Source: Sphingobium faniae
Lineage (GTDB): Bacteria > Pseudomonadota > Alphaproteobacteria > Sphingomonadales > Sphingomonadaceae
DNA length: 64,000 nucleotides
Direction: 5' to 3'
Assembly (NCBI GenBank): GCA_900100475.1
Contig: FMTU01000007.1
Span: 186,001-250,000 of the forward strand
Part shown: piece by piece, positions 1-64,000 of the stretch
Layout: every line of letters begins with the position of its first letter
Numbering within the stretch: position 1 is the stretch's first letter
Program-made: the position numbers and the translations under genes
Notes under the pieces: generated by a model
Databases searched by the model: none
Told to the model about the DNA's origin: nothing
What the model saw: only the letters and a program-made list of their open reading frames with translations

Positions 1-269
1 GGTAATGGCACCGCATCAACAGGATGTTGCAAAGCCTCACGCCAATTGCCAGCAGCAATCTGCCCAATAACTGGGATCGTGCGAATGACGTGTTGGGACT
101 GCCCCTTAAAAAGAACGTCCCGGATTGCATCCATCTCCCGGACGGTGAGGCGTCGCTTGCCCTTGAGTGATTTGTTGAGCTTGTCCTGATCAAGTCCGAT
201 GCGACGGGCCAGCTCAGACTGGCTCATATCTTGCACATCAAGGAGTTGTAAGATTTCTTCAGGGTCCAT
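1..269 (-). CDS. CI/LexA-like phage repressor (XRE HTH + S24 domain), 3' end outside window
   Basis: The minus-strand reading frame starts at the ATG at 269 and runs off the left edge. Residues about 12-45 form an XRE-type helix-turn-helix (MSQSELARRIGLDQDKLNKS), followed by a linker and a TIPVIGQIAAGNW stretch. That stretch is typical of the cleavage-site side of S24 (LexA/CI) repressors. Such proteins keep a prophage silent by binding operators and are inactivated by RecA-stimulated self-cleavage. It is divergent from a Cro-like gene at 363, with three operator-like palindromes between them, which is the layout of a lambdoid genetic switch. The catalytic Ser/Lys lie outside the window, so the peptidase part is inferred from its first residues only. 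Confidence 0.85.
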   Translation of the reverse strand, partial: MDPEEILQLLDVQDMSQSELARRIGLDQDKLNKSLKGKRRLTVREMDAIRDVLFKGQSQHVIRTIPVIGQIAAGNWREALQHPVDAVPL

Positions 270-279
270 TCCCTGACAT

Positions 280-351
280 TGCGATACAATGCGATTATCG
301 CAATTGCTATTATCGCATAATTCCTGTTGCCTTTCCTGTGCGATTATCGCA
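280..351. promoter_or_regulatory. Operator cluster between CI-like and Cro-like genes
   Basis: Three near-identical 13-bp dyads lie between the divergent regulators: TGCGATTATCGCA at 290-302, TGCTATTATCGCA at 305-317 (one mismatch) and TGCGATTATCGCA at 339-351. A further TGCGAT half-site is at 280. Each dyad is TGCGAT and ATCGCA around one central base. The number and placement match the three-operator arrangement of lambdoid switches, so these are probably binding sites for both the repressor and the Cro-like protein. The divergent promoters should overlap them. Base-level assignment of -10/-35 boxes was not possible. Confidence 0.8.
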
Positions 352-362
352 TAGGTCGGCGC

Positions 363-611
363 ATGAACGACGAAGCAAACCTGATCATCGATGGATTGGG
401 CGGCACGACAAAGGTGTCGCGACTGACCCATGTGCCCACTTCGACCGTCCATAGTTGGCGCAAGAATGGCATTCCTCCTGCCCGGTTGGCCCATCTGAAA
501 CTTGCCGCGAAAGCGGAAGGTCTCGCTTGGCCCCTTGATAATCAAGAGGAATGCCAATCGTCACCCGGCAAAATCGGCGACTTTGCCGCCTCGGAAAGCG
601 AGGCGGCGTGA
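363..611 (+). CDS. Cro-like DNA-binding regulator
   Basis: An 82-residue protein whose first 50 residues form a small helix-turn-helix (VSRLTHVPTSTVHSWRKNGIPPARLAHL). This resembles the Cro/YdaS-type domain called carph-isopro in alphaproteobacterial phages: a GG start, STVxxW recognition helix and a G-I-P turn. The ATG at 363 is preferred over the in-frame upstream start at 327, because the upstream start would put coding sequence across the third operator (339-351). The stop overlaps the next ATG (TGATG at 609-613), so the two are translationally coupled. By position it should repress the maintenance promoter and commit the phage to lytic growth. That role is inferred from layout. Confidence 0.75.
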   Translation: MNDEANLIIDGLGGTTKVSRLTHVPTSTVHSWRKNGIPPARLAHLKLAAKAEGLAWPLDNQEECQSSPGKIGDFAASESEAA

Positions 612-892
612 TGGAACGGCGTTTTTTGCCTATTACGCGGCCGATGCGGCTGGCCCCCGGCCAGGCCGATCAAGATAGTCCGTCGCCGAAGGCGCAGCGG
701 GTCGAACTTCGGCACATTGAGGATGCCTGCGCCACGATAGGCGATCCAACGGCGGGCGAGGCCGCCTTGCGTGCCGCCTTCCTTGCCATTGGCTCCGCTC
801 TTTGCACGGAAAAGCAACGCAATGCCGCGCGCGACCGGCGCATTCGCGAATTGGAAGCAGCCCTTTCGACGATTACGAAACGGGGTCTTTAA
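611..892 (+). CDS. Hypothetical early phage protein
   Basis: A 93-residue protein, ATG overlapping the stop of the Cro-like gene. The N-terminus is basic (MERRFLPITRPMRL). The C-terminal half is a predicted alpha helix rich in Ala, Arg and Glu (RNAARDRRIRELEAALSTI) that could form a coiled coil. I do not recognise a family. Position immediately after the Cro-like gene suggests an early regulatory or accessory role. Its last 20 bases overlap tail-to-tail with the end of the minus-strand gene at 873-1103. Confidence 0.55.
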   Translation: MERRFLPITRPMRLAPGQADQDSPSPKAQRVELRHIEDACATIGDPTAGEAALRAAFLAIGSALCTEKQRNAARDRRIRELEAALSTITKRGL

Positions 893-1103
893 GAATGGTT
901 TTGAGCCAATCCAACCCCTCGGCGAGCGCCTCTCCGTCGGCCGTGTCCACGTCGTTCCCGCTATCCAGCAAATCCTGCATCCGGCGCTGCACACGCCCCT
1001 GGACCGCTTCGCCGAATTCGGGACCGAAGCGGGCATCCAGCTCGCGGAAGATTTCCGCAACGAGGTGGAAGGCGGTGACGGCTTCGGATGCGGTATCGCT
1101 CAA
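873..1103 (-). CDS. Small hypothetical protein, antisense to the early operon
   Basis: Minus-strand frame of 76 residues starting at a TTG (1101-1103), preceded on its own strand by AAGGAAC as a plausible ribosome binding site. The product is acidic and helical (TAFHLVAEIFRELDARFG, then TADGEALAEGLDWLKTILKD), with protein-like composition unlike most shadow frames here. The frame stays open to 1442, but the upstream part looks like translated antisense. No plus-strand frame of good quality covers 893-1211, which supports this one. It faces the early operon, so it would be transcribed from a separate promoter. No function is assigned. Confidence 0.5.
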   Translation of the reverse strand: MSDTASEAVTAFHLVAEIFRELDARFGPEFGEAVQGRVQRRMQDLLDSGNDVDTADGEALAEGLDWLKTILKDPVS

Positions 1104-1211
1104 TGGAGTGTTCCTTCGTGCTGGATTCGACAACCGCACGATAGCCGAAGGGGGCATGGCGGACCATCCGGGTCCAGATATCCGTTGCCGTGCCCCCGGA
1201 GGGCTGGGCCG

Positions 1212-1715
1212 ATGAGCCGGTCCCTCGCTCTCACCCCCGACCAGCAATCGGGCAAGGCCGCGTTCAAGGCGCTGGTCAAGAGTTTCGGCGGGCAGGATGC
1301 CGCGTCCAGCGAGACGGGCGTTCGTCGCCAGAAGATCAGCGACATGGGCCTGCCCAATGTTGCGGAATTTCCGACGCTGGACCTGATCGACGATCTTGAG
1401 GACCGGACAGTCGACATGCCGGGATGGCCCCATGTCACCCACTGGCTGTGCCGCCGGCGGGGCGGCGTGTTCGTGCCACTACCGCAGGGCGATGACGATG
1501 CCGACGGCATGATGCGGACCGTCGCTGAAATGGCGGCGGAGTTCGGCGACGTTTCGCGCGCGGTGGCCGACGCGGTGTGCCCGCACGGCCCGGACGGCGA
1601 GGAAGTCAACGAGCGGGAGGCGCGGTTCGCGCTCGATGCGCTCGACGATCTGGACCGCGTGTCGGCGCAACTGCGCCTCAAGCTCAGCAATAAACTCAAG
1701 GGAGGACAGTCATGA
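1212..1715 (+). CDS. Putative CII-like phage regulatory protein
   Basis: A 167-residue protein beginning at an ATG preceded by GGAGGG. Residues 1-75 contain a stretch with a Q-KISDMG-LP pattern, followed by DLIDDLEDRT and MPGWPHVTHWLCR. This recalls the phage regulatory CII family of alphaproteobacterial prophages, which also have an HTH-like start, a conserved PxHPxVT-type segment and a helical tail. The C-terminal half is helical and acidic (ALDALDDLDRVSAQLRLKLSNKL). The stop overlaps the next start as ATGA, beginning a chain of six coupled genes. The family call is from memory and tentative. Confidence 0.55.
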   Translation: MSRSLALTPDQQSGKAAFKALVKSFGGQDAASSETGVRRQKISDMGLPNVAEFPTLDLIDDLEDRTVDMPGWPHVTHWLCRRRGGVFVPLPQGDDDADGMMRTVAEMAAEFGDVSRAVADAVCPHGPDGEEVNEREARFALDALDDLDRVSAQLRLKLSNKLKGGQS

Positions 1716-2401
1716 CCGACTTTTCCGCATTTCGTCCCTTTTCGATCGAAGCCGTTGTGCCAGAGGGCTGGGGCGCGCTGGGCGGGCCGCTCGACCTCAT
1801 CTGCGCCTGCCAGATGAAGCATCAGGGTTGGACGGGCCGTCCGGGCAATGCGGGCGCGCTGGCGCTGGCGTCATGGATCATGGATCATCGGGATCAGGTG
1901 GCCCTGCCCAAGGCGGGCACCCATCCGCTGAACAGCGGCACGGCGATCGAACGCATCCTTGCGGGCGAAGTTCTGCCCGAAGAGGATTTCGCGATGGCGC
2001 TGGCCGCCGCGACGGATGGCGCGGTGCTCCCGAAGATGTTCGGCCAGCCGGAGCCGGAGGGGCTGGAAAAGAATAAGGAAACATCCACGCAAAGCGCCCC
2101 TGGCGTGGATGGGGAGGCGCCGGAGTCACAGCAGACCCCCAATATGGCTGCGGTTCCGGCACCTTCCGAAGATCGTGCCCCGGCCCTGCCGCCGCTGGGC
2201 GCGCTGGGCGGACATCTGCCGCCTGGTCGGCTGTTCCACCCGATCGCGGACAGCCGCTTCCCGCAGGGCTTCGTGCTGACGGGTTGCGGCATGGCGCTGT
2301 GCCTGGATGAAAGCACGGCCACGGCGATGCAGGCGGCGATTGCCGCGGGTCTCGATCATCTGCGGCAGGTTCGCAGCGGTGGACGGAGGATCGCGGCATG
2401 A
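1712..2401 (+). CDS. Hypothetical early phage protein
   Basis: A 229-residue protein whose ATG overlaps the upstream stop (ATGA). Residues 1-110 look globular (SFAFR-like start, EGWGALGGPLDLICACQ, then ALASWIMDHRDQV). Residues 115-170 are low-complexity and proline-rich, likely a flexible linker. The C-terminal 70 residues form a second compact segment (RFPQGFVLTGCGMALCLDE followed by an alanine-rich helix). No recognised domain or catalytic motif. Coupling to neighbours on both sides implies co-expression with the replication and anti-restriction genes. Confidence 0.6.
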   Translation: MTDFSAFRPFSIEAVVPEGWGALGGPLDLICACQMKHQGWTGRPGNAGALALASWIMDHRDQVALPKAGTHPLNSGTAIERILAGEVLPEEDFAMALAAATDGAVLPKMFGQPEPEGLEKNKETSTQSAPGVDGEAPESQQTPNMAAVPAPSEDRAPALPPLGALGGHLPPGRLFHPIADSRFPQGFVLTGCGMALCLDESTATAMQAAIAAGLDHLRQVRSGGRRIAA

Positions 2402-2853
2402 TCGTGCGAGACAGCGTCGTCACCAACTGGCTGAAAACCGCCGCCGAGGGCGAAGAACTGGTCTATGCGCGCGCCACCTTCCTGCCGGTCGAATGCGCCG
2501 TTGCGAAGCGGATGCGCGATCTGGCGGCGGCAGGGCATGTCCATCTGTTCCGCCGGCGCCGCCAGCATGGCGCGGGAAGCGAGAATTTCAGCTATGTCGC
2601 GCGGCGCACCGGACGCCCGCTGCCGGGACAGGCCGCGCCGGGGATACTGGCGGTCAAAGGTGTATTGCCGCCTCAGAAGAAGCCGCAGGACCTGCGCTGC
2701 ACGGCGCGCGCCGCGCTGATCCGCGAACTGACGCCGCAGGTGCGTTCGCTGCTCGCGGAAGGCGTCGCGCCCAACGCGAGCCGCATGGCGCGAATGCTGG
2801 GGGTCTATGACCATAATCCGGTGCTGAAGGTGCTGGAAAGGCTGGCGGCATGA
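2398..2853 (+). CDS. Hypothetical phage protein, possible C-terminal HTH
   Basis: A 151-residue basic protein, start overlapping the previous stop by ATGA. The N-terminal part (residues 1-85) is rich in Arg and contains GHVHLFRRRRQHG. The C-terminal 45 residues are predicted helices with a possible helix-turn-helix character (AEGVAPNASRMARMLGVYDH). This could indicate nucleic-acid binding, but no family is recognised. It sits inside the coupled early operon between two other unknown genes. Confidence 0.55.
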   Translation: MIVRDSVVTNWLKTAAEGEELVYARATFLPVECAVAKRMRDLAAAGHVHLFRRRRQHGAGSENFSYVARRTGRPLPGQAAPGILAVKGVLPPQKKPQDLRCTARAALIRELTPQVRSLLAEGVAPNASRMARMLGVYDHNPVLKVLERLAA

Positions 2854-3431
2854 AGGATTTTACTCCTACCGCTGAGCAGATCAGCCTGCATGGCCTGGGT
2901 TTCATTCAGGTGAAGCTGCCCGCAAACCGCCGGTTGCACGTGTGGCATCCCGATCTGCCGCGCCGGTCCTGCTATCAATGGTCCGCGATCCATAATCATC
3001 GGTTCAGCTTTCGCAGCACTGTGCTGATCGGCCAGCAGGTCAACCGGCGCTATACGGTCGTGGCGTCGCCGGATGGCAATCATGACCGGATTTCCCATGA
3101 CGGCCCACGCGGCGAGAAGGGTGGCCGCCTGTCCTATGTGGCGGAACGGGTCATGGTCTGGCCTGGCGGCAATGAGGTCTATGGCCCCGGCCAAAGCTAT
3201 TCCATGGAGCAACTGGAATATCATGAGACGCCGAATAGCGGCATCGTCGTGACGCTGCTGGAAAAGCTCCATGAGGGGACCGTTCACGCCAGTTCATTGA
3301 TCATGCACGGCCGCGAGTTCGACCAGTCCTTCGATCGGTTCCAGCTATCGCCGGACAATCTGTGGGCGTTCGTGGTCGACGCGTTGAAGCATGGCGACGG
3401 AGCCAATCCTGAGAAGGGGTTGGCAGCATGA
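2850..3431 (+). CDS. Cupin-like hypothetical phage protein
   Basis: A 193-residue protein, start overlapping the previous stop. It is rich in predicted beta strands and contains IHNHRFSFRSTVLIG, which gives an H-x-H pair, then later YSMEQLEYHETP, giving Glu and His. This pattern resembles the metal-binding strands of cupins (small beta-barrel proteins such as cysteine dioxygenase-type dioxygenases). A cupin fold is therefore suggested, but the enzyme activity is unknown and a purely structural role is equally possible. Finding such a protein in a phage early operon beside a DNA methyltransferase raises a base-modification or host-takeover role. That last point is inference. Confidence 0.5.
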   Translation: MKDFTPTAEQISLHGLGFIQVKLPANRRLHVWHPDLPRRSCYQWSAIHNHRFSFRSTVLIGQQVNRRYTVVASPDGNHDRISHDGPRGEKGGRLSYVAERVMVWPGGNEVYGPGQSYSMEQLEYHETPNSGIVVTLLEKLHEGTVHASSLIMHGREFDQSFDRFQLSPDNLWAFVVDALKHGDGANPEKGLAA

Positions 3432-3799
3432 GCGAATGGCAATCTGGTGTCATCATGATCGCCACGCCGTCGGGCAAGATGCCCCTGCCCGGCTGGATTT
3501 CGGAACCGTTCGGCCTCGACTGGGGCCTGAATGTCGAAACCGGCGCGGTGGTATGGATCGTGCATCACCTTCCGACTGGATATAACCTGATGGCCGTCGA
3601 TCACGAGATCGGCGACGTGGTTCGACTGGTCGATCTACTGCGTTCGTTGGGGGGCTGGTCGTTCACCGAGGCTGCTGGCGTCGATGCATTCAAGGATACC
3701 CTGCAAATCGTGCGGGCATCAGGCTTCAGGGTTTTCAACCCTAACTTGAAGGTCGGGCGACCGACCCTTCCCAGTCAGTTGGCGGAGATCGCGGCATGA
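3428..3799 (+). CDS. Hypothetical early phage protein
   Basis: A 123-residue protein, start overlapping the upstream stop and stop overlapping the helicase-methyltransferase start. The first 60 residues are strand-rich (GVIMIATPSGKMPLPGWI, then AVVWIVHHLPTGYNL). The remainder is mixed helix and strand. No signal peptide, membrane segment or known motif was seen. Tight coupling suggests a stoichiometric partner or accessory of the downstream enzyme, which is inference only. Confidence 0.55.
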   Translation: MSEWQSGVIMIATPSGKMPLPGWISEPFGLDWGLNVETGAVVWIVHHLPTGYNLMAVDHEIGDVVRLVDLLRSLGGWSFTEAAGVDAFKDTLQIVRASGFRVFNPNLKVGRPTLPSQLAEIAA

Positions 3800-6465
3800 G
3801 GCATTCGACCGCGCTCAAAGCCAGCACGGCGGCGCAGCCGCTGGATTATCTCGATTTCATCCGCGCCAAGATCATCACTCTGCCGCCGCTGGGCCTGCCG
3901 GTCGCGGCGAACGATCTTCATCCCGTCCTGAAGCCGCATCAGGCAGAGCTGGTCCGCTGGGCCGTCGAGGGCGGTCGCCGCGCGATCTTCGCGGCATTCG
4001 GCCTCGGCAAATCGCTGATGCAGTTGGAGATCATGCGCCAGCTTGGCCGCCAGCTCGGCGGGCGGCAACTGATCGTCGTGCCGCTCACCGTGCTGATCGA
4101 GTTCAAGCGCGACGCCGCCCTGCTGGGCATGGAGCCGATCTTCATCCGCAGCACAGCCGATATCGTGCCCCATGCCGCCCGACCCGGCGGCGCGCTGTAT
4201 CTCACCAACTATGAATCTGTCCGCGAGGGGAAGATCGACCTTTCGCTGTTCAACGCGGCGTCGCTGGACGAGGCGTCCTGCCTGCGCGGGTTCGGCGGGA
4301 CCAAGACCTTCCGCGAGTTCATGCGCCTGTTCGACGGGATGCAGTATAAGTTCGTGGCAACTGCGACCCCGTCCCCGAATGAGTATATCGAACTGCTGGC
4401 CTATGCCGCTTTCCTCGAAATCATGGATGTGGGGCAGGCCAAGACCCGGTTCTTCAAGCGTAACAGCGAGAAGGCCGACGAACTGACCATCCATCCGCAC
4501 AAGGAGGATGAGTTCTGGCTGTGGGTGAATAGCTGGGCCGCGTTCGTCCAGCGGCCGAGCGATCTGGGCTTTTCCGACGAGGGCTATGAACTGCCCGATC
4601 TGGACGTGCGCTGGCATGAGGTGGCGTCCGATCACAGCGCGGCGGGAGAGGATAAGGGCGGCCAGCGATTGCTGCTCAAGAAGGACGCCATCGGCATTGT
4701 CGACGCATCGCGCGAAAAGCGGGAGAGCCTGGACGGCCGTATCGGCAAGATGATGGAGTTGCGGGCGGAAGATCCCGCCGCGCATCGCATCTTGTGGCAT
4801 GACCTTGAAAGGGAGCGCGAAGCGATCGAGCGGGCCGTGCCCGGCGTCGCCTCGATCTATGGCGCGCTGCCGCTCGACGAACGCGAGCGCAGGATCGTCG
4901 CCTTTTCCGACGGCGATGTGCAGGAGCTGGCGGCCAAGCCCGTGTTGGCGGGATCGGGCTGCAATTTCCAGCGGCATTGCCACTGGGCGATATTCCTGGG
5001 GATCGGCTTCAAGTTCAACGACTTCATCCAGGCCATCCACCGCATCCAGAGATTTCTCCAGACGCAGCAGGTGCGGATCGACCTCATCTATTCGGAGGCG
5101 GAACGCGCCGTGCGGCGCAGCCTGGAGGAGAAATGGGCGCGCCATAAGCTGATGACCGCGCGGATGAGCGAGATCATCCGGACCTATGGCCTTGGCCTGA
5201 CCGGCGCGCGCGATGTGCTGGCGCGCACCGTGACCGCCAAGCCCGCGCTGGAATGCGCCCAAGGGCCCGACTGGAAAGTGTGGGAAGGCGACACGGTGTT
5301 GCAGACGGCGCAGATGGAAAGCGAGAGCGTCGGCCTGATCGTCACCAGCGTGCCGTTCGGGACGCAATATGAATATTCGCCCAGCTATAATGATTTCGGG
5401 CATACCGACGATGCCACGCATTTCTTCGCGCAGATGGACTATCTGACGCCGGAGCTGCTGCGCGTGCTGGAGCCGGGCCGCCGTCTTGCCGTCCATGTGA
5501 AGGATCGCGTCGTGCCGAGCGGCATGACCGGCCTTGGCTTTCGCACCATCGATCCGTTTCACGCGCAGTGCATCGAGCATTATCGGCGCCACGGCTTTGC
5601 CTATCTGGGCATGGTGACGATCGTCACCGACGTCGTGCGCGAAAATGCAGGCACCTACCGGCTGGGCTGGACCGAGCAATGCAAGGATGCCAGCGGCATG
5701 GGCGTCGGCCTGCCGGAATATCTGCTACTGTTCCGCAAGCCGCCGACCGACCGGAGCAATGGCTACGCCGATGTGCCCGTGGCGAAGGGCAAGCCGAGCG
5801 TCGTCCGCATCGACGAGACGGGCGAGGCCGTTGCCGAGCCGGAGCCGTGGAATGACGGTCTGGTGCGGGCCATGGCGGCGAAGCCGGTTCCGGGCACCGG
5901 CTATTCGCGGGCGCGCTGGCAGACGGACGCCGCCGGTTACTGGCGGTCGGACGGGAACCGCACGCTGCTCCCGGAAGATCTGGTGGGCCTGCCTTGGGAC
6001 AGCGTCTATCAGCGGGTGCGGGCATGGTCGTGGGCCACGGTCTATGATCATGAGGGGCATGTCGCGCTGATGGAAGCGATGGAAGCGCGCTGGTCGCTTC
6101 CCACCGATTTTGCGCTGATGCCGGTGCAAAGCTGGCACCCCGCCGTCTGGACCGATGTCGCGCGCATGTATGGCGCGAACACGATGCAGTCGGCCAAGGG
6201 CCGCGAGCAGCATCTGTGCCCCCTGCCTTTCGATATCGTGGATCGCGCGATCCTCAACTGGAGCAATCCCGGTGACCTCGTATACGACCCATTCGGCGGC
6301 CTGATGACGGTGCCGCTGCGCGCCGTGAAGCATGGACGGCGCGGGTCCGCGACGGAGCTAAATCCCGGCTATTTCGCCGATGGCGTCAGTCTGCTGCGCG
6401 AGCAGGATGCAGGCCGCGCGACGGGCGATCTCTTCTCCCTGCTGGACATGGGAGAGGCGGCATGA
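3796..6465 (+). CDS. SNF2/DEAD-type helicase fused to class-beta DNA methyltransferase
   Basis: An 889-residue fusion. Residues 40-480 form a superfamily 2 helicase-like ATPase: Walker A FGLGKS at 68-73, a Walker B-like SLDEAS in place of DExH, SAT-like VATATPSPNE, and a C-terminal lobe with IQAIHRIQR. Residues 500-889 form an amino-methyltransferase of the beta order: catalytic motif IV TSVPF at about 517-521 (variant of TSPPY/F), and the SAM-binding motif DPFGG at 831-835 near the C-terminus. The enzyme should methylate adenine-N6 or cytosine-N4 on phage DNA while tracking along it. In prophages this usually protects against restriction. It is followed directly by a Lar-like anti-restriction gene. 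The motif IV Pro-to-Val change and weak Walker B are unusual. Confidence 0.85.
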   Translation: MRHSTALKASTAAQPLDYLDFIRAKIITLPPLGLPVAANDLHPVLKPHQAELVRWAVEGGRRAIFAAFGLGKSLMQLEIMRQLGRQLGGRQLIVVPLTVLIEFKRDAALLGMEPIFIRSTADIVPHAARPGGALYLTNYESVREGKIDLSLFNAASLDEASCLRGFGGTKTFREFMRLFDGMQYKFVATATPSPNEYIELLAYAAFLEIMDVGQAKTRFFKRNSEKADELTIHPHKEDEFWLWVNSWAAFVQRPSDLGFSDEGYELPDLDVRWHEVASDHSAAGEDKGGQRLLLKKDAIGIVDASREKRESLDGRIGKMMELRAEDPAAHRILWHDLEREREAIERAVPGVASIYGALPLDERERRIVAFSDGDVQELAAKPVLAGSGCNFQRHCHWAIFLGIGFKFNDFIQAIHRIQRFLQTQQVRIDLIYSEAERAVRRSLEEKWARHKLMTARMSEIIRTYGLGLTGARDVLARTVTAKPALECAQGPDWKVWEGDTVLQTAQMESESVGLIVTSVPFGTQYEYSPSYNDFGHTDDATHFFAQMDYLTPELLRVLEPGRRLAVHVKDRVVPSGMTGLGFRTIDPFHAQCIEHYRRHGFAYLGMVTIVTDVVRENAGTYRLGWTEQCKDASGMGVGLPEYLLLFRKPPTDRSNGYADVPVAKGKPSVVRIDETGEAVAEPEPWNDGLVRAMAAKPVPGTGYSRARWQTDAAGYWRSDGNRTLLPEDLVGLPWDSVYQRVRAWSWATVYDHEGHVALMEAMEARWSLPTDFALMPVQSWHPAVWTDVARMYGANTMQSAKGREQHLCPLPFDIVDRAILNWSNPGDLVYDPFGGLMTVPLRAVKHGRRGSATELNPGYFADGVSLLREQDAGRATGDLFSLLDMGEAA

Positions 6466-6650
6466 GGCCCCGTCGCTGCCGCTGCGGGCGGATGCCCGGC
6501 GTGCGGTCCCGCAGAATCGCGGAGGGTGCCGTGGCAACATGGGTGCAATGCCCAGGCTGCGGCGCGGCTGGGCCGGAATCTGAAGATGCGTGTCGCGATG
6601 ATGCGACGGCCATTGCGGACTGGAACATCGGCAAGGGGAGGAAGTGGTGA
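6462..6650 (+). CDS. Lar-like restriction alleviation protein
   Basis: A 62-residue protein, start overlapping the methyltransferase stop. It has an N-terminal CRCG pair, then VQCPGCGAAGPES with a second Cys pair, and ends with AIADWNIGKG. The two-knuckle zinc ribbon followed by an A-I-x-x-W-N helix is the signature of the Lar family (restriction alleviation proteins, first described in the Rac prophage). These modulate type I restriction or stimulate host modification. Adjacent placement to the helicase-methyltransferase strengthens an anti-restriction role. Lar-like zinc ribbons are also common as generic phage proteins, so activity is not certain. Confidence 0.7.
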   Translation: MRPRRCRCGRMPGVRSRRIAEGAVATWVQCPGCGAAGPESEDACRDDATAIADWNIGKGRKW

Positions 6651-6976
6651 GGCCATTCAAACATGCGCGCGACCGGAACGGCGATTATCAGGTCGACTGG
6701 TCGTTGCTGCAGGAGACGCGAGGCGACGAACCACCCGCGCGAATCGAGTTCATTCCCTTTTCGCAGGGCGATGCGCGGGTGCCCAGCCTGCCGGCGGACG
6801 AAACCATGTATTGCGCCTTAGGCAAGGGCGCGATGCTGACCCATGCCGTCATCGTCCTGCGGATCGGCACCAGCGCTGTGCATGTCGCCATGTCGACCGG
6901 ACGGCTGCGGCATTTTGCCGATTGTCTCACGAAAACCGCCGATCTGATCGAAGCGCAGCCGGGGTGGCGCCCATGA
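6644..6976 (+). CDS. Hypothetical early phage protein
   Basis: A 110-residue protein starting at GTG 6644 (or GTG 6647), preceded by AAGGGGAGGAAG and overlapping the previous stop by 7 bases. A central segment is strand-rich (ALGKGAMLTHAVIVLRIGT) and the C-terminus is helical. No domain is recognised. It overlaps the SSB start, so it is co-translated with it and probably belongs to the DNA-metabolism set. Confidence 0.55.
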   Translation: MVRPFKHARDRNGDYQVDWSLLQETRGDEPPARIEFIPFSQGDARVPSLPADETMYCALGKGAMLTHAVIVLRIGTSAVHVAMSTGRLRHFADCLTKTADLIEAQPGWRP

Positions 6977-7407
6977 CGGCCTGCATCAACAAGGCGCAGC
7001 TTCTCGGCTTTCTGGGCGAAGATCCGGTGCGCCGCGAAATGCAGCAGGGCGGCGCGATCGTCAGCCTGCGCGTCGCGACGACCGAGCGATGGAAGGCCGC
7101 CGACGGCCAGCGCAGGGAATCTACCGAGTGGCATAGCGTCGTCATCTTCAACGAAGCGCTGGGCAAGACGGCCATGTCCTATCTACGCAAGGGCAGCGCG
7201 GTCTATGTCGAGGGGGCGATCCGATACCGGCGCTATACGGACCGCGACAATGTTGAGCGCAAGGTCAGCGAGATCGTTGTGCCGAAGTTCGGCGGCGACC
7301 TCAAGCTGATGGACAGCCGCCAGGGCGAAACCGCCAGCCGCGAGGAATCGGGCAAGGATCGCGCCGCCGGCGGATCGCCGCCGCTGGATGACGAAGTGCC
7401 ATTCTAG
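6973..7407 (+). CDS. ssb: Single-stranded DNA-binding protein
   Basis: A 144-residue SSB. The OB-fold spans residues 1-105: LGFLGEDPVRREM, then VSLRVATTERWKA, TEWHSVVIFNEAL, and YVEGAIRYRRYTD, which are the standard strand motifs of bacterial SSB. A glycine/serine linker leads to the acidic tip DDEVPF, the conserved C-terminal tail that recruits replication and repair partners. It coats single-stranded DNA during phage replication. It is the last gene of the coupled early chain and precedes the primase-helicase, consistent with a shared replication module. Confidence 0.95.
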   Translation: MTACINKAQLLGFLGEDPVRREMQQGGAIVSLRVATTERWKAADGQRRESTEWHSVVIFNEALGKTAMSYLRKGSAVYVEGAIRYRRYTDRDNVERKVSEIVVPKFGGDLKLMDSRQGETASREESGKDRAAGGSPPLDDEVPF

Positions 7408-7494
7408 ACGCCGGGCGGATCGACCCGCGCGACGCCATGCCATGACCGATAGACCGGGGGCGCGAACGCTCGTGCCGGGGGGAATTTTCTGACC

Positions 7495-10400
7495 GTGAGC
7501 CAATCCGCCGCTCTTCTTTCGCCGCTTGGACAAGCCGCGCTTTCCTATGCGCGCCGGGGTTGGCCGGTCTTCCCATGCCGGGAAAAGACCGAGATCGTCG
7601 AGACGTTCGGCGGCAGGAAGCGCGAACTCAAGGCCAAAGCCCCCTATGGCGGTAGCGGCGTCAAGGACGCCACGATCGACGAGGCTGTCATCAAGGGCTG
7701 GTGGCGCCGGTGGCCCAACGCGATGATCGGCCTCGCCATGGGGCATAACGGCCTGTTCGCGCTCGATTTCGATCCCCGGATCGATGAGGAGACGGGCGAG
7801 ATCTTCACGCTCGACGGCATGAAGGCGGCGCTGGTCGAGCAGATGGGATGCGACCTGCCCCGCAGTCTGACAGCGACGACGCAGAGCGGCGGCGTCCATG
7901 TCTATCTGTTGCAGCCATCCGACGGAGGCGAACCGATCCGCAATCGCGGAAACCTGCCCCGACATGTCGATGTGCGGGGGCTTGGCGGCTATGTGATCGC
8001 TCCGCCGAGCGTCCTCTATCACGATGACGGCAGCGAGGGTCGCTATGACTGGCTGTCGAACCGGCATGACGATCCGGTCGATGCACCGGCCCCGCTGGTC
8101 GGGATATTGCGATCGAAGGGGAAGAAGACATCGGCCGGGCGTGCGCCATCCTCGCCAGCGACGCCGCGGGGTGACAGCGCGCCCTCCCGCCCGGCCGATG
8201 CCAGCCAGGCCGAATATGACGCCATCCGCAAATACGGGCTCTCCGCGCTGGAGGAGGAATGCCGCCTGATCCGGTCTGCCCCGAGCGGCGCCCGGAATGC
8301 CCAGCTTAATGGGAGCGCGTTCAACATCGCCACGCTGGTTGCGTCGAAGCCCTTCCCCGCCGTGGACGCCCGTTTCGCCCGCTCCGCGATCGAGGCGGCA
8401 GCGCGCGACAATCCCGGCGACGATGATGATCGCCAGCTTATCGCCACCATCGACAGCGGCTGGACCGCCGGGGAGGACACTCCCCGCGACCTGACCAACG
8501 TCGCGACGCGCGCGCGCCAGCGCGCGGAGCGTCCGCATCGATCTTCCCGCGCCGCTTCCCCTCCGGCCTCCGCCCCTCTCCGTTCGACTGATTATGGCGA
8601 GCCAAGCTCCCAAGAGGGAGGGGAAGCGCGTCAAAACGAGAAAAGGGGGGACGGGGACGCCATAGACCCGGCCCTGACGCTGAAGTGCGCGCACTACCCG
8701 ATGACGGACCTGGGCAATCTCGAACGCTTCCTTGCCCGTTATGGCGCCGATTTCCTGTGCGTGGCGGCGTGGGCGGAAAGCTCATCGTCACCGGGCTATA
8801 TCGCGTGGGACAAGACCCGCTGGAACCGCAGCATGGCCGACGCGCTGTTCGGGATCGCCGCGCAGAAGATGGTGCGGTTGATCCAGGAGGAAGCCGATTT
8901 CATCCGCGCGAGCGGCGTGCCGTTCCCGCCCGAGGAAGGCGACCTGCCCGATCCCGACGAAGGGTGCGAAGACGTCAATCCGGATGAGGATACGGCGGAG
9001 AGTGATGATCCCGGCGCGGCTGAGAAGGCTTTCCTGAAAGCGGAGGCGAAGCGTCAGGCGCGGCGAAGCTCGCAATGGTATCTCCAGCGCCATCTGGCCC
9101 GGCAAACGCGGCATGACGGGCCGCGCCACGACTATATCCATCAGATCAAGAGCAATGGCGACATCGTGCTCTATTCCGACAAGCTGGCGGCATGGGGCCG
9201 CACATCGGAAAGTTCCGGTCATATCGAGTGTCTGCGAAAGCTCGCCCCGCCGCGTCTGTCGGCCCGGCCGGAGGATTTCGACGCCGATCCGCTGGCGCTC
9301 AACGTCCAGAACGGGACGCTGATCTTCCACCGGCCTGGTGGCGGCGAGCCCGCGCGCGTCGAGCTGCGCGAGCATCGGCGCGAGGACAGGATCACGAAGA
9401 TCGCGCGCGCGATCTACGACCCGACCGCTGGCTGTCCGCAATTCAACGCCTTCCTACAGAAGGTCCAGCCCGCCGACGATATGCGCGAATGGCTGAAAAG
9501 CTGGTCGGGCTATAATGCGCTGGGCATCGCCGACGCGCAGGTCATGGCCCTGTTCTATGGCGAAGGATCGAACGGCAAGGGCGTATGGGTCCAGACGCAT
9601 GCACATATCCTTGGCGACTATGCCTGGGCAACGGGCATCGAGACGTTCATGGACAGCGGCTTCAAGCGCAATGGCGGCGGTCCTTCGCCGCACCTTGCCG
9701 CCCTTGCGGGCCGCCGCATGGTCTATGCCAATGAGCCGGAGGATAATTCGAAATTCTCCGACGGGCTCGTCAAATCGCTCACGTCCGACGAGCCTATCGG
9801 CGGCGTGCGCGAGCTATACGGCCCCGCCTTCGAACTGCTCATCACCTTCACCAACACGGTCATGGCGAACAATCTGCCGCGCATCGGGACCGATTTCGGC
9901 ATCCGACGGCGTATGCAGGTGGTGCCGTGGACCATCATCATCCCCAAGGATCAGCAGGACCCCTTGCTGAAGGCGAAGTTGCGCGACGAAATGTCGGGCA
10001 TTCTCAACCAGATGATCCAAGGCGCGCTCGCCTATCTGACCGACGGGCTCACCATGCCAGAGGCGATGGTCGAGGCGACGCAGGCTTATCATGAAGACAA
10101 CGACCTGCTCGGCCAGTTCCTGGCCATGTGCGTCGCGCGCGATCCCGGCAGCATGGTCGGTTCCACCGCGCTGCACGAGCTGTTCGTCGCGTGGCAGACA
10201 TGGTCGGGCAACCTGCCCCAGACCGGCAAGGCGTGGTCGACCAAGAAGCTGCGGCAGGAAATGGAGCGCAAGAGCTTCCGCATCAACAAGTCCAGCACGA
10301 TGAAGTGGCAGGATATCGTCCTGCGCTTCGACCGCTACGATTTCCTTGACGAAGGCGGCAAGCCGGTCGAGCGCGATCTGCCGCCGCCGCGCCACGTCGA

Positions 10401-10512
10401 CAAGCCGTCCGCTGGCGCGCCTGCCGGTGCTCCGCCGACGGACGGCGCGCCCCCCATTCCCCCCTCGGCCATGCCTCCGTCGAGCTTAGACGACGACGAT
10501 TTGCCGCCATGA
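7495..10512 (+). CDS. Phage primase-polymerase / P4-type primase-helicase
   Basis: A 1005-residue replication protein starting at GTG (7495) after a GGGGGG tract. Residues 10-210 match the bifunctional primase/polymerase N-terminal domain (GWPVFPCREK, then AMGHNGLFALDFDP with the acidic pair, and GGVHVYLL). A variable linker follows. Residues about 440-980 correspond to the D5/P4-family C-terminal helicase. The P-loop is GEGSNGKG at 689-696, with downstream MVYANEPEDNSKFSD and later TFTNTVMANNLP sensor-like motifs. It would prime and unwind the phage origin. The canonical Ser/Thr after the P-loop Lys is Gly here. The C-terminal tail is proline- and alanine-rich, ending DDDDLPP, which might mimic an SSB tail. 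Confidence 0.9.
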   Translation: MSQSAALLSPLGQAALSYARRGWPVFPCREKTEIVETFGGRKRELKAKAPYGGSGVKDATIDEAVIKGWWRRWPNAMIGLAMGHNGLFALDFDPRIDEETGEIFTLDGMKAALVEQMGCDLPRSLTATTQSGGVHVYLLQPSDGGEPIRNRGNLPRHVDVRGLGGYVIAPPSVLYHDDGSEGRYDWLSNRHDDPVDAPAPLVGILRSKGKKTSAGRAPSSPATPRGDSAPSRPADASQAEYDAIRKYGLSALEEECRLIRSAPSGARNAQLNGSAFNIATLVASKPFPAVDARFARSAIEAAARDNPGDDDDRQLIATIDSGWTAGEDTPRDLTNVATRARQRAERPHRSSRAASPPASAPLRSTDYGEPSSQEGGEARQNEKRGDGDAIDPALTLKCAHYPMTDLGNLERFLARYGADFLCVAAWAESSSSPGYIAWDKTRWNRSMADALFGIAAQKMVRLIQEEADFIRASGVPFPPEEGDLPDPDEGCEDVNPDEDTAESDDPGAAEKAFLKAEAKRQARRSSQWYLQRHLARQTRHDGPRHDYIHQIKSNGDIVLYSDKLAAWGRTSESSGHIECLRKLAPPRLSARPEDFDADPLALNVQNGTLIFHRPGGGEPARVELREHRREDRITKIARAIYDPTAGCPQFNAFLQKVQPADDMREWLKSWSGYNALGIADAQVMALFYGEGSNGKGVWVQTHAHILGDYAWATGIETFMDSGFKRNGGGPSPHLAALAGRRMVYANEPEDNSKFSDGLVKSLTSDEPIGGVRELYGPAFELLITFTNTVMANNLPRIGTDFGIRRRMQVVPWTIIIPKDQQDPLLKAKLRDEMSGILNQMIQGALAYLTDGLTMPEAMVEATQAYHEDNDLLGQFLAMCVARDPGSMVGSTALHELFVAWQTWSGNLPQTGKAWSTKKLRQEMERKSFRINKSSTMKWQDIVLRFDRYDFLDEGGKPVERDLPPPRHVDKPSAGAPAGAPPTDGAPPIPPSAMPPSSLDDDDLPP

Positions 10513-10772
10513 TCCTCCCTCTCTCCCAACTGCGGGAGGGTCGTTGATCCTCATTTTTCGCAGTTTTCCGCGAGTTTGGGAGCTTGCGGGAGTTTGGGAG
10601 GGAAATCGAGCAAATCCCACGGGTGCGTGCACGGGCGCGCGTAACACATGCGCGCAGGCGCGCGCGAACTTCTTAGGATAATCCTCCCATGCTCCCACAC
10701 GACGAACAACCTATTGATGTTATTACTATTCTTCCTCCCATATCTCCCTCCCAAGAGAGGGAGGAAGGGAGG
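10513..10772. other. Non-coding region after primase; possible replication origin
   Basis: This 260-bp stretch has no convincing gene. It holds several GGGAG/CGGGAG repeats around 10540-10605 (for example GGGAGCTTGCGGGAGTTTGG) with complementary CTCCC blocks near 10515-10530 and 10735-10755. A run of alternating GC-rich palindromic bits (GCGCGC, TGCGCGCA) sits around 10625-10670. An AT-rich patch lies at 10705-10735. Iterated repeats beside an AT-rich patch next to a primase-helicase gene are typical of phage origins. No experimental or family evidence fixes it here. Confidence 0.35.
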
Positions 10773-11231
10773 ATGTATAGTTTTGCCGATGTGGAGGAGC
10801 GGCTTGTCGAGGCGATGCTGGTGATGCGGCGGCTGTCGGACAGGGAAGCGGGATGGCTGCGGGTCAAGGCCAGTTGGCCGGACATTGTCGGCGAACCCGA
10901 GCCCGGCGACTATGACGCGCGCGGTTATCTTGGCAACAGTTCCGACATTCCGCTGCGCCCCCTGCCCGCCACGCGCAATGATATCGCAATGATGGAGGAA
11001 GCCTTCGCCTGGGTGATGGCGGCCAAGGCGGAGGATCGGCGGTTGATCGCGCTCGCCATTGGCGCGCTCGCGCGGGGCGAAAAGCGGGTGCCGTGGATGC
11101 GATTACGCAAGCCGATGGGGATCAAGCTGGGCGCGCACGGGCTTCGCAAGCGTTATGATCGGGCGATGCATCAGGTTGTCAAAGCCGCAAACCAAGGATT
11201 GCTGCGGCCTACCGCATGTCAAACACTTTAA
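10773..11231 (+). CDS. DUF6362-like protein, candidate late regulator
   Basis: The ATG at 10773 is chosen because GAGGAAGGGAGG directly precedes it. An in-frame upstream start at 10689 would add a charged, poorly protein-like leader. The 152-residue product begins FADVEERLVEAMLVMRRLS and contains VKASWPDIVGEPEPGDYDARG, matching my recollection of the DUF6362 family of sphingomonad phages. The C-terminal 50 residues (RKPMGIKLGAHGLRKRYDRAM) look like a helix-turn-helix of the sigma-region-4/RinA type. Its place at the end of the early region, just before HNH and terminase genes, fits an activator of late transcription. That role is inference. Confidence 0.6.
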   Translation: MYSFADVEERLVEAMLVMRRLSDREAGWLRVKASWPDIVGEPEPGDYDARGYLGNSSDIPLRPLPATRNDIAMMEEAFAWVMAAKAEDRRLIALAIGALARGEKRVPWMRLRKPMGIKLGAHGLRKRYDRAMHQVVKAANQGLLRPTACQTL

Positions 11232-11337
11232 GTTACGGTTCGATAATAATGTTTGTCCACTTCTCCCCCTGTTTCGGCCTATAGATATCTACGCTTGGGG
11301 CAGGCTTATGGCTGTTCAGAGCATCCTCTCCTAAACC

Positions 11338-11379
11338 TGACAACGTCCCGTCTGGCCCTTGCCTTGCGGGGCGTTGTCA
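11338..11379. terminator. Imperfect hairpin between early and late regions
   Basis: TGACAACG at 11338-11345 pairs exactly with CGTTGTCA at 11372-11379. The stem extends inward through a G-U position to CCCG/CGGG, leaving a loop of about 16 bases. A short TTTG follows. It could terminate early transcription or be a structural element upstream of the packaging genes. Lack of a proper U-run keeps confidence low. Confidence 0.4.
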
Positions 11380-11395
11380 TTTGTGGGCGCATTCG

Positions 11396-11710
11396 ATGGG
11401 CAGGCTCAAATCTCTTGGCTCCCGCCTCGGCAGGATGCCCGCGAAGGTGAGGGCCGCGCCCAAGGTGGTCGAAGGGTTCTACTCTTCGCCCGCATGGCGT
11501 GGGTTGGTGGCTGATCGCAAGCGCGATCCCGATTATCAACTGGCTCGCCAGCGGGCAAAGCCGGGTGAGCGGATGATCCTCGATCACAAGGTCGAGCGGA
11601 AGGATGGCGGCGCGGATCTCGATCCGGCCAATACGGAATGGCTGACCAACTCCGAACATCAGCGCAAGACCGCGAAGGCGCGGGCGGCGCGGGCGCAGGG
11701 TCGGGCCTGA
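11396..11710 (+). CDS. HNH endonuclease (packaging-associated)
   Basis: A 104-residue protein. The ATG at 11396 is chosen inside a longer frame opening with TTG at 11381. The core has FYSSPAWRGLVADRKR, then DHKVERKDGGADLDPANTEWL and SEHQRKTAKA: the D-H, N and H residues of a betabeta-alpha-metal HNH nuclease. The usual CxxC zinc pairs are missing, so this is a compact version. In HK97-like cos phages an HNH protein encoded next to terminase is needed for cohesive-end cleavage. The order HNH, small terminase, large terminase, portal here matches that arrangement. Confidence 0.85.
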   Translation: MGRLKSLGSRLGRMPAKVRAAPKVVEGFYSSPAWRGLVADRKRDPDYQLARQRAKPGERMILDHKVERKDGGADLDPANTEWLTNSEHQRKTAKARAARAQGRA

Positions 11711-11739
11711 AGATATTCATGCGAAAGCCGTGGAAGGTG

Positions 11740-11810
11740 GGCGCTCCAACGTCCGGCGGTGAGTAGGCCCAGCCCGAGGGCGGCAGACGGCAGACCGGCG
11801 CTCCAACGTC
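11740..11810. repeat. Two 14-bp direct repeats before small terminase; candidate cos/TerS sites
   Basis: GGCGCTCCAACGTC occurs exactly at 11740-11753 and again at 11797-11810, start-to-start 57 bp. Each is followed by a GGC-rich segment. They sit in a 210-bp gap between the HNH and small-terminase genes, the usual location of cos and terminase-binding sites. A run of eight G followed by more G-triplets lies at about 11845-11880. The functional reading is inferred from position. Confidence 0.5.
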
Positions 11811-11920
11811 GGGCAGGCGGTGGGAGCCCGCCACCTTCATCGTCAAGGGGGGGGTGGGTCAAAAGTCTGGAGGGGTAAGGCCACCATCACCGCCGCCCCT
11901 CTCACGCGGAGATTTTTTTC

Positions 11921-12376
11921 ATGTCGGAATGGGATTTTGACCTCTTGGGCGATCCCATCCCCGAGGGTTGGGGCAAGCGCGGGCGACCGCCGCATGTGCC
12001 TACGGACGAAAACCGTAGGAAAGTCATGGTGTTGGCGGCGTTCGATAAAAACGAGGAGCAGATAGCTGCCGCCCTTTCGATCACGCCGCCGACGTTGCGG
12101 AAGTATTATTTTCGTGAACTGCGTTCTCGGCTCGAAGCGCGCCAGCGGCTGGAAGGCAAGCTGCTCGCCTCGCTCCTGACGGAGGTCGACAAGGGTAATG
12201 TGTCCGCCGTCGACAAGCTCTGGAAACGGCTCGACCGTCACGACCTGGCGACCGGCACCATCGCGCGTCCTGCAAAACCGGCGAAGGCGCCAAAGCTCGG
12301 CAAGAAGGCTCAGGCCGTCGCCGATGCACAGGATGCACATAAAGGGAACGAATGGGGCAGCCTGCTGAAGCACTGA
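11921..12376 (+). CDS. Terminase small subunit
   Basis: A 151-residue protein preceded by GGAG at suitable spacing. Residues 15-75 hold a homeodomain-like helix-turn-helix (NRRKVMVLAAFDKNEEQIAA, then LSITPPTLRKYYFRELRSRL), as in small terminase subunits that recognise the packaging site. A helical middle section and a Lys/Ala-rich C-terminus follow. Its last 25 bases overlap the start of the large terminase, the normal genetic pairing. Confidence 0.8.
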   Translation: MSEWDFDLLGDPIPEGWGKRGRPPHVPTDENRRKVMVLAAFDKNEEQIAAALSITPPTLRKYYFRELRSRLEARQRLEGKLLASLLTEVDKGNVSAVDKLWKRLDRHDLATGTIARPAKPAKAPKLGKKAQAVADAQDAHKGNEWGSLLKH

Positions 12377-14112
12377 GCTGGGACTTTGCCTGTCCAGACT
12401 GGGCGGAGCGTCTGAGCGAGGGGCGTTCCCTGTTGCCGGACCTGCCGCTGGACGATGAGGAAGCCGGGCGGGCGGTTGCCATCTTCAACAAGCTGCACCT
12501 GCCGGACGTGCCGGGGCAGCCGACGATGGAGGAAGCGGCAGGCGAATGGGCGCGGGATATCGTGCGCGCCATCTTCGGGTCTATGGTCGATGGCCAGCGG
12601 ATGGTCCGTGAAGTCTTCGTCCAAGTGCCGAAGAAGAACGCCAAGACCACGAACGGCGCGGCAATCGGTGTCACTGCGCTGCTGATGAATGAACGGCCTC
12701 GCGCTGAATTCGTGCTGGTCGGACCGACACAGGAAATTGCGGATACTGCGTTCCAGCAGGCGTCCGGCATGATCGATGCGGACCCGTATCTGAAACAGCG
12801 GTTCCATGTGCAGGAACATCTGAAGACGATCTTCGACCGGGTCACGAAGGCGAAGCTGAAGATCAAAACCTTCGACATGAAGGTCGCCACCGGATCAAAG
12901 CCGGTGATGGTGCTGATCGACGAGCTGCACCTGATGGGATCGATCAGCTATGCACAGCGGGTTATCGGCCAGCTGCGCGGCGGCATGATCGCCAACCCGG
13001 AAGCGTTCCTGGTCGTCATCACGACGCAGAGCGACGAACCGCCAGCGGGCGTGTTCAAGCTGGAGCTGGATTATGCCCGCGCCGTGCGCGACGGGCGAGT
13101 ATCGAATGCCCGCGTGCTGCCGATGCTCTATGAGTTCCCGGAGACCATGCAGGCCGATCCGGCGAAGCCTTGGCGCGATCCCGCAAACTGGCACATGGTG
13201 CTGCCGAATCTGGGCCTGTCGATCACGATAGAGCGCCTAGTCGAAGAATATGAACAGGCGCGGGACAAGGGCGAGGAAGAGGAGCGTCGCTGGGCATCCC
13301 AGCATCTCAATGTGCAGATCGGCCTGGCGCTCCATACCGACCGCTGGCGTGGAACGGACTATTGGGAGCAATGCGCCGATACGGCGCTTACGCTCGACGA
13401 GCTGCTGGCGCGCTGCGAGGTTGTTGTGGCGGGCATCGACGGCGGCGGTCTGGACGATCTGTTCGCGCTGTGCATCGCGGGACGGGAGCGGGAAACGAAG
13501 CGCTGGCTCTACTGGTTTCGCGCATGGGCTCAGCCAGATGTGCTGAAGCGCAAGGAAATCGCGCCGCGCCTGCTGGATTTCGAGAAGGATGGCGACCTGC
13601 TCATCATCGGCCATAATGGCGGACCGCCGCTCGATGATGAAGATATGCACGAGCCGCCGCCAGAGCTCCTGGCGGAAGAACAGGATATCGCCGACATCGT
13701 CGCCATTATCAAACGGGTGAAGGAGGCGGGTCTTTTCCCGGATCAGGGAGCGGTGGGTCTGGACCCGCAAGGCGTCGGTGCGCTGGTCGATTCGCTTGCC
13801 GATATCGGCATGGTCCATCCGCAAGTCGTCGGCGTCAGCCAGGGCTTTCGCCTCGCTTCCGCCGTCTGGTCGCTGGAGCGCAAACTGAAGCACCGCATGG
13901 CCGTCCATTGCGGTTCGCCGCTCATCAACTGGTGTGTCGGCAATGCCAAGGCGGAGCAAAGAGGCAATGCCGTGCTGATCACGAAACAGGCCGCGGGCAA
14001 GGCGAAGATCGATCCGCTGATCGCGGGATTGAACGCGACCAAGCTGTTGGAAAGCAATCCGGCGGCCAACGGACCATCGGTCTATGACCAGCGCGGCGCG
14101 CGCATTCTTTGA
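12352..14112 (+). CDS. terL: Terminase large subunit (HK97 type)
   Basis: A 586-residue packaging motor. The ATPase has Walker A PKKNAKT at about 93-99 and Walker B VLIDELH at 187-193, plus an ITTQS coupling motif. The RNase H-like nuclease begins with VVAGIDGGGLDD near 365 and includes GLDPQGVGAL later. Lengths and motif spacing fit HK97-like large terminases. An unusual insertion around residues 415-450 carries GHNGGPPLDD (420-429) followed by an acidic proline-rich stretch between nuclease strands. The gene overlaps the small subunit and precedes portal, completing a standard packaging module. Confidence 0.95.
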   Translation: MGQPAEALSWDFACPDWAERLSEGRSLLPDLPLDDEEAGRAVAIFNKLHLPDVPGQPTMEEAAGEWARDIVRAIFGSMVDGQRMVREVFVQVPKKNAKTTNGAAIGVTALLMNERPRAEFVLVGPTQEIADTAFQQASGMIDADPYLKQRFHVQEHLKTIFDRVTKAKLKIKTFDMKVATGSKPVMVLIDELHLMGSISYAQRVIGQLRGGMIANPEAFLVVITTQSDEPPAGVFKLELDYARAVRDGRVSNARVLPMLYEFPETMQADPAKPWRDPANWHMVLPNLGLSITIERLVEEYEQARDKGEEEERRWASQHLNVQIGLALHTDRWRGTDYWEQCADTALTLDELLARCEVVVAGIDGGGLDDLFALCIAGRERETKRWLYWFRAWAQPDVLKRKEIAPRLLDFEKDGDLLIIGHNGGPPLDDEDMHEPPPELLAEEQDIADIVAIIKRVKEAGLFPDQGAVGLDPQGVGALVDSLADIGMVHPQVVGVSQGFRLASAVWSLERKLKHRMAVHCGSPLINWCVGNAKAEQRGNAVLITKQAAGKAKIDPLIAGLNATKLLESNPAANGPSVYDQRGARIL

Positions 14113-14121
14113 GGATATGGA

Positions 14122-15387
14122 ATGAGCTTTTGGGACATCCTTCTCGGGCGTGCGCCGGAGGCGGGAAGTCCGCGTGCGTCTGCCATTCCTGACGGCGGCA
14201 TCGTCATTACGTCGCCGGCAGAACTGGAAGCCGCGCTTCGGGGCGAACCGACGGCCACGGGTGAAGTCGTGACGCCGGAAACGGCCCTTCGCGTCGGGGC
14301 AGTTTTTGGATGCATTCGCCTGATTGCGGGCAAGGTGGCCACCTTGCCGCTGGATGTAAACCGCCGCGTCGATGACCGCACGCGGGTCGAGGCATCCGAT
14401 ACGGCGATGTGGGAATTGATGCGCCGCCGACCCAATCGCTGGCAGCGGCCTGCCCAATTCAAGCGCATGTTGCAGGCCCATGTGTTGCTGCGCGGCAACG
14501 GCTACGCGCTGAAATCGGTTTCGCGGGGCGAGGTGCGCGAACTTGTCCCGCTTCATCCCGATCGCGTGACAGTGCGTCAGCTCGACAATCTGGAACTGGA
14601 ATATGACGTGGTGCGCCGCAACGGGAGCCGGATCACGGTTCCCCAGTCGGAAATGTTCCACCTCTATGGCCTGACGCTGAACGGCTATTGCGGGGTCAGT
14701 CCTCTTACCTTTGCACGCGAGACGATCGGGCAGGCGCGGGCGCGGGACCGTCAGGTCGCCGGCACGTTCAAAAATGGCGCCCGTCCGTCCGGCGCGGTGT
14801 CCATGCCCGATGGCAAGAAGCTGAGCGACAATGCCTATAATAACCTTCAGCGGTCGCTGGATGAGTTCCGGGCAGGTGGCGAACGAGACGGCGGCGTGCT
14901 GTTGCTGGAAGAAGGGTTGAAATGGGAAACCATCTCACTCAGCCCGACCGACTTGCAGTGGATTGAGGCGCAGAAATTGTCCCGGTCAGAGATCTGCATG
15001 TTTTTCGGCGTCCCGCCGTCAATGATCGGCGACAATAGCGGGAGCGATTCGAACTGGGGGACCGGCCTTCAGCAGAAGTCGGATGGGTTCGGCGCCTATA
15101 CGCTGGATGACCACCTGGTCATGTGGGAAGAAGAGATCGGCGCAATGATCTCCGATCCCAGGATCTATGCCCGCTTCAATCGCGCCGCCATGGTGCGAAC
15201 AGACATCAAGACGCGCAACGCCGCCTATGTGCAGGCGCTTCAGTGGGGATGGATGTCCCCCAATGAGGTCCGCGCGCTGGAAGACATGAACCCGCGCGAG
15301 GGCGGTGACATCTACTATCCCCCGCCGAACACGGCCGGAAAGGCCAGCGGCCCAACGCAGAAGGACGACGATGATGACGATGCGTAA
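14122..15387 (+). CDS. HK97-family portal protein
   Basis: A 421-residue portal starting at ATG 14122 after GAGGATATGG. Typical portal segments are visible: ALRVGAVFGCIRLIAGKVAT near the N-terminus, LLRGNGYALKSV, FHLYGLTLNGYCGVSPL, and LSRSEICMFFGVPPSMIGD with WGTGLQQKSDGFGAYTL in the C-terminal half. It forms the dodecameric DNA channel at one capsid vertex and binds the terminase. The tail ends in an Asp run. Its end overlaps the start of the head protease by 17 bases. Confidence 0.95.
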   Translation: MSFWDILLGRAPEAGSPRASAIPDGGIVITSPAELEAALRGEPTATGEVVTPETALRVGAVFGCIRLIAGKVATLPLDVNRRVDDRTRVEASDTAMWELMRRRPNRWQRPAQFKRMLQAHVLLRGNGYALKSVSRGEVRELVPLHPDRVTVRQLDNLELEYDVVRRNGSRITVPQSEMFHLYGLTLNGYCGVSPLTFARETIGQARARDRQVAGTFKNGARPSGAVSMPDGKKLSDNAYNNLQRSLDEFRAGGERDGGVLLLEEGLKWETISLSPTDLQWIEAQKLSRSEICMFFGVPPSMIGDNSGSDSNWGTGLQQKSDGFGAYTLDDHLVMWEEEIGAMISDPRIYARFNRAAMVRTDIKTRNAAYVQALQWGWMSPNEVRALEDMNPREGGDIYYPPPNTAGKASGPTQKDDDDDDA

Positions 15388-16258
15388 CGCGCCGCGCGTG
15401 TTCGCCAGTGCGCGCCCTGGCGCGCTGCCCCTGCCCGCCGACCGCAAATTGCAGGCATTCACGCCTGCCAATGTGCTGGATCGCCATGGCGATACCGCCG
15501 CCGGCGTGCGGGCCGTGATGCAGGGCGACAATGTCATCACCATGTTCGACAGCATCGGGGAGGATTACTGGACCGGGGGCGGCGTGACCGCGAAGAAGGT
15601 CCAGGCACAGCTGCGCGCCATCGGCGACCGCGACGTCGAAGTGCATATCAACAGCTATGGCGGCGACATGTTCGAGGGTATCGCTGTCTATAATGTCCTT
15701 CGGGAGCATCCCAAGTCCATCACAGTAAAGGTGATGGGTATGGCGGCGTCCGCCGCATCGATCATCGCCATGGCGGGCGACCGGATCGAGATCGGCGCGG
15801 CGAGCTTCCTGATGATCCATAATTGCTGGGTCATTGCGGTCGGCAACCGGCACGACATGGCCGAAACCGCTGAATGGCTGGAGCCGTTCGACGGCGCCAT
15901 GGCAGATGTTTATGCCGCGCGGTCCGGGGGCGAGCGGGAGCAGATCGTCAAATGGATGGATGGCGAGACGTTCATGTCCGGCAGCGTTGCAGTGGATCGC
16001 GGCTTTGCCGACGCTCTCCTGCCCGCCGACCAGCTCACGACCGATGAAGACGCACAGGCGGAAGATCGGTCCATCAATGAACTCAGGGCCATGGAACTGG
16101 CCCTCGTAGCATCGGGCATGACGCGCACACAGGCGCGCGCCCGTATCCGCAATCTCAAGGGCACGCCAGGCGCTGCCTCTGACCAGGACATCACGCCGGG
16201 CGCTGATGGCCGCAAGATGACTGAGGCCCTGTCCGGGCTCCTTGCCACCCTCTCTTAA
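15371..16258 (+). CDS. ClpP-like head maturation protease
   Basis: Start taken at ATG 15371, within the end of the portal gene; ATGs at 15374 and 15380 are close alternatives. The 295-residue product has the Clp-protease fold: VEVHINSYGGDMFEGIAVYN, then the serine loop MGMAASAASIIAMAG and the histidine ASFLMIHNCW. It cleaves the capsid precursor during maturation in HK97-like heads. The C-terminal 80 residues are charged and may act as a scaffold-like extension. It lies directly upstream of the capsid gene, the standard order. Confidence 0.92.
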   Translation: MMTMRNAPRVFASARPGALPLPADRKLQAFTPANVLDRHGDTAAGVRAVMQGDNVITMFDSIGEDYWTGGGVTAKKVQAQLRAIGDRDVEVHINSYGGDMFEGIAVYNVLREHPKSITVKVMGMAASAASIIAMAGDRIEIGAASFLMIHNCWVIAVGNRHDMAETAEWLEPFDGAMADVYAARSGGEREQIVKWMDGETFMSGSVAVDRGFADALLPADQLTTDEDAQAEDRSINELRAMELALVASGMTRTQARARIRNLKGTPGAASDQDITPGADGRKMTEALSGLLATLS

Positions 16259-16271
16259 CCGGAGACCTGTC

Positions 16272-17549
16272 ATGAAGAATATCCACCGCGCCGCCCTGTT
16301 GGCGGCGGGCGCGACCGTTGTCGCATCCAAGCCCCGCGCCGTATTCGCGGCGCCGCGCGCCGATGCCGACAATCCCGTCGTCATGATCGCGCAGATCAAT
16401 GCCGCTGTCGAAGCCATGCGGGCCAAGCATGAGGAAGCCATTGCTGGCCGCCTCACGCAGGACGAGGCCAACGCGCTGATCGAGCCGATCAACGCCGAAA
16501 TCGATCGTCTGTCGGCGGCACTGACTGCGGCCCAGTTGGGCGGCGGCGCAGGCGATGGGCTCAACGCCGCTCAGCGCTCACACCGCGATGCCTTTGCCAC
16601 CTGGTTTCGTCGCGGCAACGTCGACGCCGACCTTGGCGAGCTGTCGGTCAACGCTGCCCTGACCACACAGTCCGATCCGGACGGCGGTTATGTCGTGCCT
16701 GTCGATTGGGAACAGGGTATTGACCGTGTGCTCGGCACAATGTCGGTGATGCGGCAGCTTGCCCGTGTCGTGCAGATTTCAGGCCAGACCTACAAGAAAC
16801 TGGTCAGTCTGGGGGGTGCGACGTCCGGTTGGGTCGGCGAAGAAGATGGTCGTCCCGGCACCAGCACGCCCACGCTGCGCGAGCTGGCGCTACCCTCGGG
16901 CGAGGTCTATGCCAATCCGGCCGCGACCCAGCAGCTGCTCGACGATGCACGGTTCGACGTCGCGGGTTGGTTGGCCGAAGAAATCTCAATCGAGTTTGGG
17001 GAAGCCGAAAGCGAAGCATTCATCACCGGCAATGGCAAGAACAAGCCGCGTGGTGTTCTTGCCTATGATACCATTGCGAACGCTTCCTATGCCTGGGGCA
17101 AGATTGGGTTCGTCAAGACCGGTGCAGCCGCGGCGTTTGCCGGAACCGATCCCGGCGATGCCCTGATCGACCTGCTCTTCGCACTCAAGCAGGGCTACCG
17201 CAATGGCGCGGCGTTCCTCACTTCCGATGCCGTCATGGCAGAAATTCGCAAATGGAAGGACGGACAGGGCAATTATCTCTGGGCTCCGCCGTCCACGAGC
17301 GATCAGGTCGGAACGATCCTGGGCAAGCCCGTTTATACTGACGACTATATGGATACGCTGGGCGCGAACAAATTCCCCGTGGCCGTCGCTGACTGGAAGC
17401 GCGCCTATACCATCGCCGATCGCATCGGCGTGCGTATCCTGCGCGATCCCTACACCAATAAGCCTTTCGTCCAGTTCTATGCGACCAAGCGCGTGGGTGG
17501 CGGCGTCACCAACTTCGAGGCGATCAAGCTGTTGAAGTGCTCGGCCTGA
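16272..17549 (+). CDS. HK97-family major capsid protein
   Basis: A 425-residue protein starting at ATG 16272 after GGAGAC. Residues 1-120 make a helical, Ala- and Glu-rich delta-domain-like prefix expected to be removed by the protease. The fold core follows: TTQSDPDGGYVVPVDWEQGI, GGATSGWVGEEDGRP, AFITGNGKNKPRGVL, AFLTSDAVMAEIRKWKD, and GKPVYTDDYMDTLG, which are hallmark HK97 capsid motifs. About 305 residues would remain after cleavage, the usual size. Confidence 0.95.
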   Translation: MKNIHRAALLAAGATVVASKPRAVFAAPRADADNPVVMIAQINAAVEAMRAKHEEAIAGRLTQDEANALIEPINAEIDRLSAALTAAQLGGGAGDGLNAAQRSHRDAFATWFRRGNVDADLGELSVNAALTTQSDPDGGYVVPVDWEQGIDRVLGTMSVMRQLARVVQISGQTYKKLVSLGGATSGWVGEEDGRPGTSTPTLRELALPSGEVYANPAATQQLLDDARFDVAGWLAEEISIEFGEAESEAFITGNGKNKPRGVLAYDTIANASYAWGKIGFVKTGAAAAFAGTDPGDALIDLLFALKQGYRNGAAFLTSDAVMAEIRKWKDGQGNYLWAPPSTSDQVGTILGKPVYTDDYMDTLGANKFPVAVADWKRAYTIADRIGVRILRDPYTNKPFVQFYATKRVGGGVTNFEAIKLLKCSA

Positions 17550-17624
17550 TCGGGCGCGCCCCGATCGATTGACCGGCCGCCGTCGACCCTGGCGGTGGCC
17601 ATACCTCTCTCCTGGAGACTTTCC

Positions 17625-18065
17625 ATGAAGGACATTCATTCCGCGCTGCTCGCGGCCGTCGCGATTGGCGCAGCCGTGCTGGACGCCGACAACACCCCCG
17701 CAGCCATCGATCTGATTGGCTACGATGGCGCTGAAATCCTCTTGATGGTGGGCATTGGCGGCATCACGTTCAGCGGCACCAACAAGATCGAGTTCAAGCT
17801 CACCCATTCCGACGACGACGTAACCTATGACGCTGTCGATATCGGCGATGTGCTGGGTGCGGCCTCCGTCGGCACCGGCGGCATCATCAAGGCGCTGACC
17901 AGCGCCCATGCTGCCGCTGCCGCTTATCGCTTCGGCTACAAGGGCGGCAAACGCTATCTGAAGTTGCTGGCGGATTTCAGCGGCACGCATGGCACCGGAA
18001 CGCCGATCGCAGCGGTCGTGCTTAAAGGCGCCGGTCACGACAACCCGCAGGCCAACCAGGCCTGA
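17625..18065 (+). CDS. Head-associated hypothetical protein (possible decoration protein)
   Basis: A 146-residue protein starting at ATG 17625 after GGAGAC. It is Ala/Gly-rich and strand-rich (AAIDLIGYDGAEILLMVGIG, ITFSGTNKIEFKLTHSDD, YLKLLADFSGTHGTG). It lies between capsid and head-tail connector genes, where many siphoviruses encode a small beta-sandwich head protein. A surface or decoration role is likely by position, not from motifs. The 75-bp spacer upstream of it has a GC-rich inverted segment. Confidence 0.6.
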   Translation: MKDIHSALLAAVAIGAAVLDADNTPAAIDLIGYDGAEILLMVGIGGITFSGTNKIEFKLTHSDDDVTYDAVDIGDVLGAASVGTGGIIKALTSAHAAAAAYRFGYKGGKRYLKLLADFSGTHGTGTPIAAVVLKGAGHDNPQANQA

Positions 18066-18121
18066 ACGGCAGCGGGCCGGCCATCCGGCCCGCTCCTCTT
18101 TTCCGCAATTGGGGTATAGCA

Positions 18122-18637
18122 ATGGCCGGTGCGATTTCGCTGGAAGATGCGAAGGCATATCTGCGCGTCGATGGCGGCGACGAAGACGCCGTCATCGAAC
18201 GGATGATCGATGCGGCGGCGCGCCATATCGAAAGCACCTATGGCGTGGTCAGCCGCGAGCGGGAGGAATCGTTTTTGTTCGACGGCCTTCCAGCGAAAAT
18301 CCGCATCCCGCGCATCCCCGTTGATCTGGCAACCATCGGCGTCACATATCTGGACACGGAAGGCACCACGCAGATTATTGATGGAGCCCGCGCAAACGAG
18401 CGAGATGGATGGATATGGCTCAGTCCAGCGATGGGGACGGACTGGCCCGCCAATGTCGCAGCCGTGGGGGCGCTCACGGTTACGGCAAGCATCGGGTATG
18501 TCGAGGATGCGTCGCCGGATGACGTCAAACAGGCAACGCGCATGATCGTCGATCACTGGTTTTCGACCAGGGATTTTTCGTTGCCACCGCCCAATGTCGA
18601 TTTCCTTGTCGATCATTATCGCTTCCGGAGGGTGTGA
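18122..18637 (+). CDS. Head-tail connector protein (gp6-like)
   Basis: A 171-residue protein opening SLEDAKAYLRVDGGDEDAVI followed by MIDAAARHIESTYG. This is the pattern of the gp6-like/YqbG head-tail connector family (an L-D-AKxxLRVD start, then an A-A-xx-I-E helix). It forms the ring that adapts the portal to the tail. The stop overlaps the next ATG (TGATG at 18635-18639), coupling it to the head-closure gene. Confidence 0.85.
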   Translation: MAGAISLEDAKAYLRVDGGDEDAVIERMIDAAARHIESTYGVVSREREESFLFDGLPAKIRIPRIPVDLATIGVTYLDTEGTTQIIDGARANERDGWIWLSPAMGTDWPANVAAVGALTVTASIGYVEDASPDDVKQATRMIVDHWFSTRDFSLPPPNVDFLVDHYRFRRV

Positions 18638-18975
18638 TGGCATCTGGGTCTCTCCGGTCAGGTCGCCGCGATAGGCGTATCATCATCGAGCGCGCCACCA
18701 TCACGCGCAACCCTTACAATGAGCCGTTCGAGACTTGGGGCGAATATTGCCGGGAATATGCCGCCGTCTTTTACGGCAACGGCACGGAGCAGCGGGAGGC
18801 CGCCCAGACGCAGGCGTCACAAGTCGCCAGCTTTGAAGTTCTGGCGAATAGCAAGACGCGCGCGATCAGCGTGACGGACCGGATCAGCTTCGGCGGCGGC
18901 CTGTGGGATATCCGCTCGGTCGCGCCGATAGGCCGGGATGGCGTGAAGATCAATGCGGTCAGGGCGGCGGCGTAA
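18637..18975 (+). CDS. Phage head closure protein
   Basis: A 112-residue protein beginning SGRRDRRIIIERATITRN and containing NEPFETWGEYCREYAAV and VTDRISFGGGLWDIRSVAPI. This is the compact beta-barrel pattern of the HK97 gp7/SPP1 gp16 head-tail stopper family (R-x-IxIE start, W-xxI-xx central motif). It seals DNA in the head before tail joining. The start overlaps the connector stop and its stop overlaps the next ATG. Confidence 0.85.
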   Translation: MASGSLRSGRRDRRIIIERATITRNPYNEPFETWGEYCREYAAVFYGNGTEQREAAQTQASQVASFEVLANSKTRAISVTDRISFGGGLWDIRSVAPIGRDGVKINAVRAAA

Positions 18976-19403
18976 TGGTTGAAACCTTCAAACTCACCGG
19001 CATGAAAGAGTTGGAGCAGGCGCTGGCGCAGATCGGTGACGTCCCGAAAAACCGGCGCATCGGCTTTAAGGCTTTGCGTGCCGGGGGCGAGCCGATCGCT
19101 AAATCGGCTCGATCCATGGCGCCGGTCGATGAAGGAGATCTGCGCGAAAGTATTGATGTGTTGCCAACCCTAGCGCCGTCACAGCGCGGCGACCGCGGCG
19201 CAGTGGCTCCGCTGGAAATGCATGTCGGCCCCGGCCAGCATCCGCAGGCGATTACGCAGGAGTTTGGGACGTGGTTTTCTCCAGCGCAGCCATTCATGCG
19301 CCCAGCGTGGGAATCGCAGCGCATGACGGCGCTGGACCTGATCGGCGCAACGCTGGGCATCGAAGTGACGAATGCCGCCGCGAAGGCTCCGAAAGGGCGA
19401 TAA
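18975..19403 (+). CDS. HK97 gp10-family tail completion protein
   Basis: A 142-residue protein with LTGMKELEQALAQIGDVPKN at the start, then ALRAGGEPIAKSARSMAPVD, and EFGTWFSPAQPFMRPAWES near the end. The (A)R-xx-AP-x-x-x-G-x-L-R pattern and the E-F-G-T...PFMRPA box are diagnostic of HK97 gp10-type proteins, which join tail to head. Its ATG overlaps the upstream TAA. Confidence 0.9.
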   Translation: MVETFKLTGMKELEQALAQIGDVPKNRRIGFKALRAGGEPIAKSARSMAPVDEGDLRESIDVLPTLAPSQRGDRGAVAPLEMHVGPGQHPQAITQEFGTWFSPAQPFMRPAWESQRMTALDLIGATLGIEVTNAAAKAPKGR

Positions 19404-19796
19404 ATGGAAGCAGACCTTATCGCTCGCCTGCTGGATGATGGCGGACTGTCGGTGCTTATCGGAAACCGGGTCAATCCTGTGTCCCGCGTTCAGGGGGAGG
19501 ATCTGCCTGCGCTGACGTTGATGACGGTTTCTCCGGGGCGGGCCTATACGTTCGCGGGGCCAGTCAGGGCGCACGGCACGCTGATGCAGTTCGATGCATG
19601 GGCGATCGAGGTCGCGCAGGCGAAGGCCGTCATCGCCACCCTGACAGACATCCTAGAAGCTCCCGCTACTGTTGGTGGCACTGTGTTCGGCATGTCCTTT
19701 CTCCAGTCTGAGCGGGACGGTCATGAAGATGTGCCGGGAATCGGCACTGTGTTCCGCATCAGCGCGGATTTTCTCATCTGGTGGCAATCTCTCTGA
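19404..19796 (+). CDS. DUF3168-type tail completion protein
   Basis: A 130-residue protein starting one base after the previous stop. The sequence ADLIARLLDDGGLSVLIGNR, then LPALTLMTVSPGRAY, and LMQFDAWAIEVAQAKAVIAT fits the DUF3168/tail terminator family: helical start, V-x-P central strand, and a conserved (Q)xDxWA motif. It caps the tail tube at the head-proximal end and sets the tail-joining interface. Confidence 0.85.
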   Translation: MEADLIARLLDDGGLSVLIGNRVNPVSRVQGEDLPALTLMTVSPGRAYTFAGPVRAHGTLMQFDAWAIEVAQAKAVIATLTDILEAPATVGGTVFGMSFLQSERDGHEDVPGIGTVFRISADFLIWWQSL

Positions 19797-19809
19797 AAGG
19801 TAATGTGAA

Positions 19810-20253
19810 ATGGCCAACGTAAAGATCGGCTATGGCGCCGGCCTATGGATCGCGGACGACGCAGATGCCCTGACCGAGATCGCGGAAGTGATTTCGATCA
19901 GTCTGCCCAACCCGCAGCAGAACGATGTCCTGGCAACACACTTCAAATCGCCGGGCCGCGCGAATGAATATGTGCCCGGGCTGATCGATAACGGTGAAGT
20001 CACGTTCGGCATCAACTATATCGCTGGCAGCGCGACTGACACACTCATAACCGAGGCGCTGGAAGGCGGCGAAGCGCGCGATGTCGTGGTGGCCATCCCC
20101 GCCGGTGCAACGTTCCAGTATTTCGAATATTCGGCGATCATCAAAGGGTTTGAAAAGGAAATCCCGATCGATGACCGTCAAACGGCGACTGTCACCATGC
20201 GCGTGAACGGCGCAGTCACTCAGTCTGCCGTCAACCCGGTTCCCGCCCCGTGA
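19810..20253 (+). CDS. Major tail tube protein
   Basis: A 147-residue protein, ATG 19810 after GAAAGG. It is strand-rich with VKIGYGAGLWIADDAD, VISISLPNPQQNDVLATHFK, and EVTFGINYIAGSATD, then YFEYSAIIKGFEKEIP. This resembles siphovirus tail tube proteins, in which a conserved x-I-x-x-P strand and F-x-G-x-V/I loop build stacked hexamers. Position between tail completion and tail chaperone genes supports the assignment. Confidence 0.85.
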   Translation: MANVKIGYGAGLWIADDADALTEIAEVISISLPNPQQNDVLATHFKSPGRANEYVPGLIDNGEVTFGINYIAGSATDTLITEALEGGEARDVVVAIPAGATFQYFEYSAIIKGFEKEIPIDDRQTATVTMRVNGAVTQSAVNPVPAP

Positions 20254-20612
20254 CAAATCCGATGAGGGGCGAAGCCTCTTTCGAGGCTGATGGCGAAACC
20301 TATGTTGTCACCATGAACGCCGATGCGCTGATGATGGCGGAAAACATCACCGGCAAGCCGATCAGCGCAATTCTGGCCCTGTTCGACAGTGGAGCGCACC
20401 TGGGCATGACGGCGGCGCTCGCTTGGTCTGGCACATATCGGCAATATGCCATCCCCTATGACGAAATGGCCGACCGTGTTCTCCGCTGGGGCGTCCCCAT
20501 GGTGCGCGAAGCCGTCTCCAAGGCGATGCAGCACGCATGGCCTGAAAAGGAGGAAGAGGAGGTAAACCCTCCGAAGCGGGGTCGGAAGAAAGCAGCGGCT
20601 GGAACTGGCTGA
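20250..20612 (+). CDS. Tail assembly chaperone, short (zero-frame) product
   Basis: Starts at GTG 20250, overlapping the tail tube stop; an in-frame ATG at 20262 is an alternative. The 120-residue product contains GEASFEADGETYVVTMNADA and DEMADRVLRWGVPMVREAVS, the pattern of GTA gp10-like tail chaperones. It ends in an acidic run, then a Lys/Arg-rich tail (PPKRGRKKAAAGTG). By analogy with lambda G it binds the tape measure protein during tail assembly. It is followed by a -1 frameshift extension to 20887. Confidence 0.8.
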   Translation: MTNPMRGEASFEADGETYVVTMNADALMMAENITGKPISAILALFDSGAHLGMTAALAWSGTYRQYAIPYDEMADRVLRWGVPMVREAVSKAMQHAWPEKEEEEVNPPKRGRKKAAAGTG

Positions 20613-20887
20613 AGCTCTTTTCGCTGTGGTGCGAAGCTGGCTTCGACCCCGCGCAATTCTGGTTGCAGACACCCCGTCTCCTGAAGGCAGCAGTGGACGG
20701 CTATAGTCAGCGTATTCATTGGGAGCATCGGGACAAAATGACCGCCGCATGGCATGGTGCCGCGTTCGGGCGGGTCAAGAAAATGCCGACGCTGGAAAAG
20801 GTCATAGGGGAGAAACGAGCGGCGGTGAAGATGCAAAGCCACCAGCAGATGCTGGCGGCGATGCAATCCCTGGTCGGCAGAAGCTAA
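20250..20887 (+). CDS. Tail assembly chaperone, -1 frameshift fusion product
   Basis: Predicted join of 20250-20570 with 20570-20887 by -1 slippage on AAACCCT, giving a 212-residue fusion. The second frame is open from 20546 and has no good start of its own before a TTG at 20663. Yet it encodes protein-like sequence with conserved character from its first residues (GWNWLKLFSLWCEAGFDP, then MPTLEKVIGEKRAAV). The same region in other siphoviruses (lambda G/GT) is expressed by programmed frameshifting. The GT-type extension links the tape measure to tail tube subunits. The exact slip position is inferred from sequence. Confidence 0.75.
20564..20570 (+). promoter_or_regulatory. Programmed -1 frameshift heptamer AAACCCT
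   Basis: In the chaperone reading frame the bases are read as gtA AAC CCT, a perfect X-XXY-YYZ slippery heptamer (XXX = AAA, YYY = CCC, Z = T). Slippage by one base re-pairs both tRNAs at the first two positions. The zero frame stops at 20610-20612 and the -1 frame continues to 20887. No strong pseudoknot was sought by computation. Confidence 0.75.
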
Positions 20888-20902
20888 GCGGTCGTCAACC
20901 GT

Positions 20903-21163
20903 TCATTTGTTGAGATTCGACCAGTTTCTATAAGCGTCGCTGGACACGCCGCTTGAGTTCTTCGGCTGGGCTTCGTTTTGCGGCTTCTCGAAAAAGCGGT
21001 CGCGAAACATCACGCCTTGGATGCAGTAAGGTGCTGCCACCAAAAATACTGCGACTGCCGCCGCTGCTGCCTGTTGGGCTGCTCCTGGTGCGCCCAAAGA
21101 GGCGAGTATGAGCAGCAGGCCGATTGCTGCTCCTATAAACGTTAATATCTTGAAAACCTTCAT
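20903..21163 (-). CDS. Small membrane protein, accessory (moron) gene
   Basis: An 86-residue minus-strand protein preceded by GGGAGGG. It has two hydrophobic segments, ILTFIGAAIGLLLILASLGA near the N-terminus and AAAVAVFLVAAPYCI, then a polar tail rich in Asn and Ser. Orientation opposite to the tail operon and its own ribosome site mark it as an independently expressed accessory gene. Small two-span proteins in such positions often alter the host surface or exclude superinfecting phages. No family is recognised. Confidence 0.65.
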   Translation of the reverse strand: MKVFKILTFIGAAIGLLLILASLGAPGAAQQAAAAAVAVFLVAAPYCIQGVMFRDRFFEKPQNEAQPKNSSGVSSDAYRNWSNLNK

Positions 21164-21234
21164 CTGGCCCTCCCATTCTGGAGGGATGTAATCTCAATTG
21201 TGGAGCGGAAGCAACAGGACTAAGCTTTGGTAAT

Positions 21235-21591
21235 TTAAACGCGCAATCCTTCGCCCACCGCCTTTTCAGCGGCGATCCTCAAGGCGTCTTCACCCCAAGA
21301 GTTCAGGCTCTTGCCCGCCAGTTGAGCGGCAAGCGCGGCCTGAGCATGGACAGTAGGATCGATGCGGAACATCACTTTGCCGGAGTAGGGCTTCTGCGGG
21401 GACTTGCCGACCTTGGCGCAGGTTTCGAGATAGTCCTCAACCGCTTCATGGAAAGCGTCGATGAAGGCTTTGCCGTCATCGGCATGAAAACTGATATTGT
21501 CTTCGATCCCGGCCAGCTTGCCGACAAGGATCATATCGTCGGCGTCGAAATCAACGGTGGCCGCATATCCCTTGTAGGTCATCACAGTCAT
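21235..21591 (-). CDS. hicB: HicB-family antitoxin
   Basis: A 118-residue minus-strand protein from ATG 21591; a second ATG at 21582 is possible. Residues 5-70 form the partial RNase H-like HicB domain (YKGYAATVDFDADDMILVGK, then AFIDAFHEAVEDYLETC). Residues 75-118 make a ribbon-helix-helix (FRIDPTVHAQAALAAQLAGK, then NSWGEDALR). HicB neutralises HicA by direct binding and represses the operon. The start overlaps the HicA stop by four bases (21588-21591), so toxin and antitoxin are coupled with the toxin first. Confidence 0.9.
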   Translation of the reverse strand: MTVMTYKGYAATVDFDADDMILVGKLAGIEDNISFHADDGKAFIDAFHEAVEDYLETCAKVGKSPQKPYSGKVMFRIDPTVHAQAALAAQLAGKSLNSWGEDALRIAAEKAVGEGLRV

Positions 21592-21842
21592 GGGGTTACT
21601 CCTAGTTTCATAAGATAGTCGCGGGCTTCGCGGACCTGATAGCGCTTCGCTTCCTTGGCCGGGTGCGGCCGATGGAAGCTGGCGATCATCCCATCCTTCG
21701 CGAACCGAACGCGGGAACCGTTGCCCTCGATCAATTCGCAACCCACGGCGCTCAACAGGCTTTCGATGGCCGCCCAAGCGATGGTGCCCGAAACCGGGTC
21801 GGTGAAAATCGCCTTGAGCGTCTTCTGCTGCTTGCCGTTCAT
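21588..21842 (-). CDS. hicA: HicA-family mRNA interferase toxin
   Basis: An 84-residue minus-strand protein from ATG 21842. The double-stranded-RNA-binding-like HicA fold is visible: IAWAAIESLLSAVGCELIE, then GSRVRFAKDGMIASFHRPHP with the catalytic His region, and VREARDYLMKLGV at the end. HicA cleaves mRNAs and halts growth when free of HicB. The pair lies inside the phage tail operon in reverse orientation, as cargo that may stabilise the prophage or act in phage competition. Confidence 0.9.
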   Translation of the reverse strand: MNGKQQKTLKAIFTDPVSGTIAWAAIESLLSAVGCELIEGNGSRVRFAKDGMIASFHRPHPAKEAKRYQVREARDYLMKLGVTP

Positions 21843-21892
21843 GCAAGCATATTATGATAGCATTCCGTCAAACGCAAGCACTATTTGATAGC
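21843..21892 (-). promoter_or_regulatory. hicAB promoter region with two direct repeats
   Basis: Two 19-bp imperfect repeats, starting GCAAGCA and ending TGATAGC, lie at 21843-21861 and 21874-21892. They match at 15 of 19 positions and are 31 bp apart start to start, close to three helical turns. The segment is AT-rich compared with its neighbours. The spacing on one face of the helix fits cooperative binding by the HicB ribbon-helix-helix for autoregulation, which is inference. Confidence 0.5.
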
Positions 21893-21912
21893 TAACTTTT
21901 CGGAGATGAGCT

Positions 21913-24432
21913 TTGGCAAAATCTGTGATCGGCGCACTGCGCGTCACACTCGGGCTTGATTCTGCTCAGTTCGAAACTGGCATCAAACGCGCCTCTAAAA
22001 CGAACCAGCAGTTCGTGCGTTCGGCAAAGGAAGTTCGAGGCGCGTCCGATCAGATTTCCCGCTCTTTGCGAGGAATAGGCGCCGCCGTGGGCATCACGTC
22101 CATCACGGCAGCAGGCGCGGCCTTCCTCAAGCTCGCTGACCAATCCAAGCAGCTTGCCGCCCAACTCAGGCTCGCTACGGCACAGTTCGGCAGCTTTGGA
22201 CAGGCTCAGCAGGACGTGAACCGCATTGCTGCCACTACGCGCAACGGGCTGTCGGAGACGGGCACTCTCTATGCGAATTTCATGCGCGCCACGAAGGAAC
22301 TTGGCGGCCAGCAATGGGAAGCCGCGCGCGCGACCGAGACGTTCTCCAAAACGCTCAAAGTCAGCGGGGCCAGCCAGGCGGAGGCCGCATCCGCGACATT
22401 GCAATTCGGCCAAGCGCTGGCTTCTGGCGTCCTGCGCGGTGATGAGTTCAACAGCATCATGGAATCGTCGCCACGGCTCGCTCGCCTCTTGGCGGATAGT
22501 CTGGGCGTGCCGGTGGGCAGTCTGCGAAAAATGGCGGAAGAAGGCCAATTGACGGCCGACAAGCTGTTCAAGGCCCTGACCGATCGCAAGTTTACTGATG
22601 CGATCGATGCCGAGTTCAAGCAGATGCCCGTCACGTTCGACGAGGCTATGCAGCAGGTTCGCAATGCGGCTGTGACCACCTTCGGCGATTTTGATCGCGG
22701 CGGCCAATTCTCAACGGCTATCGCCAATTTCGTCACCGATGGCGCGAAGGGCTTTGATGACATGGGCTCCGCCGCTGAGAGATTCGGCATAACGACGCGC
22801 CAGCAGATCAATTCAGTTTCCGAGGCGATTAAGCCTTTAATCGACCTTCTCGGACAAGTGCGCGGATTGCTTTCAGGTATCGAAAACAGTGTCCCGAACG
22901 GTGCGAAGATCAGCCCCGAGGGGATGGCATCGGGCGCTGACTTCTTGACCGGGGTGTGGCGGCGACCGCAGGCATTTGGCCGCGGCATTTATTCCGCCGC
23001 AACCGGCGGGACATTCCGCAAGGGTTTTGATGATTTCATGACTAGCACGAGCGCTGCCGCGCTGGTTAGCCGAACGAACAAAAACATCGATAATGCCAAT
23101 ACTAAGGCGACGCTTGATCGGATCATGCAGGGGAACCCCCTTCGTGATGCGCCGCAAAAGCCGTCTATTCTCAAGCCAGCGGCCACCGACCCCAAGAAGG
23201 ATAATGCGGCTGAACGCGGCGCCGAAGCCGCCCGCAAGAAGGCCCAGCGCGAGGCGGAACGCGCAGCGGACGCCCTGCGCCGCTTCACCGACGATCTCGC
23301 TCGCGAAAATGCCGATCTCGTTTCGACCACGGCGGATTTGACCGGGACCATCGAGGCGCGCCGAGACGCAGACCTCAACCAGATTGAGGTTGAGCGTCAG
23401 GTTCGGGAGCGCGCTATCCAATCTGACGATGATATTGATGCCGCGAAAAAGCAGCAGCTTATCGAACTCAACAATCAGAACGCGCAGGCACGCAAGAATC
23501 TGGCGGCGCAACGCGCGAAGGAAGAAATCGACCAACGCACCATCAGGCAAGAGCGGGACCGGGCAGACCTAGCGATTGAACTGATGAGCCTGTCCGCCGA
23601 TGCAGCGCGCACGGCTCGCGAGCGCCGCGCCGTCGAACTGCGGATTCTCGACGCGCAATTCGATATTGAACGCCGAACATTGGAAATAGAGGCGGCATCC
23701 AGCGACCTGGAAACAGCCACGCGTGCGCGCGCAAGGTTGATGGCGCTTCCGGCGTTACAGGCAGGCGCTCGCGATCAGGTTACGCGGCAAACTCAAGGCC
23801 CGCTGGACGCCTATTTGGATCGTCTGCCCCGTTCGGCTGACGAAGCGCGCGAGGCGCTGGAGCGTGTACAGGTCGATGGCATTGACGGGATCGTCAACGG
23901 CCTTGCCGATGCGGCGACGGGCGCCCGGTCGCTCGGCGACGTGTTCAAGAGCGTTACCAACCAGATCATCGCCGACCTCATCCGCATCCAATTGCAGAAG
24001 GCGATTGTCGGCGGGTTGTCCAACGTGCTGGGTGGCGTGTTTGGGGGTAATCCGCTTGCTGGTTCACTCACGACGGCCAGCAAGAATGTCGCCAGCCTTG
24101 CGGCCAATGTCGGCAAATCGCCATTCCCTGACCTTCCCGGCTTCGCGACCGGCGGCAGTTTCCGTGTCGGCGGCGTGCCGGGGATCGACAAGAACGTCGT
24201 CGCCTTCAAGGCAACGCGTGGCGAAATGGTCGATATTCGTAAGCCCGGTAACGACAACGGCGGTATCGTGAAGGTTCTGGTGGAAGCCAACGAATATTTT
24301 GATGCCAGGGTCGCTCAGGGGGCCGCTTCAGTCGCCGCCCCCATGGCCATGGCATCCGGCATGCAGGCACGCAGCGCCGCTACTTCAGACGTGGCGCGAA
24401 AAAGCCGTCGCCGCATTCCGGGACGCGGCTGA
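21913..24432 (+). CDS. Tail length tape measure protein
   Basis: An 839-residue protein starting at TTG 21913 after CGGAGATGAG. It begins with IGALRVTLGLDSAQFETGIK, the standard tape-measure N-terminal motif. It contains a hydrophobic stretch (GAAVGITSITAAGAAFLKLA) and DEFNSIMESSPRLARLLADS, the tape-measure domain signature. A long charged helical section follows (about residues 430-600). The C-terminus has a membrane-like segment (KAIVGGLSNVLGGVFGG), and FATGGSFRVGGVPGIDKN, typical of GTA/HK97 tape measures. Its length sets tail length: about 840 residues implies roughly 125 nm. Confidence 0.93.
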   Translation: MAKSVIGALRVTLGLDSAQFETGIKRASKTNQQFVRSAKEVRGASDQISRSLRGIGAAVGITSITAAGAAFLKLADQSKQLAAQLRLATAQFGSFGQAQQDVNRIAATTRNGLSETGTLYANFMRATKELGGQQWEAARATETFSKTLKVSGASQAEAASATLQFGQALASGVLRGDEFNSIMESSPRLARLLADSLGVPVGSLRKMAEEGQLTADKLFKALTDRKFTDAIDAEFKQMPVTFDEAMQQVRNAAVTTFGDFDRGGQFSTAIANFVTDGAKGFDDMGSAAERFGITTRQQINSVSEAIKPLIDLLGQVRGLLSGIENSVPNGAKISPEGMASGADFLTGVWRRPQAFGRGIYSAATGGTFRKGFDDFMTSTSAAALVSRTNKNIDNANTKATLDRIMQGNPLRDAPQKPSILKPAATDPKKDNAAERGAEAARKKAQREAERAADALRRFTDDLARENADLVSTTADLTGTIEARRDADLNQIEVERQVRERAIQSDDDIDAAKKQQLIELNNQNAQARKNLAAQRAKEEIDQRTIRQERDRADLAIELMSLSADAARTARERRAVELRILDAQFDIERRTLEIEAASSDLETATRARARLMALPALQAGARDQVTRQTQGPLDAYLDRLPRSADEAREALERVQVDGIDGIVNGLADAATGARSLGDVFKSVTNQIIADLIRIQLQKAIVGGLSNVLGGVFGGNPLAGSLTTASKNVASLAANVGKSPFPDLPGFATGGSFRVGGVPGIDKNVVAFKATRGEMVDIRKPGNDNGGIVKVLVEANEYFDARVAQGAASVAAPMAMASGMQARSAATSDVARKSRRRIPGRG

Positions 24433-25034
24433 TGGCCATCATCGAAATGCCCGATTGGGCTGTCCCCAGCGCAGCAGAACCGTTCCTGCGCGATTTCGGC
24501 GCAGTGCTGACACCGTTCCTTGGCGGGCCGGAGCAGCGGATCAACCGGCTTGGCACGCGCTTCGGACTGCGTGTGACGCTGCCGCCGATGCCAACGCGCG
24601 ACAAGGCGCTGATCGTCCAGTCCCGGCTGCTGCGAGCGCGGGAAGATCGGTTGCGGATGGAATGGCCCCAGCCCGATTTCGACACGGGAGCGCCGGGTGC
24701 GCCGCTCGTTTCGGCGGCGGTCACATCGGGCGTCGCGCTGCCGCTCAAAGGCATGACGGCGGGCTATCAGGTCAAGGAAGGCCAAGTCCTTGCCATCATC
24801 CACGGCGGTCGCCGCTACGTGCATATCTTTTCGGCTGACGGGACGGTGGCGGGCGGCGGAACGATGAGCGCGTCGATCTGGCCGATGCTGCGAACCTCGC
24901 TGTCATTGAATGACGTTGTGGAAATCGCTTCCCCAAAGATCGAGGGTATGGTTTCGCCAGGAGATGAGCTTTCGTGGCAGATTTCGGTGGAGCGGTTGGC
25001 GAGTTTCAGTTTCACCATTTCGGAGGGGGCATGA
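24432..25034 (+). CDS. Minor/distal tail protein
   Basis: A 200-residue protein whose ATG overlaps the tape measure stop. It opens with MPDWAVPSAAEPFLRDFGAV and is strand-rich (RINRLGTRFGLRVTLPPMP, VLAIIHGGRRYVHIFSADG). Proteins of this size directly after the tape measure in HK97-like tails build the distal ring that joins tail tube to tip. I do not recognise a named family, so the role is from position. Confidence 0.65.
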   Translation: MAIIEMPDWAVPSAAEPFLRDFGAVLTPFLGGPEQRINRLGTRFGLRVTLPPMPTRDKALIVQSRLLRAREDRLRMEWPQPDFDTGAPGAPLVSAAVTSGVALPLKGMTAGYQVKEGQVLAIIHGGRRYVHIFSADGTVAGGGTMSASIWPMLRTSLSLNDVVEIASPKIEGMVSPGDELSWQISVERLASFSFTISEGA

Positions 25035-25035
25035 C

Positions 25036-25554
25036 ATGGAAGGTGAGATGGCAGGATTGACTGACGCGCAGCGTTCCGAAACCGAGTTCGATTTGATATC
25101 TGCACGGGAGGAAGTCGTCGAGCGATTGCGCAACCAGATGTCATTTGCCGAAAAGGCATTGGCCGCACTGTTGCTGGCGAACGGGGGCGCGCTGATCGGC
25201 CTGTTCACGTTCATCGGCAACGTGGTTGGAAAAGCCAACGCTCCTGTGAAGTTCAGCACGCCTTTTCTGTGGGGTGGTTTCGCCTGCTTTTCGCTCGGCA
25301 TCGCGCTCGTGCTGATTACCCACCTTTTCGCATTCTTCAGCCAGTTGGCATTTTATAATCAGGCTGCGCAAGAAATGTGGCGGCATCAGCGAACCTTGAG
25401 CCGCGCCGAGGTTGACAAGGATATGGCGGCGGAACTGGCGTTTCACAAACAAGGGAACGCTCACATGAAGGTCGCGATCGTCGTCTTATGTGCGGCGCTG
25501 TTGTGCTTTATCGTCGGGTCGGGCCTCTCGCTCGCGGGCGTCCTGCCCGCCTGA
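25036..25554 (+). CDS. Membrane protein with coiled N-terminus, accessory (moron) gene
   Basis: A 172-residue protein from ATG 25036; the frame is open from 24910, but that part overlaps the tail gene. Residues 1-35 are polar and helical. Three hydrophobic segments follow: LLANGGALIGLFTFIGNVVG, GGFACFSLGIALVLITHLFA, and VAIVVLCAALLCFIVGSGLS. A charged section between the second and third would be cytoplasmic. It has no tail-protein features and breaks the tail module next to a toxin-antitoxin pair, so it is probably cargo. Superinfection exclusion is a plausible but unproven role. Confidence 0.6.
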   Translation: MEGEMAGLTDAQRSETEFDLISAREEVVERLRNQMSFAEKALAALLLANGGALIGLFTFIGNVVGKANAPVKFSTPFLWGGFACFSLGIALVLITHLFAFFSQLAFYNQAAQEMWRHQRTLSRAEVDKDMAAELAFHKQGNAHMKVAIVVLCAALLCFIVGSGLSLAGVLPA

Positions 25555-25556
25555 CA

Positions 25557-25919
25557 TCAATCCGCCGGCTTCAACGCCCATTCGGGCACGTCCAGCGCCT
25601 TCGCCAGCTTCAACACAGTCGCCTCGCGCAGCCTTCCCTTGCTGGCTTCCATGCGTGCAAGGGCGGGCTGCAACATGCCAGTGGCATCAGCCAAAATATC
25701 CTGCGTCATGCCCCGATATTCGCGCCACGCAGCAACAGGAGATTTCCCGGCGAGCATGGCGTCCATCACGCCGGAGGGGATGGTGAAATCGCTTTCCGCC
25801 AGCGCGCGGTCGGCCGCGGCGATGTCGGCCGCATCCAGCAGGGCGAGATAGTCGGCTTCGGTAATGACCACCAGCGCCGTTCCGTCCGGCGCGGTGATCT
25901 TCTGGGGGTGATAGGTCAT
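25557..25919 (-). CDS. XRE-type antitoxin of a RelE/HigB-like module
   Basis: A 120-residue minus-strand protein from ATG 25919. The first 60 residues resemble a Phd/RelB-like short domain (VVITEADYLALLDAADIAAA). Residues 65-118 form an XRE helix-turn-helix (YRGMTQDILADATGMLQPAL, then LRLAK-type helices before DVPEWALKPAD). It follows the RelE-type toxin with an 11-bp gap on the same strand. It would neutralise the toxin and bind the upstream dyad to repress transcription. Confidence 0.8.
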   Translation of the reverse strand: MTYHPQKITAPDGTALVVITEADYLALLDAADIAAADRALAESDFTIPSGVMDAMLAGKSPVAAWREYRGMTQDILADATGMLQPALARMEASKGRLREATVLKLAKALDVPEWALKPAD

Positions 25920-25930
25920 CGTCTGTCCTT

Positions 25931-26188
25931 TCAATCGTATATGCCGCCACGCGGGCCGATTTCGATGATGGCCAGCACCACCATGTCCATCGAATAGATT
26001 ACGCGAAAATCGCCGACGCGAAGGCGGCTATAGTCCGAGCCCTTGAGCGCCTTCACGTTATTGGCGAGGCTTTCGGGATCGGTCGCAAGCTGGTCGATCT
26101 TTCCACGGATCAGGCGGGCCGTGTTGGCGGGCATCTTGAGAAGCGCCTTGGCCGCCTGCCTCGTGAATGTGATCTGCCGTTTGCTCAT
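25931..26188 (-). CDS. RelE/ParE-superfamily toxin
   Basis: An 85-residue minus-strand protein from ATG 26188. It shows the RelE fold signature: FTRQAAKALLKMPANTARLI, then VKALKGSDYSRLRVGDFRVI with the R-L-R-V-G-x-F-R-V-I-Y strand, and IIEIGPRGGIYD at the end. RelE-type toxins cut mRNA on the ribosome. The toxin-first order with an XRE antitoxin matches HigBA-like pairs. It is the second toxin-antitoxin module inside this tail operon. Confidence 0.88.
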   Translation of the reverse strand: MSKRQITFTRQAAKALLKMPANTARLIRGKIDQLATDPESLANNVKALKGSDYSRLRVGDFRVIYSMDMVVLAIIEIGPRGGIYD

Positions 26189-26196
26189 AACATTTC

Positions 26197-26235
26197 AATA
26201 ACTTTAAATATAACATTAGTCAATTAAAAAGTTAT
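26197..26235 (-). promoter_or_regulatory. AT-rich promoter/operator of the RelE/XRE module
   Basis: AATAACTTT at 26197-26205 is an inverted repeat of AAAGTTAT at 26228-26235, with about 22 AT-rich bases between. The segment is strikingly AT-rich within a GC-rich phage, which suggests the module arrived from elsewhere. The dyad sits just upstream of the toxin start, the expected place for autoregulation by the antitoxin. Confidence 0.5.
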
Positions 26236-26274
26236 GAATTCCGTCGAAATTTCTCATTCCTTTGGGGATCAACC

Positions 26275-26934
26275 TTGGACGCAACGCTCAAGAACGCGCT
26301 GGCTCAGCCAGCCGTGCTCCTTTTTGGCGCGCTCCGCATGGAGTTGCCGGATTACACCCTGCGCCTGCTCGACGGGTCAGCCACGCTTGTGGTCGGCGGG
26401 GAAACCTATGTCGGTTTGGACGCGACGTTCGGCACCATCGCGAGCATTTCGGAACTGACCGAAGAAATTGGCGACAGCGCACCGGAGATCACGGTTACGC
26501 TGTTCCCGCCCGATGTGAGCGCCACGGCGGCTCTCTCGCACCCGAACATGCAGGGCAGCACCGTGCAACTGATGGTCGGCGCGGTGGACATGGCAAGCGG
26601 CCTTGTCATCGGCACTCCTGAAACGCTGTTCCTTGGCGAGATCGATGTGCCGACCATCGGCATCGATCAGAGCGGCGCGCGCACCGTCGAATACACCGTC
26701 GTCAGCGTGTTCGAGCGCCTGTTCGAGGTAGAGGAAGGCCAGCGCGCGTCCGATGGCTGGCACCAGTCCATCCATCCCGGCGAGCTTGGCCTTGAGTTCA
26801 TGACCGGCACGGACGTGAACCTCTATTGGGGCGCAAAGCCGCCGCAGGGCGGTAGCGCGGCAAAGAGCGGCTGGGGGGCTGTAGCCGCCGCTCTGGTGGC
26901 TTCCCAGAGCCTCAAGGGGGGATTGGGTCAATGA
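26275..26934 (+). CDS. Tail tip-associated protein (DUF2163-like)
   Basis: A 219-residue protein from TTG 26275; no ATG in frame gives a better start. It carries PDYTLRLLDGSATLVVGGET, then GTIASISELTEEIGDSAPEI, and LFLGEIDVPTIGIDQSGART. This strand-rich pattern is like the DUF2163/GTA gp13 baseplate-hub proteins encoded upstream of an NlpC-type peptidase and a tip protein. That exact order is seen here. The family name is tentative, while the tail role is well supported by position. Confidence 0.7.
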   Translation: MDATLKNALAQPAVLLFGALRMELPDYTLRLLDGSATLVVGGETYVGLDATFGTIASISELTEEIGDSAPEITVTLFPPDVSATAALSHPNMQGSTVQLMVGAVDMASGLVIGTPETLFLGEIDVPTIGIDQSGARTVEYTVVSVFERLFEVEEGQRASDGWHQSIHPGELGLEFMTGTDVNLYWGAKPPQGGSAAKSGWGAVAAALVASQSLKGGLGQ

Positions 26935-27350
26935 CCCCACTCGAACGCCGCCACGCCGCGATCGAGGCGACCATGGCCCGCTATCGTGACCGGCCCTTTG
27001 CATGGGGCAAGGTTGATTGCGCCAAGGTCGCCGCGTTCCACCTCAAGAAGCTGGGCTATAAAATCCTTATCAGCAAGGCGGGCGCCTATCAGTCGCAGCT
27101 TGGCGCGGCGCGTGCACTGAAACGGCTGGGCTATTCCACGCTGGCGGAAATGGCGGACGGCATCGGCCTCACGCCCATTCCCTATTCGCGGATGCTGCTC
27201 GGCGACATTGCGGAGATCGAAGGGGATAGCCCGGTCGGCACGATTTGCCTCTATGCGGGCAACGGCAAGCTGTTCGGTTTCCATGAGGACCATCCGGGGC
27301 TGGTGACGCTCGAACCGAAGGCCATCCTGCGCGCCTGGAGCGTTCTATGA
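26931..27350 (+). CDS. NlpC/P60-like tail tip peptidase (DUF6950-like)
   Basis: A 139-residue protein overlapping the upstream stop. It begins ERRHAAIEATMARYRDRPFA and has WGKVDCAKVAAFHLKKLGY, where the Cys in an D-C-A-K helix is the nucleophile position of NlpC/P60-type peptidases. The GTICLYAGNGKLFGFHEDHPG stretch, split across the fold, carries a His. Such tail-tip peptidases open peptidoglycan during DNA entry. The family has diverged members with uncertain activity. Its stop overlaps the tip protein start. Confidence 0.75.
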   Translation: MTPLERRHAAIEATMARYRDRPFAWGKVDCAKVAAFHLKKLGYKILISKAGAYQSQLGAARALKRLGYSTLAEMADGIGLTPIPYSRMLLGDIAEIEGDSPVGTICLYAGNGKLFGFHEDHPGLVTLEPKAILRAWSVL

Positions 27351-30300
27351 GCAAGGCGCTTCGCACAGCGGCTATGGTGGTTGGCGCGGTCGCGCTGGTT
27401 GCCGCCACGGCGGGCCTTGCCGCACCAGCAGTTGCCGCCACCGCGACCACGGCGGCCAGCGCGGGGGGAATAGCGGGGATTTCCGCCGCCACCCTGACCG
27501 CCATCGGCACTTATGGCAGCCTTGCGGCAGGCGTCCTTTCGGTGGCCGCGCAAGCCACGGCTCCCGGCTATTCCGTTGAAGGCAATCCGACCACCTTCAC
27601 GACGAACCCGCAATCGGGCCTGCCCTACGCCATTGGGCGGACGCGCATGTCAGGGCTGCGAATCTATGCCAAGACCTATGACGGGTTCAAAATCCAGTCG
27701 AAGGACGACATTCTCGCTTTCATCGCCCTGCTGTCCATTGCCGGTCCGATCCACAGCATCGAGAAGTTCACCGCCGACAATGAAGTTGTGTCTTTCGCGG
27801 CGGATGGCAACGCCAGCGGTCGCTTCCATGATTATATGGGCCAAAAGCTGTCGTTGGGACCGTCCAGTGGTTCGGCGCTGGCTCTCAGCTTCGGCGGCAA
27901 GACCTTCCCCGGCTGGACCGCCAATCACAAGCTCAGCGGCATTGCTCATGCACAGATGGCGTTCCGCTTCGACACCAAGGGCGATTTCTACGGGGCTGGC
28001 GCGCCCGAACCGGCATGGGTCGGCAAATGGGTCAAGGCTTACGACCCCCGCAAGGACAGCACCTATCCCGGCGGTTCAGGCTCTCATCGCGCGCTGGACG
28101 AAAGCACCTATGAATGGACGGACAATCCCGGCCTTCATGCTCTGACATGGGCGCTGGGCCGCTGGTCGAACGGTAAGCGCGTCTGCGGGATCGGCGCGCC
28201 GGTATCCACCATCCGCGTGGCCGATTTCGTCGAGTGCGCCAATGTGTGCGAGGCGAACGGCTGGAAGGTCGGCGGCGTCGAATGGACCACGGACAGCAAG
28301 TGGGACACGCTCAAGCGGATGCTTCAGGCTGGGGGCGCGGTCCCGACGCAGACCGGCGCGATGATCGGCTGCCTCGTCTCCACGCCGCGCACGGCCATTG
28401 CGACCATCGAAGGCCGTCATCTCCATGACGGCCTGTCCATCGCCGCATCCAAGAGCCGCCGCGACCGCTTCAACAGCGTCATCCCGCGCTATGTCGATGA
28501 AGACAGCGATTGGGCTGTCGTGTCCGGCAAGGTCGTGTCGGAACCTGCCTATGTCACGGCGGACGGCGGCGCGCGCACCAAGGAAATCGACTTCCCGCTG
28601 GTGCAGGTGTTCTCCGGCGCGACGGCGACCCAGCCGGGTCAGCTTGCCGCCTACGCCATCGTCAACAGCCGCGAGGCCGGGCCGTTCACATGGACGACCG
28701 GGCCTGAATGGATCGGCCTCAAGACGGGCGATGTCGTCTATCTGAACGTGCCGGAAGAAGGCCTGAGCAATCAGCCCGTCCTCATCACGCGCCGCTCTCC
28801 CGACCCATCGACCGGCAAGGTGTCGTTCGCGGGCGAGACGGAAACCTATTCCAAGCACGCCTATGCGCTGGGGCAGAGCACGACGCCGCCGCCGCCGTTC
28901 AGCTTGTCCGCGCCTGACCTGAAACCCGCTGCGCCTGTGGAGACGGCATGGTCCGTCGCAGGCACGACATCGGGCGAAGGTTTTCCGGCTCTGATCGTGT
29001 CCGGCACAAGCGAACTTCCTTCCGCCGACGCTATCGTGATCGACTATCGGCTGTCCGGGGTGAGCGAGTGGAAGAATTCGGCCATCGTTTCAGCCGTCGA
29101 GCCGGTCAGTCATGTGATCGCACCGCTCGAATCTGAAACCGCCTATGACGTGCGGATCGGCTACCGCGTCAGCACCATCGTCGGCAACTTCACGATCTTC
29201 TCGAATGTCACGACTGGCCTGGGCAAGATCACCGAGATCGAGGGCAGCCTTTCGGACATAGACGCGGAACTGGCCCAGCTCGACGCCGACACCGCCCAAG
29301 CCCTGATCGACATAGCCGCGGCTCAAGCGACCATCACCTCCATGCAGAGCGATGCCGCCGCGATGCAGGCGGCGCTCACGACGGCGCAGGGGCAGATCAC
29401 GGCGCAGGGCGCGGATATTCTTGCGAACGCGGACGACATCGCCACGGTGCAATCGACCCTGAATAGTCAGGGTGCGTCGATCACGACGCTTCAACAGACG
29501 GCGAGCGACCATACGGGCCAGATCGCGACGATCAATTCGACCCTGACGACGCAGGGCGGGTCTATCACGACGCTCCAGTCCTCCGTCACCACCCTGCAAG
29601 GCAGCGTCTCGACACTTTCATCCACCGTATCGACGCAGGGTGCGAGCATCAGCGCGGCCCAGACGGCCATCACCGCGCTTCAGGGCAGTATGGCGGCGCT
29701 GACGGTGCAGGTCACGGCCTCGACGCCCAATCTGCTGCCCTATGGCAGTTTCGAAAACGGGATGACGGGGTGGAACGTCACTGGCGGCACGGGATGGGCG
29801 TCAACCTATGGCTCGTATGGCAGCTACCTGAACAACCTGACCGCCAGCACGGGCGCGGGAACCAGTCATGTCACGTCCGACAAGTTCGCGGTCGGGGCAA
29901 GTAGGCCCTATGTGGTGACCGCCGACAGCTATTTCGTCACCAGCGGCGAGACCAGCCCGTCCGATGCGCGATGCCGGGTCGAACTGCTCTGGTACGACGG
30001 AGCGGGCGCGCAGATCGGCGGGATCGTTGCCGGTCCATGGCGTAATGTCGATCACACCTTCTCGTCCGATGGAGCGGGCCATGCAGCGCTCGCGCTCGCC
30101 ACCACGTCTCCGGCAGGCGCGGCGTGGGTCGCGGTGCGGTTAGCCAACTACACCGCCTACGCCCTGCCCAGGACCATCGGCTGGCGGCAGGTCAAATTCG
30201 AGGAAGGTTCTGTTTGGACGGCCTACACGAGTGAGGCATCGTCCGCGCTGAGCTTTACCGCGATTTCGACGCTGAACGGCCAATACGCTACCTTGTCGTC

Positions 30301-31654
30301 CACGGTCGCGACGCACGGTTCGTCCATCACCACCAACGCGAATGCCATCACCACGCTTCAGGGTAATGTCGCCACGCTGGACTTGCAGGTAAAGGCCGGA
30401 TCGTCAACCAACCTGATAGGCAACCCCGGTCCTACCAACGGGACGGCGGGCTGGTCGAATCTTTCCGGCTCGACCCTTGTTGTGAACAACGCCACGGGCG
30501 GCGACGACAAATATTTCCGTCTCGCATCATCGACCCTCACGCGCATGTGGGCGCAATATGAGCCTGTGACGATGGCGGCAGGGGCGACCTACGCCCTCCA
30601 CGCCGACACTTCGCAGTCTGGGGCGGGGGCGACGGAATATCGCCTCGTCATCATCTGCCAGAACTCATCGAACAGGGAAGTCGGGAGACTCTACGGCGCG
30701 ATCATGACGGCCCATGGCCGCGACTATAGCGGCAACAAGCGCATCGAGTCGGCCTGCATCGGCGTCACCCCGGCCGGGACCGCGAAGGGTTATGCGTTCT
30801 TCGAGGTGTGGGGGACGGGCAGCGGCGCGAACAGCTTCGACTTCCTGCGCGTGAAGCTGGAGCGCAGCACCTTCGTTACGCCCTACAGCTATGAAGCGGC
30901 AGTGACGCAATCTTTCGAAGCGCTCTCCACCCTGACGACGCAATATGCCTCCCTTTCGTCCACCGTCTCGACGCAGGGCGTGACGATCACCAGCCAGCAG
31001 ACCGCGATCACGACGATCAACGGCAATGTGACGACGCTGTTCGGGCGCTGGGGCGTCGAGATCGACGTGAACGGTTATATTAGCGGCATCACGACGAACA
31101 ATAACGGGTCGCGGTCGAACTTCATCATCCGCGCCGACCGCTTCGCCATCACCTCATCGGCGGGGGCCGGGACCGCCTATCCTTTCGAGGTCATCAGCGG
31201 CGTCACCTACATCAAGGACGCGATCATCAAGGATGCCAGTATCGGCACCCTCAAGATCGCCAAGGCCGCGATCTTCGATGTCAGTTACGATTCCGGCACC
31301 GGCAACGCGATCGGCACCGCATGGGTCACGGTCTGCTCGGCCACGCGGACGCGATATGATGCGGACTCGGTCTTTATCTTGACCTTCGGGGGCGTTGCCA
31401 ATCTCGACGCGGATAACACAGCGGCCACCACGATGGGTATTTCCGTCGAAGAGAATGGCGTTTCGATCTGGAGCGCGATGGTCGGCCGTAACGATGCGGG
31501 GCGGCCCAAGCCTTTCTTTGGCCAGAAGATCATCACGCCGACCGCCGGGGCCAAAACCTACACGCTGCGGGCCAATCGCTCGAACAACACGAATACGACC
31601 GCGACGGTGTCGTCCGGGACCATCACCATCATGGAGGCGAAGAAGATCCTGTGA
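27347..31654 (+). CDS. Tail tip / host-specificity protein (J-like) with CBM-like C-terminal modules
   Basis: A 1435-residue protein. The N-terminal segment is hydrophobic (VVGAVALVAATAGLAAPAVA). Residues 80-520 resemble the J/GTA tip core (SGLRIYAKTYDGFKIQSKDD, RRDRFNSVIPRYVDEDSDWA). A fibronectin-like region is around 535-630. From about 640 on there are coiled-coil blocks built on an S-T-V-S-T-Q-G-A-S-I pattern. Two jelly-roll-like modules open with NLLPYGSFENGMTGWN (about residue 800) and NLIGNPGPTNGTAGWSN (about 1020). These resemble carbohydrate-binding modules and probably contact host glycans. The C-terminal 180 residues form a fibre tip with Thr/Asn-rich strands. This is the receptor-binding determinant. 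Confidence 0.9.
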   Translation: MSKALRTAAMVVGAVALVAATAGLAAPAVAATATTAASAGGIAGISAATLTAIGTYGSLAAGVLSVAAQATAPGYSVEGNPTTFTTNPQSGLPYAIGRTRMSGLRIYAKTYDGFKIQSKDDILAFIALLSIAGPIHSIEKFTADNEVVSFAADGNASGRFHDYMGQKLSLGPSSGSALALSFGGKTFPGWTANHKLSGIAHAQMAFRFDTKGDFYGAGAPEPAWVGKWVKAYDPRKDSTYPGGSGSHRALDESTYEWTDNPGLHALTWALGRWSNGKRVCGIGAPVSTIRVADFVECANVCEANGWKVGGVEWTTDSKWDTLKRMLQAGGAVPTQTGAMIGCLVSTPRTAIATIEGRHLHDGLSIAASKSRRDRFNSVIPRYVDEDSDWAVVSGKVVSEPAYVTADGGARTKEIDFPLVQVFSGATATQPGQLAAYAIVNSREAGPFTWTTGPEWIGLKTGDVVYLNVPEEGLSNQPVLITRRSPDPSTGKVSFAGETETYSKHAYALGQSTTPPPPFSLSAPDLKPAAPVETAWSVAGTTSGEGFPALIVSGTSELPSADAIVIDYRLSGVSEWKNSAIVSAVEPVSHVIAPLESETAYDVRIGYRVSTIVGNFTIFSNVTTGLGKITEIEGSLSDIDAELAQLDADTAQALIDIAAAQATITSMQSDAAAMQAALTTAQGQITAQGADILANADDIATVQSTLNSQGASITTLQQTASDHTGQIATINSTLTTQGGSITTLQSSVTTLQGSVSTLSSTVSTQGASISAAQTAITALQGSMAALTVQVTASTPNLLPYGSFENGMTGWNVTGGTGWASTYGSYGSYLNNLTASTGAGTSHVTSDKFAVGASRPYVVTADSYFVTSGETSPSDARCRVELLWYDGAGAQIGGIVAGPWRNVDHTFSSDGAGHAALALATTSPAGAAWVAVRLANYTAYALPRTIGWRQVKFEEGSVWTAYTSEASSALSFTAISTLNGQYATLSSTVATHGSSITTNANAITTLQGNVATLDLQVKAGSSTNLIGNPGPTNGTAGWSNLSGSTLVVNNATGGDDKYFRLASSTLTRMWAQYEPVTMAAGATYALHADTSQSGAGATEYRLVIICQNSSNREVGRLYGAIMTAHGRDYSGNKRIESACIGVTPAGTAKGYAFFEVWGTGSGANSFDFLRVKLERSTFVTPYSYEAAVTQSFEALSTLTTQYASLSSTVSTQGVTITSQQTAITTINGNVTTLFGRWGVEIDVNGYISGITTNNNGSRSNFIIRADRFAITSSAGAGTAYPFEVISGVTYIKDAIIKDASIGTLKIAKAAIFDVSYDSGTGNAIGTAWVTVCSATRTRYDADSVFILTFGGVANLDADNTAATTMGISVEENGVSIWSAMVGRNDAGRPKPFFGQKIITPTAGAKTYTLRANRSNNTNTTATVSSGTITIMEAKKIL

Positions 31655-31869
31655 CCGGCCGCATTTATTATGCGCTGTGCGATGCCAGCGGCGTCGTGAG
31701 CCGCGTCGGCATGGGGGATGCGGACACGCTTCCCACCGCGCCTGACGGCATGACGCGCCATGAGGTCAGCCGCGCCGACCATGCGCTGATCCAGAACTGT
31801 CTCGATGACAGCCTTGGCGGGCGAGCCGCCACCATCGACCCATCCACCCAGCAGCTTTCCATCCTCTGA
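31651..31869 (+). CDS. Small tail-fibre-associated hypothetical protein
   Basis: A 72-residue protein starting at GTG 31651, overlapping the tip protein stop. It has IYYALCDASGVVSRVGMGDA and ends with IDPSTQQLSIL. Small proteins directly after the tip gene are often fibre chaperones or tip caps. No family is recognised. Its coupling to the tip gene is the main evidence for a tail role. Confidence 0.55.
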   Translation: MTGRIYYALCDASGVVSRVGMGDADTLPTAPDGMTRHEVSRADHALIQNCLDDSLGGRAATIDPSTQQLSIL

Positions 31870-31880
31870 AAGGACACGTC

Positions 31881-32165
31881 ATGTTCAGCCTGGCTCTACT
31901 CATCGCGGCGACCAGCCCGTCTCCCGCCCTCACCACCGTGGTTCTGGACTATCGCGGCGCATGCGGCGGATCGTTGATCGAAACCCGCCGCCGCGAGCGG
32001 ATCGAACGCAATGCCCACAAGGTCATCCGCGAGGCGAAGCAGGCAGGGCGCGAAGTCCGCGTCCTGATCCGCGACGACAGCGTTCCCGGCGGCCTGATCC
32101 CTGTGTCTGTATCCGCGCGGGGCTACGACGCACCCGTCATCAATCGCAGCTTTGCCTGCGACTAA
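31881..32165 (+). CDS. Small hypothetical protein with possible signal peptide
   Basis: A 94-residue protein from ATG 31881 after AAAGGA. The first 18 residues are hydrophobic (MFSLALLIAATSPSPA) and could be a short signal peptide. The rest is basic and contains RRRERIERNAHKVIREAKQA, then strands ending in a Cys near the C-terminus. Two Cys (GACGGS and FACD) could form a disulfide outside the cytoplasm. Function unknown. Confidence 0.55.
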   Translation: MFSLALLIAATSPSPALTTVVLDYRGACGGSLIETRRRERIERNAHKVIREAKQAGREVRVLIRDDSVPGGLIPVSVSARGYDAPVINRSFACD

Positions 32166-32176
32166 GGAGAACTCCC

Positions 32177-32677
32177 ATGCTTCACCTGAAAACAGCCAAT
32201 AACGAGCGGCTCGAAATCCCCGAAAGCGCCATCGTCGCGGTCATGAAGCCGAGCGACGGCGTGAACCCTTCGGGCCTGATCTACGACATGGGCAGCGGCC
32301 CGCAGATTGAGCAGCTTGCCGACCAATATGGCCACCTCAAGAAGATGGCGGTCGACGCTGCCGCGATCGTCAATCCGATCGAGGTGCGCATCATCGAGCA
32401 GCATCGGGTCGGCGAAGGCGAGGAAGCGATCATCGCCCATCAGGAAGGCCGCATGTTCTTCAGCCGCCTGCGGATCGTCGGCCGGAAGGAAAAATTCGGG
32501 GATGAGAATGGCGTGAACGCTGTCCTCTACGTCGATCTGCTCGGAAAGCCGATGGCGCTTCAGGTGGCAGATACGCTGGATGAAATGGACGGCGTGGAGC
32601 CGGAAACGAAGCCTGCGCGCAAGGCGAAGGCTGAGCCGAAGAATATCCCCGCAACGCAGGAAGGAAACGCACAATGA
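32177..32677 (+). CDS. Hypothetical phage protein
   Basis: A 166-residue protein from ATG 32177 after AAGGAGAAC. It is strand-rich (NNERLEIPESAIVAVMKPSD, GRMFFSRLRIVGRKEKFGD), with a Lys/Pro-rich tail. No transmembrane segment. It sits between tip-associated genes and the lysis cassette; a structural or accessory role is possible but not supported by motifs. Confidence 0.55.
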   Translation: MLHLKTANNERLEIPESAIVAVMKPSDGVNPSGLIYDMGSGPQIEQLADQYGHLKKMAVDAAAIVNPIEVRIIEQHRVGEGEEAIIAHQEGRMFFSRLRIVGRKEKFGDENGVNAVLYVDLLGKPMALQVADTLDEMDGVEPETKPARKAKAEPKNIPATQEGNAQ

Positions 32678-32970
32678 CCGAACCGACGATCGCCGAACTC
32701 GACCAGCAGATTGCCGATCTCCAGCGCCAGCGCGATCTGGCCTCGCTGAATGGATCAAAGGCAGTGAAGGCCGCCCTTGTGGCTGGCAAGGTCGCCACGC
32801 TGGCCGAAGACCTTGAGGCGCTTCTGCCAGACCTCTCCAATGAAAGCGTGGCTGCCCAGCAGGCGCGCAATGTCATCAGCGTCATTCGCAACGTCCGGGG
32901 ACTGGTGGATGGCGAGATTTCGCGGATCGAGGCGCTGGTCGAGCCTGAGCCGGAAGAACCCGCAGCATAA
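32674..32970 (+). CDS. Small helical hypothetical protein
   Basis: A 98-residue protein, start overlapping the previous stop (ATGA). It is almost wholly helical (IAELDQQIADLQRQRDLASL, then VISVIRNVRGLVDGEISRIE) with an acidic Pro-rich end. A coiled-coil oligomer is likely. No family recognised. Confidence 0.55.
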   Translation: MTEPTIAELDQQIADLQRQRDLASLNGSKAVKAALVAGKVATLAEDLEALLPDLSNESVAAQQARNVISVIRNVRGLVDGEISRIEALVEPEPEEPAA

Positions 32971-32995
32971 TATCAGCATCGCGGGGGACCGCATC

Positions 32996-33430
32996 ATGGC
33001 ACAAGGAAATGCGGCGATGACGCCATGGACTGAAGCGTTGATCGCGAAATATGGGTGGATATGGCTCGGCCTGACCTTCGGGCTGGCCGCGAAATACGCG
33101 CTGCTCATCAAGCGTGGGGTGAAGATCAAGCCGGTCCTTGTGCTGGCGGATCTTCTGTTGCTGCCGATGGTGGCGCTCATCGCCTTCTGGCTGGTCAGTC
33201 AGGCGGGCGTGCATGGCGAGGGCGCGGCATTGATGACGGCGGCGGCCACGGTCGGGGCTGATCGCGTGGTGAAGCTCTATACCGACCGCTTCCTTCGCCA
33301 GGTCGACGCGGCGCTGATGGAAAGCGTCGTCCAGCACAAGGCCGCGATCCGTGAAGAGGTGCAAACCGAGATGAGCGCGGAACGCGTCGTGCACGACATC
33401 GCGAGCGGAAAGCGGTCGCTGGACGGCTGA
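32996..33430 (+). CDS. Putative holin-like membrane protein
   Basis: A 144-residue protein from ATG 32996 after GGGGGA. Two membrane segments (YGWIWLGLTFGLAAKYALLI and VLADLLLLPMVALIAFWLVS) are followed by a charged helical C-terminus (VVKLYTDRFLRQVDAALMES). It precedes the endolysin by 64 bp, with an intervening terminator. Size, topology and position suit a holin, although three other small membrane proteins follow and any could be the true holin. Confidence 0.6.
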   Translation: MAQGNAAMTPWTEALIAKYGWIWLGLTFGLAAKYALLIKRGVKIKPVLVLADLLLLPMVALIAFWLVSQAGVHGEGAALMTAAATVGADRVVKLYTDRFLRQVDAALMESVVQHKAAIREEVQTEMSAERVVHDIASGKRSLDG

Positions 33431-33458
33431 GCCAACCTGACGCGATCAGACAGATGCA

Positions 33459-33480
33459 GGGCGCTTCGGGCGCCTTTTTT
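33459..33480 (+). terminator. Rho-independent terminator before the endolysin
   Basis: GGCGC (33460-33464) pairs with GCGCC (33470-33474) around a TTCGG loop, followed by TTTTTT at 33475-33480. It stands 15 bp upstream of the endolysin start, so lysis expression may need readthrough or a separate promoter. Confidence 0.8.
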
Positions 33481-33494
33481 CATGGGGAAATGAG

Positions 33495-34187
33495 ATGGAT
33501 CAAGCAGCGCTGCAACGGCGGCTGGCTTCGCTCGACTATTATCAGGGCGCGATTGACGGTCAGATCGGGCCGGTCAGCAAGGCGGCAATCCTCGCCTGCC
33601 TGACCGATGGGCCGGATTATCCCATTACCGATAGCGATGTGGCGGAGGCAGCGCGCGATCTGGGCGTGGACCCGGCCAAGGTCTGGGCGGTCTACGACGT
33701 GGAATCGACCGGCAAGCCTTTCATTGAGGGGCGACCGACGATCCTGTTCGAGCCGCACCGCTTCAGCAAATCGACGGGCCACCGATACGACAACAGCCAT
33801 CCCGCCATTTCATCGCGGACATGGAACCGGAAGCTGTATCCGGCCAGCCAGAAAGGCCGGTGGGATCAGTTGCTGGCAGCCGTTTCGCTGGACGTGGATG
33901 CCGGGTTCATGTCGGCCAGCTATGGCGGCTTCCAGATCCTCGGCGAGAACTATGCAGTCTGCGACGCGCATGATCCTTGGGCCTTCGCATGGCGGCAGTC
34001 CCGCACCGAGGGCGACCAGTTGGATGCCTTTGTCCGGTTCGTGATCGGCAACCGGCTGCAAGGTGCGCTCCAGCGCGGCGATTGGGCCGCCTTCGCCAAG
34101 AGCTACAACGGCACGGCATTCAAAGAAAACTTCTACGACACGCGCCTTGCAGCCGCCTATGCGGCGCGGCGCGCCACGCTTCATTAA
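33495..34187 (+). CDS. Endolysin, N-acetylmuramidase (DUF3380 family)
   Basis: A 230-residue protein after a GGGGAAATGAG leader. Residues 1-40 resemble a degenerate peptidoglycan-binding repeat (LASLDYYQGAIDGQIGPVSK). The catalytic domain follows: VWAVYDVESTGKPF with the Glu at the expected place, GRPTILFEPHRFSKSTGHRY, FMSASYGGFQILGENY, and FAKSYNGTAFKENFYDTRLA. These are the boxes of the N-acetylmuramidase (DUF3380) family, which cut the glycan backbone. There is no signal peptide, so it needs a holin for release. Confidence 0.93.
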   Translation: MDQAALQRRLASLDYYQGAIDGQIGPVSKAAILACLTDGPDYPITDSDVAEAARDLGVDPAKVWAVYDVESTGKPFIEGRPTILFEPHRFSKSTGHRYDNSHPAISSRTWNRKLYPASQKGRWDQLLAAVSLDVDAGFMSASYGGFQILGENYAVCDAHDPWAFAWRQSRTEGDQLDAFVRFVIGNRLQGALQRGDWAAFAKSYNGTAFKENFYDTRLAAAYAARRATLH

Positions 34188-34205
34188 GCCTGAAAGGAAA
34201 CATCC

Positions 34206-34391
34206 ATGAATGAAGTCAATGCGACGCAGCTTGCCGCTGCGGTGCGCCAGATCGCGCTTGCGGTCGGCGGCTATGCCATCGGGCGCGGCTGGCTGGAAGA
34301 GGATACCCTGACCGCGATCGTCACCGTGGCGGTTATCGCGGTGCCCTTTGTATGGGGCCAGTTTCGCACGCGCCGGCTGGCCCAGAAATGA
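34206..34391 (+). CDS. Small membrane protein, holin-like
   Basis: A 61-residue protein from ATG 34206 after AAAGGAAAC. A Gly/Ala-rich helix (VRQIALAVGGYAIGRGWLEE) is followed by a clear membrane segment (TLTAIVTVAVIAVPFVWGQF) and a basic end (RTRRLAQK). Compact proteins of this shape beside endolysins are typical of small phage holins such as Pam3-gp28-like ones. The stop overlaps the next ATG. Confidence 0.65.
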   Translation: MNEVNATQLAAAVRQIALAVGGYAIGRGWLEEDTLTAIVTVAVIAVPFVWGQFRTRRLAQK

Positions 34392-34498
34392 ACTGGATCG
34401 CCGGGTTCGTGACGGGCGCGTTCACAGGCGCGTTCGTCCTGATCGCTCTGCTCGCGGGCTGGGCTTATCGGATCTGGAAGGAGGACATCGAATGGTGA
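34388..34498 (+). CDS. Tiny membrane protein in the lysis cassette
   Basis: A 36-residue open frame, start overlapping the previous stop (ATGA) and end overlapping the spanin start. It is essentially one membrane helix (FVTGAFTGAFVLIALLAGWA) flanked by Trp residues and a charged tail. Overlaps on both sides argue that it is translated. It may be a holin, antiholin or pinholin partner. Confidence 0.6.
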   Translation: MNWIAGFVTGAFTGAFVLIALLAGWAYRIWKEDIEW

Positions 34499-34830
34499 TC
34501 CCCCTTTCTTCGCTGGCGGGCTTCAACTGGAAGTTGGTCGCGGCAGTGGCGGCGGGAGCGCTGATGTGCGCCCCGGTCGCCTATTGCTCTGGTCGACATG
34601 ACGCCACCGTGACGGCCAGCGCCAAGGCGGAAGCAGCCGCGCAGAAGGTGCTGGCATCCGCTGCCCGCGCCGAAAAGGCGGCGGCCATGGTCAGCCTGAG
34701 CCTTCACGCCAAAACGGCAACGGACATCAAGGAATTGCGGGAGATTGTGAGTGAGCAAGCGACTGATGATGCTGTCGGCGCTGGGATGCAGCGCCTTCTT
34801 GAGCGCCTGCGGGAAAGAGCCGCCCGCTAG
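34492..34830 (+). CDS. Inner-membrane spanin (Rz-like)
   Basis: A 112-residue protein from ATG 34492. The N-terminal membrane helix (LVAAVAAGALMCAPVAYC) is followed by an Ala/Lys/Glu-rich helical periplasmic part (AAAQKVLASAARAEKAAAM, then IKELREIVSEQ). This N-in single-span helical layout is that of the Rz inner-membrane spanin, which links the two membranes in the last lysis step. A lipoprotein gene is nested in another frame at its 3' end. Confidence 0.78.
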   Translation: MVIPLSSLAGFNWKLVAAVAAGALMCAPVAYCSGRHDATVTASAKAEAAAQKVLASAARAEKAAAMVSLSLHAKTATDIKELREIVSEQATDDAVGAGMQRLLERLRERAAR

Positions 34831-35011
34831 GCTACCCGTGCCGCCTGAATATCTGTCCTGTGCGGAAGAACCTGTTCCACCGGCTCCGGCTGGGCCGCAG
34901 GGCACTTTCACCGACGCGCAGGCTTCGGGCTATCTGGTCGACGTGATGGAGGCCGGGGCGGACTGTCGCAACAAGGTCGCGGCGGTCAGGGCGTGGTCAG
35001 AAACCCCATGA
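34751..35011 (+). CDS. Outer-membrane lipoprotein spanin (Rz1-like)
   Basis: An 86-residue protein from GTG 34751, embedded out of frame in the end of the Rz-like gene. It has a lipoprotein signal MMLSALGCSAFLSAC with lipobox L-S-A-C, then a Pro-rich mature part (PPARLPVPPEYLSCAEEPVP). This is the classic Rz1 architecture: nested start, lipobox and proline-rich linker. Together with Rz it fuses inner and outer membranes. It extends 181 bp beyond the Rz stop, so the pair is overlapped rather than fully nested. Confidence 0.82.
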   Translation: MSKRLMMLSALGCSAFLSACGKEPPARLPVPPEYLSCAEEPVPPAPAGPQGTFTDAQASGYLVDVMEAGADCRNKVAAVRAWSETP

Positions 35012-35084
35012 ACGCCTGTGCCGTGGTGATGAGAATCGCCATACCGATCAACAGGGCGGCAGCGACATAGAGCCAGTCCTTCAA
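34986..35084 (-). CDS. Tiny membrane protein (32 aa)
   Basis: Minus-strand frame from TTG (35082-35084), preceded on its strand by GAGGAAGAG. The product is a single membrane helix (WLYVAAALLIGMAILITTAQ) with short polar ends. Its start overlaps the stop of the gene at 35081-35260, and it runs 26 bp into the 3' end of the spanin gene. It is the last gene of a three-gene minus operon headed by an XRE regulator. Support is from coupling and hydrophobicity only. Confidence 0.45.
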   Translation of the reverse strand: MKDWLYVAAALLIGMAILITTAQAFMGFLTTP

Positions 35085-35260
35085 GGCTCTTCCTCTATCC
35101 TCACCAGCGGGTGAGCGTAGAAGCGCCCGCGCGTTCCGTTTGATTGGCAATGGCTGTCGCGGTGTCCGAACCCAGCCTGGATGGCTGCGTCCTCGGCTGC
35201 CTCGCGGGTCGGGTGCCAACGGCCTGTGGTTTTGGGTGTGACGTAACGCCATTGGGTCAT
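35081..35260 (-). CDS. Small basic hypothetical protein (59 aa)
   Basis: Minus-strand frame from ATG 35260 to a TGA at 35081. The product begins MTQWRYVTPKTTGRWHPT and contains EAAEDAAIQAGFGHRD. It is small, basic and helical, with His and Cys residues. The start overlaps the stop of the XRE gene and the stop overlaps the next TTG, so it is part of a coupled operon. Function unknown. Confidence 0.5.
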   Translation of the reverse strand: MTQWRYVTPKTTGRWHPTREAAEDAAIQAGFGHRDSHCQSNGTRGRFYAHPLVRIEEEP

Positions 35261-35436
35261 GCGGATTGCGCCCTCTCCACGATGTAACGCACGGCCAACG
35301 CGGTGCGCTTCTCGATTGGGGCCTGTCCCCTTTCCATCTGGCCGATCAGAACGCGGGACACACCAATCGCTTCGGCAAGCTGGTCCTGCGTCATGTCCGC
35401 ATCCCTGCGGAGCGCCTTGAGTTCATCGGGTTGCAT
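35257..35436 (-). CDS. XRE-family HTH regulator (59 aa)
   Basis: Start set at ATG 35436, which gives a compact 59-residue XRE protein. The frame is open further upstream but reads through a GC-rich hairpin. It has ALRRDADMTQDQLAEAIGVS, then IGQMERGQAPIEKRTALAVR: all helices of a minimal lambda-repressor-like HTH. It heads a minus-strand operon at the late end of the prophage. It may control that operon or the adjacent lysis genes. Confidence 0.75.
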   Translation of the reverse strand: MQPDELKALRRDADMTQDQLAEAIGVSRVLIGQMERGQAPIEKRTALAVRYIVERAQSA

Positions 35437-35468
35437 CGCGCCTGTCCATCCCTTATCTTCAACCCTAT

Positions 35469-35499
35469 CCCCGCCCCGGTCTGATCCACCGGGGCGGGG
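35469..35499. terminator. Strong GC hairpin
   Basis: Perfect 12-bp stem: CCCCGCCCCGGT (35469-35480) pairs with ACCGGGGCGGGG (35488-35499) around a 7-base loop. There is no U-run on either side, so it is a weak intrinsic terminator but a very stable structure. It lies just upstream of the minus-strand XRE gene. Confidence 0.5.
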
Positions 35500-35633
35500 G
35501 GCTTCTAGATTTCGACTGTGAAGCTGAACTTCACTTTCCAAATCCGAAGCCGGATCGAGAGGGTCATACTCTCTTTCCTTTCGGGTTTGTCAGCGGGCTA
35601 ACCGGGTTGGTATCGCCGTCTGACAAAGACATT

Positions 35634-35690
35634 GATAAGCTACTTATCATTCCTGCGCAAGCGGAAAATGATAGGTAGCTTATCTTTTTT
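35634..35690 (+). terminator. Long inverted repeat with T-run
   Basis: GATAAGCTACTTATCATT (35634-35651) is an inverted repeat of AATGATAGGTAGCTTATC (35667-35684), with 17 of 18 pairs, a GC-rich 15-base centre, and TTTTTT following. Plausible terminator for the rightward late operon, or a regulator-binding dyad; each arm itself contains a GATAAG/CTTATC motif. Confidence 0.6.
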
Positions 35691-35730
35691 GAGATTAGCG
35701 CACTCGCAATGTTTCACCTATGTTCTCGCT

Positions 35731-35979
35731 ATGGGAACGAAGAGAATCGAGTGCGTGCTGGATTGCTGGCGCTTCGGGGTGCCGGTCTGCGTCTGGTGCA
35801 ATCGCTGCGGCCACTTCATTGTGTCGAAGGGGATGATGGATTGGACGCGGCGTTTCCCGAAGCTGTCGGGCGCGCGGCGGGAAGCTCTTGAAAAGCGTAT
35901 GGTCTGCTCGCGCTGCGGGTCGAAGAGCATCAATGTCCGGCCCGGTGACAGCCCACGGATATGGCGGGGGAATCGGTAG
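35731..35979 (+). CDS. Zinc-ribbon hypothetical protein
   Basis: An 82-residue protein from ATG 35731. It has VPVCVWCNRCGHFIV with a CxxCxxC-like cluster and MVCSRCGSKSINVRPG with a second C-x-x-C pair. The two pairs make a rubredoxin-like zinc ribbon of the kind seen in small phage and host regulatory proteins. It is the last gene before the attachment-site remnant and downstream of a strong hairpin. Confidence 0.65.
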   Translation: MGTKRIECVLDCWRFGVPVCVWCNRCGHFIVSKGMMDWTRRFPKLSGARREALEKRMVCSRCGSKSINVRPGDSPRIWRGNR

Positions 35980-36073
35980 CTGCGCTTTACACGCGGAAGC
36001 CAAGGTATTGAAAATAAAAGGCCGCTTTTTTGGCCGTTTTACAGCCAAAAGGCCGGAAACTCTGGTTTTTGCA

Positions 36074-36114
36074 GAGCTTGGAAGGCTAGTGCTCTACCAT
36101 TGAGCTATACCCGC
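36074..36114 (-). other. 5' half of a tRNA-Gly(UCC) gene; prophage attachment core
   Basis: Read on the minus strand from 36114, the sequence gives a 7-base acceptor strand GCGGGTA, then TA, a full D-arm GCTC...GAGC with GGTA loop, and the anticodon loop CTTCCAA (anticodon TCC). Identity to a tRNA ends just after it: the anticodon stem fails to close at the outer positions, and no T-arm (GGTTCGA) or matching TACCCGC 3' acceptor strand follows. It is therefore not a working tRNA but a 38-41-base tRNA-derived segment. Such segments are the crossover cores of phage integration sites. The missing 3' half should be at the other prophage end, outside the window. Confidence 0.75.
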
Positions 36115-36143
36115 TAAACCCCAGCAAAAGCTAGGCTTTTTGC

Positions 36144-36317
36144 CTATTCGCCATCCGATTGGTTTGCAAGTCGGTTTGCAGACTGTCTCTCGGATATGAG
36201 GCGGCCGATTGCCACTACTACCTTACTCCCGTCAACATAAACTTTTCGAATGTGCCCAACGCGCTCTGGCGTCCAGCCCATCAAATCGCCGATTTCCTTG
36301 TCGGCCCGGCTGATCCT
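36144..36317 (-). pseudogene. C-terminal fragment of a tyrosine recombinase (integrase)
   Basis: A minus-strand frame of 57 codons ending at TAG (36144-36146), 30 bp from the tRNA half. It reads ADKEIGDLMGWTPERVGHIR then KVYVDGSKVVVAIGRLISER. The M-G-W...V-Y-V-D spacing corresponds to the H/W position and the nucleophilic Tyr of tyrosine recombinases. A TGA (36318-36320) closes the frame upstream, and none of the three frames beyond it continues the family pattern. The N-terminal and most of the catalytic domain are therefore gone. The fragment's 3' end faces the attachment core, the normal int-attP geometry. It shows that the element at this side has lost its integrase by deletion. Confidence 0.7.
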
Positions 36318-36434
36318 TCACCTTCGCCGGCGCCTTCAGCGTCTTTGGCTGCCCGGCCCGATGCCCCCTGGTGAGCGGAACCGATGGGACAGCATCCATC
36401 CATGCCTTTGGTCCGGCTCAACCTCAATGGACGA

Positions 36435-37703
36435 TCACCCGCCCACATCGTGCGCGCCGCCTTCGGACGCCGGGTTGGTCGATTCGGCGACAGCGACCGG
36501 CGACACGATGGCGAGAGCAAGCGACAGGGCCGGGTCCGCCTCCCGCTGGGCGAAGATGTGGATGGCCGATACGAGATCATGTTCCAACGGAAAATGGCTC
36601 AAGGCCTGGGGCGACACCCTCCGCAGAAAATCGGTGGCGATGCCATTGAACACCACATGATAGTGGCGATCCTCAAGGTTCATCAGGCTGAATTGCCATC
36701 GAACCCGGCTCACAATCTTCCGCTCCTCCGGCGCGCCGACTTTCAGACCGCTGTCCGCGCCGGAACGCATGGATACATATCCCATTTCCTCCAGTGAACG
36801 GACAGCCTGCCTGAAGACCAGGCGGCTGACTGAATAGCGGGCCAGCAATTCCTTTTCATTGCCAAGATGCTGGCCTTCGCGCCAGCCAAGAGCGATGATA
36901 TCCGAAATGATCTGTTCGCCCAGCAGTTCAGAGCGCTTGAGTTGCCGGACGTTTCCAAACAACTTCAGCGCGCGTGATTTGGGCTGCGCCGGTTCCCGGC
37001 TCGTCGCCGCCGACGCAAGAAGCCGGAGCGACCGGTTCAGAATTTGCTCTTCGGTTTCGAGCGCCTCCTGGAGCCTCCCGTTAATCATCGAGTCGATCTG
37101 GCCGATACGCAAATAGCTTATGTCCGCGATTATGCCCGCGACGGCCTCATCGGACAGATGGGACCTGAGTGCGGCGCCAGCCACGATCTGGACGCAAACG
37201 GTGATGAGAGCCTCAATCACCGGGTTGGCGATCACTTTGCAGAAAGCGCCATATGCTTCGAGAGAGCCGGCAAGATGCTGCCCGGATTTCAGCTTCGAGA
37301 CAGCACCCGCGAAGAGTTTGGGGTCCAGTTCGACGCGGGAAAGGGACTGCAGCAGCAACCTGTCGAGAATGGTCAGCAAACGAATGGCGGATGTCGGCTT
37401 CACGGTCCGATAGCGCAGATAGGGGGTCATATAGCGGGCGACAGAGAGCGCGTCCGGGCGCGTCACGAACAGACCGCCCGCCTTCCCTCGCCGCGCTTCG
37501 ACCAGGCCGCACCCTTCGAGCATCGCGACGGTTTCCCGAATGACGCTGCGGCTTGCCTGAAACTCCTTGGCGAGCGCCTCCTCATTTCCAAGGAATGCGT
37601 CGGGGCCAAGCCCGCGACTCGCGATCTGGCCGATCAGCCTGACCGCCATCTGCTCGGACAGCTTGCGATCCGATAAGAGCTGGCCGTCCGCGAAATCATG
37701 CAT
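36435..37703 (-). CDS. GntR-family regulator with two wHTH domains
   Basis: A 422-residue protein. The ATG at 37703 is chosen because AAGGGAAATGGG precedes it; the open frame continues to 37805. Residues 12-85 form the first GntR winged helix (LGNEEALAKEFQASRSVIRE, then LVEARRGKAGGLFVTRP). A helical FadR/FCD-like ligand region follows (90-235). Residues about 240-320 form a second GntR winged helix (LGNEKELLARYSVSRLVFRQ, then GYVSMRSGADSGLKV) with a short helical tail. Two DNA-binding domains in one chain are unusual. It is divergent from the catabolic operon at 38129, which it probably represses until a pathway intermediate binds. Confidence 0.82.
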   Translation of the reverse strand: MHDFADGQLLSDRKLSEQMAVRLIGQIASRGLGPDAFLGNEEALAKEFQASRSVIRETVAMLEGCGLVEARRGKAGGLFVTRPDALSVARYMTPYLRYRTVKPTSAIRLLTILDRLLLQSLSRVELDPKLFAGAVSKLKSGQHLAGSLEAYGAFCKVIANPVIEALITVCVQIVAGAALRSHLSDEAVAGIIADISYLRIGQIDSMINGRLQEALETEEQILNRSLRLLASAATSREPAQPKSRALKLFGNVRQLKRSELLGEQIISDIIALGWREGQHLGNEKELLARYSVSRLVFRQAVRSLEEMGYVSMRSGADSGLKVGAPEERKIVSRVRWQFSLMNLEDRHYHVVFNGIATDFLRRVSPQALSHFPLEHDLVSAIHIFAQREADPALSLALAIVSPVAVAESTNPASEGGAHDVGG

Positions 37704-38128
37704 CCCATTTCCCTTCAGCGCACCGCCGCCTGTTACCCAACTATCGCGCCCGTGCATCATCGCGCGCGGTCGTGCGCGCCGATCTGGCCCCTCCATGCTT
37801 AGCATGGGCTGGCCAGATCACCATCGCCACCGTCCGCATCACAGCACGACGTCAAAGGCTCATAAAGTTCTTGCCGTGAACGATACGCTAGTATACTCTT
37901 TAAAAAATCGCCGAGCACTTCCCTTGGGAAATTCGGCGGGAGAAATCCATGCATAAGTTTTTTTATGTAGGAAAATCATGATATTGTTAAAAATCCCATG
38001 GAAATGAGGCGCGACGTTCTGGCGATGCGCCATAGGCGCGCCATTACGGTAGTACCATTATTAGAGAGGTCAACGCGTTTCCAGCCTGGCATGCAGGCTC
38101 GGATGGTTTTAGATGACGGGACGAAATC
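37704..38128. promoter_or_regulatory. Divergent intergenic region with candidate GntR operators
   Basis: A 425-bp AT-richer region between the GntR gene and the first catabolic gene; no gene seen. It holds GGTAGTACC at 38048-38056, which fits the FadR-type GGT-n3-ACC operator and is 72 bp upstream of the ATG at 38129. A second small dyad, AGTATACT, lies near 37890-37897. A run of T and A (TTTAAAAAATC, TTTTTTTATG) at 37900-37965 could contain the promoter. Confidence 0.5.
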
Positions 38129-39244
38129 ATGACAAACAAGCCTTCTTTCAAACCGTTGCGGGTCGCGGTCGTGGGTCCAGGCGGAATCGGCGGAGCCTGC
38201 ATCAAGGAGATCCTGCGTGAGCCTGCGCTCGACCTGGTCGCCGTTCTCGCCTTCAACCCTGCCAGTGCGGGCAAGGATGCAGGAGAACTGGTAGGCAAGC
38301 CGTCAACCGGCATCACTGTCACCAATGATGTGGAATCATTTCTTGCGGTTCCGGCCGATTGCGTGGTGTACGCCGGCGCGCCGCCATTCGATACATTCAT
38401 GGAAGATCTTGCCGTGCGCCTGCTCGAAAGCGGCTGCAACGTGATCTCGTCGACCGGCTTTTTCTTCCCCCCCGCTCAAGGCGAAGAATCCTTGCGCCGC
38501 CTGGAGGACGCCTGCCGGCGCGGAAACGCCAGCTTGCATGGTACAGGCGAAAATCCCGGCTTCATGCTGGAGCGCCTTGCCGTCACCGCCTCGGCCGTAG
38601 CCAATACGATCGAGCGGATCAGCGTGGAGGAAGCCGTCGACTGCTCGCGCATCGTGGGTGAAGCGATGAAGCAGTTCGGCTTTGGCCGCGACCCCGCCGA
38701 AATGCAGGCGGGCGGCCCGCTGGACCCTGTGTGGCGAAAATATCTGTTCGTCGAATCGGTTCATCAGACGGGCGTGCAACTATTTGGCGAGCGGCCCGAC
38801 CGCGTCGAACATAAGCCGTCCTATCATCCGGCGCAGGAAACGATCGAGCTTCCCATCATGACGATCGAACCGGGCCAGGTCGGCATCATTAACCATCGAT
38901 TTGTCGGCTTCTATGGCGATGATCCCAAAATATCGCTCGAAGTCACCTGGTATTTGCGGCGGCAGGACGCCCCGTTCGACAATATCGGCTCCTCCGATCA
39001 CTGGCGGATCGAGATTGAAGGAAAGCCTACCTCGATCCGTATCGACGCGGCGGCCCTGGCATCGGTCGATCGCAATAGCGAACTGCACGAAGGCGATCCG
39101 ACGATACCAAGCTATTATATAACGGCGGCGCTCATCACGCAGGCCATCCCGGTGGTTTGCGCGGCGCCTGCCGGTATTGTCTATCCGCAATTCTTCTCGC
39201 ATGGCGGGACTTTGCAGAAGTTCCGGAACGGCCAGTCATCCTGA
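38129..39244 (+). CDS. Dihydrodipicolinate reductase-like NAD(P)-dependent oxidoreductase
   Basis: A 371-residue protein. Residues 8-40 form the Rossmann nucleotide-binding motif (RVAVVGPGGIGGACIKEIL). DCVVYAGAPPFDTFMEDLA and GCNVISSTGFFFPP follow, as in the DapB N-terminal fold, and HGTGENPGFMLERLAVTAS marks the catalytic/substrate region. Relatives of this length include 2,4-diaminopentanoate dehydrogenase and uncharacterised DapB-like proteins in catabolic clusters. It is not lysine-biosynthetic DapB, which is about 270 residues. First gene of the operon controlled from the GntR intergenic region. The real substrate is unknown. Confidence 0.75.
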   Translation: MTNKPSFKPLRVAVVGPGGIGGACIKEILREPALDLVAVLAFNPASAGKDAGELVGKPSTGITVTNDVESFLAVPADCVVYAGAPPFDTFMEDLAVRLLESGCNVISSTGFFFPPAQGEESLRRLEDACRRGNASLHGTGENPGFMLERLAVTASAVANTIERISVEEAVDCSRIVGEAMKQFGFGRDPAEMQAGGPLDPVWRKYLFVESVHQTGVQLFGERPDRVEHKPSYHPAQETIELPIMTIEPGQVGIINHRFVGFYGDDPKISLEVTWYLRRQDAPFDNIGSSDHWRIEIEGKPTSIRIDAAALASVDRNSELHEGDPTIPSYYITAALITQAIPVVCAAPAGIVYPQFFSHGGTLQKFRNGQSS

Positions 39245-39277
39245 TCATTGCGATAAGGCCGCTGGAGGGTGCAAATT

Positions 39278-39790
39278 ATGGATTTGACCGGACAAGTTGC
39301 CGCGCTTGCGGCGCAGGTCAGGGCCCTTCAGGACCTCATGGAGATCCGCAGGCTGAAATCGCAATATGTCAAATGCAATGATGGCGGTTGGCCGGGTCGT
39401 CCCACTTCTCACATGGGCTCGATGGACGAATTATTTGTCGAGGACGGGATCTGGGACGGACGGCCAGCGCTGCCGATGAAAGCCGGGCGCGCCAGCATCA
39501 AGGACTGGGTCGAATCCGAATTGCGCGCCGTGCCTTTCGCCATTCACAATGTGATGAACGACTTCATAGAAGTCGACGGCGATACTGCGCGAGGAACCTG
39601 GCAATATGTGCTGATGGCCACGATGCCCGATGGCGAACATCTGGGTTTCAGCGGCAATTATCACGAAACTTACGTCCGTACGCTGGAAGGCTGGCGGTTC
39701 CAAACCATTCGGGCCGAAACAACCCGCATCTGGCGTCAGGAACAGGGATGGGGCGCGGCGCCATCGGAACCTGCTGCCCCAGCAAGCTGA
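39278..39790 (+). CDS. SnoaL-like (NTF2-fold) protein
   Basis: A 170-residue protein from ATG 39278 after GGAGGG; an in-frame GTG at 39269 is less likely. It has a helical start (MEIRRLKSQYVKCNDGG), then MDELFVEDGIWDGRPALPMK, NVMNDFIEVDGDTARGTWQY, and FSGNYHETYVRTLEGWRFQT. This is the pattern of SnoaL-like/NTF2 proteins: R-xx-K-x-x-Y helix, F-x-x-D-x-x-W, and the Y-x-D/E-x-Y-xR-xx-x-W strand. Such proteins serve as dehydratases, isomerases or small hydrolases. A paralogous neighbour follows. Confidence 0.8.
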   Translation: MDLTGQVAALAAQVRALQDLMEIRRLKSQYVKCNDGGWPGRPTSHMGSMDELFVEDGIWDGRPALPMKAGRASIKDWVESELRAVPFAIHNVMNDFIEVDGDTARGTWQYVLMATMPDGEHLGFSGNYHETYVRTLEGWRFQTIRAETTRIWRQEQGWGAAPSEPAAPAS

Positions 39791-39846
39791 CGGCCAGACA
39801 CGGTCGTTAGCCCGAACATAACAACATATATCCACAGGAGAGCAGC

Positions 39847-40356
39847 ATGGAGGAAGAAGCATGGCGGCTTCGGAACATCGAGGCGATCAAGCAGTGCAAA
39901 GCACGTTATTGCTATAGTGTCGATGCGCGGGACTGGTCCGGTTTCGCCAGCGTTTTCGCGCCGGACGCGGTCTGGGACATCAGCGGATGCATGATCGCCC
40001 GTCATCCCGAAACCGGCGAGTGGAACAGCATCGGCAGCAGCTTCTCGCTCGAAGAACTGGAGGAGTTCTCCCGCGCGATCCAGCCGGTGGCGGGAGCCGA
40101 GGCGATCGCCGCCGCGGGCAAAGCCGCGATGATCGGCAAGTCTTCATTTCACAAACTATTCGCCCCGATCATCGAATTCACGGCGGCGGATCAGGCAAAG
40201 GCGATCTGGCCGTCGGAAGACCATGTTCACGCGTCGGACGGCCCGTTCGTCTACATGAACGGCATTGGATATTATCATGAAACCTACGAACATCTGGACG
40301 GACGTTGGCGTATAAAAACCTGCAACGTCTCCCGTATCTTCCTGACCATCAGATAA
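39847..40356 (+). CDS. SnoaL-like (NTF2-fold) protein, second copy
   Basis: A 169-residue protein from ATG 39847 after CAGGAGAG. It shares the NTF2 plan with its upstream neighbour (NIEAIKQCKARYCYSVDARD, FASVFAPDAVWDISGCM, YYHETYEHLDGRWRIKTC). It differs by an insertion of about 30 residues in the middle. The conserved Y-x-Y-x-x-x-D-x-x-D-W near the start is usual for dehydratase-like members. Adjacent copies suggest two related steps or a hetero-oligomer. Confidence 0.8.
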   Translation: MEEEAWRLRNIEAIKQCKARYCYSVDARDWSGFASVFAPDAVWDISGCMIARHPETGEWNSIGSSFSLEELEEFSRAIQPVAGAEAIAAAGKAAMIGKSSFHKLFAPIIEFTAADQAKAIWPSEDHVHASDGPFVYMNGIGYYHETYEHLDGRWRIKTCNVSRIFLTIR

Positions 40357-40458
40357 CATTCGCCCCGGGCGGATATCCCGGCGCTGTCAGGATCGTTGCG
40401 CATCGCCTCGATACCATGGATGGCCGCCGCTTCCCGCTCGCATCCCAGGAGATAAGGC

Positions 40459-40812
40459 ATGGACCCCAAACCGATCAAGCTGGTGTCGATCCTGACGAAG
40501 AATCCCGCACTCTCCTTTCAGGAGTTTCAGGATTATTATGAGAACAAGCATTGTAAAACCATCAAGTTGATTCCCGGCGTGCAGCGCTATTTCCGCCGCT
40601 ACCTCCAGACCCTGCCGGGCGGAACGGTGCCGTTCAGCGAGGAGCCGGTCTTCACCGCAATGGCCGAATTGTGGTTCAACAGCCGTGAGGATCTCGAATT
40701 CGCGCTACGCCGGAGCGCAGACCCGGAGATCGCCAACATATTGGTTCCTGACGAGAAGTTTCTTTTCGACCGGGAAAAGATGCGGATTTACACGGTCGAC
40801 GAGCGCTTCTGA
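40459..40812 (+). CDS. EthD-domain protein (copy 1)
   Basis: A 117-residue dimeric alpha/beta-barrel protein from ATG 40459. PIKLVSILTKNPALSFQEFQ is followed by DYYENKHCKTIKLIPGVQRY, with the H of the Y-E-x-x-H motif, FTAMAELWFNSREDLEFALR, and LFDREKMRIYTVDE. This is the EthD pattern, named from an ethyl tert-butyl ether degradation cluster. Family members act in degradation or detoxification steps such as ring or ketone rearrangement. It resembles the copy at 41739 more than the one at 42201. Confidence 0.82.
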   Translation: MDPKPIKLVSILTKNPALSFQEFQDYYENKHCKTIKLIPGVQRYFRRYLQTLPGGTVPFSEEPVFTAMAELWFNSREDLEFALRRSADPEIANILVPDEKFLFDREKMRIYTVDERF

Positions 40813-40952
40813 ATCGCGCTGCGGAGACGCTTCACGCTCATGCTCCGGACAGTCGCGCACAGGATTCGTGCCGGTCATGAGCATATTTTCGACAATTTGG
40901 ACAGCAGCGGCGCGATCGGCGGTGAGCCGAAGATGATTTGGAGAATCCAGAA

Positions 40953-41714
40953 ATGAATGGTCAACTACAGGACAAATCCATCATTGTGACGGGAGCCGGA
41001 AAGGGCATCGGCCGTTCGGCCGCCCTGACCTTCGCAAAAGAAGGGGCATCTGTCGCATTGGCCGGGCGAACACGATCCAGCCTGGAGGAGACGGCTGAAC
41101 TGATCCGCGGCGGGGGCGGAAAATGCGTCGTCATCACTGCGGACGTAGCTCAGGACGAGGATTGCGCGCGGCTGATCAGCGAAACCGTGGCGGCGTTCGG
41201 CGGCCTGTACGGCGCGTTCAACAATGCCGCGATCGACGGAGAGCGCAAGCGGCTCGCCGACTATACACCGGCCGAGTTCGAGGACATCATCGCCACCAAC
41301 CTGCGGGGAACCTGGAATTGCATGCGCCATGAAATCCTTTGGATGCAGGACCATGGCGGCGGAGTCATTCTCAACGTGTCATCGGCAACGACCCAGCCGG
41401 CGGAAGCCTATATGGGTCTGTATGTCAGTTCCAAATATGGCATCCATGGACTGACGACGACTGCGGCGCTCGAATATGCGGAGGCCGGAATCCGCGTCAA
41501 CGTCCTGGTGCCCGGCGCGATCGGCACGCCCATGATGGACGAGGTGCTCGATTCCCAACCGGGCATGCGTGAGGCGGTCGTCGGACGCATTCCGCTCAAG
41601 CGGCTCGGCCTGGCACAGGAAATGGCGGACGCGGCGGTTTGGCTGCTGTCTGAGCGCAATGGCTACATGACGGGTTCGAGCGTCACGATCGACGGAGGCT
41701 ATGTCCTCGTCTGA
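40953..41714 (+). CDS. Short-chain dehydrogenase/reductase (SDR)
   Basis: A 253-residue classical SDR; ATG 40953 after GGAG. The cofactor motif is TGAGKGIGR, followed by NNAA, the Ser (VSSATT), and the catalytic YVSSK (Tyr/Lys), with a GAIGTPM loop and a conserved C-terminal GSSVTIDGGY. The residue after the second strand (AGRTRSSLEE) includes Arg, suggesting NADP or mixed preference. It likely oxidises an alcohol made by the upstream steps. It sits between two EthD copies in the same operon. Confidence 0.92.
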   Translation: MNGQLQDKSIIVTGAGKGIGRSAALTFAKEGASVALAGRTRSSLEETAELIRGGGGKCVVITADVAQDEDCARLISETVAAFGGLYGAFNNAAIDGERKRLADYTPAEFEDIIATNLRGTWNCMRHEILWMQDHGGGVILNVSSATTQPAEAYMGLYVSSKYGIHGLTTTAALEYAEAGIRVNVLVPGAIGTPMMDEVLDSQPGMREAVVGRIPLKRLGLAQEMADAAVWLLSERNGYMTGSSVTIDGGYVLV

Positions 41715-41738
41715 CGTTCGCAAACGGGAGGCGGATGT

Positions 41739-42116
41739 GTGATCAAACTGGTAATACTGCTCAAGAAGCGGGCCGACATGTCGCATGATGACTTCAGGCG
41801 TTATTATGAGGACCATCACTCCAAGTTGAATTTGGAGATTCCTTATGTACGCCGATATTTTCGCCGCTACCTGACTCCGATCGCCACGCCTTCCTCGGAA
41901 GGGGTCGGCGCGACGAACTTCGATGTCATGGCCGAACTGTGGTTCGACAACCGGCAAGACATAGATCGGGCGATGGCGTTCGTCGCGGAAACAGACCTGG
42001 CGGTGGCCCTGCGACAGGATGAAGAAAATCTCTTCGACCGAAAGAAAAGCACCTTCTACCTGGTGGAGGAATTCGAGACAGACCGGGCGACGGGCGCCAA
42101 CTTCAGGGTTCCTTGA
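41739..42116 (+). CDS. EthD-domain protein (copy 2)
   Basis: A 125-residue EthD protein, start GTG 41739 after GGGAGGCGG. It has IKLVILLKKRADMSHDDFRR, YYEDHHSKLNLEIPYVRRYF, FDVMAELWFDNRQDIDRAMA, and NLFDRKKSTFYLVEEFE. It aligns by eye along its length with copy 1, sharing RRYFRRYL and MAELWF. It has a slightly longer C-terminus. The two similar copies flank the SDR. Confidence 0.82.
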   Translation: MIKLVILLKKRADMSHDDFRRYYEDHHSKLNLEIPYVRRYFRRYLTPIATPSSEGVGATNFDVMAELWFDNRQDIDRAMAFVAETDLAVALRQDEENLFDRKKSTFYLVEEFETDRATGANFRVP

Positions 42117-42200
42117 GAACATGGACGGTCAGGCTCTGGTCCATGCATAACGATATCGCACTTCGATTCCCGACAACCCTCATGAGAGTGAGACATCATC

Positions 42201-42551
42201 ATGAAAAAACCACCGAAGCTGATCGCGCTGATTAAACGGAAGTCGGGCATATCCTTGCAAGATTTCATCCATCATTATGAAAATAACCACGCACCGCTGG
42301 TGGCGTCGCTGCTCCCCTATTCGGCGACCTATGTACGAAATTATGTGTTCGAAGATGCGCAAATCCAGCCGCTTCCGGCAATGGGCGGCGATTACGATGT
42401 CGTCACGGAGGTGACCTTCGCATCCCTCCAGGACTTCGAAGCCTTCAAGGAAGGCGCCGCCCGTCCCGATGTGATCGAAAAGATCCAGCAGGATGAACGA
42501 AACTTTCTGGAACAGGATAAGACCCGGCTCCTGATTGTGCAGCCTTATTAA
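42201..42551 (+). CDS. EthD-domain protein (copy 3, divergent)
   Basis: A 116-residue EthD-like protein. PPKLIALIKRKSGISLQDFI and HHYENNHAPLVASLLPYSATY keep the H-Y-E-N-x-H motif. The rest (VVTEVTFASLQDFEAFKEGA, FLEQDKTRLLIVQPY) is more distant from the other two copies. The typical EthD dimer fold is likely. It ends the small-protein series before the PQQ dehydrogenase. Confidence 0.78.
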   Translation: MKKPPKLIALIKRKSGISLQDFIHHYENNHAPLVASLLPYSATYVRNYVFEDAQIQPLPAMGGDYDVVTEVTFASLQDFEAFKEGAARPDVIEKIQQDERNFLEQDKTRLLIVQPY

Positions 42552-42613
42552 CGTCGGCGCACCGAACGCCTTCGTAAAAATTCGAATCGCGTTAGCTTAA
42601 GGAATGATTTCGA

Positions 42614-44737
42614 ATGGTTCAGCGTAAACTGGGCGTGTCTTGGCGAGCCCAGGCCACTACATTGGTTATGGCCGCCATTATTTCGGCCTGTTCTTCGTCG
42701 GTATCGCGGATAGCGACATCAGACGACATCGGCGCCAGGGACAACTGGCCCGGACATGGCCGGGATTCCGATGAGCAGCGGTTCAGTCCATTGCAGCAGA
42801 TCAACGCCGGCAATGTGGATAAGCTGGGCCTCGCCTGGTCTCTCGACCTCGATGAAGTCTCTCTCGAGGCCACGCCAATCGAGGTGGACGGGGTGATCTA
42901 TTTCAGCGGCGGCCGAGGCTTCGTTTACGCAGTCGACGCGATATCGGGAAAGTTGCTCTGGCAATATGACCCCGAACTCAACAAGGACAATCCCCGCGAA
43001 GCGCGTCTGACGATGAACATCAACAGGGGCGTCGCCTACTGGGATGGCAAGGTGTACATCGCGCTGAAGGACGGCCGGATGGTCGCGGTCAACGCGAAGA
43101 CCGGCGAGCCGGTCTGGATCTCGCGGTTTTTGAGGGCAGGCGACCTGTCCACAAGTACGGGCGCTCCCCGCATCTTCAACGGCAAGATCATCATCGGCAA
43201 CAGCGGGGCGGAGTTCGGAGCGCGAGGCTATGTCACCACCCTCGACGCGCAGACCGGCAAGATGCTCTGGCGCTTCTTCACGGTGCCCGGCGACCCGGCG
43301 AAAGGCTTTGAAAATGACGCCATGGCCATGGCCGCAAAGACCTGGTCCGGCGAATGGTGGAAATATGGCGGCGGCGGCACGCCCTGGAACGGCATTTCCT
43401 TTGACCGCGAATTCAATCAGATCCTGATCGGCACGGGCAATGGAGGTCCCTGGAACGGCAAATTCAGGTCGCAGGGCAATAAAGCCAATCTGTTTCTGGC
43501 TTCGGTCGTTGCCGTCGATGCGGACAGCGGACAGTATAAATGGCATTATCAATATAATCCCAACGATGTCTGGGATCGAAAGGCCACCTCCGACATCATA
43601 CTCGCTGACCTGCCGATCGGAGGACAAGTCCGAAAGGTCATGATGCAGGCCCCCAGTAACGGTTTCTTTTACATCATCGACAGGCAGGACGGAAAACTTC
43701 TGTCGGCGGAAAAGATCGGCAAGGTGAATTGGGCCGACCGGATCGACTTGAAGTCGGGGCTGCCTGTCGAGCGCGCGGGCATCCGCTATGAGGATGCTCC
43801 CTTCACTATCTATCCGAATGATTTTGGCGCCCACAACTGGCAGGCTTCTTCTTACAATCCCAATACCGGGCTGGTCTATATTCCGTACATGCAGGGCGGG
43901 ATGACATACAGCCATACCAAAGAGGCCGAGCAGCAGGTCACGGAAGATCCCGGCAGGATGCGGGTAAGGATCGGGGTCGATGCCGCCCGCTATAACGATC
44001 CGAACGACCCGCTTGACGGCAAGGGATCACTGCTCGCCTGGGACCCGGTCGCTCAGAAACTGCGCTGGAGGGTGGATTATCCCACGTCCAAAAATGCGGG
44101 GACCATGACGACTGCCGGCAATCTTGTCTTTCAGGGCAACAACCAGGGCCTTTTATACGCTTATGATGCGACAAACGGCCAGCGTCTGTGGACCTTCGAC
44201 ACCAAATTGGGCATTGCCGCGCCGCCGATCACCTTTTCGGTCAAGGGCAAGCAATATATCTCACTGTTGGTCGGAGCAGGTGGTACGACCGGAGGCCAGC
44301 AAGGCTGGAAATATGGCGTTCATCCCCGCCGGTTGCTGACGTTCGCGCTGGATGCCAAAGGCAAGCTTCCATCCACGCCCGCTCCTGATTTCAGCATTAA
44401 TCCTTTGGATGATCCGTCCATCCCGATCGATCCACGAAAGGTCGAACGCGGCCAGAAAATCTTCTACGGCTTCATGTGCAGCATGTGTCATAGCGATCTG
44501 GCGCCGAGCGCCCTGGCTCCCGATCTGCGCGAATCCGCGATAGCGTTCGATAGGGACGCGTTCAAGGACCTCCTCCGGCACGGAACGCTGATCTCCCGCG
44601 GCATGCCTCAATATGATGATCTGACCGACGCGGAGATGGACGATCTTTACTATTTCATCCGCGAGGGCGCACGACAAGCCACGAACGGGGATACGGACGC
44701 AGCCCAAAAAGGTCAGTCACGAACCCCGGGATACTGA
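42614..44737 (+). CDS. PQQ-dependent quinohaemoprotein alcohol dehydrogenase, lipoprotein
   Basis: A 707-residue protein from ATG 42614 after AAGGA. A lipobox I-S-A-C ends the signal (about residue 26), so it is membrane-anchored in the periplasm. Residues 40-590 form the eight-bladed PQQ propeller with tryptophan-docking repeats (GVIYFSGGRGFVYAVDAISG, GGGTPWNGISFD, WHYQYNPNDVWD with the catalytic Asp). Residues 610-690 hold a cytochrome c with haem motif CSMCH (622-626). It oxidises an alcohol and passes electrons to haem. The vicinal Cys pair usual before V-N-R-G is missing (R-L-T-M-N-I-N-R-G), and no other Cys exists besides the lipobox and haem pair. The residue two after the Asp is Lys, so a Ca-type rather than lanthanide-type site is expected. 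Confidence 0.9.
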   Translation: MVQRKLGVSWRAQATTLVMAAIISACSSSVSRIATSDDIGARDNWPGHGRDSDEQRFSPLQQINAGNVDKLGLAWSLDLDEVSLEATPIEVDGVIYFSGGRGFVYAVDAISGKLLWQYDPELNKDNPREARLTMNINRGVAYWDGKVYIALKDGRMVAVNAKTGEPVWISRFLRAGDLSTSTGAPRIFNGKIIIGNSGAEFGARGYVTTLDAQTGKMLWRFFTVPGDPAKGFENDAMAMAAKTWSGEWWKYGGGGTPWNGISFDREFNQILIGTGNGGPWNGKFRSQGNKANLFLASVVAVDADSGQYKWHYQYNPNDVWDRKATSDIILADLPIGGQVRKVMMQAPSNGFFYIIDRQDGKLLSAEKIGKVNWADRIDLKSGLPVERAGIRYEDAPFTIYPNDFGAHNWQASSYNPNTGLVYIPYMQGGMTYSHTKEAEQQVTEDPGRMRVRIGVDAARYNDPNDPLDGKGSLLAWDPVAQKLRWRVDYPTSKNAGTMTTAGNLVFQGNNQGLLYAYDATNGQRLWTFDTKLGIAAPPITFSVKGKQYISLLVGAGGTTGGQQGWKYGVHPRRLLTFALDAKGKLPSTPAPDFSINPLDDPSIPIDPRKVERGQKIFYGFMCSMCHSDLAPSALAPDLRESAIAFDRDAFKDLLRHGTLISRGMPQYDDLTDAEMDDLYYFIREGARQATNGDTDAAQKGQSRTPGY

Positions 44738-44838
44738 TGTTCATAAGTCAGCATAATATTAATAATGATTATATCATGACTTGAATACCAAATTACCTTT
44801 TTCATACTATATTTCATCACATAAAAAGGGGAGAAGTT

Positions 44839-46959
44839 ATGAGATTCAGGTTCCATTTCCTGTTGTCGACCGCATTGACCATTGCCGCACCCAATGTTGC
44901 AAATGCGCAAGCCGACGCGGCAACCCAGAGTGGGGGTGGCATCGCCGACATCGTCGTCACAGCACAACGCCGGGCCGAGCGACTTCAGGACGTGCCGATC
45001 GCAGTGAGCGCTGTCACTGCCGGCAATCTGGCGCAGCGCGGCATTACTGATCTCACCAATCTGGAATCGTCGGTGCCTGGCCTTAACGTGTCGAAGAACG
45101 GAGCGACCGCCATTCCGTTCTTGCGAGGCGTCGGTTCCAATGCCGCGAACCCGAACAACGAACCGTCGGTGGCTCTCTATGTCGACGGTATCTATATCGG
45201 TGCGCCATTCTCCAACCTGTTCGGGTTCAATAATATTGATCGTATCGAGGTCTTGAAGGGGCCGCAGGGAACCTTGTTCGGTCGCAATGCCACCGGCGGC
45301 GTCGTCCAGATCATTACTCGGACACCCAGTCACGATACCTCTGTCGAAGCCCAGGCAGGCTATGCGAACTATGACACGATCTCGTTGGGCGCATATGGAA
45401 CGACAGGACTGTCTGAAACGGTGGCTGTCGATCTCGCGATACAGTATAGAAATCAGAGGGATGGCTGGGGACGCAATATCACTCTCGATGTAGATAACAA
45501 CCGATCAAAGGAGTTTTCCGCCCGATCGAAACTGTTGTTCACCCCGACCGACCGCACGAAGATAACTTTGGCGGGCGATTATTCGTACAATCGCAATAGC
45601 TATACGACCTTCCACATCCCCAAAGGTTCGCTGGGCCTCGACGGGCTGCCGCATTATTACGGCCCCTATGACAGCGACGTGGATACGCCGACTATTATAT
45701 TCGCCCGTGCGCGTGGCGCTTCACTGACGATCGAACAGGATCTGGACTTCGCCACTCTGGTGAGCACGACGGCCCGCCGCCTCAATCGTGGCCGCTATGC
45801 CTTCGACCGCGACGGCACCAATATACCGGCGGTGATTGCCGATCTTCGCTATCATACCAACACCTGGTCGCAGGAGTTGCAGCTCGTAGGCGAGAAAAAT
45901 GGCGGCTTCGTATGGCAAGTGGGCGGATTTTATTTCAAAAGCGTTTCCGCCTACGACCGCGCAGACATCATTACGCCCGACGCCAACGGCGTGTTGACCA
46001 CGACGACGATCTATGGTCGTCAGCCGACGAAATCCTTCTCATTATACGGTCAGGCCACGTGGCAGATCCTCCCGGGCACGGAAATCACGGGGGGCCTGCG
46101 TTACACCGACGAAAAGCAGCGGGCGATAAACAATGTCAACGGGTTCGTCTTTCCTGACCGGAGTCAGGGATTCAACAAGCTCACCTGGCGCGCTGCGATC
46201 AATCAGACGATCGCTTCCGACGTGAAGGTCTATGCCTCCTACAATCGCGGCGTGAAGTCAGGCGGCTATGACCTGCTCGACCCGACGAGCGCAGGATTCA
46301 AGCCTGAGATCCTCGACGCCTACGAAATTGGGTTGAAGAGCGATCTTTTCGACCGCCATGTGCGCCTGAATCTCGCCGCCTTCTACTATGACTATCGGGA
46401 CATCCAGGTCACGGCCGTCCGCAACCAGCTCACAGCCACGTTCAACGCGGCGGCGGCCACCATCAAGGGCGCCGAAATGGATCTGACGGTTGCTCCTGTA
46501 CGCGGTCTTACCATCAATGCCGGCGCATCCTATCTCCACGGACGCTACAAGGATTTCCCCAATCCGGTCGCGTTCAATGCGGATGGCTCCGCCCATGTGT
46601 TCCCGAACAACAACGCGAAGGGCCGCACCACCAACAGGACACCGAAGTTCACCGGCTCCCTCGGAGCCAATTATGAATTCGAATTGGCTGGCGGAAACAT
46701 GAATCTGGGCGCGAATGCATATTATAATGATGGATTTGTCTTTGACGACGTAGCGGGCAGGCTACGCCAGAGACACTATCAGGTCGTCAACGGCGCCATG
46801 GGCTGGACCACGCTGGACGAGAGGTTCGGCATCAGCCTCTGGGTCCGCAATATCTTCAACAAGATCTATCTGAGCCAGGCGGTCACCGGTCAGCTCGGCG
46901 ACATTATCACCAATGCCGAACCGCGCGTCTATGGCGTCACCGCGAATGTGAAGTTTTGA
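44839..46959 (+). CDS. TonB-dependent receptor
   Basis: A 706-residue outer-membrane receptor from ATG 44839 after GGGGAG. A signal peptide ends near NVANAQ. The TonB box/plug starts with ADIVVTAQRRAERLQDVP, with RGVGSNAANP, SVALYVDGIYIG and IEVLKGPQGTLFGRNATGG. A 22-strand barrel follows, ending in aromatic F (TANVKF). Sphingomonads use large sets of such receptors for hydrophobic or aryl substrates. The paralog at 62545-64000 shares long identical blocks, for example GLKSDLF and RNQLTATFNAA. It probably imports the cluster's substrate. It follows an AT-rich promoter region (44738-44838). Confidence 0.93.
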   Translation: MRFRFHFLLSTALTIAAPNVANAQADAATQSGGGIADIVVTAQRRAERLQDVPIAVSAVTAGNLAQRGITDLTNLESSVPGLNVSKNGATAIPFLRGVGSNAANPNNEPSVALYVDGIYIGAPFSNLFGFNNIDRIEVLKGPQGTLFGRNATGGVVQIITRTPSHDTSVEAQAGYANYDTISLGAYGTTGLSETVAVDLAIQYRNQRDGWGRNITLDVDNNRSKEFSARSKLLFTPTDRTKITLAGDYSYNRNSYTTFHIPKGSLGLDGLPHYYGPYDSDVDTPTIIFARARGASLTIEQDLDFATLVSTTARRLNRGRYAFDRDGTNIPAVIADLRYHTNTWSQELQLVGEKNGGFVWQVGGFYFKSVSAYDRADIITPDANGVLTTTTIYGRQPTKSFSLYGQATWQILPGTEITGGLRYTDEKQRAINNVNGFVFPDRSQGFNKLTWRAAINQTIASDVKVYASYNRGVKSGGYDLLDPTSAGFKPEILDAYEIGLKSDLFDRHVRLNLAAFYYDYRDIQVTAVRNQLTATFNAAAATIKGAEMDLTVAPVRGLTINAGASYLHGRYKDFPNPVAFNADGSAHVFPNNNAKGRTTNRTPKFTGSLGANYEFELAGGNMNLGANAYYNDGFVFDDVAGRLRQRHYQVVNGAMGWTTLDERFGISLWVRNIFNKIYLSQAVTGQLGDIITNAEPRVYGVTANVKF

Positions 46960-46977
46960 CATCTGGTCATTTCGACC

Positions 46978-47008
46978 GGCCACCAATGCGACAGTCGCAT
47001 TGGTGGCC
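46978..47008. terminator. Bidirectional hairpin between convergent genes
   Basis: GGCCACCAATGCGA (46978-46991) pairs perfectly with TCGCATTGGTGGCC (46995-47008) around a CAG loop: a 14-bp stem. It lies 19 bp after the receptor stop and before the minus-strand ligase end. There is no U-run, so it may act as a structural stop for both transcripts. Confidence 0.7.
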
Positions 47009-47111
47009 CATTCCCTTTCAGATCAATCGGCAAGGCGATGGCCCCATGCTGGAGACAAGCGCGCCTCCAGCCGGGGAAACGGTTTGCAGCCGATAATCAC
47101 AGCGCCATTTA

Positions 47112-48677
47112 TCAGATCATATGGGCACGATCAGCCCAATAGCGTTGCCGCAACTCCCGCTTCAACAGCTTGCCCATGGGGCTACGCGGCAGTTGCTCCA
47201 TAAAATCAACGGACTTCGGACATTTGTAAAGGGACAGGCGATTGCGGCAGAATTGAATGATCTCCTGCTCCATGCCGGGTTGACGGCCAATTCCCGCGCG
47301 CAACTGCACCACGGCCCTGACCTGTTCGCCCATATCCTCGTCAGGCACGCCTATGACGGCGACATCCTCTATGAGTTCATGCTCGATCAGAATATTTTCT
47401 ACTTCCTGGGGATAGATATTCACGCCTCCCACAATGATCATGTGACTTTCGCGGTCGGTCAAATAGAGGAAACCCGCTTCATCGAGATAGCCTATATCGC
47501 CCAATGAGGCGAAGCCGTCGTCGTCATACAGCAGGTCAGACTTCGCCGCATCGTCATGATAGGAAATGCGCAAGCCGTTGGACATCATGATCCGTCCCAC
47601 TTGCCCTGGCGCCAGCGCCCGCCCCTGCTCATCAACGATCTTGATCCGACAATTCGCCGCCGGACGGCCGACCGATCCGGGATGGTCCAGCCATTCCGCC
47701 GAATTGATGAAGCTATGGCCGAAAGCTTCCGTGCCGGCATAAAGTTCGTCGATCACAGGACCCCACCATTCGATCATGCGCCGTTTCAAGGCAATCGAAC
47801 ATGGCGCTGCGGCGTGGATGGCGTGCCGCAAGGAACCAGTATCGACCTGGCAGCGAATATCATCGGGCAGGGCCGACATGCGGCCGAACATGGTCGGAAC
47901 GAAAAAGCCGTGCGTCACCCGATAATCCTGGATCGCCCGGAGAACCGGTTCAGGCGCGAATTTTTCGAAAGCGACGATCGTACCGCCCGCCCGCAGGACG
48001 GACATCATGAACCGGTTGGGCGCGGCGTGATAGAAGGGGCCGGGATTGAGGAAGACGCTATCGTCTCCCAATCCATATTGCGCGCGCAGCATCGCGAACC
48101 GCTGGGGCGGTTCCTCGGGCGGCGCGTCGGGCAATATCGTCTTCACCCCCTTGGGCCGCCCCGTCGTGCCCGAGGAATATAGCATGGACGGACCGCGCCG
48201 ACGCGCGCCTGCGATTCTATGGCCGGGAAATGTCGGCAGGATCGCGTCCAGATCGGCGAAATCGCATGTGCTTCCACCCAGCATGTAAAGGACTGGCTTA
48301 TTCTCCAGCCGTTCGACGACCAACTGCGACAGATCCTTCAGCCCATGATCCGCGACCAGCAGCTTCGCTCCGCTATCCCTGACGATGTAAGCGGCGTCAT
48401 CGGGATTGAGATGGGTGGAAATGCACACATAGCGAATGCCGCTGTCCTTCGCGCCCCAGATCAACTCGGGATAGCGTGTGCTGTTGCCCAGAAGGAAGGC
48501 GACCGTTTCGCCTTCCTTCACGCCAGCCTTTTCAAACAGGTGCCCGACGCGATTGGCCTGGGCGACCAACGTCGCATAATCGACGGTCGCGCCGCTATCG
48601 GCCATGATGATCGCGGCCTTGCCCGGATGATCGCGGGCCACCTCCGAAGGATGCTGATAGAGGGGCGCGTCCGACAT
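47112..48677 (-). CDS. AMP-dependent acyl-CoA ligase
   Basis: A 521-residue adenylate-forming enzyme, last gene of a four-gene minus unit. It has the P-loop YSSGTTGRPKGVK, ELYAGTEAFGHSF, ASLGDIGYLDEAGFLYLTDR with the conserved Asp, and the C-terminal Lys region SPMGKLLKRELR. It activates a carboxylic acid to CoA via AMP. The cluster's oxidations would generate acids for it. The substrate pocket gives no clear specificity by eye. Confidence 0.92.
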   Translation of the reverse strand: MSDAPLYQHPSEVARDHPGKAAIIMADSGATVDYATLVAQANRVGHLFEKAGVKEGETVAFLLGNSTRYPELIWGAKDSGIRYVCISTHLNPDDAAYIVRDSGAKLLVADHGLKDLSQLVVERLENKPVLYMLGGSTCDFADLDAILPTFPGHRIAGARRRGPSMLYSSGTTGRPKGVKTILPDAPPEEPPQRFAMLRAQYGLGDDSVFLNPGPFYHAAPNRFMMSVLRAGGTIVAFEKFAPEPVLRAIQDYRVTHGFFVPTMFGRMSALPDDIRCQVDTGSLRHAIHAAAPCSIALKRRMIEWWGPVIDELYAGTEAFGHSFINSAEWLDHPGSVGRPAANCRIKIVDEQGRALAPGQVGRIMMSNGLRISYHDDAAKSDLLYDDDGFASLGDIGYLDEAGFLYLTDRESHMIIVGGVNIYPQEVENILIEHELIEDVAVIGVPDEDMGEQVRAVVQLRAGIGRQPGMEQEIIQFCRNRLSLYKCPKSVDFMEQLPRSPMGKLLKRELRQRYWADRAHMI

Positions 48678-48695
48678 TGTGCCTTCTTGCGATCC

Positions 48696-49700
48696 CTAAC
48701 CTCGCGCGCCGGAAAAACCTCTTTCCGCCCACGCCTTCCCTACTTCGCCGTTCCAGTGAATGACAGAACCTTCATCGAACATCAGGCTGATGTCGAGCGA
48801 CTTGGCACGGCCCGCGCACGTATCATAGGGATGAACCATCGCCGTGGGCACCGTTGCGAACGATGGGTCGAAATCGACGACCATCTCTCCCAGTTCGCTG
48901 TCAACCACCAGGCGATGGCCCTTCATCCAGCCATTTTCCTTGGTGGCGAATTGCGTTTCGCGAACGGTCGCCGGATAAATCCGCTCATCCTGAAAGACCG
49001 CGGCGTTGGACATGCCAAGGGAGCCATCCTCCGCGCGCATCATATAGACATAAAATCCCCGGCCGCTGGGGAAGATGCCGTTCAGCCAGTTATGCCCCGC
49101 ATATTTGCTGACATCACGAACACCGCGACTGTGATCGCGAATGGCATAGCCGTCGGATATGGTGAAAGACTGTTCGCCATAGGATATCGTGCCGGCGAAT
49201 TTGCAGATCTGATCGATATGCATTGATCCCGCCATTGTTTGCGCCTGGAGCGAATTTCCCTTCATGTTCCAGACCGGCGCGATGCCTTCCAGCCTGAAGT
49301 CGAAGACGCACCGTTCCGAAGCCGTGATCTGCGGCCCGTTCTCGATCAGGTCGACCGCCGTCGATTTGACCATCGGCCCATCGAACCGCAAAATCGCCTG
49401 TTGCCCCGGTTCGGTCACTTCATAATGCGACAGGCCGCCGCTGACGGAACGGTCCGTGCTGGTGCGGCCATAGCCGCGATGGAAGGCCACCGTGCCGTCA
49501 GGAAAGGTTGCCAGAATATTCTCGCGCCAGAGCATGGGATCGCTGTGCCAGCGGCCAATGCTGTAGAAGAGGCTTGTCTTCGTTTCGAAACATGCCAGGC
49601 CAACGAAGAAATTTTCGCTCCACCATTTGGTGGAGGGTATGTCCTTCATCGGATATTCGTCGGGAATATAGGCTTGCTGCACGTCGTGGCCTTCCTTCAT
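48696..49700 (-). CDS. RDHS-motif protein (DUF7064/7065-like), copy 1
   Basis: A 334-residue protein from ATG 49700. It is largely beta (SLFYSIGRWHSDPMLWRENI, AVFQDERIYPATVRETQF) with the signature IRDHSRGVRDVSKYAG and FPSGRGFYVYMMRAEDGS. It is closely related to the product at 59591 (both share DIPS-KWWSENFF and GYAIRDHSRGVRD) and more distantly to 54962-56008. The fold recalls lipocalin-like AttH/CrtC-type proteins. Members are uncharacterised and I use DUF7064/7065 as a tentative family name. No function is known. Confidence 0.7.
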   Translation of the reverse strand: MKEGHDVQQAYIPDEYPMKDIPSTKWWSENFFVGLACFETKTSLFYSIGRWHSDPMLWRENILATFPDGTVAFHRGYGRTSTDRSVSGGLSHYEVTEPGQQAILRFDGPMVKSTAVDLIENGPQITASERCVFDFRLEGIAPVWNMKGNSLQAQTMAGSMHIDQICKFAGTISYGEQSFTISDGYAIRDHSRGVRDVSKYAGHNWLNGIFPSGRGFYVYMMRAEDGSLGMSNAAVFQDERIYPATVRETQFATKENGWMKGHRLVVDSELGEMVVDFDPSFATVPTAMVHPYDTCAGRAKSLDISLMFDEGSVIHWNGEVGKAWAERGFSGARG

Positions 49701-49705
49701 CCTGA

Positions 49706-49915
49706 TTATTTGCCCCGCCGGAACAACAATGTCAGCAGGAACAGAACCGTCTTGACATCGAGCAGCTTGAGGGCCGCGCGCGCCTGATCGGGGGACAGAA
49801 CCGCCTGGATCGGCAGAGCGCCCATGATCCGTCCCTCGATCACCAGATCATCGCCTTCGACCCGCAACGCCTTGACATCCATCAGCGAGTCATTGTCGAT
49901 CGTTCGCAGTTGCAT
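49706..49915 (-). CDS. Small hypothetical protein (69 aa)
   Basis: A 69-residue minus-strand protein from ATG 49915 preceded by AAGGA. It has VEGDDLVIEGRIMGALPIQA, then a C-terminal hydrophobic stretch and basic tail (KTVLFLLTLLFRRGK). It lies between the membrane gene and the RDHS gene with 5-bp gaps, so it is co-transcribed. Could bind the membrane by its tail. No family recognised. Confidence 0.65.
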   Translation of the reverse strand: MQLRTIDNDSLMDVKALRVEGDDLVIEGRIMGALPIQAVLSPDQARAALKLLDVKTVLFLLTLLFRRGK

Positions 49916-49920
49916 GATCC

Positions 49921-50709
49921 TTAGCCTTTCGTTTGCGCCAGCCGGACGTTCGCCGTCGCCAGTTGCGAAGCGATCCACCACATGATCATGGCGAGCAGGA
50001 TAGTGGCAACGCCCCCCGCTTCCATCACCGTTCTCGACACTGACGCATTCATGACATTGAAGAGAATGAAATTGGTCCCGAAATGGCCCATCAGCGTGCC
50101 CATGGTCGTCAATACGGGAACGAGAAGCTGACGAACCCCCGTGAGTTGCGGCAGGAGAAAGGCGATCAGCGACGCCCCGAACAGTTCGGCGCTGGAATTC
50201 ATGAACGACCATGTCAGCGGGGCCGTCGCCTTCCAGATCCACAGCGGCGCGGGTTCGAAATACGCCCACAGGCCGGTGCTGACGCCGACGATCTCACCGA
50301 AATAATAGCAGGTGACAGTGATCGCGCCGGTTTTCCAGATCAGGCTGCGGCGGATCGTTCCGGCCATCGCCTGCCTGTAGATAATCAGATAGACAACGCC
50401 GAAGCCGAAAGTGTAGCCCAGCGCGATATGCCAGGGAATGGTGCGATCGACCGCACTGAACAGGGCGATGCTGCCACCGGACGGATGGGTGACATGGCCC
50501 AGATAGCCGACCAGCGTTTCAAGGATGATGGAGGTGAAGGCGCCGATGACCAGCAGCGGCGGGACGAGCGAGCCGTCGCGGCGCGCCATCTTCAGCGAAT
50601 ACAGGAACACTGAAGCGGCCAACACCAGAGTCACCCAGAAAAAAATCGTCTGCAATGGTTCCGGCATCTGTAAGATCGGCGCCTGCGCGATCTGGCTTGT
50701 CACTCCCAT
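49921..50709 (-). CDS. Polytopic membrane protein
   Basis: A 262-residue protein; ATG 50709 is preferred because GGGGAG lies 7 bases upstream; the frame also has an ATG at 50724. At least six hydrophobic segments are visible (IFFWVTLVLAASVFLYSL, VIGAFTSIILETLVGYLG, IALGYTFGFGVVYLIIY, ITVTCYYFGEIVGVSTG, LFGASLIAFLLPQL, VATILLAMIMWWIASQL). No transporter or enzyme motif is certain. Heading the four-gene minus unit, it may move a pathway intermediate. Divergent from the phosphatase gene at 50841. Confidence 0.7.
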   Translation of the reverse strand: MGVTSQIAQAPILQMPEPLQTIFFWVTLVLAASVFLYSLKMARRDGSLVPPLLVIGAFTSIILETLVGYLGHVTHPSGGSIALFSAVDRTIPWHIALGYTFGFGVVYLIIYRQAMAGTIRRSLIWKTGAITVTCYYFGEIVGVSTGLWAYFEPAPLWIWKATAPLTWSFMNSSAELFGASLIAFLLPQLTGVRQLLVPVLTTMGTLMGHFGTNFILFNVMNASVSRTVMEAGGVATILLAMIMWWIASQLATANVRLAQTKG

Positions 50710-50840
50710 CACCCTACTCCCCATTCATATCGGCATTGAGCCATGAAGCAAAAAAGCCACTTTCGGCTTGTCTTGAATATATTGGACAACAGACGCACTA
50801 TACGCAAGCGATCAATTCCGGTTTTGAAAAGAGGTGAAGA

Positions 50841-51635
50841 ATGGCTGCTTCGTTGCTGCCGATCAAAGGCGCGAGAAATCTGCGGGATATGGGTGGTTTA
50901 CGCAGTCTGGATGGACGCGTCCTGCGTCATGGGATGCTGTTCCGTTCGGGGAGCCTGCATGAGATAGAGGCCGAATCGGCCGATGCCCTGGCCGCCCTTG
51001 GGTTGCAGACCATCTGCGATTTTCGCGCCCCCGACGAACGGCTGGATCAACCCACGCCCCTCGTCGGCGATCTTGTCGAGATCGTGTCGTGGGACGATGC
51101 CCAGGATCTGACCCATAGGGGGCTGGCCGAGGGCGAGATGCGCACGCGCGAAGACGGGCGCAGGGCCGTGATGAAGATCTACGAACAATTGCCGGTGCTG
51201 CATCTGGAGAAATATCGCGTCATGTTCGAACGGCTGGTCGCGGGCAAAGTCCCCATGCTGTTCCATTGTGCCGCGGGCAAGGACCGGACGGGCATCGCCG
51301 CCGCCCTGATCCTCGAAGCGATCGGGGTTTCCCGGTCGGATATATTGGAGGATTATGCCGCCTCGGAAAAACTCGTCCATTATCTGAGCCTGTTCCGCAA
51401 GGATGCGCAGCGCAATCCGCGGTCGGTCGTCGCCCGCTATCTGCAAAAGCCCGAATCCTTTGTGTCGGCCGTGCTGTCTTCCGATCCGGCATATCTGGAC
51501 CATGGACTGGCTTCGATCGCGGACCGATGGGGTTCGACGGAAGCCTATCTGGAACGGGAGATGCGGCTGGACGCGGAACGCAAGGAACGCTTGCGCGACA
51601 TTCTTCTCGAAGAGGCGGCGGCATCGAAAAATTGA
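50841..51635 (+). CDS. Tyrosine-phosphatase-family protein
   Basis: A 264-residue cysteine phosphatase after AGAGGTGAAG. It begins with IKGARNLRDMGGLRSLDGRV, the start motif of bacterial Tyr/Ser phosphatases (Y_phosphatase3). The P-loop HCAAGKDRTG puts the nucleophilic Cys at 143 and Arg at 149. DFRAPDERLDQP provides the usual Arg/Asp region. These enzymes hydrolyse phosphate from proteins, phosphoinositides or small molecules. Its neighbour is an APH-type kinase, which suggests opposing phosphorylation and dephosphorylation of a pathway compound. That is inference. Confidence 0.88.
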   Translation: MAASLLPIKGARNLRDMGGLRSLDGRVLRHGMLFRSGSLHEIEAESADALAALGLQTICDFRAPDERLDQPTPLVGDLVEIVSWDDAQDLTHRGLAEGEMRTREDGRRAVMKIYEQLPVLHLEKYRVMFERLVAGKVPMLFHCAAGKDRTGIAAALILEAIGVSRSDILEDYAASEKLVHYLSLFRKDAQRNPRSVVARYLQKPESFVSAVLSSDPAYLDHGLASIADRWGSTEAYLEREMRLDAERKERLRDILLEEAAASKN

Positions 51636-51636
51636 T

Positions 51637-52944
51637 ATGAAAATGAAAGAAGAGAAGATGGAGAGCCAAAACGCTCGCGAAAGCAGAAATGGAGGGCACG
51701 ACGACGCCCTCGCCCTGCTGGCCGCCGTCCAGTCCCTTCTGACCAGGGTGCAGGCCGAAGAGGGCGACCGACTGTCGCGAGAAAACACGGACCTGTTGAG
51801 GCGCGCCACTGCGGGGCTCGGCTGGGTTCGCGCGACCTGGGGCGGGCATGACGACCCCGCCCTTTCGACCGATACGCCGCTGGAACGGGAACATCGGGCG
51901 CGGCAACATCTGGCGCGCCATGTGTCGGGCGATGAACTGAAACCGGATTCCGCGCGGCAAACCGACATTCCGCGTCCAGCGCCGACGGCGCAAGCTCTCA
52001 CGGCCGCGATATGCGCAAGCACGGGCCATCCCGTCGCCATAGAATCGATCGCGCCGATCTGGACCGAGACATCCAAGGAAATCTTCGCCGTCGCCTGCTC
52101 GGCGCCCGGATGGCCGCGCGAGGCCATATTGCGCAGGGAACCGCCGATCGCCGTCGTCGCCACTTCGCTGGTCGATGAATATGACGTGCTGCAACTGGCG
52201 CATGACGCCGGACTGCCTGTCCCCCGCCCCCTGTTCGCCGAGGCCGACCCGAATGTTCTCGAAGGGCGCGTCCTGCTGCTGGAGCGCGTCCATGGTCAGG
52301 CACAGGGGGTTGCCAAGATCGGCGCGGCGGGTCCGGCGATCGCGGCGGATATGGCCGCTTTCCTTGCCCGGTTGCATGCGCTGGACCCGAACCAGGTGCC
52401 CCGCCTGCGGAGCGACGGCCAGTCCATCGCGGATCGGCTGGCCCAGAACATCGCAAAAGCACGGGAGGACTGCGCCATGGGGGACCAGTCGCCCCTCGTC
52501 ATGGCGGCCTTCGACTGGCTGGACGCCCATTTCGACGAATGCGTGACGGAGGTCCCCGCCATCGTTCACGGCGATTTCGACCTGCGCAACATTCTCATAG
52601 AAAATGGCCGGTTGTCGGCGGTTCTGGATTGGGAATTGTCGGTCCGCGGCCATCCCGCGCAGGATCTTGGCTATGCCTGGCCCCATGTCACGCAGATCAG
52701 CCAATGGGACGATTTCATGGCGGCCTACAGAGCTGCCGGAGGTCGTCCCATCCCACTTCGGCAGGTGCTGTTCTTCGCCATCTGGTCGCAACTTTGGCGA
52801 ATCGCGGTGATCGTGCCGCTGTGGCGCGCCTTCTACCGGGGCGAACATGCGGTGCTGCTGCTGGGCAGCCTGCGCTATCTGGAACAGCAGGTCTATCTTG
52901 ACGATCTGGCGCGGGCCTTCAATGTGGCGACGAGCCTGGACTGA
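51637..52944 (+). CDS. APH-type small-molecule kinase (copy 1)
   Basis: A 435-residue protein; starts at ATG 51637 or 51658 are both plausible. Residues 1-130 are helical and unusual for aminoglycoside kinases. The APH kinase domain follows: VDEYDVLQLAHDAGLPVPRP, the Brenner box HGDFDLRN (304-311 from the later start), and DWE (324-326), with an HPAQDLGYAW stretch after. Homologues beside lipid or terpenoid catabolic genes are related to ACAD10/11-type kinases, which phosphorylate hydroxyacyl groups rather than antibiotics. A resistance role is unlikely in this context. Confidence 0.85.
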   Translation: MKMKEEKMESQNARESRNGGHDDALALLAAVQSLLTRVQAEEGDRLSRENTDLLRRATAGLGWVRATWGGHDDPALSTDTPLEREHRARQHLARHVSGDELKPDSARQTDIPRPAPTAQALTAAICASTGHPVAIESIAPIWTETSKEIFAVACSAPGWPREAILRREPPIAVVATSLVDEYDVLQLAHDAGLPVPRPLFAEADPNVLEGRVLLLERVHGQAQGVAKIGAAGPAIAADMAAFLARLHALDPNQVPRLRSDGQSIADRLAQNIAKAREDCAMGDQSPLVMAAFDWLDAHFDECVTEVPAIVHGDFDLRNILIENGRLSAVLDWELSVRGHPAQDLGYAWPHVTQISQWDDFMAAYRAAGGRPIPLRQVLFFAIWSQLWRIAVIVPLWRAFYRGEHAVLLLGSLRYLEQQVYLDDLARAFNVATSLD

Positions 52945-53072
52945 ATGTCAATACGTATGCTTTCGAACTTTACTCTTGCGTACATAACCTTTAATCTGAC
53001 CGCCGATCTGCAAGCCTGAAGGCGGGGACGAAAAATGTCCGGCCGGGGTATCGGGTAGAAGAGGATGACCGC

Positions 53073-54464
53073 ATGGATTATGATTATCGCACCGGCTTTG
53101 TGAGCTATCCCGATGCAGAACCGGGCAGCCCGGCCGCCAAGGCGCCCTTTGTCGACATGGGAACGGGCAGGATCGATCCCAGCCGCTACTGGTCGAAGGA
53201 AGAGGCCGACCTGGAATGGGATCATATGTGGACCAAGGCCTGGTGGTTCGCGGGCCTCGCCCACGACATCCCCAATGTGGGCGACTATTTCAAGGTCGAC
53301 CATGGCCGCGAATCCTTCATCGTCGTGCGGACCGGCGAAGGCGCTGACGAGATCGCCGCTTATTACAATGTCTGCCCGCACCGCGGCAACCGGATCGCGC
53401 ATGGCGATTTTGGCGCGGTATCGGACGATGGCTGTTTCCGCTGCGACTTTCATGGCTGGCGTTTCGGGCTGGACGGATCGAATGTCGAAATTCGCGACGA
53501 GATTATTTTCCGGCCCGAAGTGATCGCGCATCGGCCGGGCCTCAAGGCGGCGCGTTGCGGGGTATGGAACAGCCTGATCTTCATCAGCATGGCGGAAGAC
53601 GGACCGTCGTTGATGGAGCAACTGGATGTGATGCCCGAACATCTGAAAGCCTATCCTTTCGACAAATACCGGGTTCTGCGCGACATCCAGGTTTGCTGGG
53701 ACGCCAATTGGAAGACCGCGCTGGATGCTTTCGTCGAATTCTACCATGCCGACGATGTCCATCCCGAGGTGCTGCCTTTCTCCGAAACGCTGGAATGTCA
53801 GTATGACCTGTACGACCATGGGCTGAGCCGCATGGTGATCGCGCTCGGCTATGTCACCAACAGGTTCGAGGATCGGGTGACGGTGCCCGAGGGGCTGAAG
53901 ATGTTCCTTGCCTTTTTCGGCGGCAATCCGGCGGATTTCGAAGGGCTTCCCGGCAAGGACTATGCCCAGGCGCTGGCGAAGGTGAAGCGGGACTGGGCCA
54001 AGCGCCACGGCTACGATCATTTCGACAATCTGAGCGACGCGCAGGTCACGGACGACTGGAATTATTTCGTCTTCCCGAACATCACCATCAATGTGTTCAG
54101 CGATGCGCTGCTGATCCAGGTCTTCCGCCCGCATCCGACCGACCCGGAAAAGAGCATCTATCGCGCCATTTCGCTATGCCTGCCGGTGCCCGACACGCAG
54201 GAAATGGTCATGGACCCCGGCTCCTTCGGTCCTGAAGCGATTTCCGAGCCGGGCTGGGACGGCGCCGTCCGTCCGCCCATCGAGCAGCCGATCAATGTCG
54301 AGGATTTCGGTTCGGTCCTCTCGCAGGACGCCCGGCGCGTGCCCGAAGTGCAGAAGGGCCTGCGCTCCCGCGCCTTCAAGGGCTATGTCCTGTCGGAATC
54401 GGAAGTGCGCATCCGCCACTATCTGGCGGAGGTCGACCGCTATATCGGTCGCCCGACAGCCTGA
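53073..54464 (+). CDS. Rieske-type aromatic ring-hydroxylating oxygenase alpha subunit
   Basis: A 463-residue protein. The Rieske cluster is C101-x-H103 (YNVCPHRGNRI) and C124-x2-H127 (CFRCDFHGWRFG). The mononuclear iron site includes H225 and H230 in AFVEFYHADDVHPEV. Such oxygenases use O2 and electrons from a separate reductase to hydroxylate or demethylate rings. The small (beta) subunit, ferredoxin and reductase are not in the window, so it may be an alpha-only enzyme of the kind acting on terpenoids, steroids or side chains. The stop overlaps the SMR gene start. Confidence 0.93.
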   Translation: MDYDYRTGFVSYPDAEPGSPAAKAPFVDMGTGRIDPSRYWSKEEADLEWDHMWTKAWWFAGLAHDIPNVGDYFKVDHGRESFIVVRTGEGADEIAAYYNVCPHRGNRIAHGDFGAVSDDGCFRCDFHGWRFGLDGSNVEIRDEIIFRPEVIAHRPGLKAARCGVWNSLIFISMAEDGPSLMEQLDVMPEHLKAYPFDKYRVLRDIQVCWDANWKTALDAFVEFYHADDVHPEVLPFSETLECQYDLYDHGLSRMVIALGYVTNRFEDRVTVPEGLKMFLAFFGGNPADFEGLPGKDYAQALAKVKRDWAKRHGYDHFDNLSDAQVTDDWNYFVFPNITINVFSDALLIQVFRPHPTDPEKSIYRAISLCLPVPDTQEMVMDPGSFGPEAISEPGWDGAVRPPIEQPINVEDFGSVLSQDARRVPEVQKGLRSRAFKGYVLSESEVRIRHYLAEVDRYIGRPTA

Positions 54465-54814
54465 TGGACAACGGTTCGTCGACAGGATTGTCCGCAAGGG
54501 CAATCCTGCTGTTCATCGGCCTGATCGCGACCCAGATCGCGGCGGTATCCATGCTTCCGAAGACGGACGGCTTTGCCAGTCTTCGCTGGACGGGCGCATG
54601 TTTGGGAACCTATGCGCTGTCCTTCTGGATCATGTCGACCATCATCCGGGAAGGACAGCCGCTGGGCCTGCTGGTGCCGTTGATGTCGGCGGTGATCCCC
54701 ATCGCCACCATCATCGTGGGAACGTTGGTCTATCATGAACCGGCGTCGATGCTGCGTATCGGGTTGCTTGTGGCGGCCTGTATCCTGGTGTCGGTGGCGA
54801 CCGTCGTTTCCTAG
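54464..54814 (+). CDS. SMR/EamA-like small membrane transporter
   Basis: A 116-residue protein, ATG overlapping the Rieske gene stop (TGATGG). It has four membrane segments (AILLFIGLIATQIAAVSML, GTYALSFWIMSTII, LGLLVPLMSAVIPIATIIVG, IGLLVAACILVSVATVV). The Y-H-E-P near the third loop is typical of small multidrug resistance/EmrE-like proteins. It might export a toxic intermediate. Its TAG stop falls inside the start of a repeat element at 54811. Confidence 0.75.
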   Translation: MDNGSSTGLSARAILLFIGLIATQIAAVSMLPKTDGFASLRWTGACLGTYALSFWIMSTIIREGQPLGLLVPLMSAVIPIATIIVGTLVYHEPASMLRIGLLVAACILVSVATVVS

Positions 54815-54917
54815 AGTGATCTCGAGCCAGATGGAATCATCTGGCGACTCGGAAATCACGGTAATCAAAGGATAATTTGGAGGCGTTTCGGTTCAATCAG
54901 AACCGGAACGACTCTAG
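54811..54917. repeat. 107-bp palindromic repeat with CTAGAGT ends
   Basis: The element opens CTAGAGT and closes ACTCTAG (7-bp perfect terminal inverted repeats). Inside are two hairpins: CCAGATG/CATCTGG around GAAT, and GTTTCGGTTC/GAACCGGAAC around AATCA. This resembles short interspersed palindromic elements I have seen in alphaproteobacterial intergenic regions. Its first bases provide the TAG stop of the SMR-like gene. It fills the gap between two convergent genes and may act as a transcription or mRNA 3' end. Confidence 0.7.
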
Positions 54918-54963
54918 GGCGGATCGACTTTCAGTTCTGACGGCCTGAATGTCGATTGGCCCT
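54916..54963. repeat. Adjacent 48-bp stem-loop
   Basis: AGGGCGGATCGAC (54916-54928) pairs with GTCGATTGGCCCT (54951-54963) at 11 of 13 positions, and an inner TTCAG/CTGAA pair extends it. It overlaps the end of the minus-strand gene at 54962. Possible bidirectional terminator or a second interspersed repeat. Confidence 0.6.
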
Positions 54964-56008
54964 AACGGCGCGGCCTCGCCAGGCTGGCCATCGGCGCGAT
55001 GCGCTCGCGCACGCCGAAGCCGATTTCATCGCCGCAACGGATGCGGAGCAGGGATTCGGTCCACTGCAAGGCTCCCACGGCCGAAAAGTCCGTGCCGGGC
55101 TCTTCCGTCGCCGGCGGATAAAAGGTGAGAGCGGCGGAATGAAGCAGTTCGCCGGTCATGCGCAATTCTTCGCCGCCCACGTTGATGGCGACATCCATGT
55201 TGCCCGCGCGGGGGTCGTCCATCGGATCGGCTGGAAAACTGCCGGGCATCGCGCTGGCGCCTGGCACGGCGGGATGGATCGTCACATGGCCCAGTTGGAG
55301 CATGTCCGACCGGGATGATGCGACATAGGCGGCATTGGTCACGCTGTTCTGCAATTGAACCACCTGTGCCATGACCGCCCGGCCGCTCGGGAAGAGGGCG
55401 GAAATCCAGAAATCGCCTTCCACCAGCGCATAGTCGCGCGGTCCACAGCTATGGTCGCGAACGCACATGCCGGAAAAGGCGAGCGTCGGCGCATCGCATT
55501 GGAACCTGCCCCGCGCGCGCCCGATCTGCTGGTGATGCATGTGGGAATAGCTGTCCGCATCGCCCACGCTGGAGCGCAGATCCCACAGCGGGATCACGCC
55601 TTGCCATTCAAGGTCGAACATCAGCGGAACCGGCGTGCCCCCGCGATGCGGGCCTTGCATATTGTCCCGCCGATGCACCTTGTCGGCCGTTCCGGTAAAG
55701 GCGACCCGCCACAGGCGCGCGTCCTCCACGATCTCCACGACAAGACCGGCCAGCTCCAGCCGGCGGTCCGACGTCTGGCGTCCTTCGACCATGGCAATGG
55801 CGATCTCGTCATCCGGCAGATAGGCCACCACGGATGCCCGCCACCGATCGAGATCATCGACGCATCGCCCCACATGCAGGCTCACGGCGCGCTGGCTGGC
55901 TTCGTCCATGGCGAAGAAATAGAGATATTCTGTCCAAAGCGGTTCACTGGAGAGCGGCTGAAACCGCTCTTCGATCCGCGCCGCCAGCACCCTAGCACGG
56001 ATCGACAT
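54962..56008 (-). CDS. RDHS-motif protein (DUF7064/7065-like), copy 3 (divergent)
   Basis: A 348-residue protein from ATG 56008. A beta-rich fold is suggested. Signature segments are SGMCVRDHSCGPRDYALVEG and FWISALFPSGRAVMAQVVQL, matching the RDHS-x-G-x-R-D and FPSGR blocks of the two closer paralogs. The N-terminal 130 residues differ from them. It is co-directional with the flavoprotein gene upstream (87-bp gap). Three such proteins in 12 kb suggest successive or specialised steps in the same pathway. Function unknown. Confidence 0.65.
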   Translation of the reverse strand: MSIRARVLAARIEERFQPLSSEPLWTEYLYFFAMDEASQRAVSLHVGRCVDDLDRWRASVVAYLPDDEIAIAMVEGRQTSDRRLELAGLVVEIVEDARLWRVAFTGTADKVHRRDNMQGPHRGGTPVPLMFDLEWQGVIPLWDLRSSVGDADSYSHMHHQQIGRARGRFQCDAPTLAFSGMCVRDHSCGPRDYALVEGDFWISALFPSGRAVMAQVVQLQNSVTNAAYVASSRSDMLQLGHVTIHPAVPGASAMPGSFPADPMDDPRAGNMDVAINVGGEELRMTGELLHSAALTFYPPATEEPGTDFSAVGALQWTESLLRIRCGDEIGFGVRERIAPMASLARPRR

Positions 56009-56095
56009 GAAGGTTTCCCAAGGAAGACAGAGGCTGATTCATGAGGTTTCGGTCGATAATGGAGGGGGAAGCGACAGGATTATGGAGACCGCCTG

Positions 56096-57655
56096 CTAGC
56101 CGATAAAAACTCCTTCCCGTTCAAGCCCCATATCCGCGAACATTTGCAAAGCGGTCGCCCGTCCGCCCAATATGATCGTCCCGCCGGGATGCATGAAGGG
56201 ACCGCACAGATAGAGGCCCTCGGCCCCTGGCACCCGGTAGTTCGCCAGTTCCGGTATCGGCCGCATGCCGAACATCTGGCCGGCGTCCATCGCAATGCCC
56301 ACCGTATCGCCGTTCTTGAGCGAAGGCGACCAGGCGGCATGGTCGGCGGGCGTCACCACGGTCCGGGAAAGGATCTGGTCGATATCCAGATTGCTCATGT
56401 GCGCGAATATCTTTGCCAGCACCCTGTCGGCGAATTCCGACTTGATGTCGTCCCAGGTGGCCCCAGCCGGTTCGAACGGGACGAAATTATAGGCATAAAG
56501 CGTCGCATGCCCTTCCGGAGCGCGCGTGGGATCGAAGTTCGACTGAATATAAATGATCGGGTCCAACTCGGTCGGCATGTCTCCGTACCGATATCCGCTA
56601 TGATTGCGCAGGAAGGTTTTCGGGTCGCGGTCCAGCAGGCACACATTCATCGCATCGTCGAAAGCGGTCCCCGCATGATAACTCGGCGTCGTGGGCAGCG
56701 TACAATGGATGTTGAAGGAGCCATATTGGCTCAGCCGCACGGAAGCGCAGCGCTGCACCAGAGCTTCCGAAACTCCCGGCACCATGCTGCCCAGATCCCA
56801 GGGGTGGATCGACGCGACCACGGCCCGGCGCGCCCGGATCGTTTCGCCGTCGCTGGTCAGCACACCGACGGCACGCCCCCCTTCGACCAGGATTTTGTCC
56901 ACCGTCACCCCATAGCGAATGGAGCCGCCATGCTGCTCCAGGCAAGCGCCGAGCGCATCCGACAGCTTTTGCAGCCCGCCGACCACGGCGCCCGTCGGAT
57001 AGCTGTGCGCGAGCGCCAGGAACAGATAGAGGACGAGTCCCGTACCATTTGTATCGGCGGATTGCGCGGTCTCGGGACAACGGGCCAGATGCGTTCGCAC
57101 CGCGTCATTCTCGAACCGCTGGCGGACGATATCGTAAATGCTGCTGTGATAGAGGGACAGCAAGTGGCGGCCCTGCTCCGTTGAATCCAGCCCGGCGATA
57201 AAGCTCCCGTAGGGAACCGGCGGTTCGAACAGAGCCTGCCGCAAGATGGGCCAGATCGCCAGCGCCTCTCCCACCAGTGCGCGATAGGCTTCCGCATCCC
57301 TGGTCGAAAACCGTGCGATGCTTTCGCAACTCGCATCCAGGTCGCGATAGGTGATCAGCCCGCTGCCATCCTCGAAGATGGTCGCATAGGGTTTGTCCGA
57401 CCAGGCGATTTCCAGCCCATGCCGGGAGAAGAGGTCCAGTTCATCGTCGGCGATGATGGGGTTGGCCGCCCCGGTCACGATGGCCGTCGCAATGGTGTCC
57501 TGAATATAGCCTTCGGGGTTGTCGTGGGAGACGACGCATCCTCCCAGCCGGTCATTTTTCTCCAGCACGCATACGCCAAGACCTGCCTTGCCCAGATAAG
57601 CAGCAGCGGAAAGCGTATTGCTGCCACCGCCGACCACAATTACGTCTGCATCCAT
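56096..57655 (-). CDS. FAD-dependent oxidoreductase, phytoene-desaturase-like
   Basis: A 519-residue flavoprotein from ATG 57655 after GGGAG. The dinucleotide motif is VIVVGGGSNTLSAAAYLGKAG, then CVLEKNDRLGGCV. The second half has the C-terminal FAD segment GLYLCGPFMHPGGTIILGGR, which matches phytoene desaturase/crtI-like and NAD(P)-binding proteins. These remove hydrogens from isoprenoid or related hydrophobic chains, consistent with a terpenoid- or steroid-like substrate. It forms a minus unit with the RDHS copy downstream. Confidence 0.88.
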   Translation of the reverse strand: MDADVIVVGGGSNTLSAAAYLGKAGLGVCVLEKNDRLGGCVVSHDNPEGYIQDTIATAIVTGAANPIIADDELDLFSRHGLEIAWSDKPYATIFEDGSGLITYRDLDASCESIARFSTRDAEAYRALVGEALAIWPILRQALFEPPVPYGSFIAGLDSTEQGRHLLSLYHSSIYDIVRQRFENDAVRTHLARCPETAQSADTNGTGLVLYLFLALAHSYPTGAVVGGLQKLSDALGACLEQHGGSIRYGVTVDKILVEGGRAVGVLTSDGETIRARRAVVASIHPWDLGSMVPGVSEALVQRCASVRLSQYGSFNIHCTLPTTPSYHAGTAFDDAMNVCLLDRDPKTFLRNHSGYRYGDMPTELDPIIYIQSNFDPTRAPEGHATLYAYNFVPFEPAGATWDDIKSEFADRVLAKIFAHMSNLDIDQILSRTVVTPADHAAWSPSLKNGDTVGIAMDAGQMFGMRPIPELANYRVPGAEGLYLCGPFMHPGGTIILGGRATALQMFADMGLEREGVFIG

Positions 57656-58086
57656 TATGTGACTCCCATTGCAAATTATGTTCTCAGGCCCCGACGACCC
57701 GGCTTTCCCGGGCTTTTCTCCCGGTTCAACCTGGCTGCAATACCGACATATATTATAATTTTCGCATGACTATCATATGCTAGCAAATTATTATCCGCAA
57801 GGAAACATGGTAAGCCATAACCCCGGATCGGTTGAATATCGGGACGAATTTGCCGCTTGCGAACCCTTTATAATATGCTATCGTACCATGTGATAACTTA
57901 CAAAATAGGGTGAATGGAGAAGGATGGCGCGCCGCCTCTTGACGCCCGCGCATGTGCAAAAGCTACAGAACCGGATCACCGCGCAGCCAGTGCCAAAGCT
58001 GCGGCGGCATGAGCGGTTCAGAGCGAGTCCCGGCGCGGCTGGCAGCCGCCGACAACGGGTCCGTTCAACAGTAAGGAGGAGCCTTG
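57656..58086. promoter_or_regulatory. Divergent promoter region of flavoprotein and APH units
   Basis: A 431-bp region with no convincing gene. ATCATATGCTAGC at about 57772-57784 and ATAATATGCTATC at about 57870-57882 are near-identical direct repeats 98 bp apart. A perfect TATAAT lies at 57869-57874 facing the APH gene, and ATTATA at 57752-57757 faces the flavoprotein gene. The paired repeats near each promoter suggest one regulator acting on both. Confidence 0.45.
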
Positions 58087-59556
58087 ATGAGCATGACGAT
58101 TTTGCCTTCTTCCGATCGAATATTGCGGGGCATGCGCACAAGCCTCGCGCGCATCCGCAAGACAGAAGCCATCAGCGATTTTGCGCGCGACACTCTGCGT
58201 GTCACCGACGCCATGCTTGGCGAAATCCTGCAACGGCAAGACAGCGATTTCTACCTATCCACCTATCTGCAAGGCCGTGCCCTGCTGGAGGGATGGAACG
58301 CCGCTTCCGCGCCTTCCGGGCAGGTGGCGCTTCAGGATTTACCTTCCACGGTGCCTCCCCACACCTGTTATCAGCAACTCGGCGTCTGGCTTGGCATCAT
58401 CTCCACGCGTCTTGCCGACACGATCCGCGCCGTTGAGGATCTGGACGGCGAATATGTTCAACAGGTGGTGGCGTGGGAGGAAGCGCTCTACGGTCACAGG
58501 CTGAAAGCCGCGCCTGAGCCAGAGGCGGCTGACGCACCCACGCCGCGGATAGAGCGGGATTCACTGGCGCTCTATCTTGAGGCCCGCGGGCTGACGCTGC
58601 TGGATTTCCGGCGGATCGTCGGCGGCTATCAAAAGGATACGCTGCTCTTCAGGGCGAAGGACGATAGCGGGCTGGAACGGGATTATGTGATCCGTGCCGA
58701 TAAGCCGGACCGTTTCGTCAATCTGGACGCCGGGTCCATCCGGGATGAATATGAGATCGTTCGCCGGGTTCACGCGGCGGGCATTCCCACCGCCAAGCCT
58801 CTCTGGCTTGAGTCCGATGCGGCGCGGTTGGGAATGCCCTTCATGGTTTCGGACCGCGTGAAGGGCGTCACGCCGGGCGCGGTAAACCACCCGCATGAGA
58901 TGACCGAGGGCGAGTTACGGTCGATCGCGGAAACCCTGGCCGATATTCATCTGATTCCGATAGATCGCTTCGCGGGAACCTGCGTCGAACATTGGGGCGC
59001 ACGGGCGACTCTGGGCGAGAACAGTCGAGCCGCCGTCGAGATGTGGCCGCGCCAGCCCTGGGCGCAGGCGATGACGCCTTCGCCGACTGCGACCTCCATG
59101 CTGGAGTGGCTGCGTCGCAACGTACCGACGAGCGACCGCGCGCCCGCATTGGTTCACACCGACTATGCGCCCTATAATCTGATGCTCCATGAAGGGCGTG
59201 TTGCCGCCGTACTGGATTGGGAAGGTTCCCGGATTGGAGATCCGATGGAGGATCTGTCATTCCTGTTGCAATGCCTGGGCCATCGGGCCGATCCTGACAA
59301 GATAAAGCAATACTATTCCGAACGCATAGGGTCATCGATCGACGAAGACGCCTTGCGCTACTTCGACGTCTATAACAGCATGAAATATGTTCTGGGCGGA
59401 TTCTTTGCAGGCACTTTGTACGAAAAGGACGAAAGCTCGGCTATTCAATGGGGCTATCTGTCGCTTTACTCATCGTGGCACGGCATGATCATCCATGACA
59501 GGCGTTTGAAGTCCATCCACAGACATGAAAGCCAGTCAGCCGCTGCCCAGTGCTGA
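58087..59556 (+). CDS. APH-type small-molecule kinase (copy 2)
   Basis: A 489-residue protein from ATG 58087 after AAGGAGGAG. A helical N-terminal domain of about 160 residues is followed by the kinase domain: SIRDEYEIVRRVHAAGIPTA, HTDYAPYN (357-364) and DWE (377-379), with IGDPMEDLSFLLQCL. Compared with copy 1, the Brenner box is HTDYAPYN rather than HGDFDLRN. The long N-terminal domain is shared in concept but not in sequence by eye. It leads the plus unit with an RDHS protein and an epoxide-hydrolase-like gene. Confidence 0.85.
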   Translation: MSMTILPSSDRILRGMRTSLARIRKTEAISDFARDTLRVTDAMLGEILQRQDSDFYLSTYLQGRALLEGWNAASAPSGQVALQDLPSTVPPHTCYQQLGVWLGIISTRLADTIRAVEDLDGEYVQQVVAWEEALYGHRLKAAPEPEAADAPTPRIERDSLALYLEARGLTLLDFRRIVGGYQKDTLLFRAKDDSGLERDYVIRADKPDRFVNLDAGSIRDEYEIVRRVHAAGIPTAKPLWLESDAARLGMPFMVSDRVKGVTPGAVNHPHEMTEGELRSIAETLADIHLIPIDRFAGTCVEHWGARATLGENSRAAVEMWPRQPWAQAMTPSPTATSMLEWLRRNVPTSDRAPALVHTDYAPYNLMLHEGRVAAVLDWEGSRIGDPMEDLSFLLQCLGHRADPDKIKQYYSERIGSSIDEDALRYFDVYNSMKYVLGGFFAGTLYEKDESSAIQWGYLSLYSSWHGMIIHDRRLKSIHRHESQSAAAQC

Positions 59557-59590
59557 AATCCGCCTACCCAATCACAATCAGGAGCAGTTC

Positions 59591-60574
59591 ATGAACAAAG
59601 CCGACTTGCCTGATGAAAATCCGATCCAGGATATTCCGTCCGAAAAATGGTGGAGCGAAAATTTTTTCGCCGGCTTTGCCTGCCCTAGGACGCGAACCGC
59701 AATCTTCTACAGCATCGGCCGCTGGCACGCCGACCCCACCCTTTGGCGCGAATGCGTCCAGCTTTCGCTGCCGGACGGTACGCTTGCCTGGTTCAGGGGC
59801 TATGGACGGAACGGCACCGCCACGGCGGCCGGGGCGTCGGTATCCAGCTTTGAAATCGTCGAACCCGGCAATCGCATCCGCGTGACCTTTGACGGCCCGA
59901 TGATGAAGGCCAGACTATCCGACCTGATCGAACAGGGCGCGCCGGCAGGGCCAACGGTTCGATGCCGCTTCGATATCGGTTTCGAGGGCGTCTTGCCCGT
60001 GTGGAACCTGAACAGCGATACAGAGGAAGCCCGGACCATGGCGGGGGCCAGCCACATAGACCATGTTGGCGCGGCCAATGGAACCATCGAATTCGACGGC
60101 GCGCAGTACCCGCTGGTCGATGCCTATGCCATTCGCGATCATAGTCGGGGCGTTCGCGACCTGATCCGTTTCGAAGGCTCCGCCTGGCTGCATGGCGTCT
60201 TTCCGTCCGGCCGGGGCTTTTATGTCTACGCGATGAAATCGCCCGACGGGTCCATGGGGATGTCCAATGCGGCCATGGTCGCCGATGGCCACCTCTATCC
60301 GGCTGAAGTGGTCGCCATCGAGTTCCTGAACGATTTCCAGAGCTGGGGGAGTGTGCACACACTCGTCCTGCGGAGCGAGATCGGCGACATGACGATCGAG
60401 TTCACCGATGTCCTGGCGACCTTCGCCACGGGACTGATGACTCCCTGGGACATGTGCCCGGGCAAGGCGATGTATTCAGACATCGGACTGGTCTTCGACG
60501 AACCGATGCGGCTGAGGTCCGGTGGCGAGGAGGGGGTTGGCTGGTCGGAGCGAGGCGTCCCGCAAAACAGCTGA
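59591..60574 (+). CDS. RDHS-motif protein (DUF7064/7065-like), copy 2
   Basis: A 327-residue protein from ATG 59591 after AGGAGC; the frame starts earlier at 59525 but that part overlaps the kinase gene. It is very similar to copy 1: DIPSEKWWSENFFAGFACPR, FYSIGRWHADPTLWRECV, AIRDHSRGVRDLIRFEGS and FPSGRGFYVYAMKSPDGSMG. Paralogy suggests duplication within the cluster, one copy in each main unit. Located between kinase and epoxide-hydrolase-like genes. Confidence 0.72.
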   Translation: MNKADLPDENPIQDIPSEKWWSENFFAGFACPRTRTAIFYSIGRWHADPTLWRECVQLSLPDGTLAWFRGYGRNGTATAAGASVSSFEIVEPGNRIRVTFDGPMMKARLSDLIEQGAPAGPTVRCRFDIGFEGVLPVWNLNSDTEEARTMAGASHIDHVGAANGTIEFDGAQYPLVDAYAIRDHSRGVRDLIRFEGSAWLHGVFPSGRGFYVYAMKSPDGSMGMSNAAMVADGHLYPAEVVAIEFLNDFQSWGSVHTLVLRSEIGDMTIEFTDVLATFATGLMTPWDMCPGKAMYSDIGLVFDEPMRLRSGGEEGVGWSERGVPQNS

Positions 60575-60616
60575 CGCCATGGAGCCGGCCGGATCGCCGA
60601 TGCCATGGCCGAAAAA

Positions 60617-60636
60617 GACAAGACAAGACAAGACAA
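60617..60636 (+). repeat. (GACAA)x4 tandem repeat in the leader of the LEH-like gene
   Basis: Four exact GACAA units at 60617-60636, 24 bp upstream of ATG 60660, just before the AAGGAG ribosome site. Number changes would shift spacing between transcription and translation signals. Confidence 0.8.
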
Positions 60637-60659
60637 CAATCGAAACAAGGAGATAGGAC

Positions 60660-61067
60660 ATGTCTCAAGGCGATTCAGAAACGATTATCCGGAATTTCCT
60701 CACCGAATGGGCGAATGATGGCTGGATGGAGTCGTTCTCCAGATATATTCATCCGGACTGCGTCTGGCGGAACAGCGGGTTCCCCGACGTGGTCGGCAAG
60801 GAAGCGGTGATGACCTTGCTCACCGGCATGCTCGAAAAATTCGGCATCAAGGGCGCGAACGTCGAGGTGATCGCACTTGTCGCGAATGGCGATCGGGCCA
60901 TGGTCGAGCGGATCGACCATATGGTCGACCCCAGGGAAGGCGAACATTCGACCCCCACCATGGGCTCGTTCCGCCTGAAGGACGGATTGATCGTCTATTA
61001 TGCGGATTATTTCGATCCGACGCGCTATTTGCACGGCGTCGCGGACGCGACCAGCCAGCTTTCCTGA
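60660..61067 (+). CDS. Limonene-1,2-epoxide hydrolase-like protein
   Basis: A 135-residue NTF2-fold protein after AAGGAG. It has AMVERIDHMVDPREGEHSTP, then LIVYYADYFDPTRYLHG. The E-R-x-D and Y-x-D-Y-F-D pattern matches the Arg and two Asp residues of the limonene-1,2-epoxide hydrolase triad. Such enzymes hydrate small epoxides. Position after an RDHS protein and APH kinase suggests hydration or dehydration chemistry in this unit. The SnoaL family overlaps in fold, so a dehydratase is an alternative. Confidence 0.75.
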   Translation: MSQGDSETIIRNFLTEWANDGWMESFSRYIHPDCVWRNSGFPDVVGKEAVMTLLTGMLEKFGIKGANVEVIALVANGDRAMVERIDHMVDPREGEHSTPTMGSFRLKDGLIVYYADYFDPTRYLHGVADATSQLS

Positions 61068-61076
61068 CGGCCCCTG

Positions 61077-62408
61077 CTACCTCTGCCAGAGCCGGATGAT
61101 GGTATTGGCCACATCCTCCCCGCGCCTGGCGGAGGTTTCCTGGCTCGCCTTGCTGAACATGTCGCCCGCCACCTGGACCCGGCTGTCCTCGTTCAACCGC
61201 TCGACGAACTTTGCCGCCCGACGATAATAGCCGGGCGTATTCAGATGCCCGATATGCGGCCAGCGTTCGATATTGCTGACCCCATTGAAATGCCCGACAA
61301 GCTCCGGAAAATATTTCTCGACCTTCGCGCGCGCGAACCCGATCGCTTCCTCATCGGTCATCCGGGCCGCCTGCGGATAGAATTTCGAGTCCGTCTGGAC
61401 GTTGAAAAGGCTATGCCCCTCGGGCGCTCGATCCGGCGCCTTGTTGTGGTCGAGGAAGAGCAGGAAAATCTCGCTATCTTCGACGGTCGGCATTTGAATG
61501 GTCCACGCCTTGGTATCCGGCCGCCTTGAATAGCCCAGATGAACCTTGTTGGATCGCATATATTGGAGGTTATCGGCGAACTCCGCCGAAATATCCCGAA
61601 GTTTTGGATATATTCGGACTGCGTCCTTGTACATCAACGCCACGACGCAAGCCGCGCACTCTTCCTCGATCAGGTCGCCATCGGCATTGCGATAACGCAC
61701 GAGCGCACCATCTGCCTGCTCCTGCACGTCTTCGACGCGGCATTCGAACCGGATGGGCAGCATGTCCGCGAGCGTCTTCAGCAGCCGGTCAGCCCCGCCA
61801 AGGAACGTCCACACGCCGTCATCCGCAAAAGCAAGGCCCGCTGCGACATCGAGAATGGATGTAAGGTCCGCGCCGGTCGATTGCATGAGCCGCGACAATG
61901 GATCAATCATATAGTCTGTCGCTTCCGGGCCGAAATGACGCAGGCCATAGGATTCCGCCGATCTGTTGGGATCGTCGAGATGGGCCGACCTGTACAGGTA
62001 GCGGAAGTCGATGCCTTCCAGATCCGGGGCAATCTTCTTCATGCCCCGCTGCAGCTTCACTTTTGTCGCCAGCGAGAATGTGGATGTCATGGCGAGCGAT
62101 AACTTGCTCGCAACGTCCATATATTTGATCTTGCCACGGACCACCGTTCCCACCGTGCTCGATATCGGTGAAATCGCGCTGGCCAGCCCCACCTCTTTGG
62201 CCAGAGCGAGATAGCTATGATAGCCCGTCGAGTTGCCATCGGCGCCGACGTCCATGATATAGCCGTCCTGATGGCGCGACCAGACGCGCCCTCCGGCCCG
62301 GTCGGATGCTTCCAGCACCAGCACCTCGAAACCCGCCTGCTGCAAGCGGAATGCGGCAGTCAGACCGGCGGCCCCGGCGCCTATCACGATGATCTTATGA
62401 TCTTTCAT
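61077..62408 (-). CDS. FAD-dependent oxidoreductase (amine-oxidase/protoporphyrinogen-oxidase-like)
   Basis: A 443-residue flavoprotein from ATG 62408. The nucleotide motif is IIVIGAGAAGLTAAFRLQQAG, followed by VLEASDRAGGRVWS; the second half has VQVAGDMFSKASQETSARRG. It belongs to the amine-oxidase/phytoene-dehydrogenase superfamily but differs from the 56096 flavoprotein in length and motifs, so the two probably act at different points. It precedes the receptor gene on the same strand with a 136-bp gap. Confidence 0.85.
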   Translation of the reverse strand: MKDHKIIVIGAGAAGLTAAFRLQQAGFEVLVLEASDRAGGRVWSRHQDGYIMDVGADGNSTGYHSYLALAKEVGLASAISPISSTVGTVVRGKIKYMDVASKLSLAMTSTFSLATKVKLQRGMKKIAPDLEGIDFRYLYRSAHLDDPNRSAESYGLRHFGPEATDYMIDPLSRLMQSTGADLTSILDVAAGLAFADDGVWTFLGGADRLLKTLADMLPIRFECRVEDVQEQADGALVRYRNADGDLIEEECAACVVALMYKDAVRIYPKLRDISAEFADNLQYMRSNKVHLGYSRRPDTKAWTIQMPTVEDSEIFLLFLDHNKAPDRAPEGHSLFNVQTDSKFYPQAARMTDEEAIGFARAKVEKYFPELVGHFNGVSNIERWPHIGHLNTPGYYRRAAKFVERLNEDSRVQVAGDMFSKASQETSARRGEDVANTIIRLWQR

Positions 62409-62544
62409 AGCAATGCCGATCCTTCTTCCCCAGGATTCGCGTCAAAGCATCCTCCATTCCAGTGGCGCTCTTCGATGATGGTCCGGCACGTCTCCGATCA
62501 TGAAACTCCGCCGCGCCATGGAAGCGCGACGGAAGCCCCCGACT

Positions 62545-64000
62545 TCAGAATTTGGTTCTCAGGGTGACGCCGTACATGCGGGGATCGGCAGCGGTGATGA
62601 TGTCGCCGAGCTGGCCCGTGACCCCCTGCCCCAGATAATATTCGTCGAACAGATTGCGGACCCAAAGCGTGACGCCCAGACGCTCGTCCTTCGCGGTCCA
62701 CCCGATCGTCCCGTTGACCAGTGCATAGGCTTTTTGCCGCAGGCGGCCGGCGACATCGTCGAAGACAAACCCATCATTATAGTTGACGTTCGCCCCGATA
62801 TTGAAGTCACCGCCCATGCCGGGCCACATATAGTCGAACCCGGCGAAGCCCGTGAACTTGGGCGCCCTGACCGTATCGTAGCCCTTGGCGTTGTTGTTCG
62901 GGAACACCACAATGGAGCCATCGGCGCCGAAGGCGATCGGATTCAGGAAATCCTTGTATTTTCCGTCCAGAACCGCGCCGCCCGCGGTGAGCATGAGGCC
63001 CGTTGTCGGCGCAATGGTAAGCTCGAATTCACCGCCTTTGATACGGGCGGCGGCGGCATTGAACGTGGCGGTGAGCTGGTTTCGGACGGCCGAAACCTGA
63101 ATATCCTGATAATCATAATAGAACAGCGCGGCGTTGAAACGCACATGACGGTTGAAAAGATCGCTCTTCAGGCCGATTTCATACGCATCGAGGACTTCGG
63201 GCCGGAACCCGGCGCTCATTGGGTCGAGGAGGTCATAGCCCCCCGACTTCACGCCCCGGTTGTACGACGCATACACCTTTACGCCCGGCGTGACCGTTTG
63301 ATTGATCGCCGCGCGCCACGTCAACTTGTTGAAATCCTGCTTGCCGTCGGGAAAGTCGAACCCGTTGACAGCGCTCTTGCGCTTCTGCTTTTCGCTCGTA
63401 TAGCGCAAGCCGCCGGTGAGCTCGGTGCCGTCCATCACGGTCACGGTAGTCTGCCCGTAAACCGAAACCGAGTTGGTGCGCTGGCGGCCGTAAATGGACG
63501 CGGTGGTCAGCAGACCGGTGTCCGGGTCGGGAGTAGAGATATTGCCGTTATTATAGGCCGCCACGCTCTGATAGTAGAATGCGCCGACCTGCCAGTTGGC
63601 CCACTGGCTCGCCTCGCCGATAAGCTGTACTTCCTGAGACCAGTTGTTCGCGTAATAATAAAGATCGGCGACGACCAGGGGAAGATTGGTGGCGTCACGG
63701 TCAAAATAATATCGTCCCTTGCTCAGTCGGCGGGACGTGATGCTGACCAGTTTGGCGAACCCGACATCCTGTTCTATGGTGAGAGAAAGGCCGCGCCCTT
63801 TCGCCGTAATGATCGACGGCGTTTCGGCATCGGTGTCGTAGCGCCCATAATAGTGCGGCAGACCATCCGGACCCAGCGCGCCTTTCGGTAAATGATAACT
63901 CGTCTTGCTGTTCCGGTTATAACCATAATCGCCCGCGAGCGTGATCTCGGTCCCATCGGATGGCGTGAACAGCAATTTGGAACGAGCAGAAAACTCCCGC
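62545..64000 (-). CDS. TonB-dependent receptor, paralog; N-terminus outside window
   Basis: The barrel part of a TonB-dependent receptor whose start lies beyond the right edge; the frame is open to 64000. It shares extended blocks with the receptor at 44839: VYASYNRGVKSGGYDLLDP, EVLDAYEIGLKSDLF, DGFVFDDVAGRLRQ and QLGDIITAADPRMYGVT. By eye roughly 60% of positions agree. The conserved end LRTKF closes the barrel. The pair brackets most of the catabolic island on the outer sides, suggesting both import related substrates. Confidence 0.93.
   Translation of the reverse strand, partial: REFSARSKLLFTPSDGTEITLAGDYGYNRNSKTSYHLPKGALGPDGLPHYYGRYDTDAETPSIITAKGRGLSLTIEQDVGFAKLVSITSRRLSKGRYYFDRDATNLPLVVADLYYYANNWSQEVQLIGEASQWANWQVGAFYYQSVAAYNNGNISTPDPDTGLLTTASIYGRQRTNSVSVYGQTTVTVMDGTELTGGLRYTSEKQKRKSAVNGFDFPDGKQDFNKLTWRAAINQTVTPGVKVYASYNRGVKSGGYDLLDPMSAGFRPEVLDAYEIGLKSDLFNRHVRFNAALFYYDYQDIQVSAVRNQLTATFNAAAARIKGGEFELTIAPTTGLMLTAGGAVLDGKYKDFLNPIAFGADGSIVVFPNNNAKGYDTVRAPKFTGFAGFDYMWPGMGGDFNIGANVNYNDGFVFDDVAGRLRQKAYALVNGTIGWTAKDERLGVTLWVRNLFDEYYLGQGVTGQLGDIITAADPRMYGVTLRTKF

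Follow-up and report, generated by a model that had tools for sequence, protein, structure and literature searches.

A probable catabolic island of Sphingobium faniae in which APH-type kinases are paired with RDHS-motif proteins, candidate phosphoester lyases

Introduction

ATP-driven dehydration of alcohols has so far been described for sterol side chains in one anaerobic bacterium and for hydroxyacyl-CoAs. In Sterolibacterium denitrificans, the 25-hydroxysteroid kinase (25-HSK) forms a 25-phosphoester, and a separate C–O lyase turns this ester into an alkene (PMC8449060). A second type is represented by ACAD10/ACAD11 and LvaA/LvaC, where a hydroxyl receives a phosphate from an APH-type kinase before its elimination; the latter step is performed by an acyl-CoA dehydrogenase and requires a CoA ester (PMC12440821). 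Finally, Rv3168 and Rv3169 of Mycobacterium tuberculosis form a single operon under Rv3167c (PMC5340868).

The locus considered here lies in a window of 64,000 nucleotides (the whole stretch analysed) from Sphingobium faniae. Like the system of 25-HSK and 25-phosphosteroid lyase (25-PSL), it combines an APH-fold kinase with a calycin-fold candidate lyase, profile and fold matches being found for both partners, though sequence identity is low. Unlike that system, it bears several such pairs in operons, clustered with a Rieske oxygenase, whereas in Sterolibacterium the surroundings of the kinase gene showed no candidate for the lyase (PMC8449060). It differs from ACAD10/11 and LvaA/LvaC in that its 17-kb set has no recognised acyl-CoA dehydrogenase fused to or beside a kinase.

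Gene content and extent of the island

All genes named by the initial annotation between 47112 and 64000 were found as long open frames at their coordinates, and their families were assigned with Pfam and NCBIfam profiles (Table 1). The recurring set that it had described is borne out: three RDHS paralogs (RDHSRGVRD twice, RDHSCGPRD once), two APH-type kinases with long N-termini, a Cys-phosphatase, a Rieske oxygenase, an acyl-CoA ligase, and two flavoproteins. Both flavoproteins had been called isoprenoid-desaturase-like; one is CrtO/CrtI-like, and the other is nearer to Amino_oxidase/PPO than to a desaturase. The likely start codons are at 51637 (APH1), 58087 (APH2), and 59591 (RDHS2). RDHS1 adjoins the acyl-CoA ligase rather than a kinase, and RDHS3 and APH1 are on opposite strands.

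Table 1. Features of the island within the window.
Feature	Coordinates	Strand	Basis
GntR-family regulator; probable left edge of island	36435..37805	-	Pfam GntR E 5e-16
DapB-like dehydrogenase	38129-39244	+	Pfam; island membership inferred from contiguity
Two SnoaL_4 proteins	39269-39790, 39847-40356	+	Pfam; island membership inferred from contiguity
SDR	40938-41714	+	Pfam; island membership inferred from contiguity
PQQ-dependent alcohol dehydrogenase with cytochrome c domain	42614..44737	+	Pfam PQQ E 2e-70
TonB-dependent receptor 1	44839..46959	+	Pfam
Acyl-CoA ligase (AMP-binding, FadD4-like)	47112..48677	-	Pfam E 2e-56; NCBIfam
RDHS1, predicted phosphoester lyase (25-PSL-like), RDHSRGVRD	48696..49700	-	Family profile vs 25-PSL; 48% to RDHS2
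Membrane protein without Pfam match	49921..50724	-	Homologs in related loci L028, L029 (two), L036
PF13350 Cys-phosphatase (PtpB type; Y_phosphatase3)	50841..51635	+	Pfam E 3e-61; HCAAGKDRTG = CX5R in sequence
APH1, predicted hydroxyl kinase, cognate of RDHS3 clade	51637..52944	+	Pfam APH; tree grouping with L065 kinase
Rieske oxygenase alpha subunit	53073..54464	+	Pfam Rieske + Ring_hydroxyl_A
Small multidrug-resistance (SMR)-like membrane protein	54464..54814	+	Pfam E 9e-5, slightly below cut-off
RDHS3, divergent predicted phosphoester lyase, RDHSCGPRD	54962..56008	-	Identity; tree grouping with L065 RDHS
CrtO/CrtI-family flavoprotein	56096..57655	-	NCBIfam CrtO 179 bits, under cut-off; 45% to Diaphorobacter plasmid homolog
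APH2, predicted hydroxyl kinase with helical N-terminal domain	58087..59556	+	Pfam E 2e-30; AF2 model
RDHS2, predicted phosphoester lyase, RDHSRGVRD, 34 bp downstream of APH2	59591..60574	+	AF2 model
SnoaL-like protein	60660..61067	+	Pfam SnoaL_2 E 2e-13
Flavin amine-oxidase-type oxidoreductase	61077..62408	-	Pfam Amino_oxidase E 7e-43
TonB-dependent receptor 2, continues past window	62545..64000	-	Pfam

The island probably exceeds the 47.1–64.0 kb region, with a left edge at about 36.4 kb and a right end past the window. The 36.4–47 kb part adds a GntR regulator, a DapB-like protein, two SnoaL_4 proteins, an SDR, a PQQ-alcohol dehydrogenase, and a TonB receptor. Past the window, up to the contig end, there follow the rest of the second TonB receptor, a divergent RDHS-like gene, and three extra APH kinases (L009 8545-16383), which brings the APH kinases of the island to five, two of them in the 47–64 kb part.

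Distribution of the gene set

Close relatives of the RDHS proteins are rare: at E 1e-20 they were found in 4/120 genomes of the family, 5/398 of the order, and 1/398 of the phylum (host included); for the genus the figure was 15/94. The initial annotation had staked its reading on the genes being kept together in other genomes. Nearly all genus members searched lack the set, and no relative among the genus, family, order, and phylum genomes searched has the exact 17-kb set, but the genes recur, in reshuffled order, in distant Proteobacteria. Plasmids of Sphingobium from tomato roots bear the same families together with KstD-like genes; these bacteria are a group studied for the degradation of steroid saponins (PMC10653915). 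A named steroid pathway with one-to-one counterparts was also sought. Outside the island, the host genome bears a 3-ketosteroid dehydrogenase-like gene whose score of 510 bits, below the 788-bit cut-off, is insufficient to call the host a steroid degrader.

Pairing of kinases and RDHS proteins

The clustering of kinase and RDHS genes in the host genome is not due to chance. Of its 12 RDHS/DUF7064-like genes, ten have one of the 26 APH genes no more than 5 kb away, the expected mean being 0.54, and this number was reached in 41 of 100,000 circular shifts over the whole genome (p about 4e-4). When the island contig is excluded, 6/8 RDHS/DUF7064-like genes are still near an APH gene (49/100,000 shifts).

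In 9/29 loci from other genomes, an RDHS gene directly adjoins a kinase gene of the same orientation (overlap or gap <100 bp), and in 11/29 the two lie within 540 bp, the pairs coming from Proteobacteria and Actinobacteria; one Mycobacterium and one Pseudomonas have the same pair (63%/52%). The scan of genome contigs used strict peptide patterns and yielded only 9 loci, so the co-occurrence counts rest on a small sample. In about half of the RDHS loci outside the host, no kinase is present within ~10 kb, and in some of these the motif is intact (L036, L054, L058, L060). Of the aligned external RDHS proteins, the 14 whose locus includes a kinase all keep the motif Asp, and the five that lost it have no kinase, although relatedness confounds this comparison.

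The two families also diverge in a correlated manner: over 15 pairs, RDHS and kinase distances correlate with r 0.72 (0/20,000) and, after pruning, with r 0.35 (461/20,000). APH1 groups with the RDHS-adjacent kinase of locus L065 (99/99), and RDHS3 with the RDHS protein of the same locus (96/92). We propose that APH2 is the cognate of RDHS2/RDHS1, and APH1 that of RDHS3.

RDHS proteins: sequence and predicted fold

RDHS1 and RDHS2 are 48% identical, and RDHS3 shares about 22–26% with either. None of the three passes a Pfam cut-off, including those of the AttH/CrtC calycin families and of DUF7064/DUF7065; sub-threshold signals were obtained for DUF7065/DUF7064/2804 and for the Rv3169 family. 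Matches to the latter (NF053593) are weak but repeated, all of them below the 150-bit cut-off: RDHS1 scores 19.5 bits, and relatives (RDHS/DUF7064) reach 37.6. In profile comparison, DUF7064/DUF7065 and the AttH/CrtC-type calycins, with the motif RDRSW, are homologous to RDHS (hhalign probability 98.5). No literature was found on DUF7064.

The AlphaFold (AF2) model of RDHS2 (pLDDT 87.3) shows a double-calycin beta fold. When it was compared with 350,542 PDB chains, the three entries of 25-PSL, 9fzn/9g2i/9g4c, came out on top (Foldseek E 1.6e-13; VIA Z 25.8, rmsd 3.1, 284 aligned residues), identity across the structural alignment being 12%. These entries were released in 2026, and the 25-PSL mechanism is taken here from PDB titles and sequences. 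A phmmer search of the PDB with the RDHS2 sequence alone gave no match, 25-PSL being reached only by the structural search and the wider profiles. A profile of 34 RDHS sequences matches 25-PSL at E 1.2e-14 in three collinear segments, with R-D-H-S aligned to R-D-R-S, so that the common motif is RD[HR]S-x-G-x-R. In the 25-PSL entry containing phosphate and desmost-1,4-diene-3-one, the PDB sequence reads R-N-R-S; this replacement of the motif Asp by Asn in a product-bound crystal points to a catalytic role for the Asp of R-D-H-S.

Diels-Alderases and a hydratase have the same double-calycin fold (Z 22.6–24), so the RDHS reaction is not fixed by the fold alone. The RDHS proteins might then be hydratases or cyclases of the AttH/CrtC/kievitone hydratase/Diels-Alderase type that use no phosphoester, the kinases serving a parallel step or detoxification, and the many RDHS relatives without a nearby kinase would agree with this. 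We nevertheless regard it as unlikely, given that 25-PSL heads both structure searches and gives the sole strong sequence match of the profile (AttH, 2ich, E 0.067), and given the pairing and correlated divergence with kinases.

Kinases

The kinase profile matches the ACAD11 kinase domain best (1e-47), followed by Rv3168 (4e-29) and 25-HSK (9fsg; 6.8e-28). At the level of structure, 25-HSK, Rv3168, and 3dxp tie as matches of APH2, whose AF2 model gives Z 25.1 to Rv3168, among its top matches, and Z 23.8 to substrate-bound 25-HSK. Unlike 25-HSK, the island kinases carry a helical N-terminal region of ~150 residues that does not align to it; residues 9–136 of APH2 are outside every structural match among those listed.

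The ACAD10/11 precedent invoked by the initial annotation applies to the kinase; it fails for the elimination, which is performed there by an acyl-CoA dehydrogenase domain. A route of this type (LvaA included) would have the kinases act on hydroxyacyl-CoA esters, with an acyl-CoA dehydrogenase encoded elsewhere eliminating the phosphate and the RDHS proteins in another role (hydratase, carrier). Besides the profile ranking, it draws on the acyl-CoA ligase of the island and on a host kinase on another contig (C59:17548) that adjoins an acyl-CoA dehydrogenase. We find it improbable, since no such dehydrogenase is recognised among the annotated genes at 47–64 kb, and the recurrent neighbour of the kinase across distant phyla is RDHS, for which the nearest relative of solved structure expels phosphate too, being a phosphate lyase.

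A resistance or detoxification island, with APH kinases to inactivate a toxic natural product and the remaining genes for its modification or export, is suggested by the family name and the SMR-like gene, and can be rejected as very improbable: antibiotic kinases match the profile at 2e-14 or weaker, far behind ACAD11, Rv3168, and 25-HSK, the island kinases reach at most 46 bits against aminoglycoside/macrolide resistance families with curated cut-offs of 205 and more, and catabolism accounts well for the TonB receptors, the ligase, and the oxygenases.

Proposed function and significance

The genes of the island are likely to specify a substrate-specific catabolic route built around an ATP-dependent dehydration module, in which several kinase/RDHS pairs phosphorylate a hydroxyl and then eliminate the phosphate. 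A two-step scheme of this kind, with RDHS proteins as dedicated hydratases, lyases, or carriers, had been put forward in the initial annotation. Its core, with the RDHS proteins as lyases, is strongly supported, since both partners match 25-HSK/25-PSL in fold and in profile and their genes are paired in genomes. As that annotation remarked, the complete combination corresponds to no known named pathway, whereas the two-enzyme step has the 25-HSK/25-PSL precedent.

A steroid- or terpenoid-like substrate seems likeliest; the initial annotation had suggested an alicyclic or terpenoid-like compound. The steps would presumably run as follows. TonB receptors in the outer membrane may import a bulky hydrophobic compound, on which the Rieske oxygenase, the CrtO-like and amine-oxidase-like flavoproteins, the PQQ-alcohol dehydrogenase, and the SDR would add or oxidise functions. 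An APH-type kinase would move a phosphate from ATP onto hydroxyls that are poor leaving groups (on tertiary or unactivated carbons), and its RDHS partner, with its predicted double-calycin (AttH-like) beta fold, would expel the phosphate to leave an alkene, possibly by means of the R-D-H-S Asp and nearby conserved His/Gln/Arg. Dead-end esters formed by mis-phosphorylation would probably be recycled by the Cys-phosphatase, and the acyl-CoA ligase could channel a resulting acid into beta-oxidation.

It is possible, though we would not yet call it probable, that RDHS, DUF7064/DUF7065, and Rv3169-type proteins make up a broad phosphoester-lyase superfamily that acts with neighbouring APH-type kinases, Rv3168–Rv3169 included, in a general ATP-driven dehydration of unactivated alcohols in aerobic bacteria; the present island, with its five kinases and no fewer than two cognate pairs, would then be an extreme example. 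A concrete, testable reaction is offered for widespread "hypothetical" proteins of the RDHS, DUF7064/7065, and Rv3169 families, as well as for many kinases annotated as antibiotic-resistance-like. The finding suggests that ATP-driven alcohol dehydration may be a common catabolic device of soil, marine, and rhizosphere bacteria, and that some annotated aminoglycoside phosphotransferases may serve the catabolism of recalcitrant lipids.

Gene content and extent of the island

All genes named in the initial annotation are present at the positions assigned to them and fall into the expected Pfam/NCBIfam families; the three RDHS proteins have no Pfam assignment. Of the two flavoproteins described there as isoprenoid-desaturase-like, one is indeed CrtO/CrtI-like, but the second is nearer to Amino_oxidase/PPO than to a desaturase. 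With the probable gene starts revised, APH2 and RDHS2 are only 34 bp apart. The island is larger than initially delimited, and the contiguity of the flanking genes suggests that they belong to a single functional island. To its left, an N-acetylmuramidase lies close to a 1435-aa open frame, a possible prophage.

Features of the island, its flanks and related loci
Feature	Position (strand)	Description
Open frame	27347-31654	1435 aa
N-acetylmuramidase	33495-34187	
Upstream genes	from ~36.4 kb	GntR regulator, DapB-like protein, two SnoaL_4 proteins, SDR, PQQ-alcohol dehydrogenase, TonB receptor
RDHS1	48696-49700 (-)	
Membrane protein	49921-50724	no Pfam hit
APH1	51637-52944 (+)	APH-type kinase, start revised
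RDHS3	54962-56008 (-)	
APH2	58087-59556 (+)	APH-type kinase, start revised
RDHS2	59591-60574 (+)	start revised
Other window genes		acyl-CoA ligase, PF13350 Cys-phosphatase, Rieske oxygenase, CrtO/CrtI-like and amine-oxidase-like flavoproteins
Downstream genes	6.5 kb of contig past the window	remainder of second TonB receptor, divergent RDHS-like gene, three further APH kinases
Divergent RDHS-like gene, then three tandem APH kinases	L009:10906-16383 = G000:C61 250906-256383	directly past the window; the same genes as in the downstream row above
Second host cluster (L010, L011)	G000:C59 1-34000	partly parallel to the island
AveC-like spirocyclase	L030:10519-11664	PF17198, Hydrocarboniphaga

Relationship to the 25-hydroxysteroid kinase and 25-phosphosteroid lyase

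The AlphaFold model of RDHS2, built with 13 natural homologs as input, is an all-beta double calycin (mean pLDDT 87). Against the PDB, 25-phosphosteroid lyase (25-PSL) fills rows 1-5 in Foldseek (E 1.6e-13) and the three top rows in VIA (Z 25.8, rmsd 3.1, 284 residues). The next matches are AttH NE1406, fungal Diels-Alderases and kievitone hydratase. The lyase is also found from sequence alone by a profile of 34 RDHS proteins (E 1.2e-14), in three collinear segments with R-D-H-S aligned on R-D-R-S. Since Asn replaces the motif Asp in the 25-PSL entry containing phosphate and the alkene product, this Asp is probably catalytic and was presumably mutated there to trap the complex. The host genome also encodes DUF7064/DUF7065 proteins, to which profile comparison connects the RDHS family (probability 98.5).

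As for the kinases, both carry the HxDxxxxN and DWE catalytic motifs. A profile of 18 island-type kinases matches the ACAD11 kinase domain (1e-47), 3dxp, 9o56, Rv3168 (4e-29) and the 25-hydroxysteroid kinase (25-HSK; 7e-28), whereas antibiotic kinases rank far lower (2e-14 and weaker). The structures nearest to the APH2 model (pLDDT 80) are Rv3168 (Z 25.1), 3dxp (24.2) and substrate-bound 25-HSK (23.8); its long N-terminus, predicted to be helical, has no counterpart among the structure matches listed.

Sterolibacterium denitrificans uses 25-HSK to attach phosphate to a tertiary steroid alcohol; a second enzyme, a C-O lyase, then takes the phosphate off, giving the delta-24 alkene (PMC8449060; PMC11061730). 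Because two independent matches land on exactly this kinase and this lyase, each RDHS-kinase pair most likely carries out ATP-dependent dehydration of a hydroxyl. The APH-type kinase would transfer phosphate from ATP to the hydroxyl, and its RDHS partner would remove it. The Cys-phosphatase may clear dead-end phosphoesters; a wasteful 26-phosphorylation was noted in 2021 (PMC8449060). Gene content, folds, homology and pairing are observed directly; for the window proteins, we infer the reaction, its regiochemistry, the residues that catalyse it, and the roles of phosphatase and ligase. The phosphorylation-elimination core of the initial annotation, which left the RDHS proteins as hydratases, lyases or carriers, is thus supported and sharpened by the matches of both partners.

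Pairing of RDHS proteins with kinases

Of the 12 RDHS/DUF7064-like genes in the host genome, 10 have an APH gene no more than 5 kb away, a count reached in 41 of 100,000 circular shifts preserving gene clustering. Among 29 external loci, some of them closely related to one another, the two genes are directly adjacent on the same strand (overlap or gap <100 bp) in 9, lie within 540 bp in 11, and share a ~20-kb stretch in 15. Direct pairs occur in Alphaproteobacteria, Gammaproteobacteria and Actinobacteria (Arthrobacter, Granulicoccus). Distances among RDHS proteins are correlated with those among their kinases (r 0.72, 15 pairs, 0/20,000 permutations), and with close pairs removed r is 0.35 (461/20,000). 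Although APH1 and RDHS3 are separated in the window, trees suggest that they are cognate: APH1 groups with the kinase (99/99), and RDHS3 with the RDHS protein (96/92), of an adjacent pair in one external locus, L065.

Among aligned external RDHS proteins, Asp is kept in 14/14 with a kinase in the locus and lost in 5/11 without one; this association is only suggestive, since four of the five losses form one clade. The Asp-less relatives (L066, L067, L068, L069, L072) have RI, RV or RG in the motif and no kinase within ~10 kb, and may catalyze a different reaction. A kinase-small protein-RDHS cassette common to a Mycobacterium and a Pseudomonas (L034, L035; RDHS 63%, kinase 52% identity) suggests cross-phylum transfer.

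Distribution in other genomes

The initial annotation made its case depend on conservation of the set elsewhere: no second copy of the exact island was found in any genome searched, but reshuffled versions are present in distant genomes. The island is not a genus trait, as only 15/94 members carry any moderately close RDHS protein. TonB, RDHS, two kinases, a CrtO-like protein and the membrane protein lacking a Pfam hit occur together in Pseudomaricurvus, and Robiginitomaculum has all of these with a ligase and a phosphatase. The Hydrocarboniphaga locus combines TonB, RDHS, four kinases and an amine-oxidase-like protein (47%). A Diaphorobacter plasmid carries Rieske, kinase, DUF7064-type and amine-oxidase-like flavoprotein genes in an order resembling the window, with a CrtO-like protein (45%) ~20 kb away. 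Such reshuffled sets suggest horizontal spread of a catabolic module.

In Hydrocarboniphaga, the spirocyclase gene adjoins the four kinases and the RDHS gene, and this locus holds relatives of APH4 and APH5, two of the tandem kinases past the window. Homologs of the window membrane protein, possibly an unrecognised enzyme family, accompany RDHS genes in Pseudomaricurvus, Robiginitomaculum (two copies) and Mycobacteroides. The second host cluster contains APH kinases (one adjoining an acyl-CoA dehydrogenase), RDHS, a DUF7064 protein, CrtO-like (46%) and amine-oxidase-like proteins, and a ligase.

Substrate and wider significance

The nearest relatives that have been characterised, TonB uptake, and the Rieske and CrtO-like enzymes all favour a steroid- or terpenoid-like substrate. 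So does a plasmid from a tomato-associated Sphingobium, on which an RDHS relative accompanies two KstD-like flavoproteins, a kinase and a Rieske protein. Steroid-type saponins are degraded by a related tomato-root Sphingobium, not necessarily the plasmid's own strain (PMC10653915). The host KstD-like gene lies elsewhere in the genome and scores below the family cut-off.

Rv3168 of M. tuberculosis is among the top structural matches of APH2, and RDHS relatives are hit repeatedly, though weakly, by the Rv3169 family model. Rv3168-Rv3169 form a single operon repressed by Rv3167c (PMC5340868), for which a kinase/phospholyase function is predicted.
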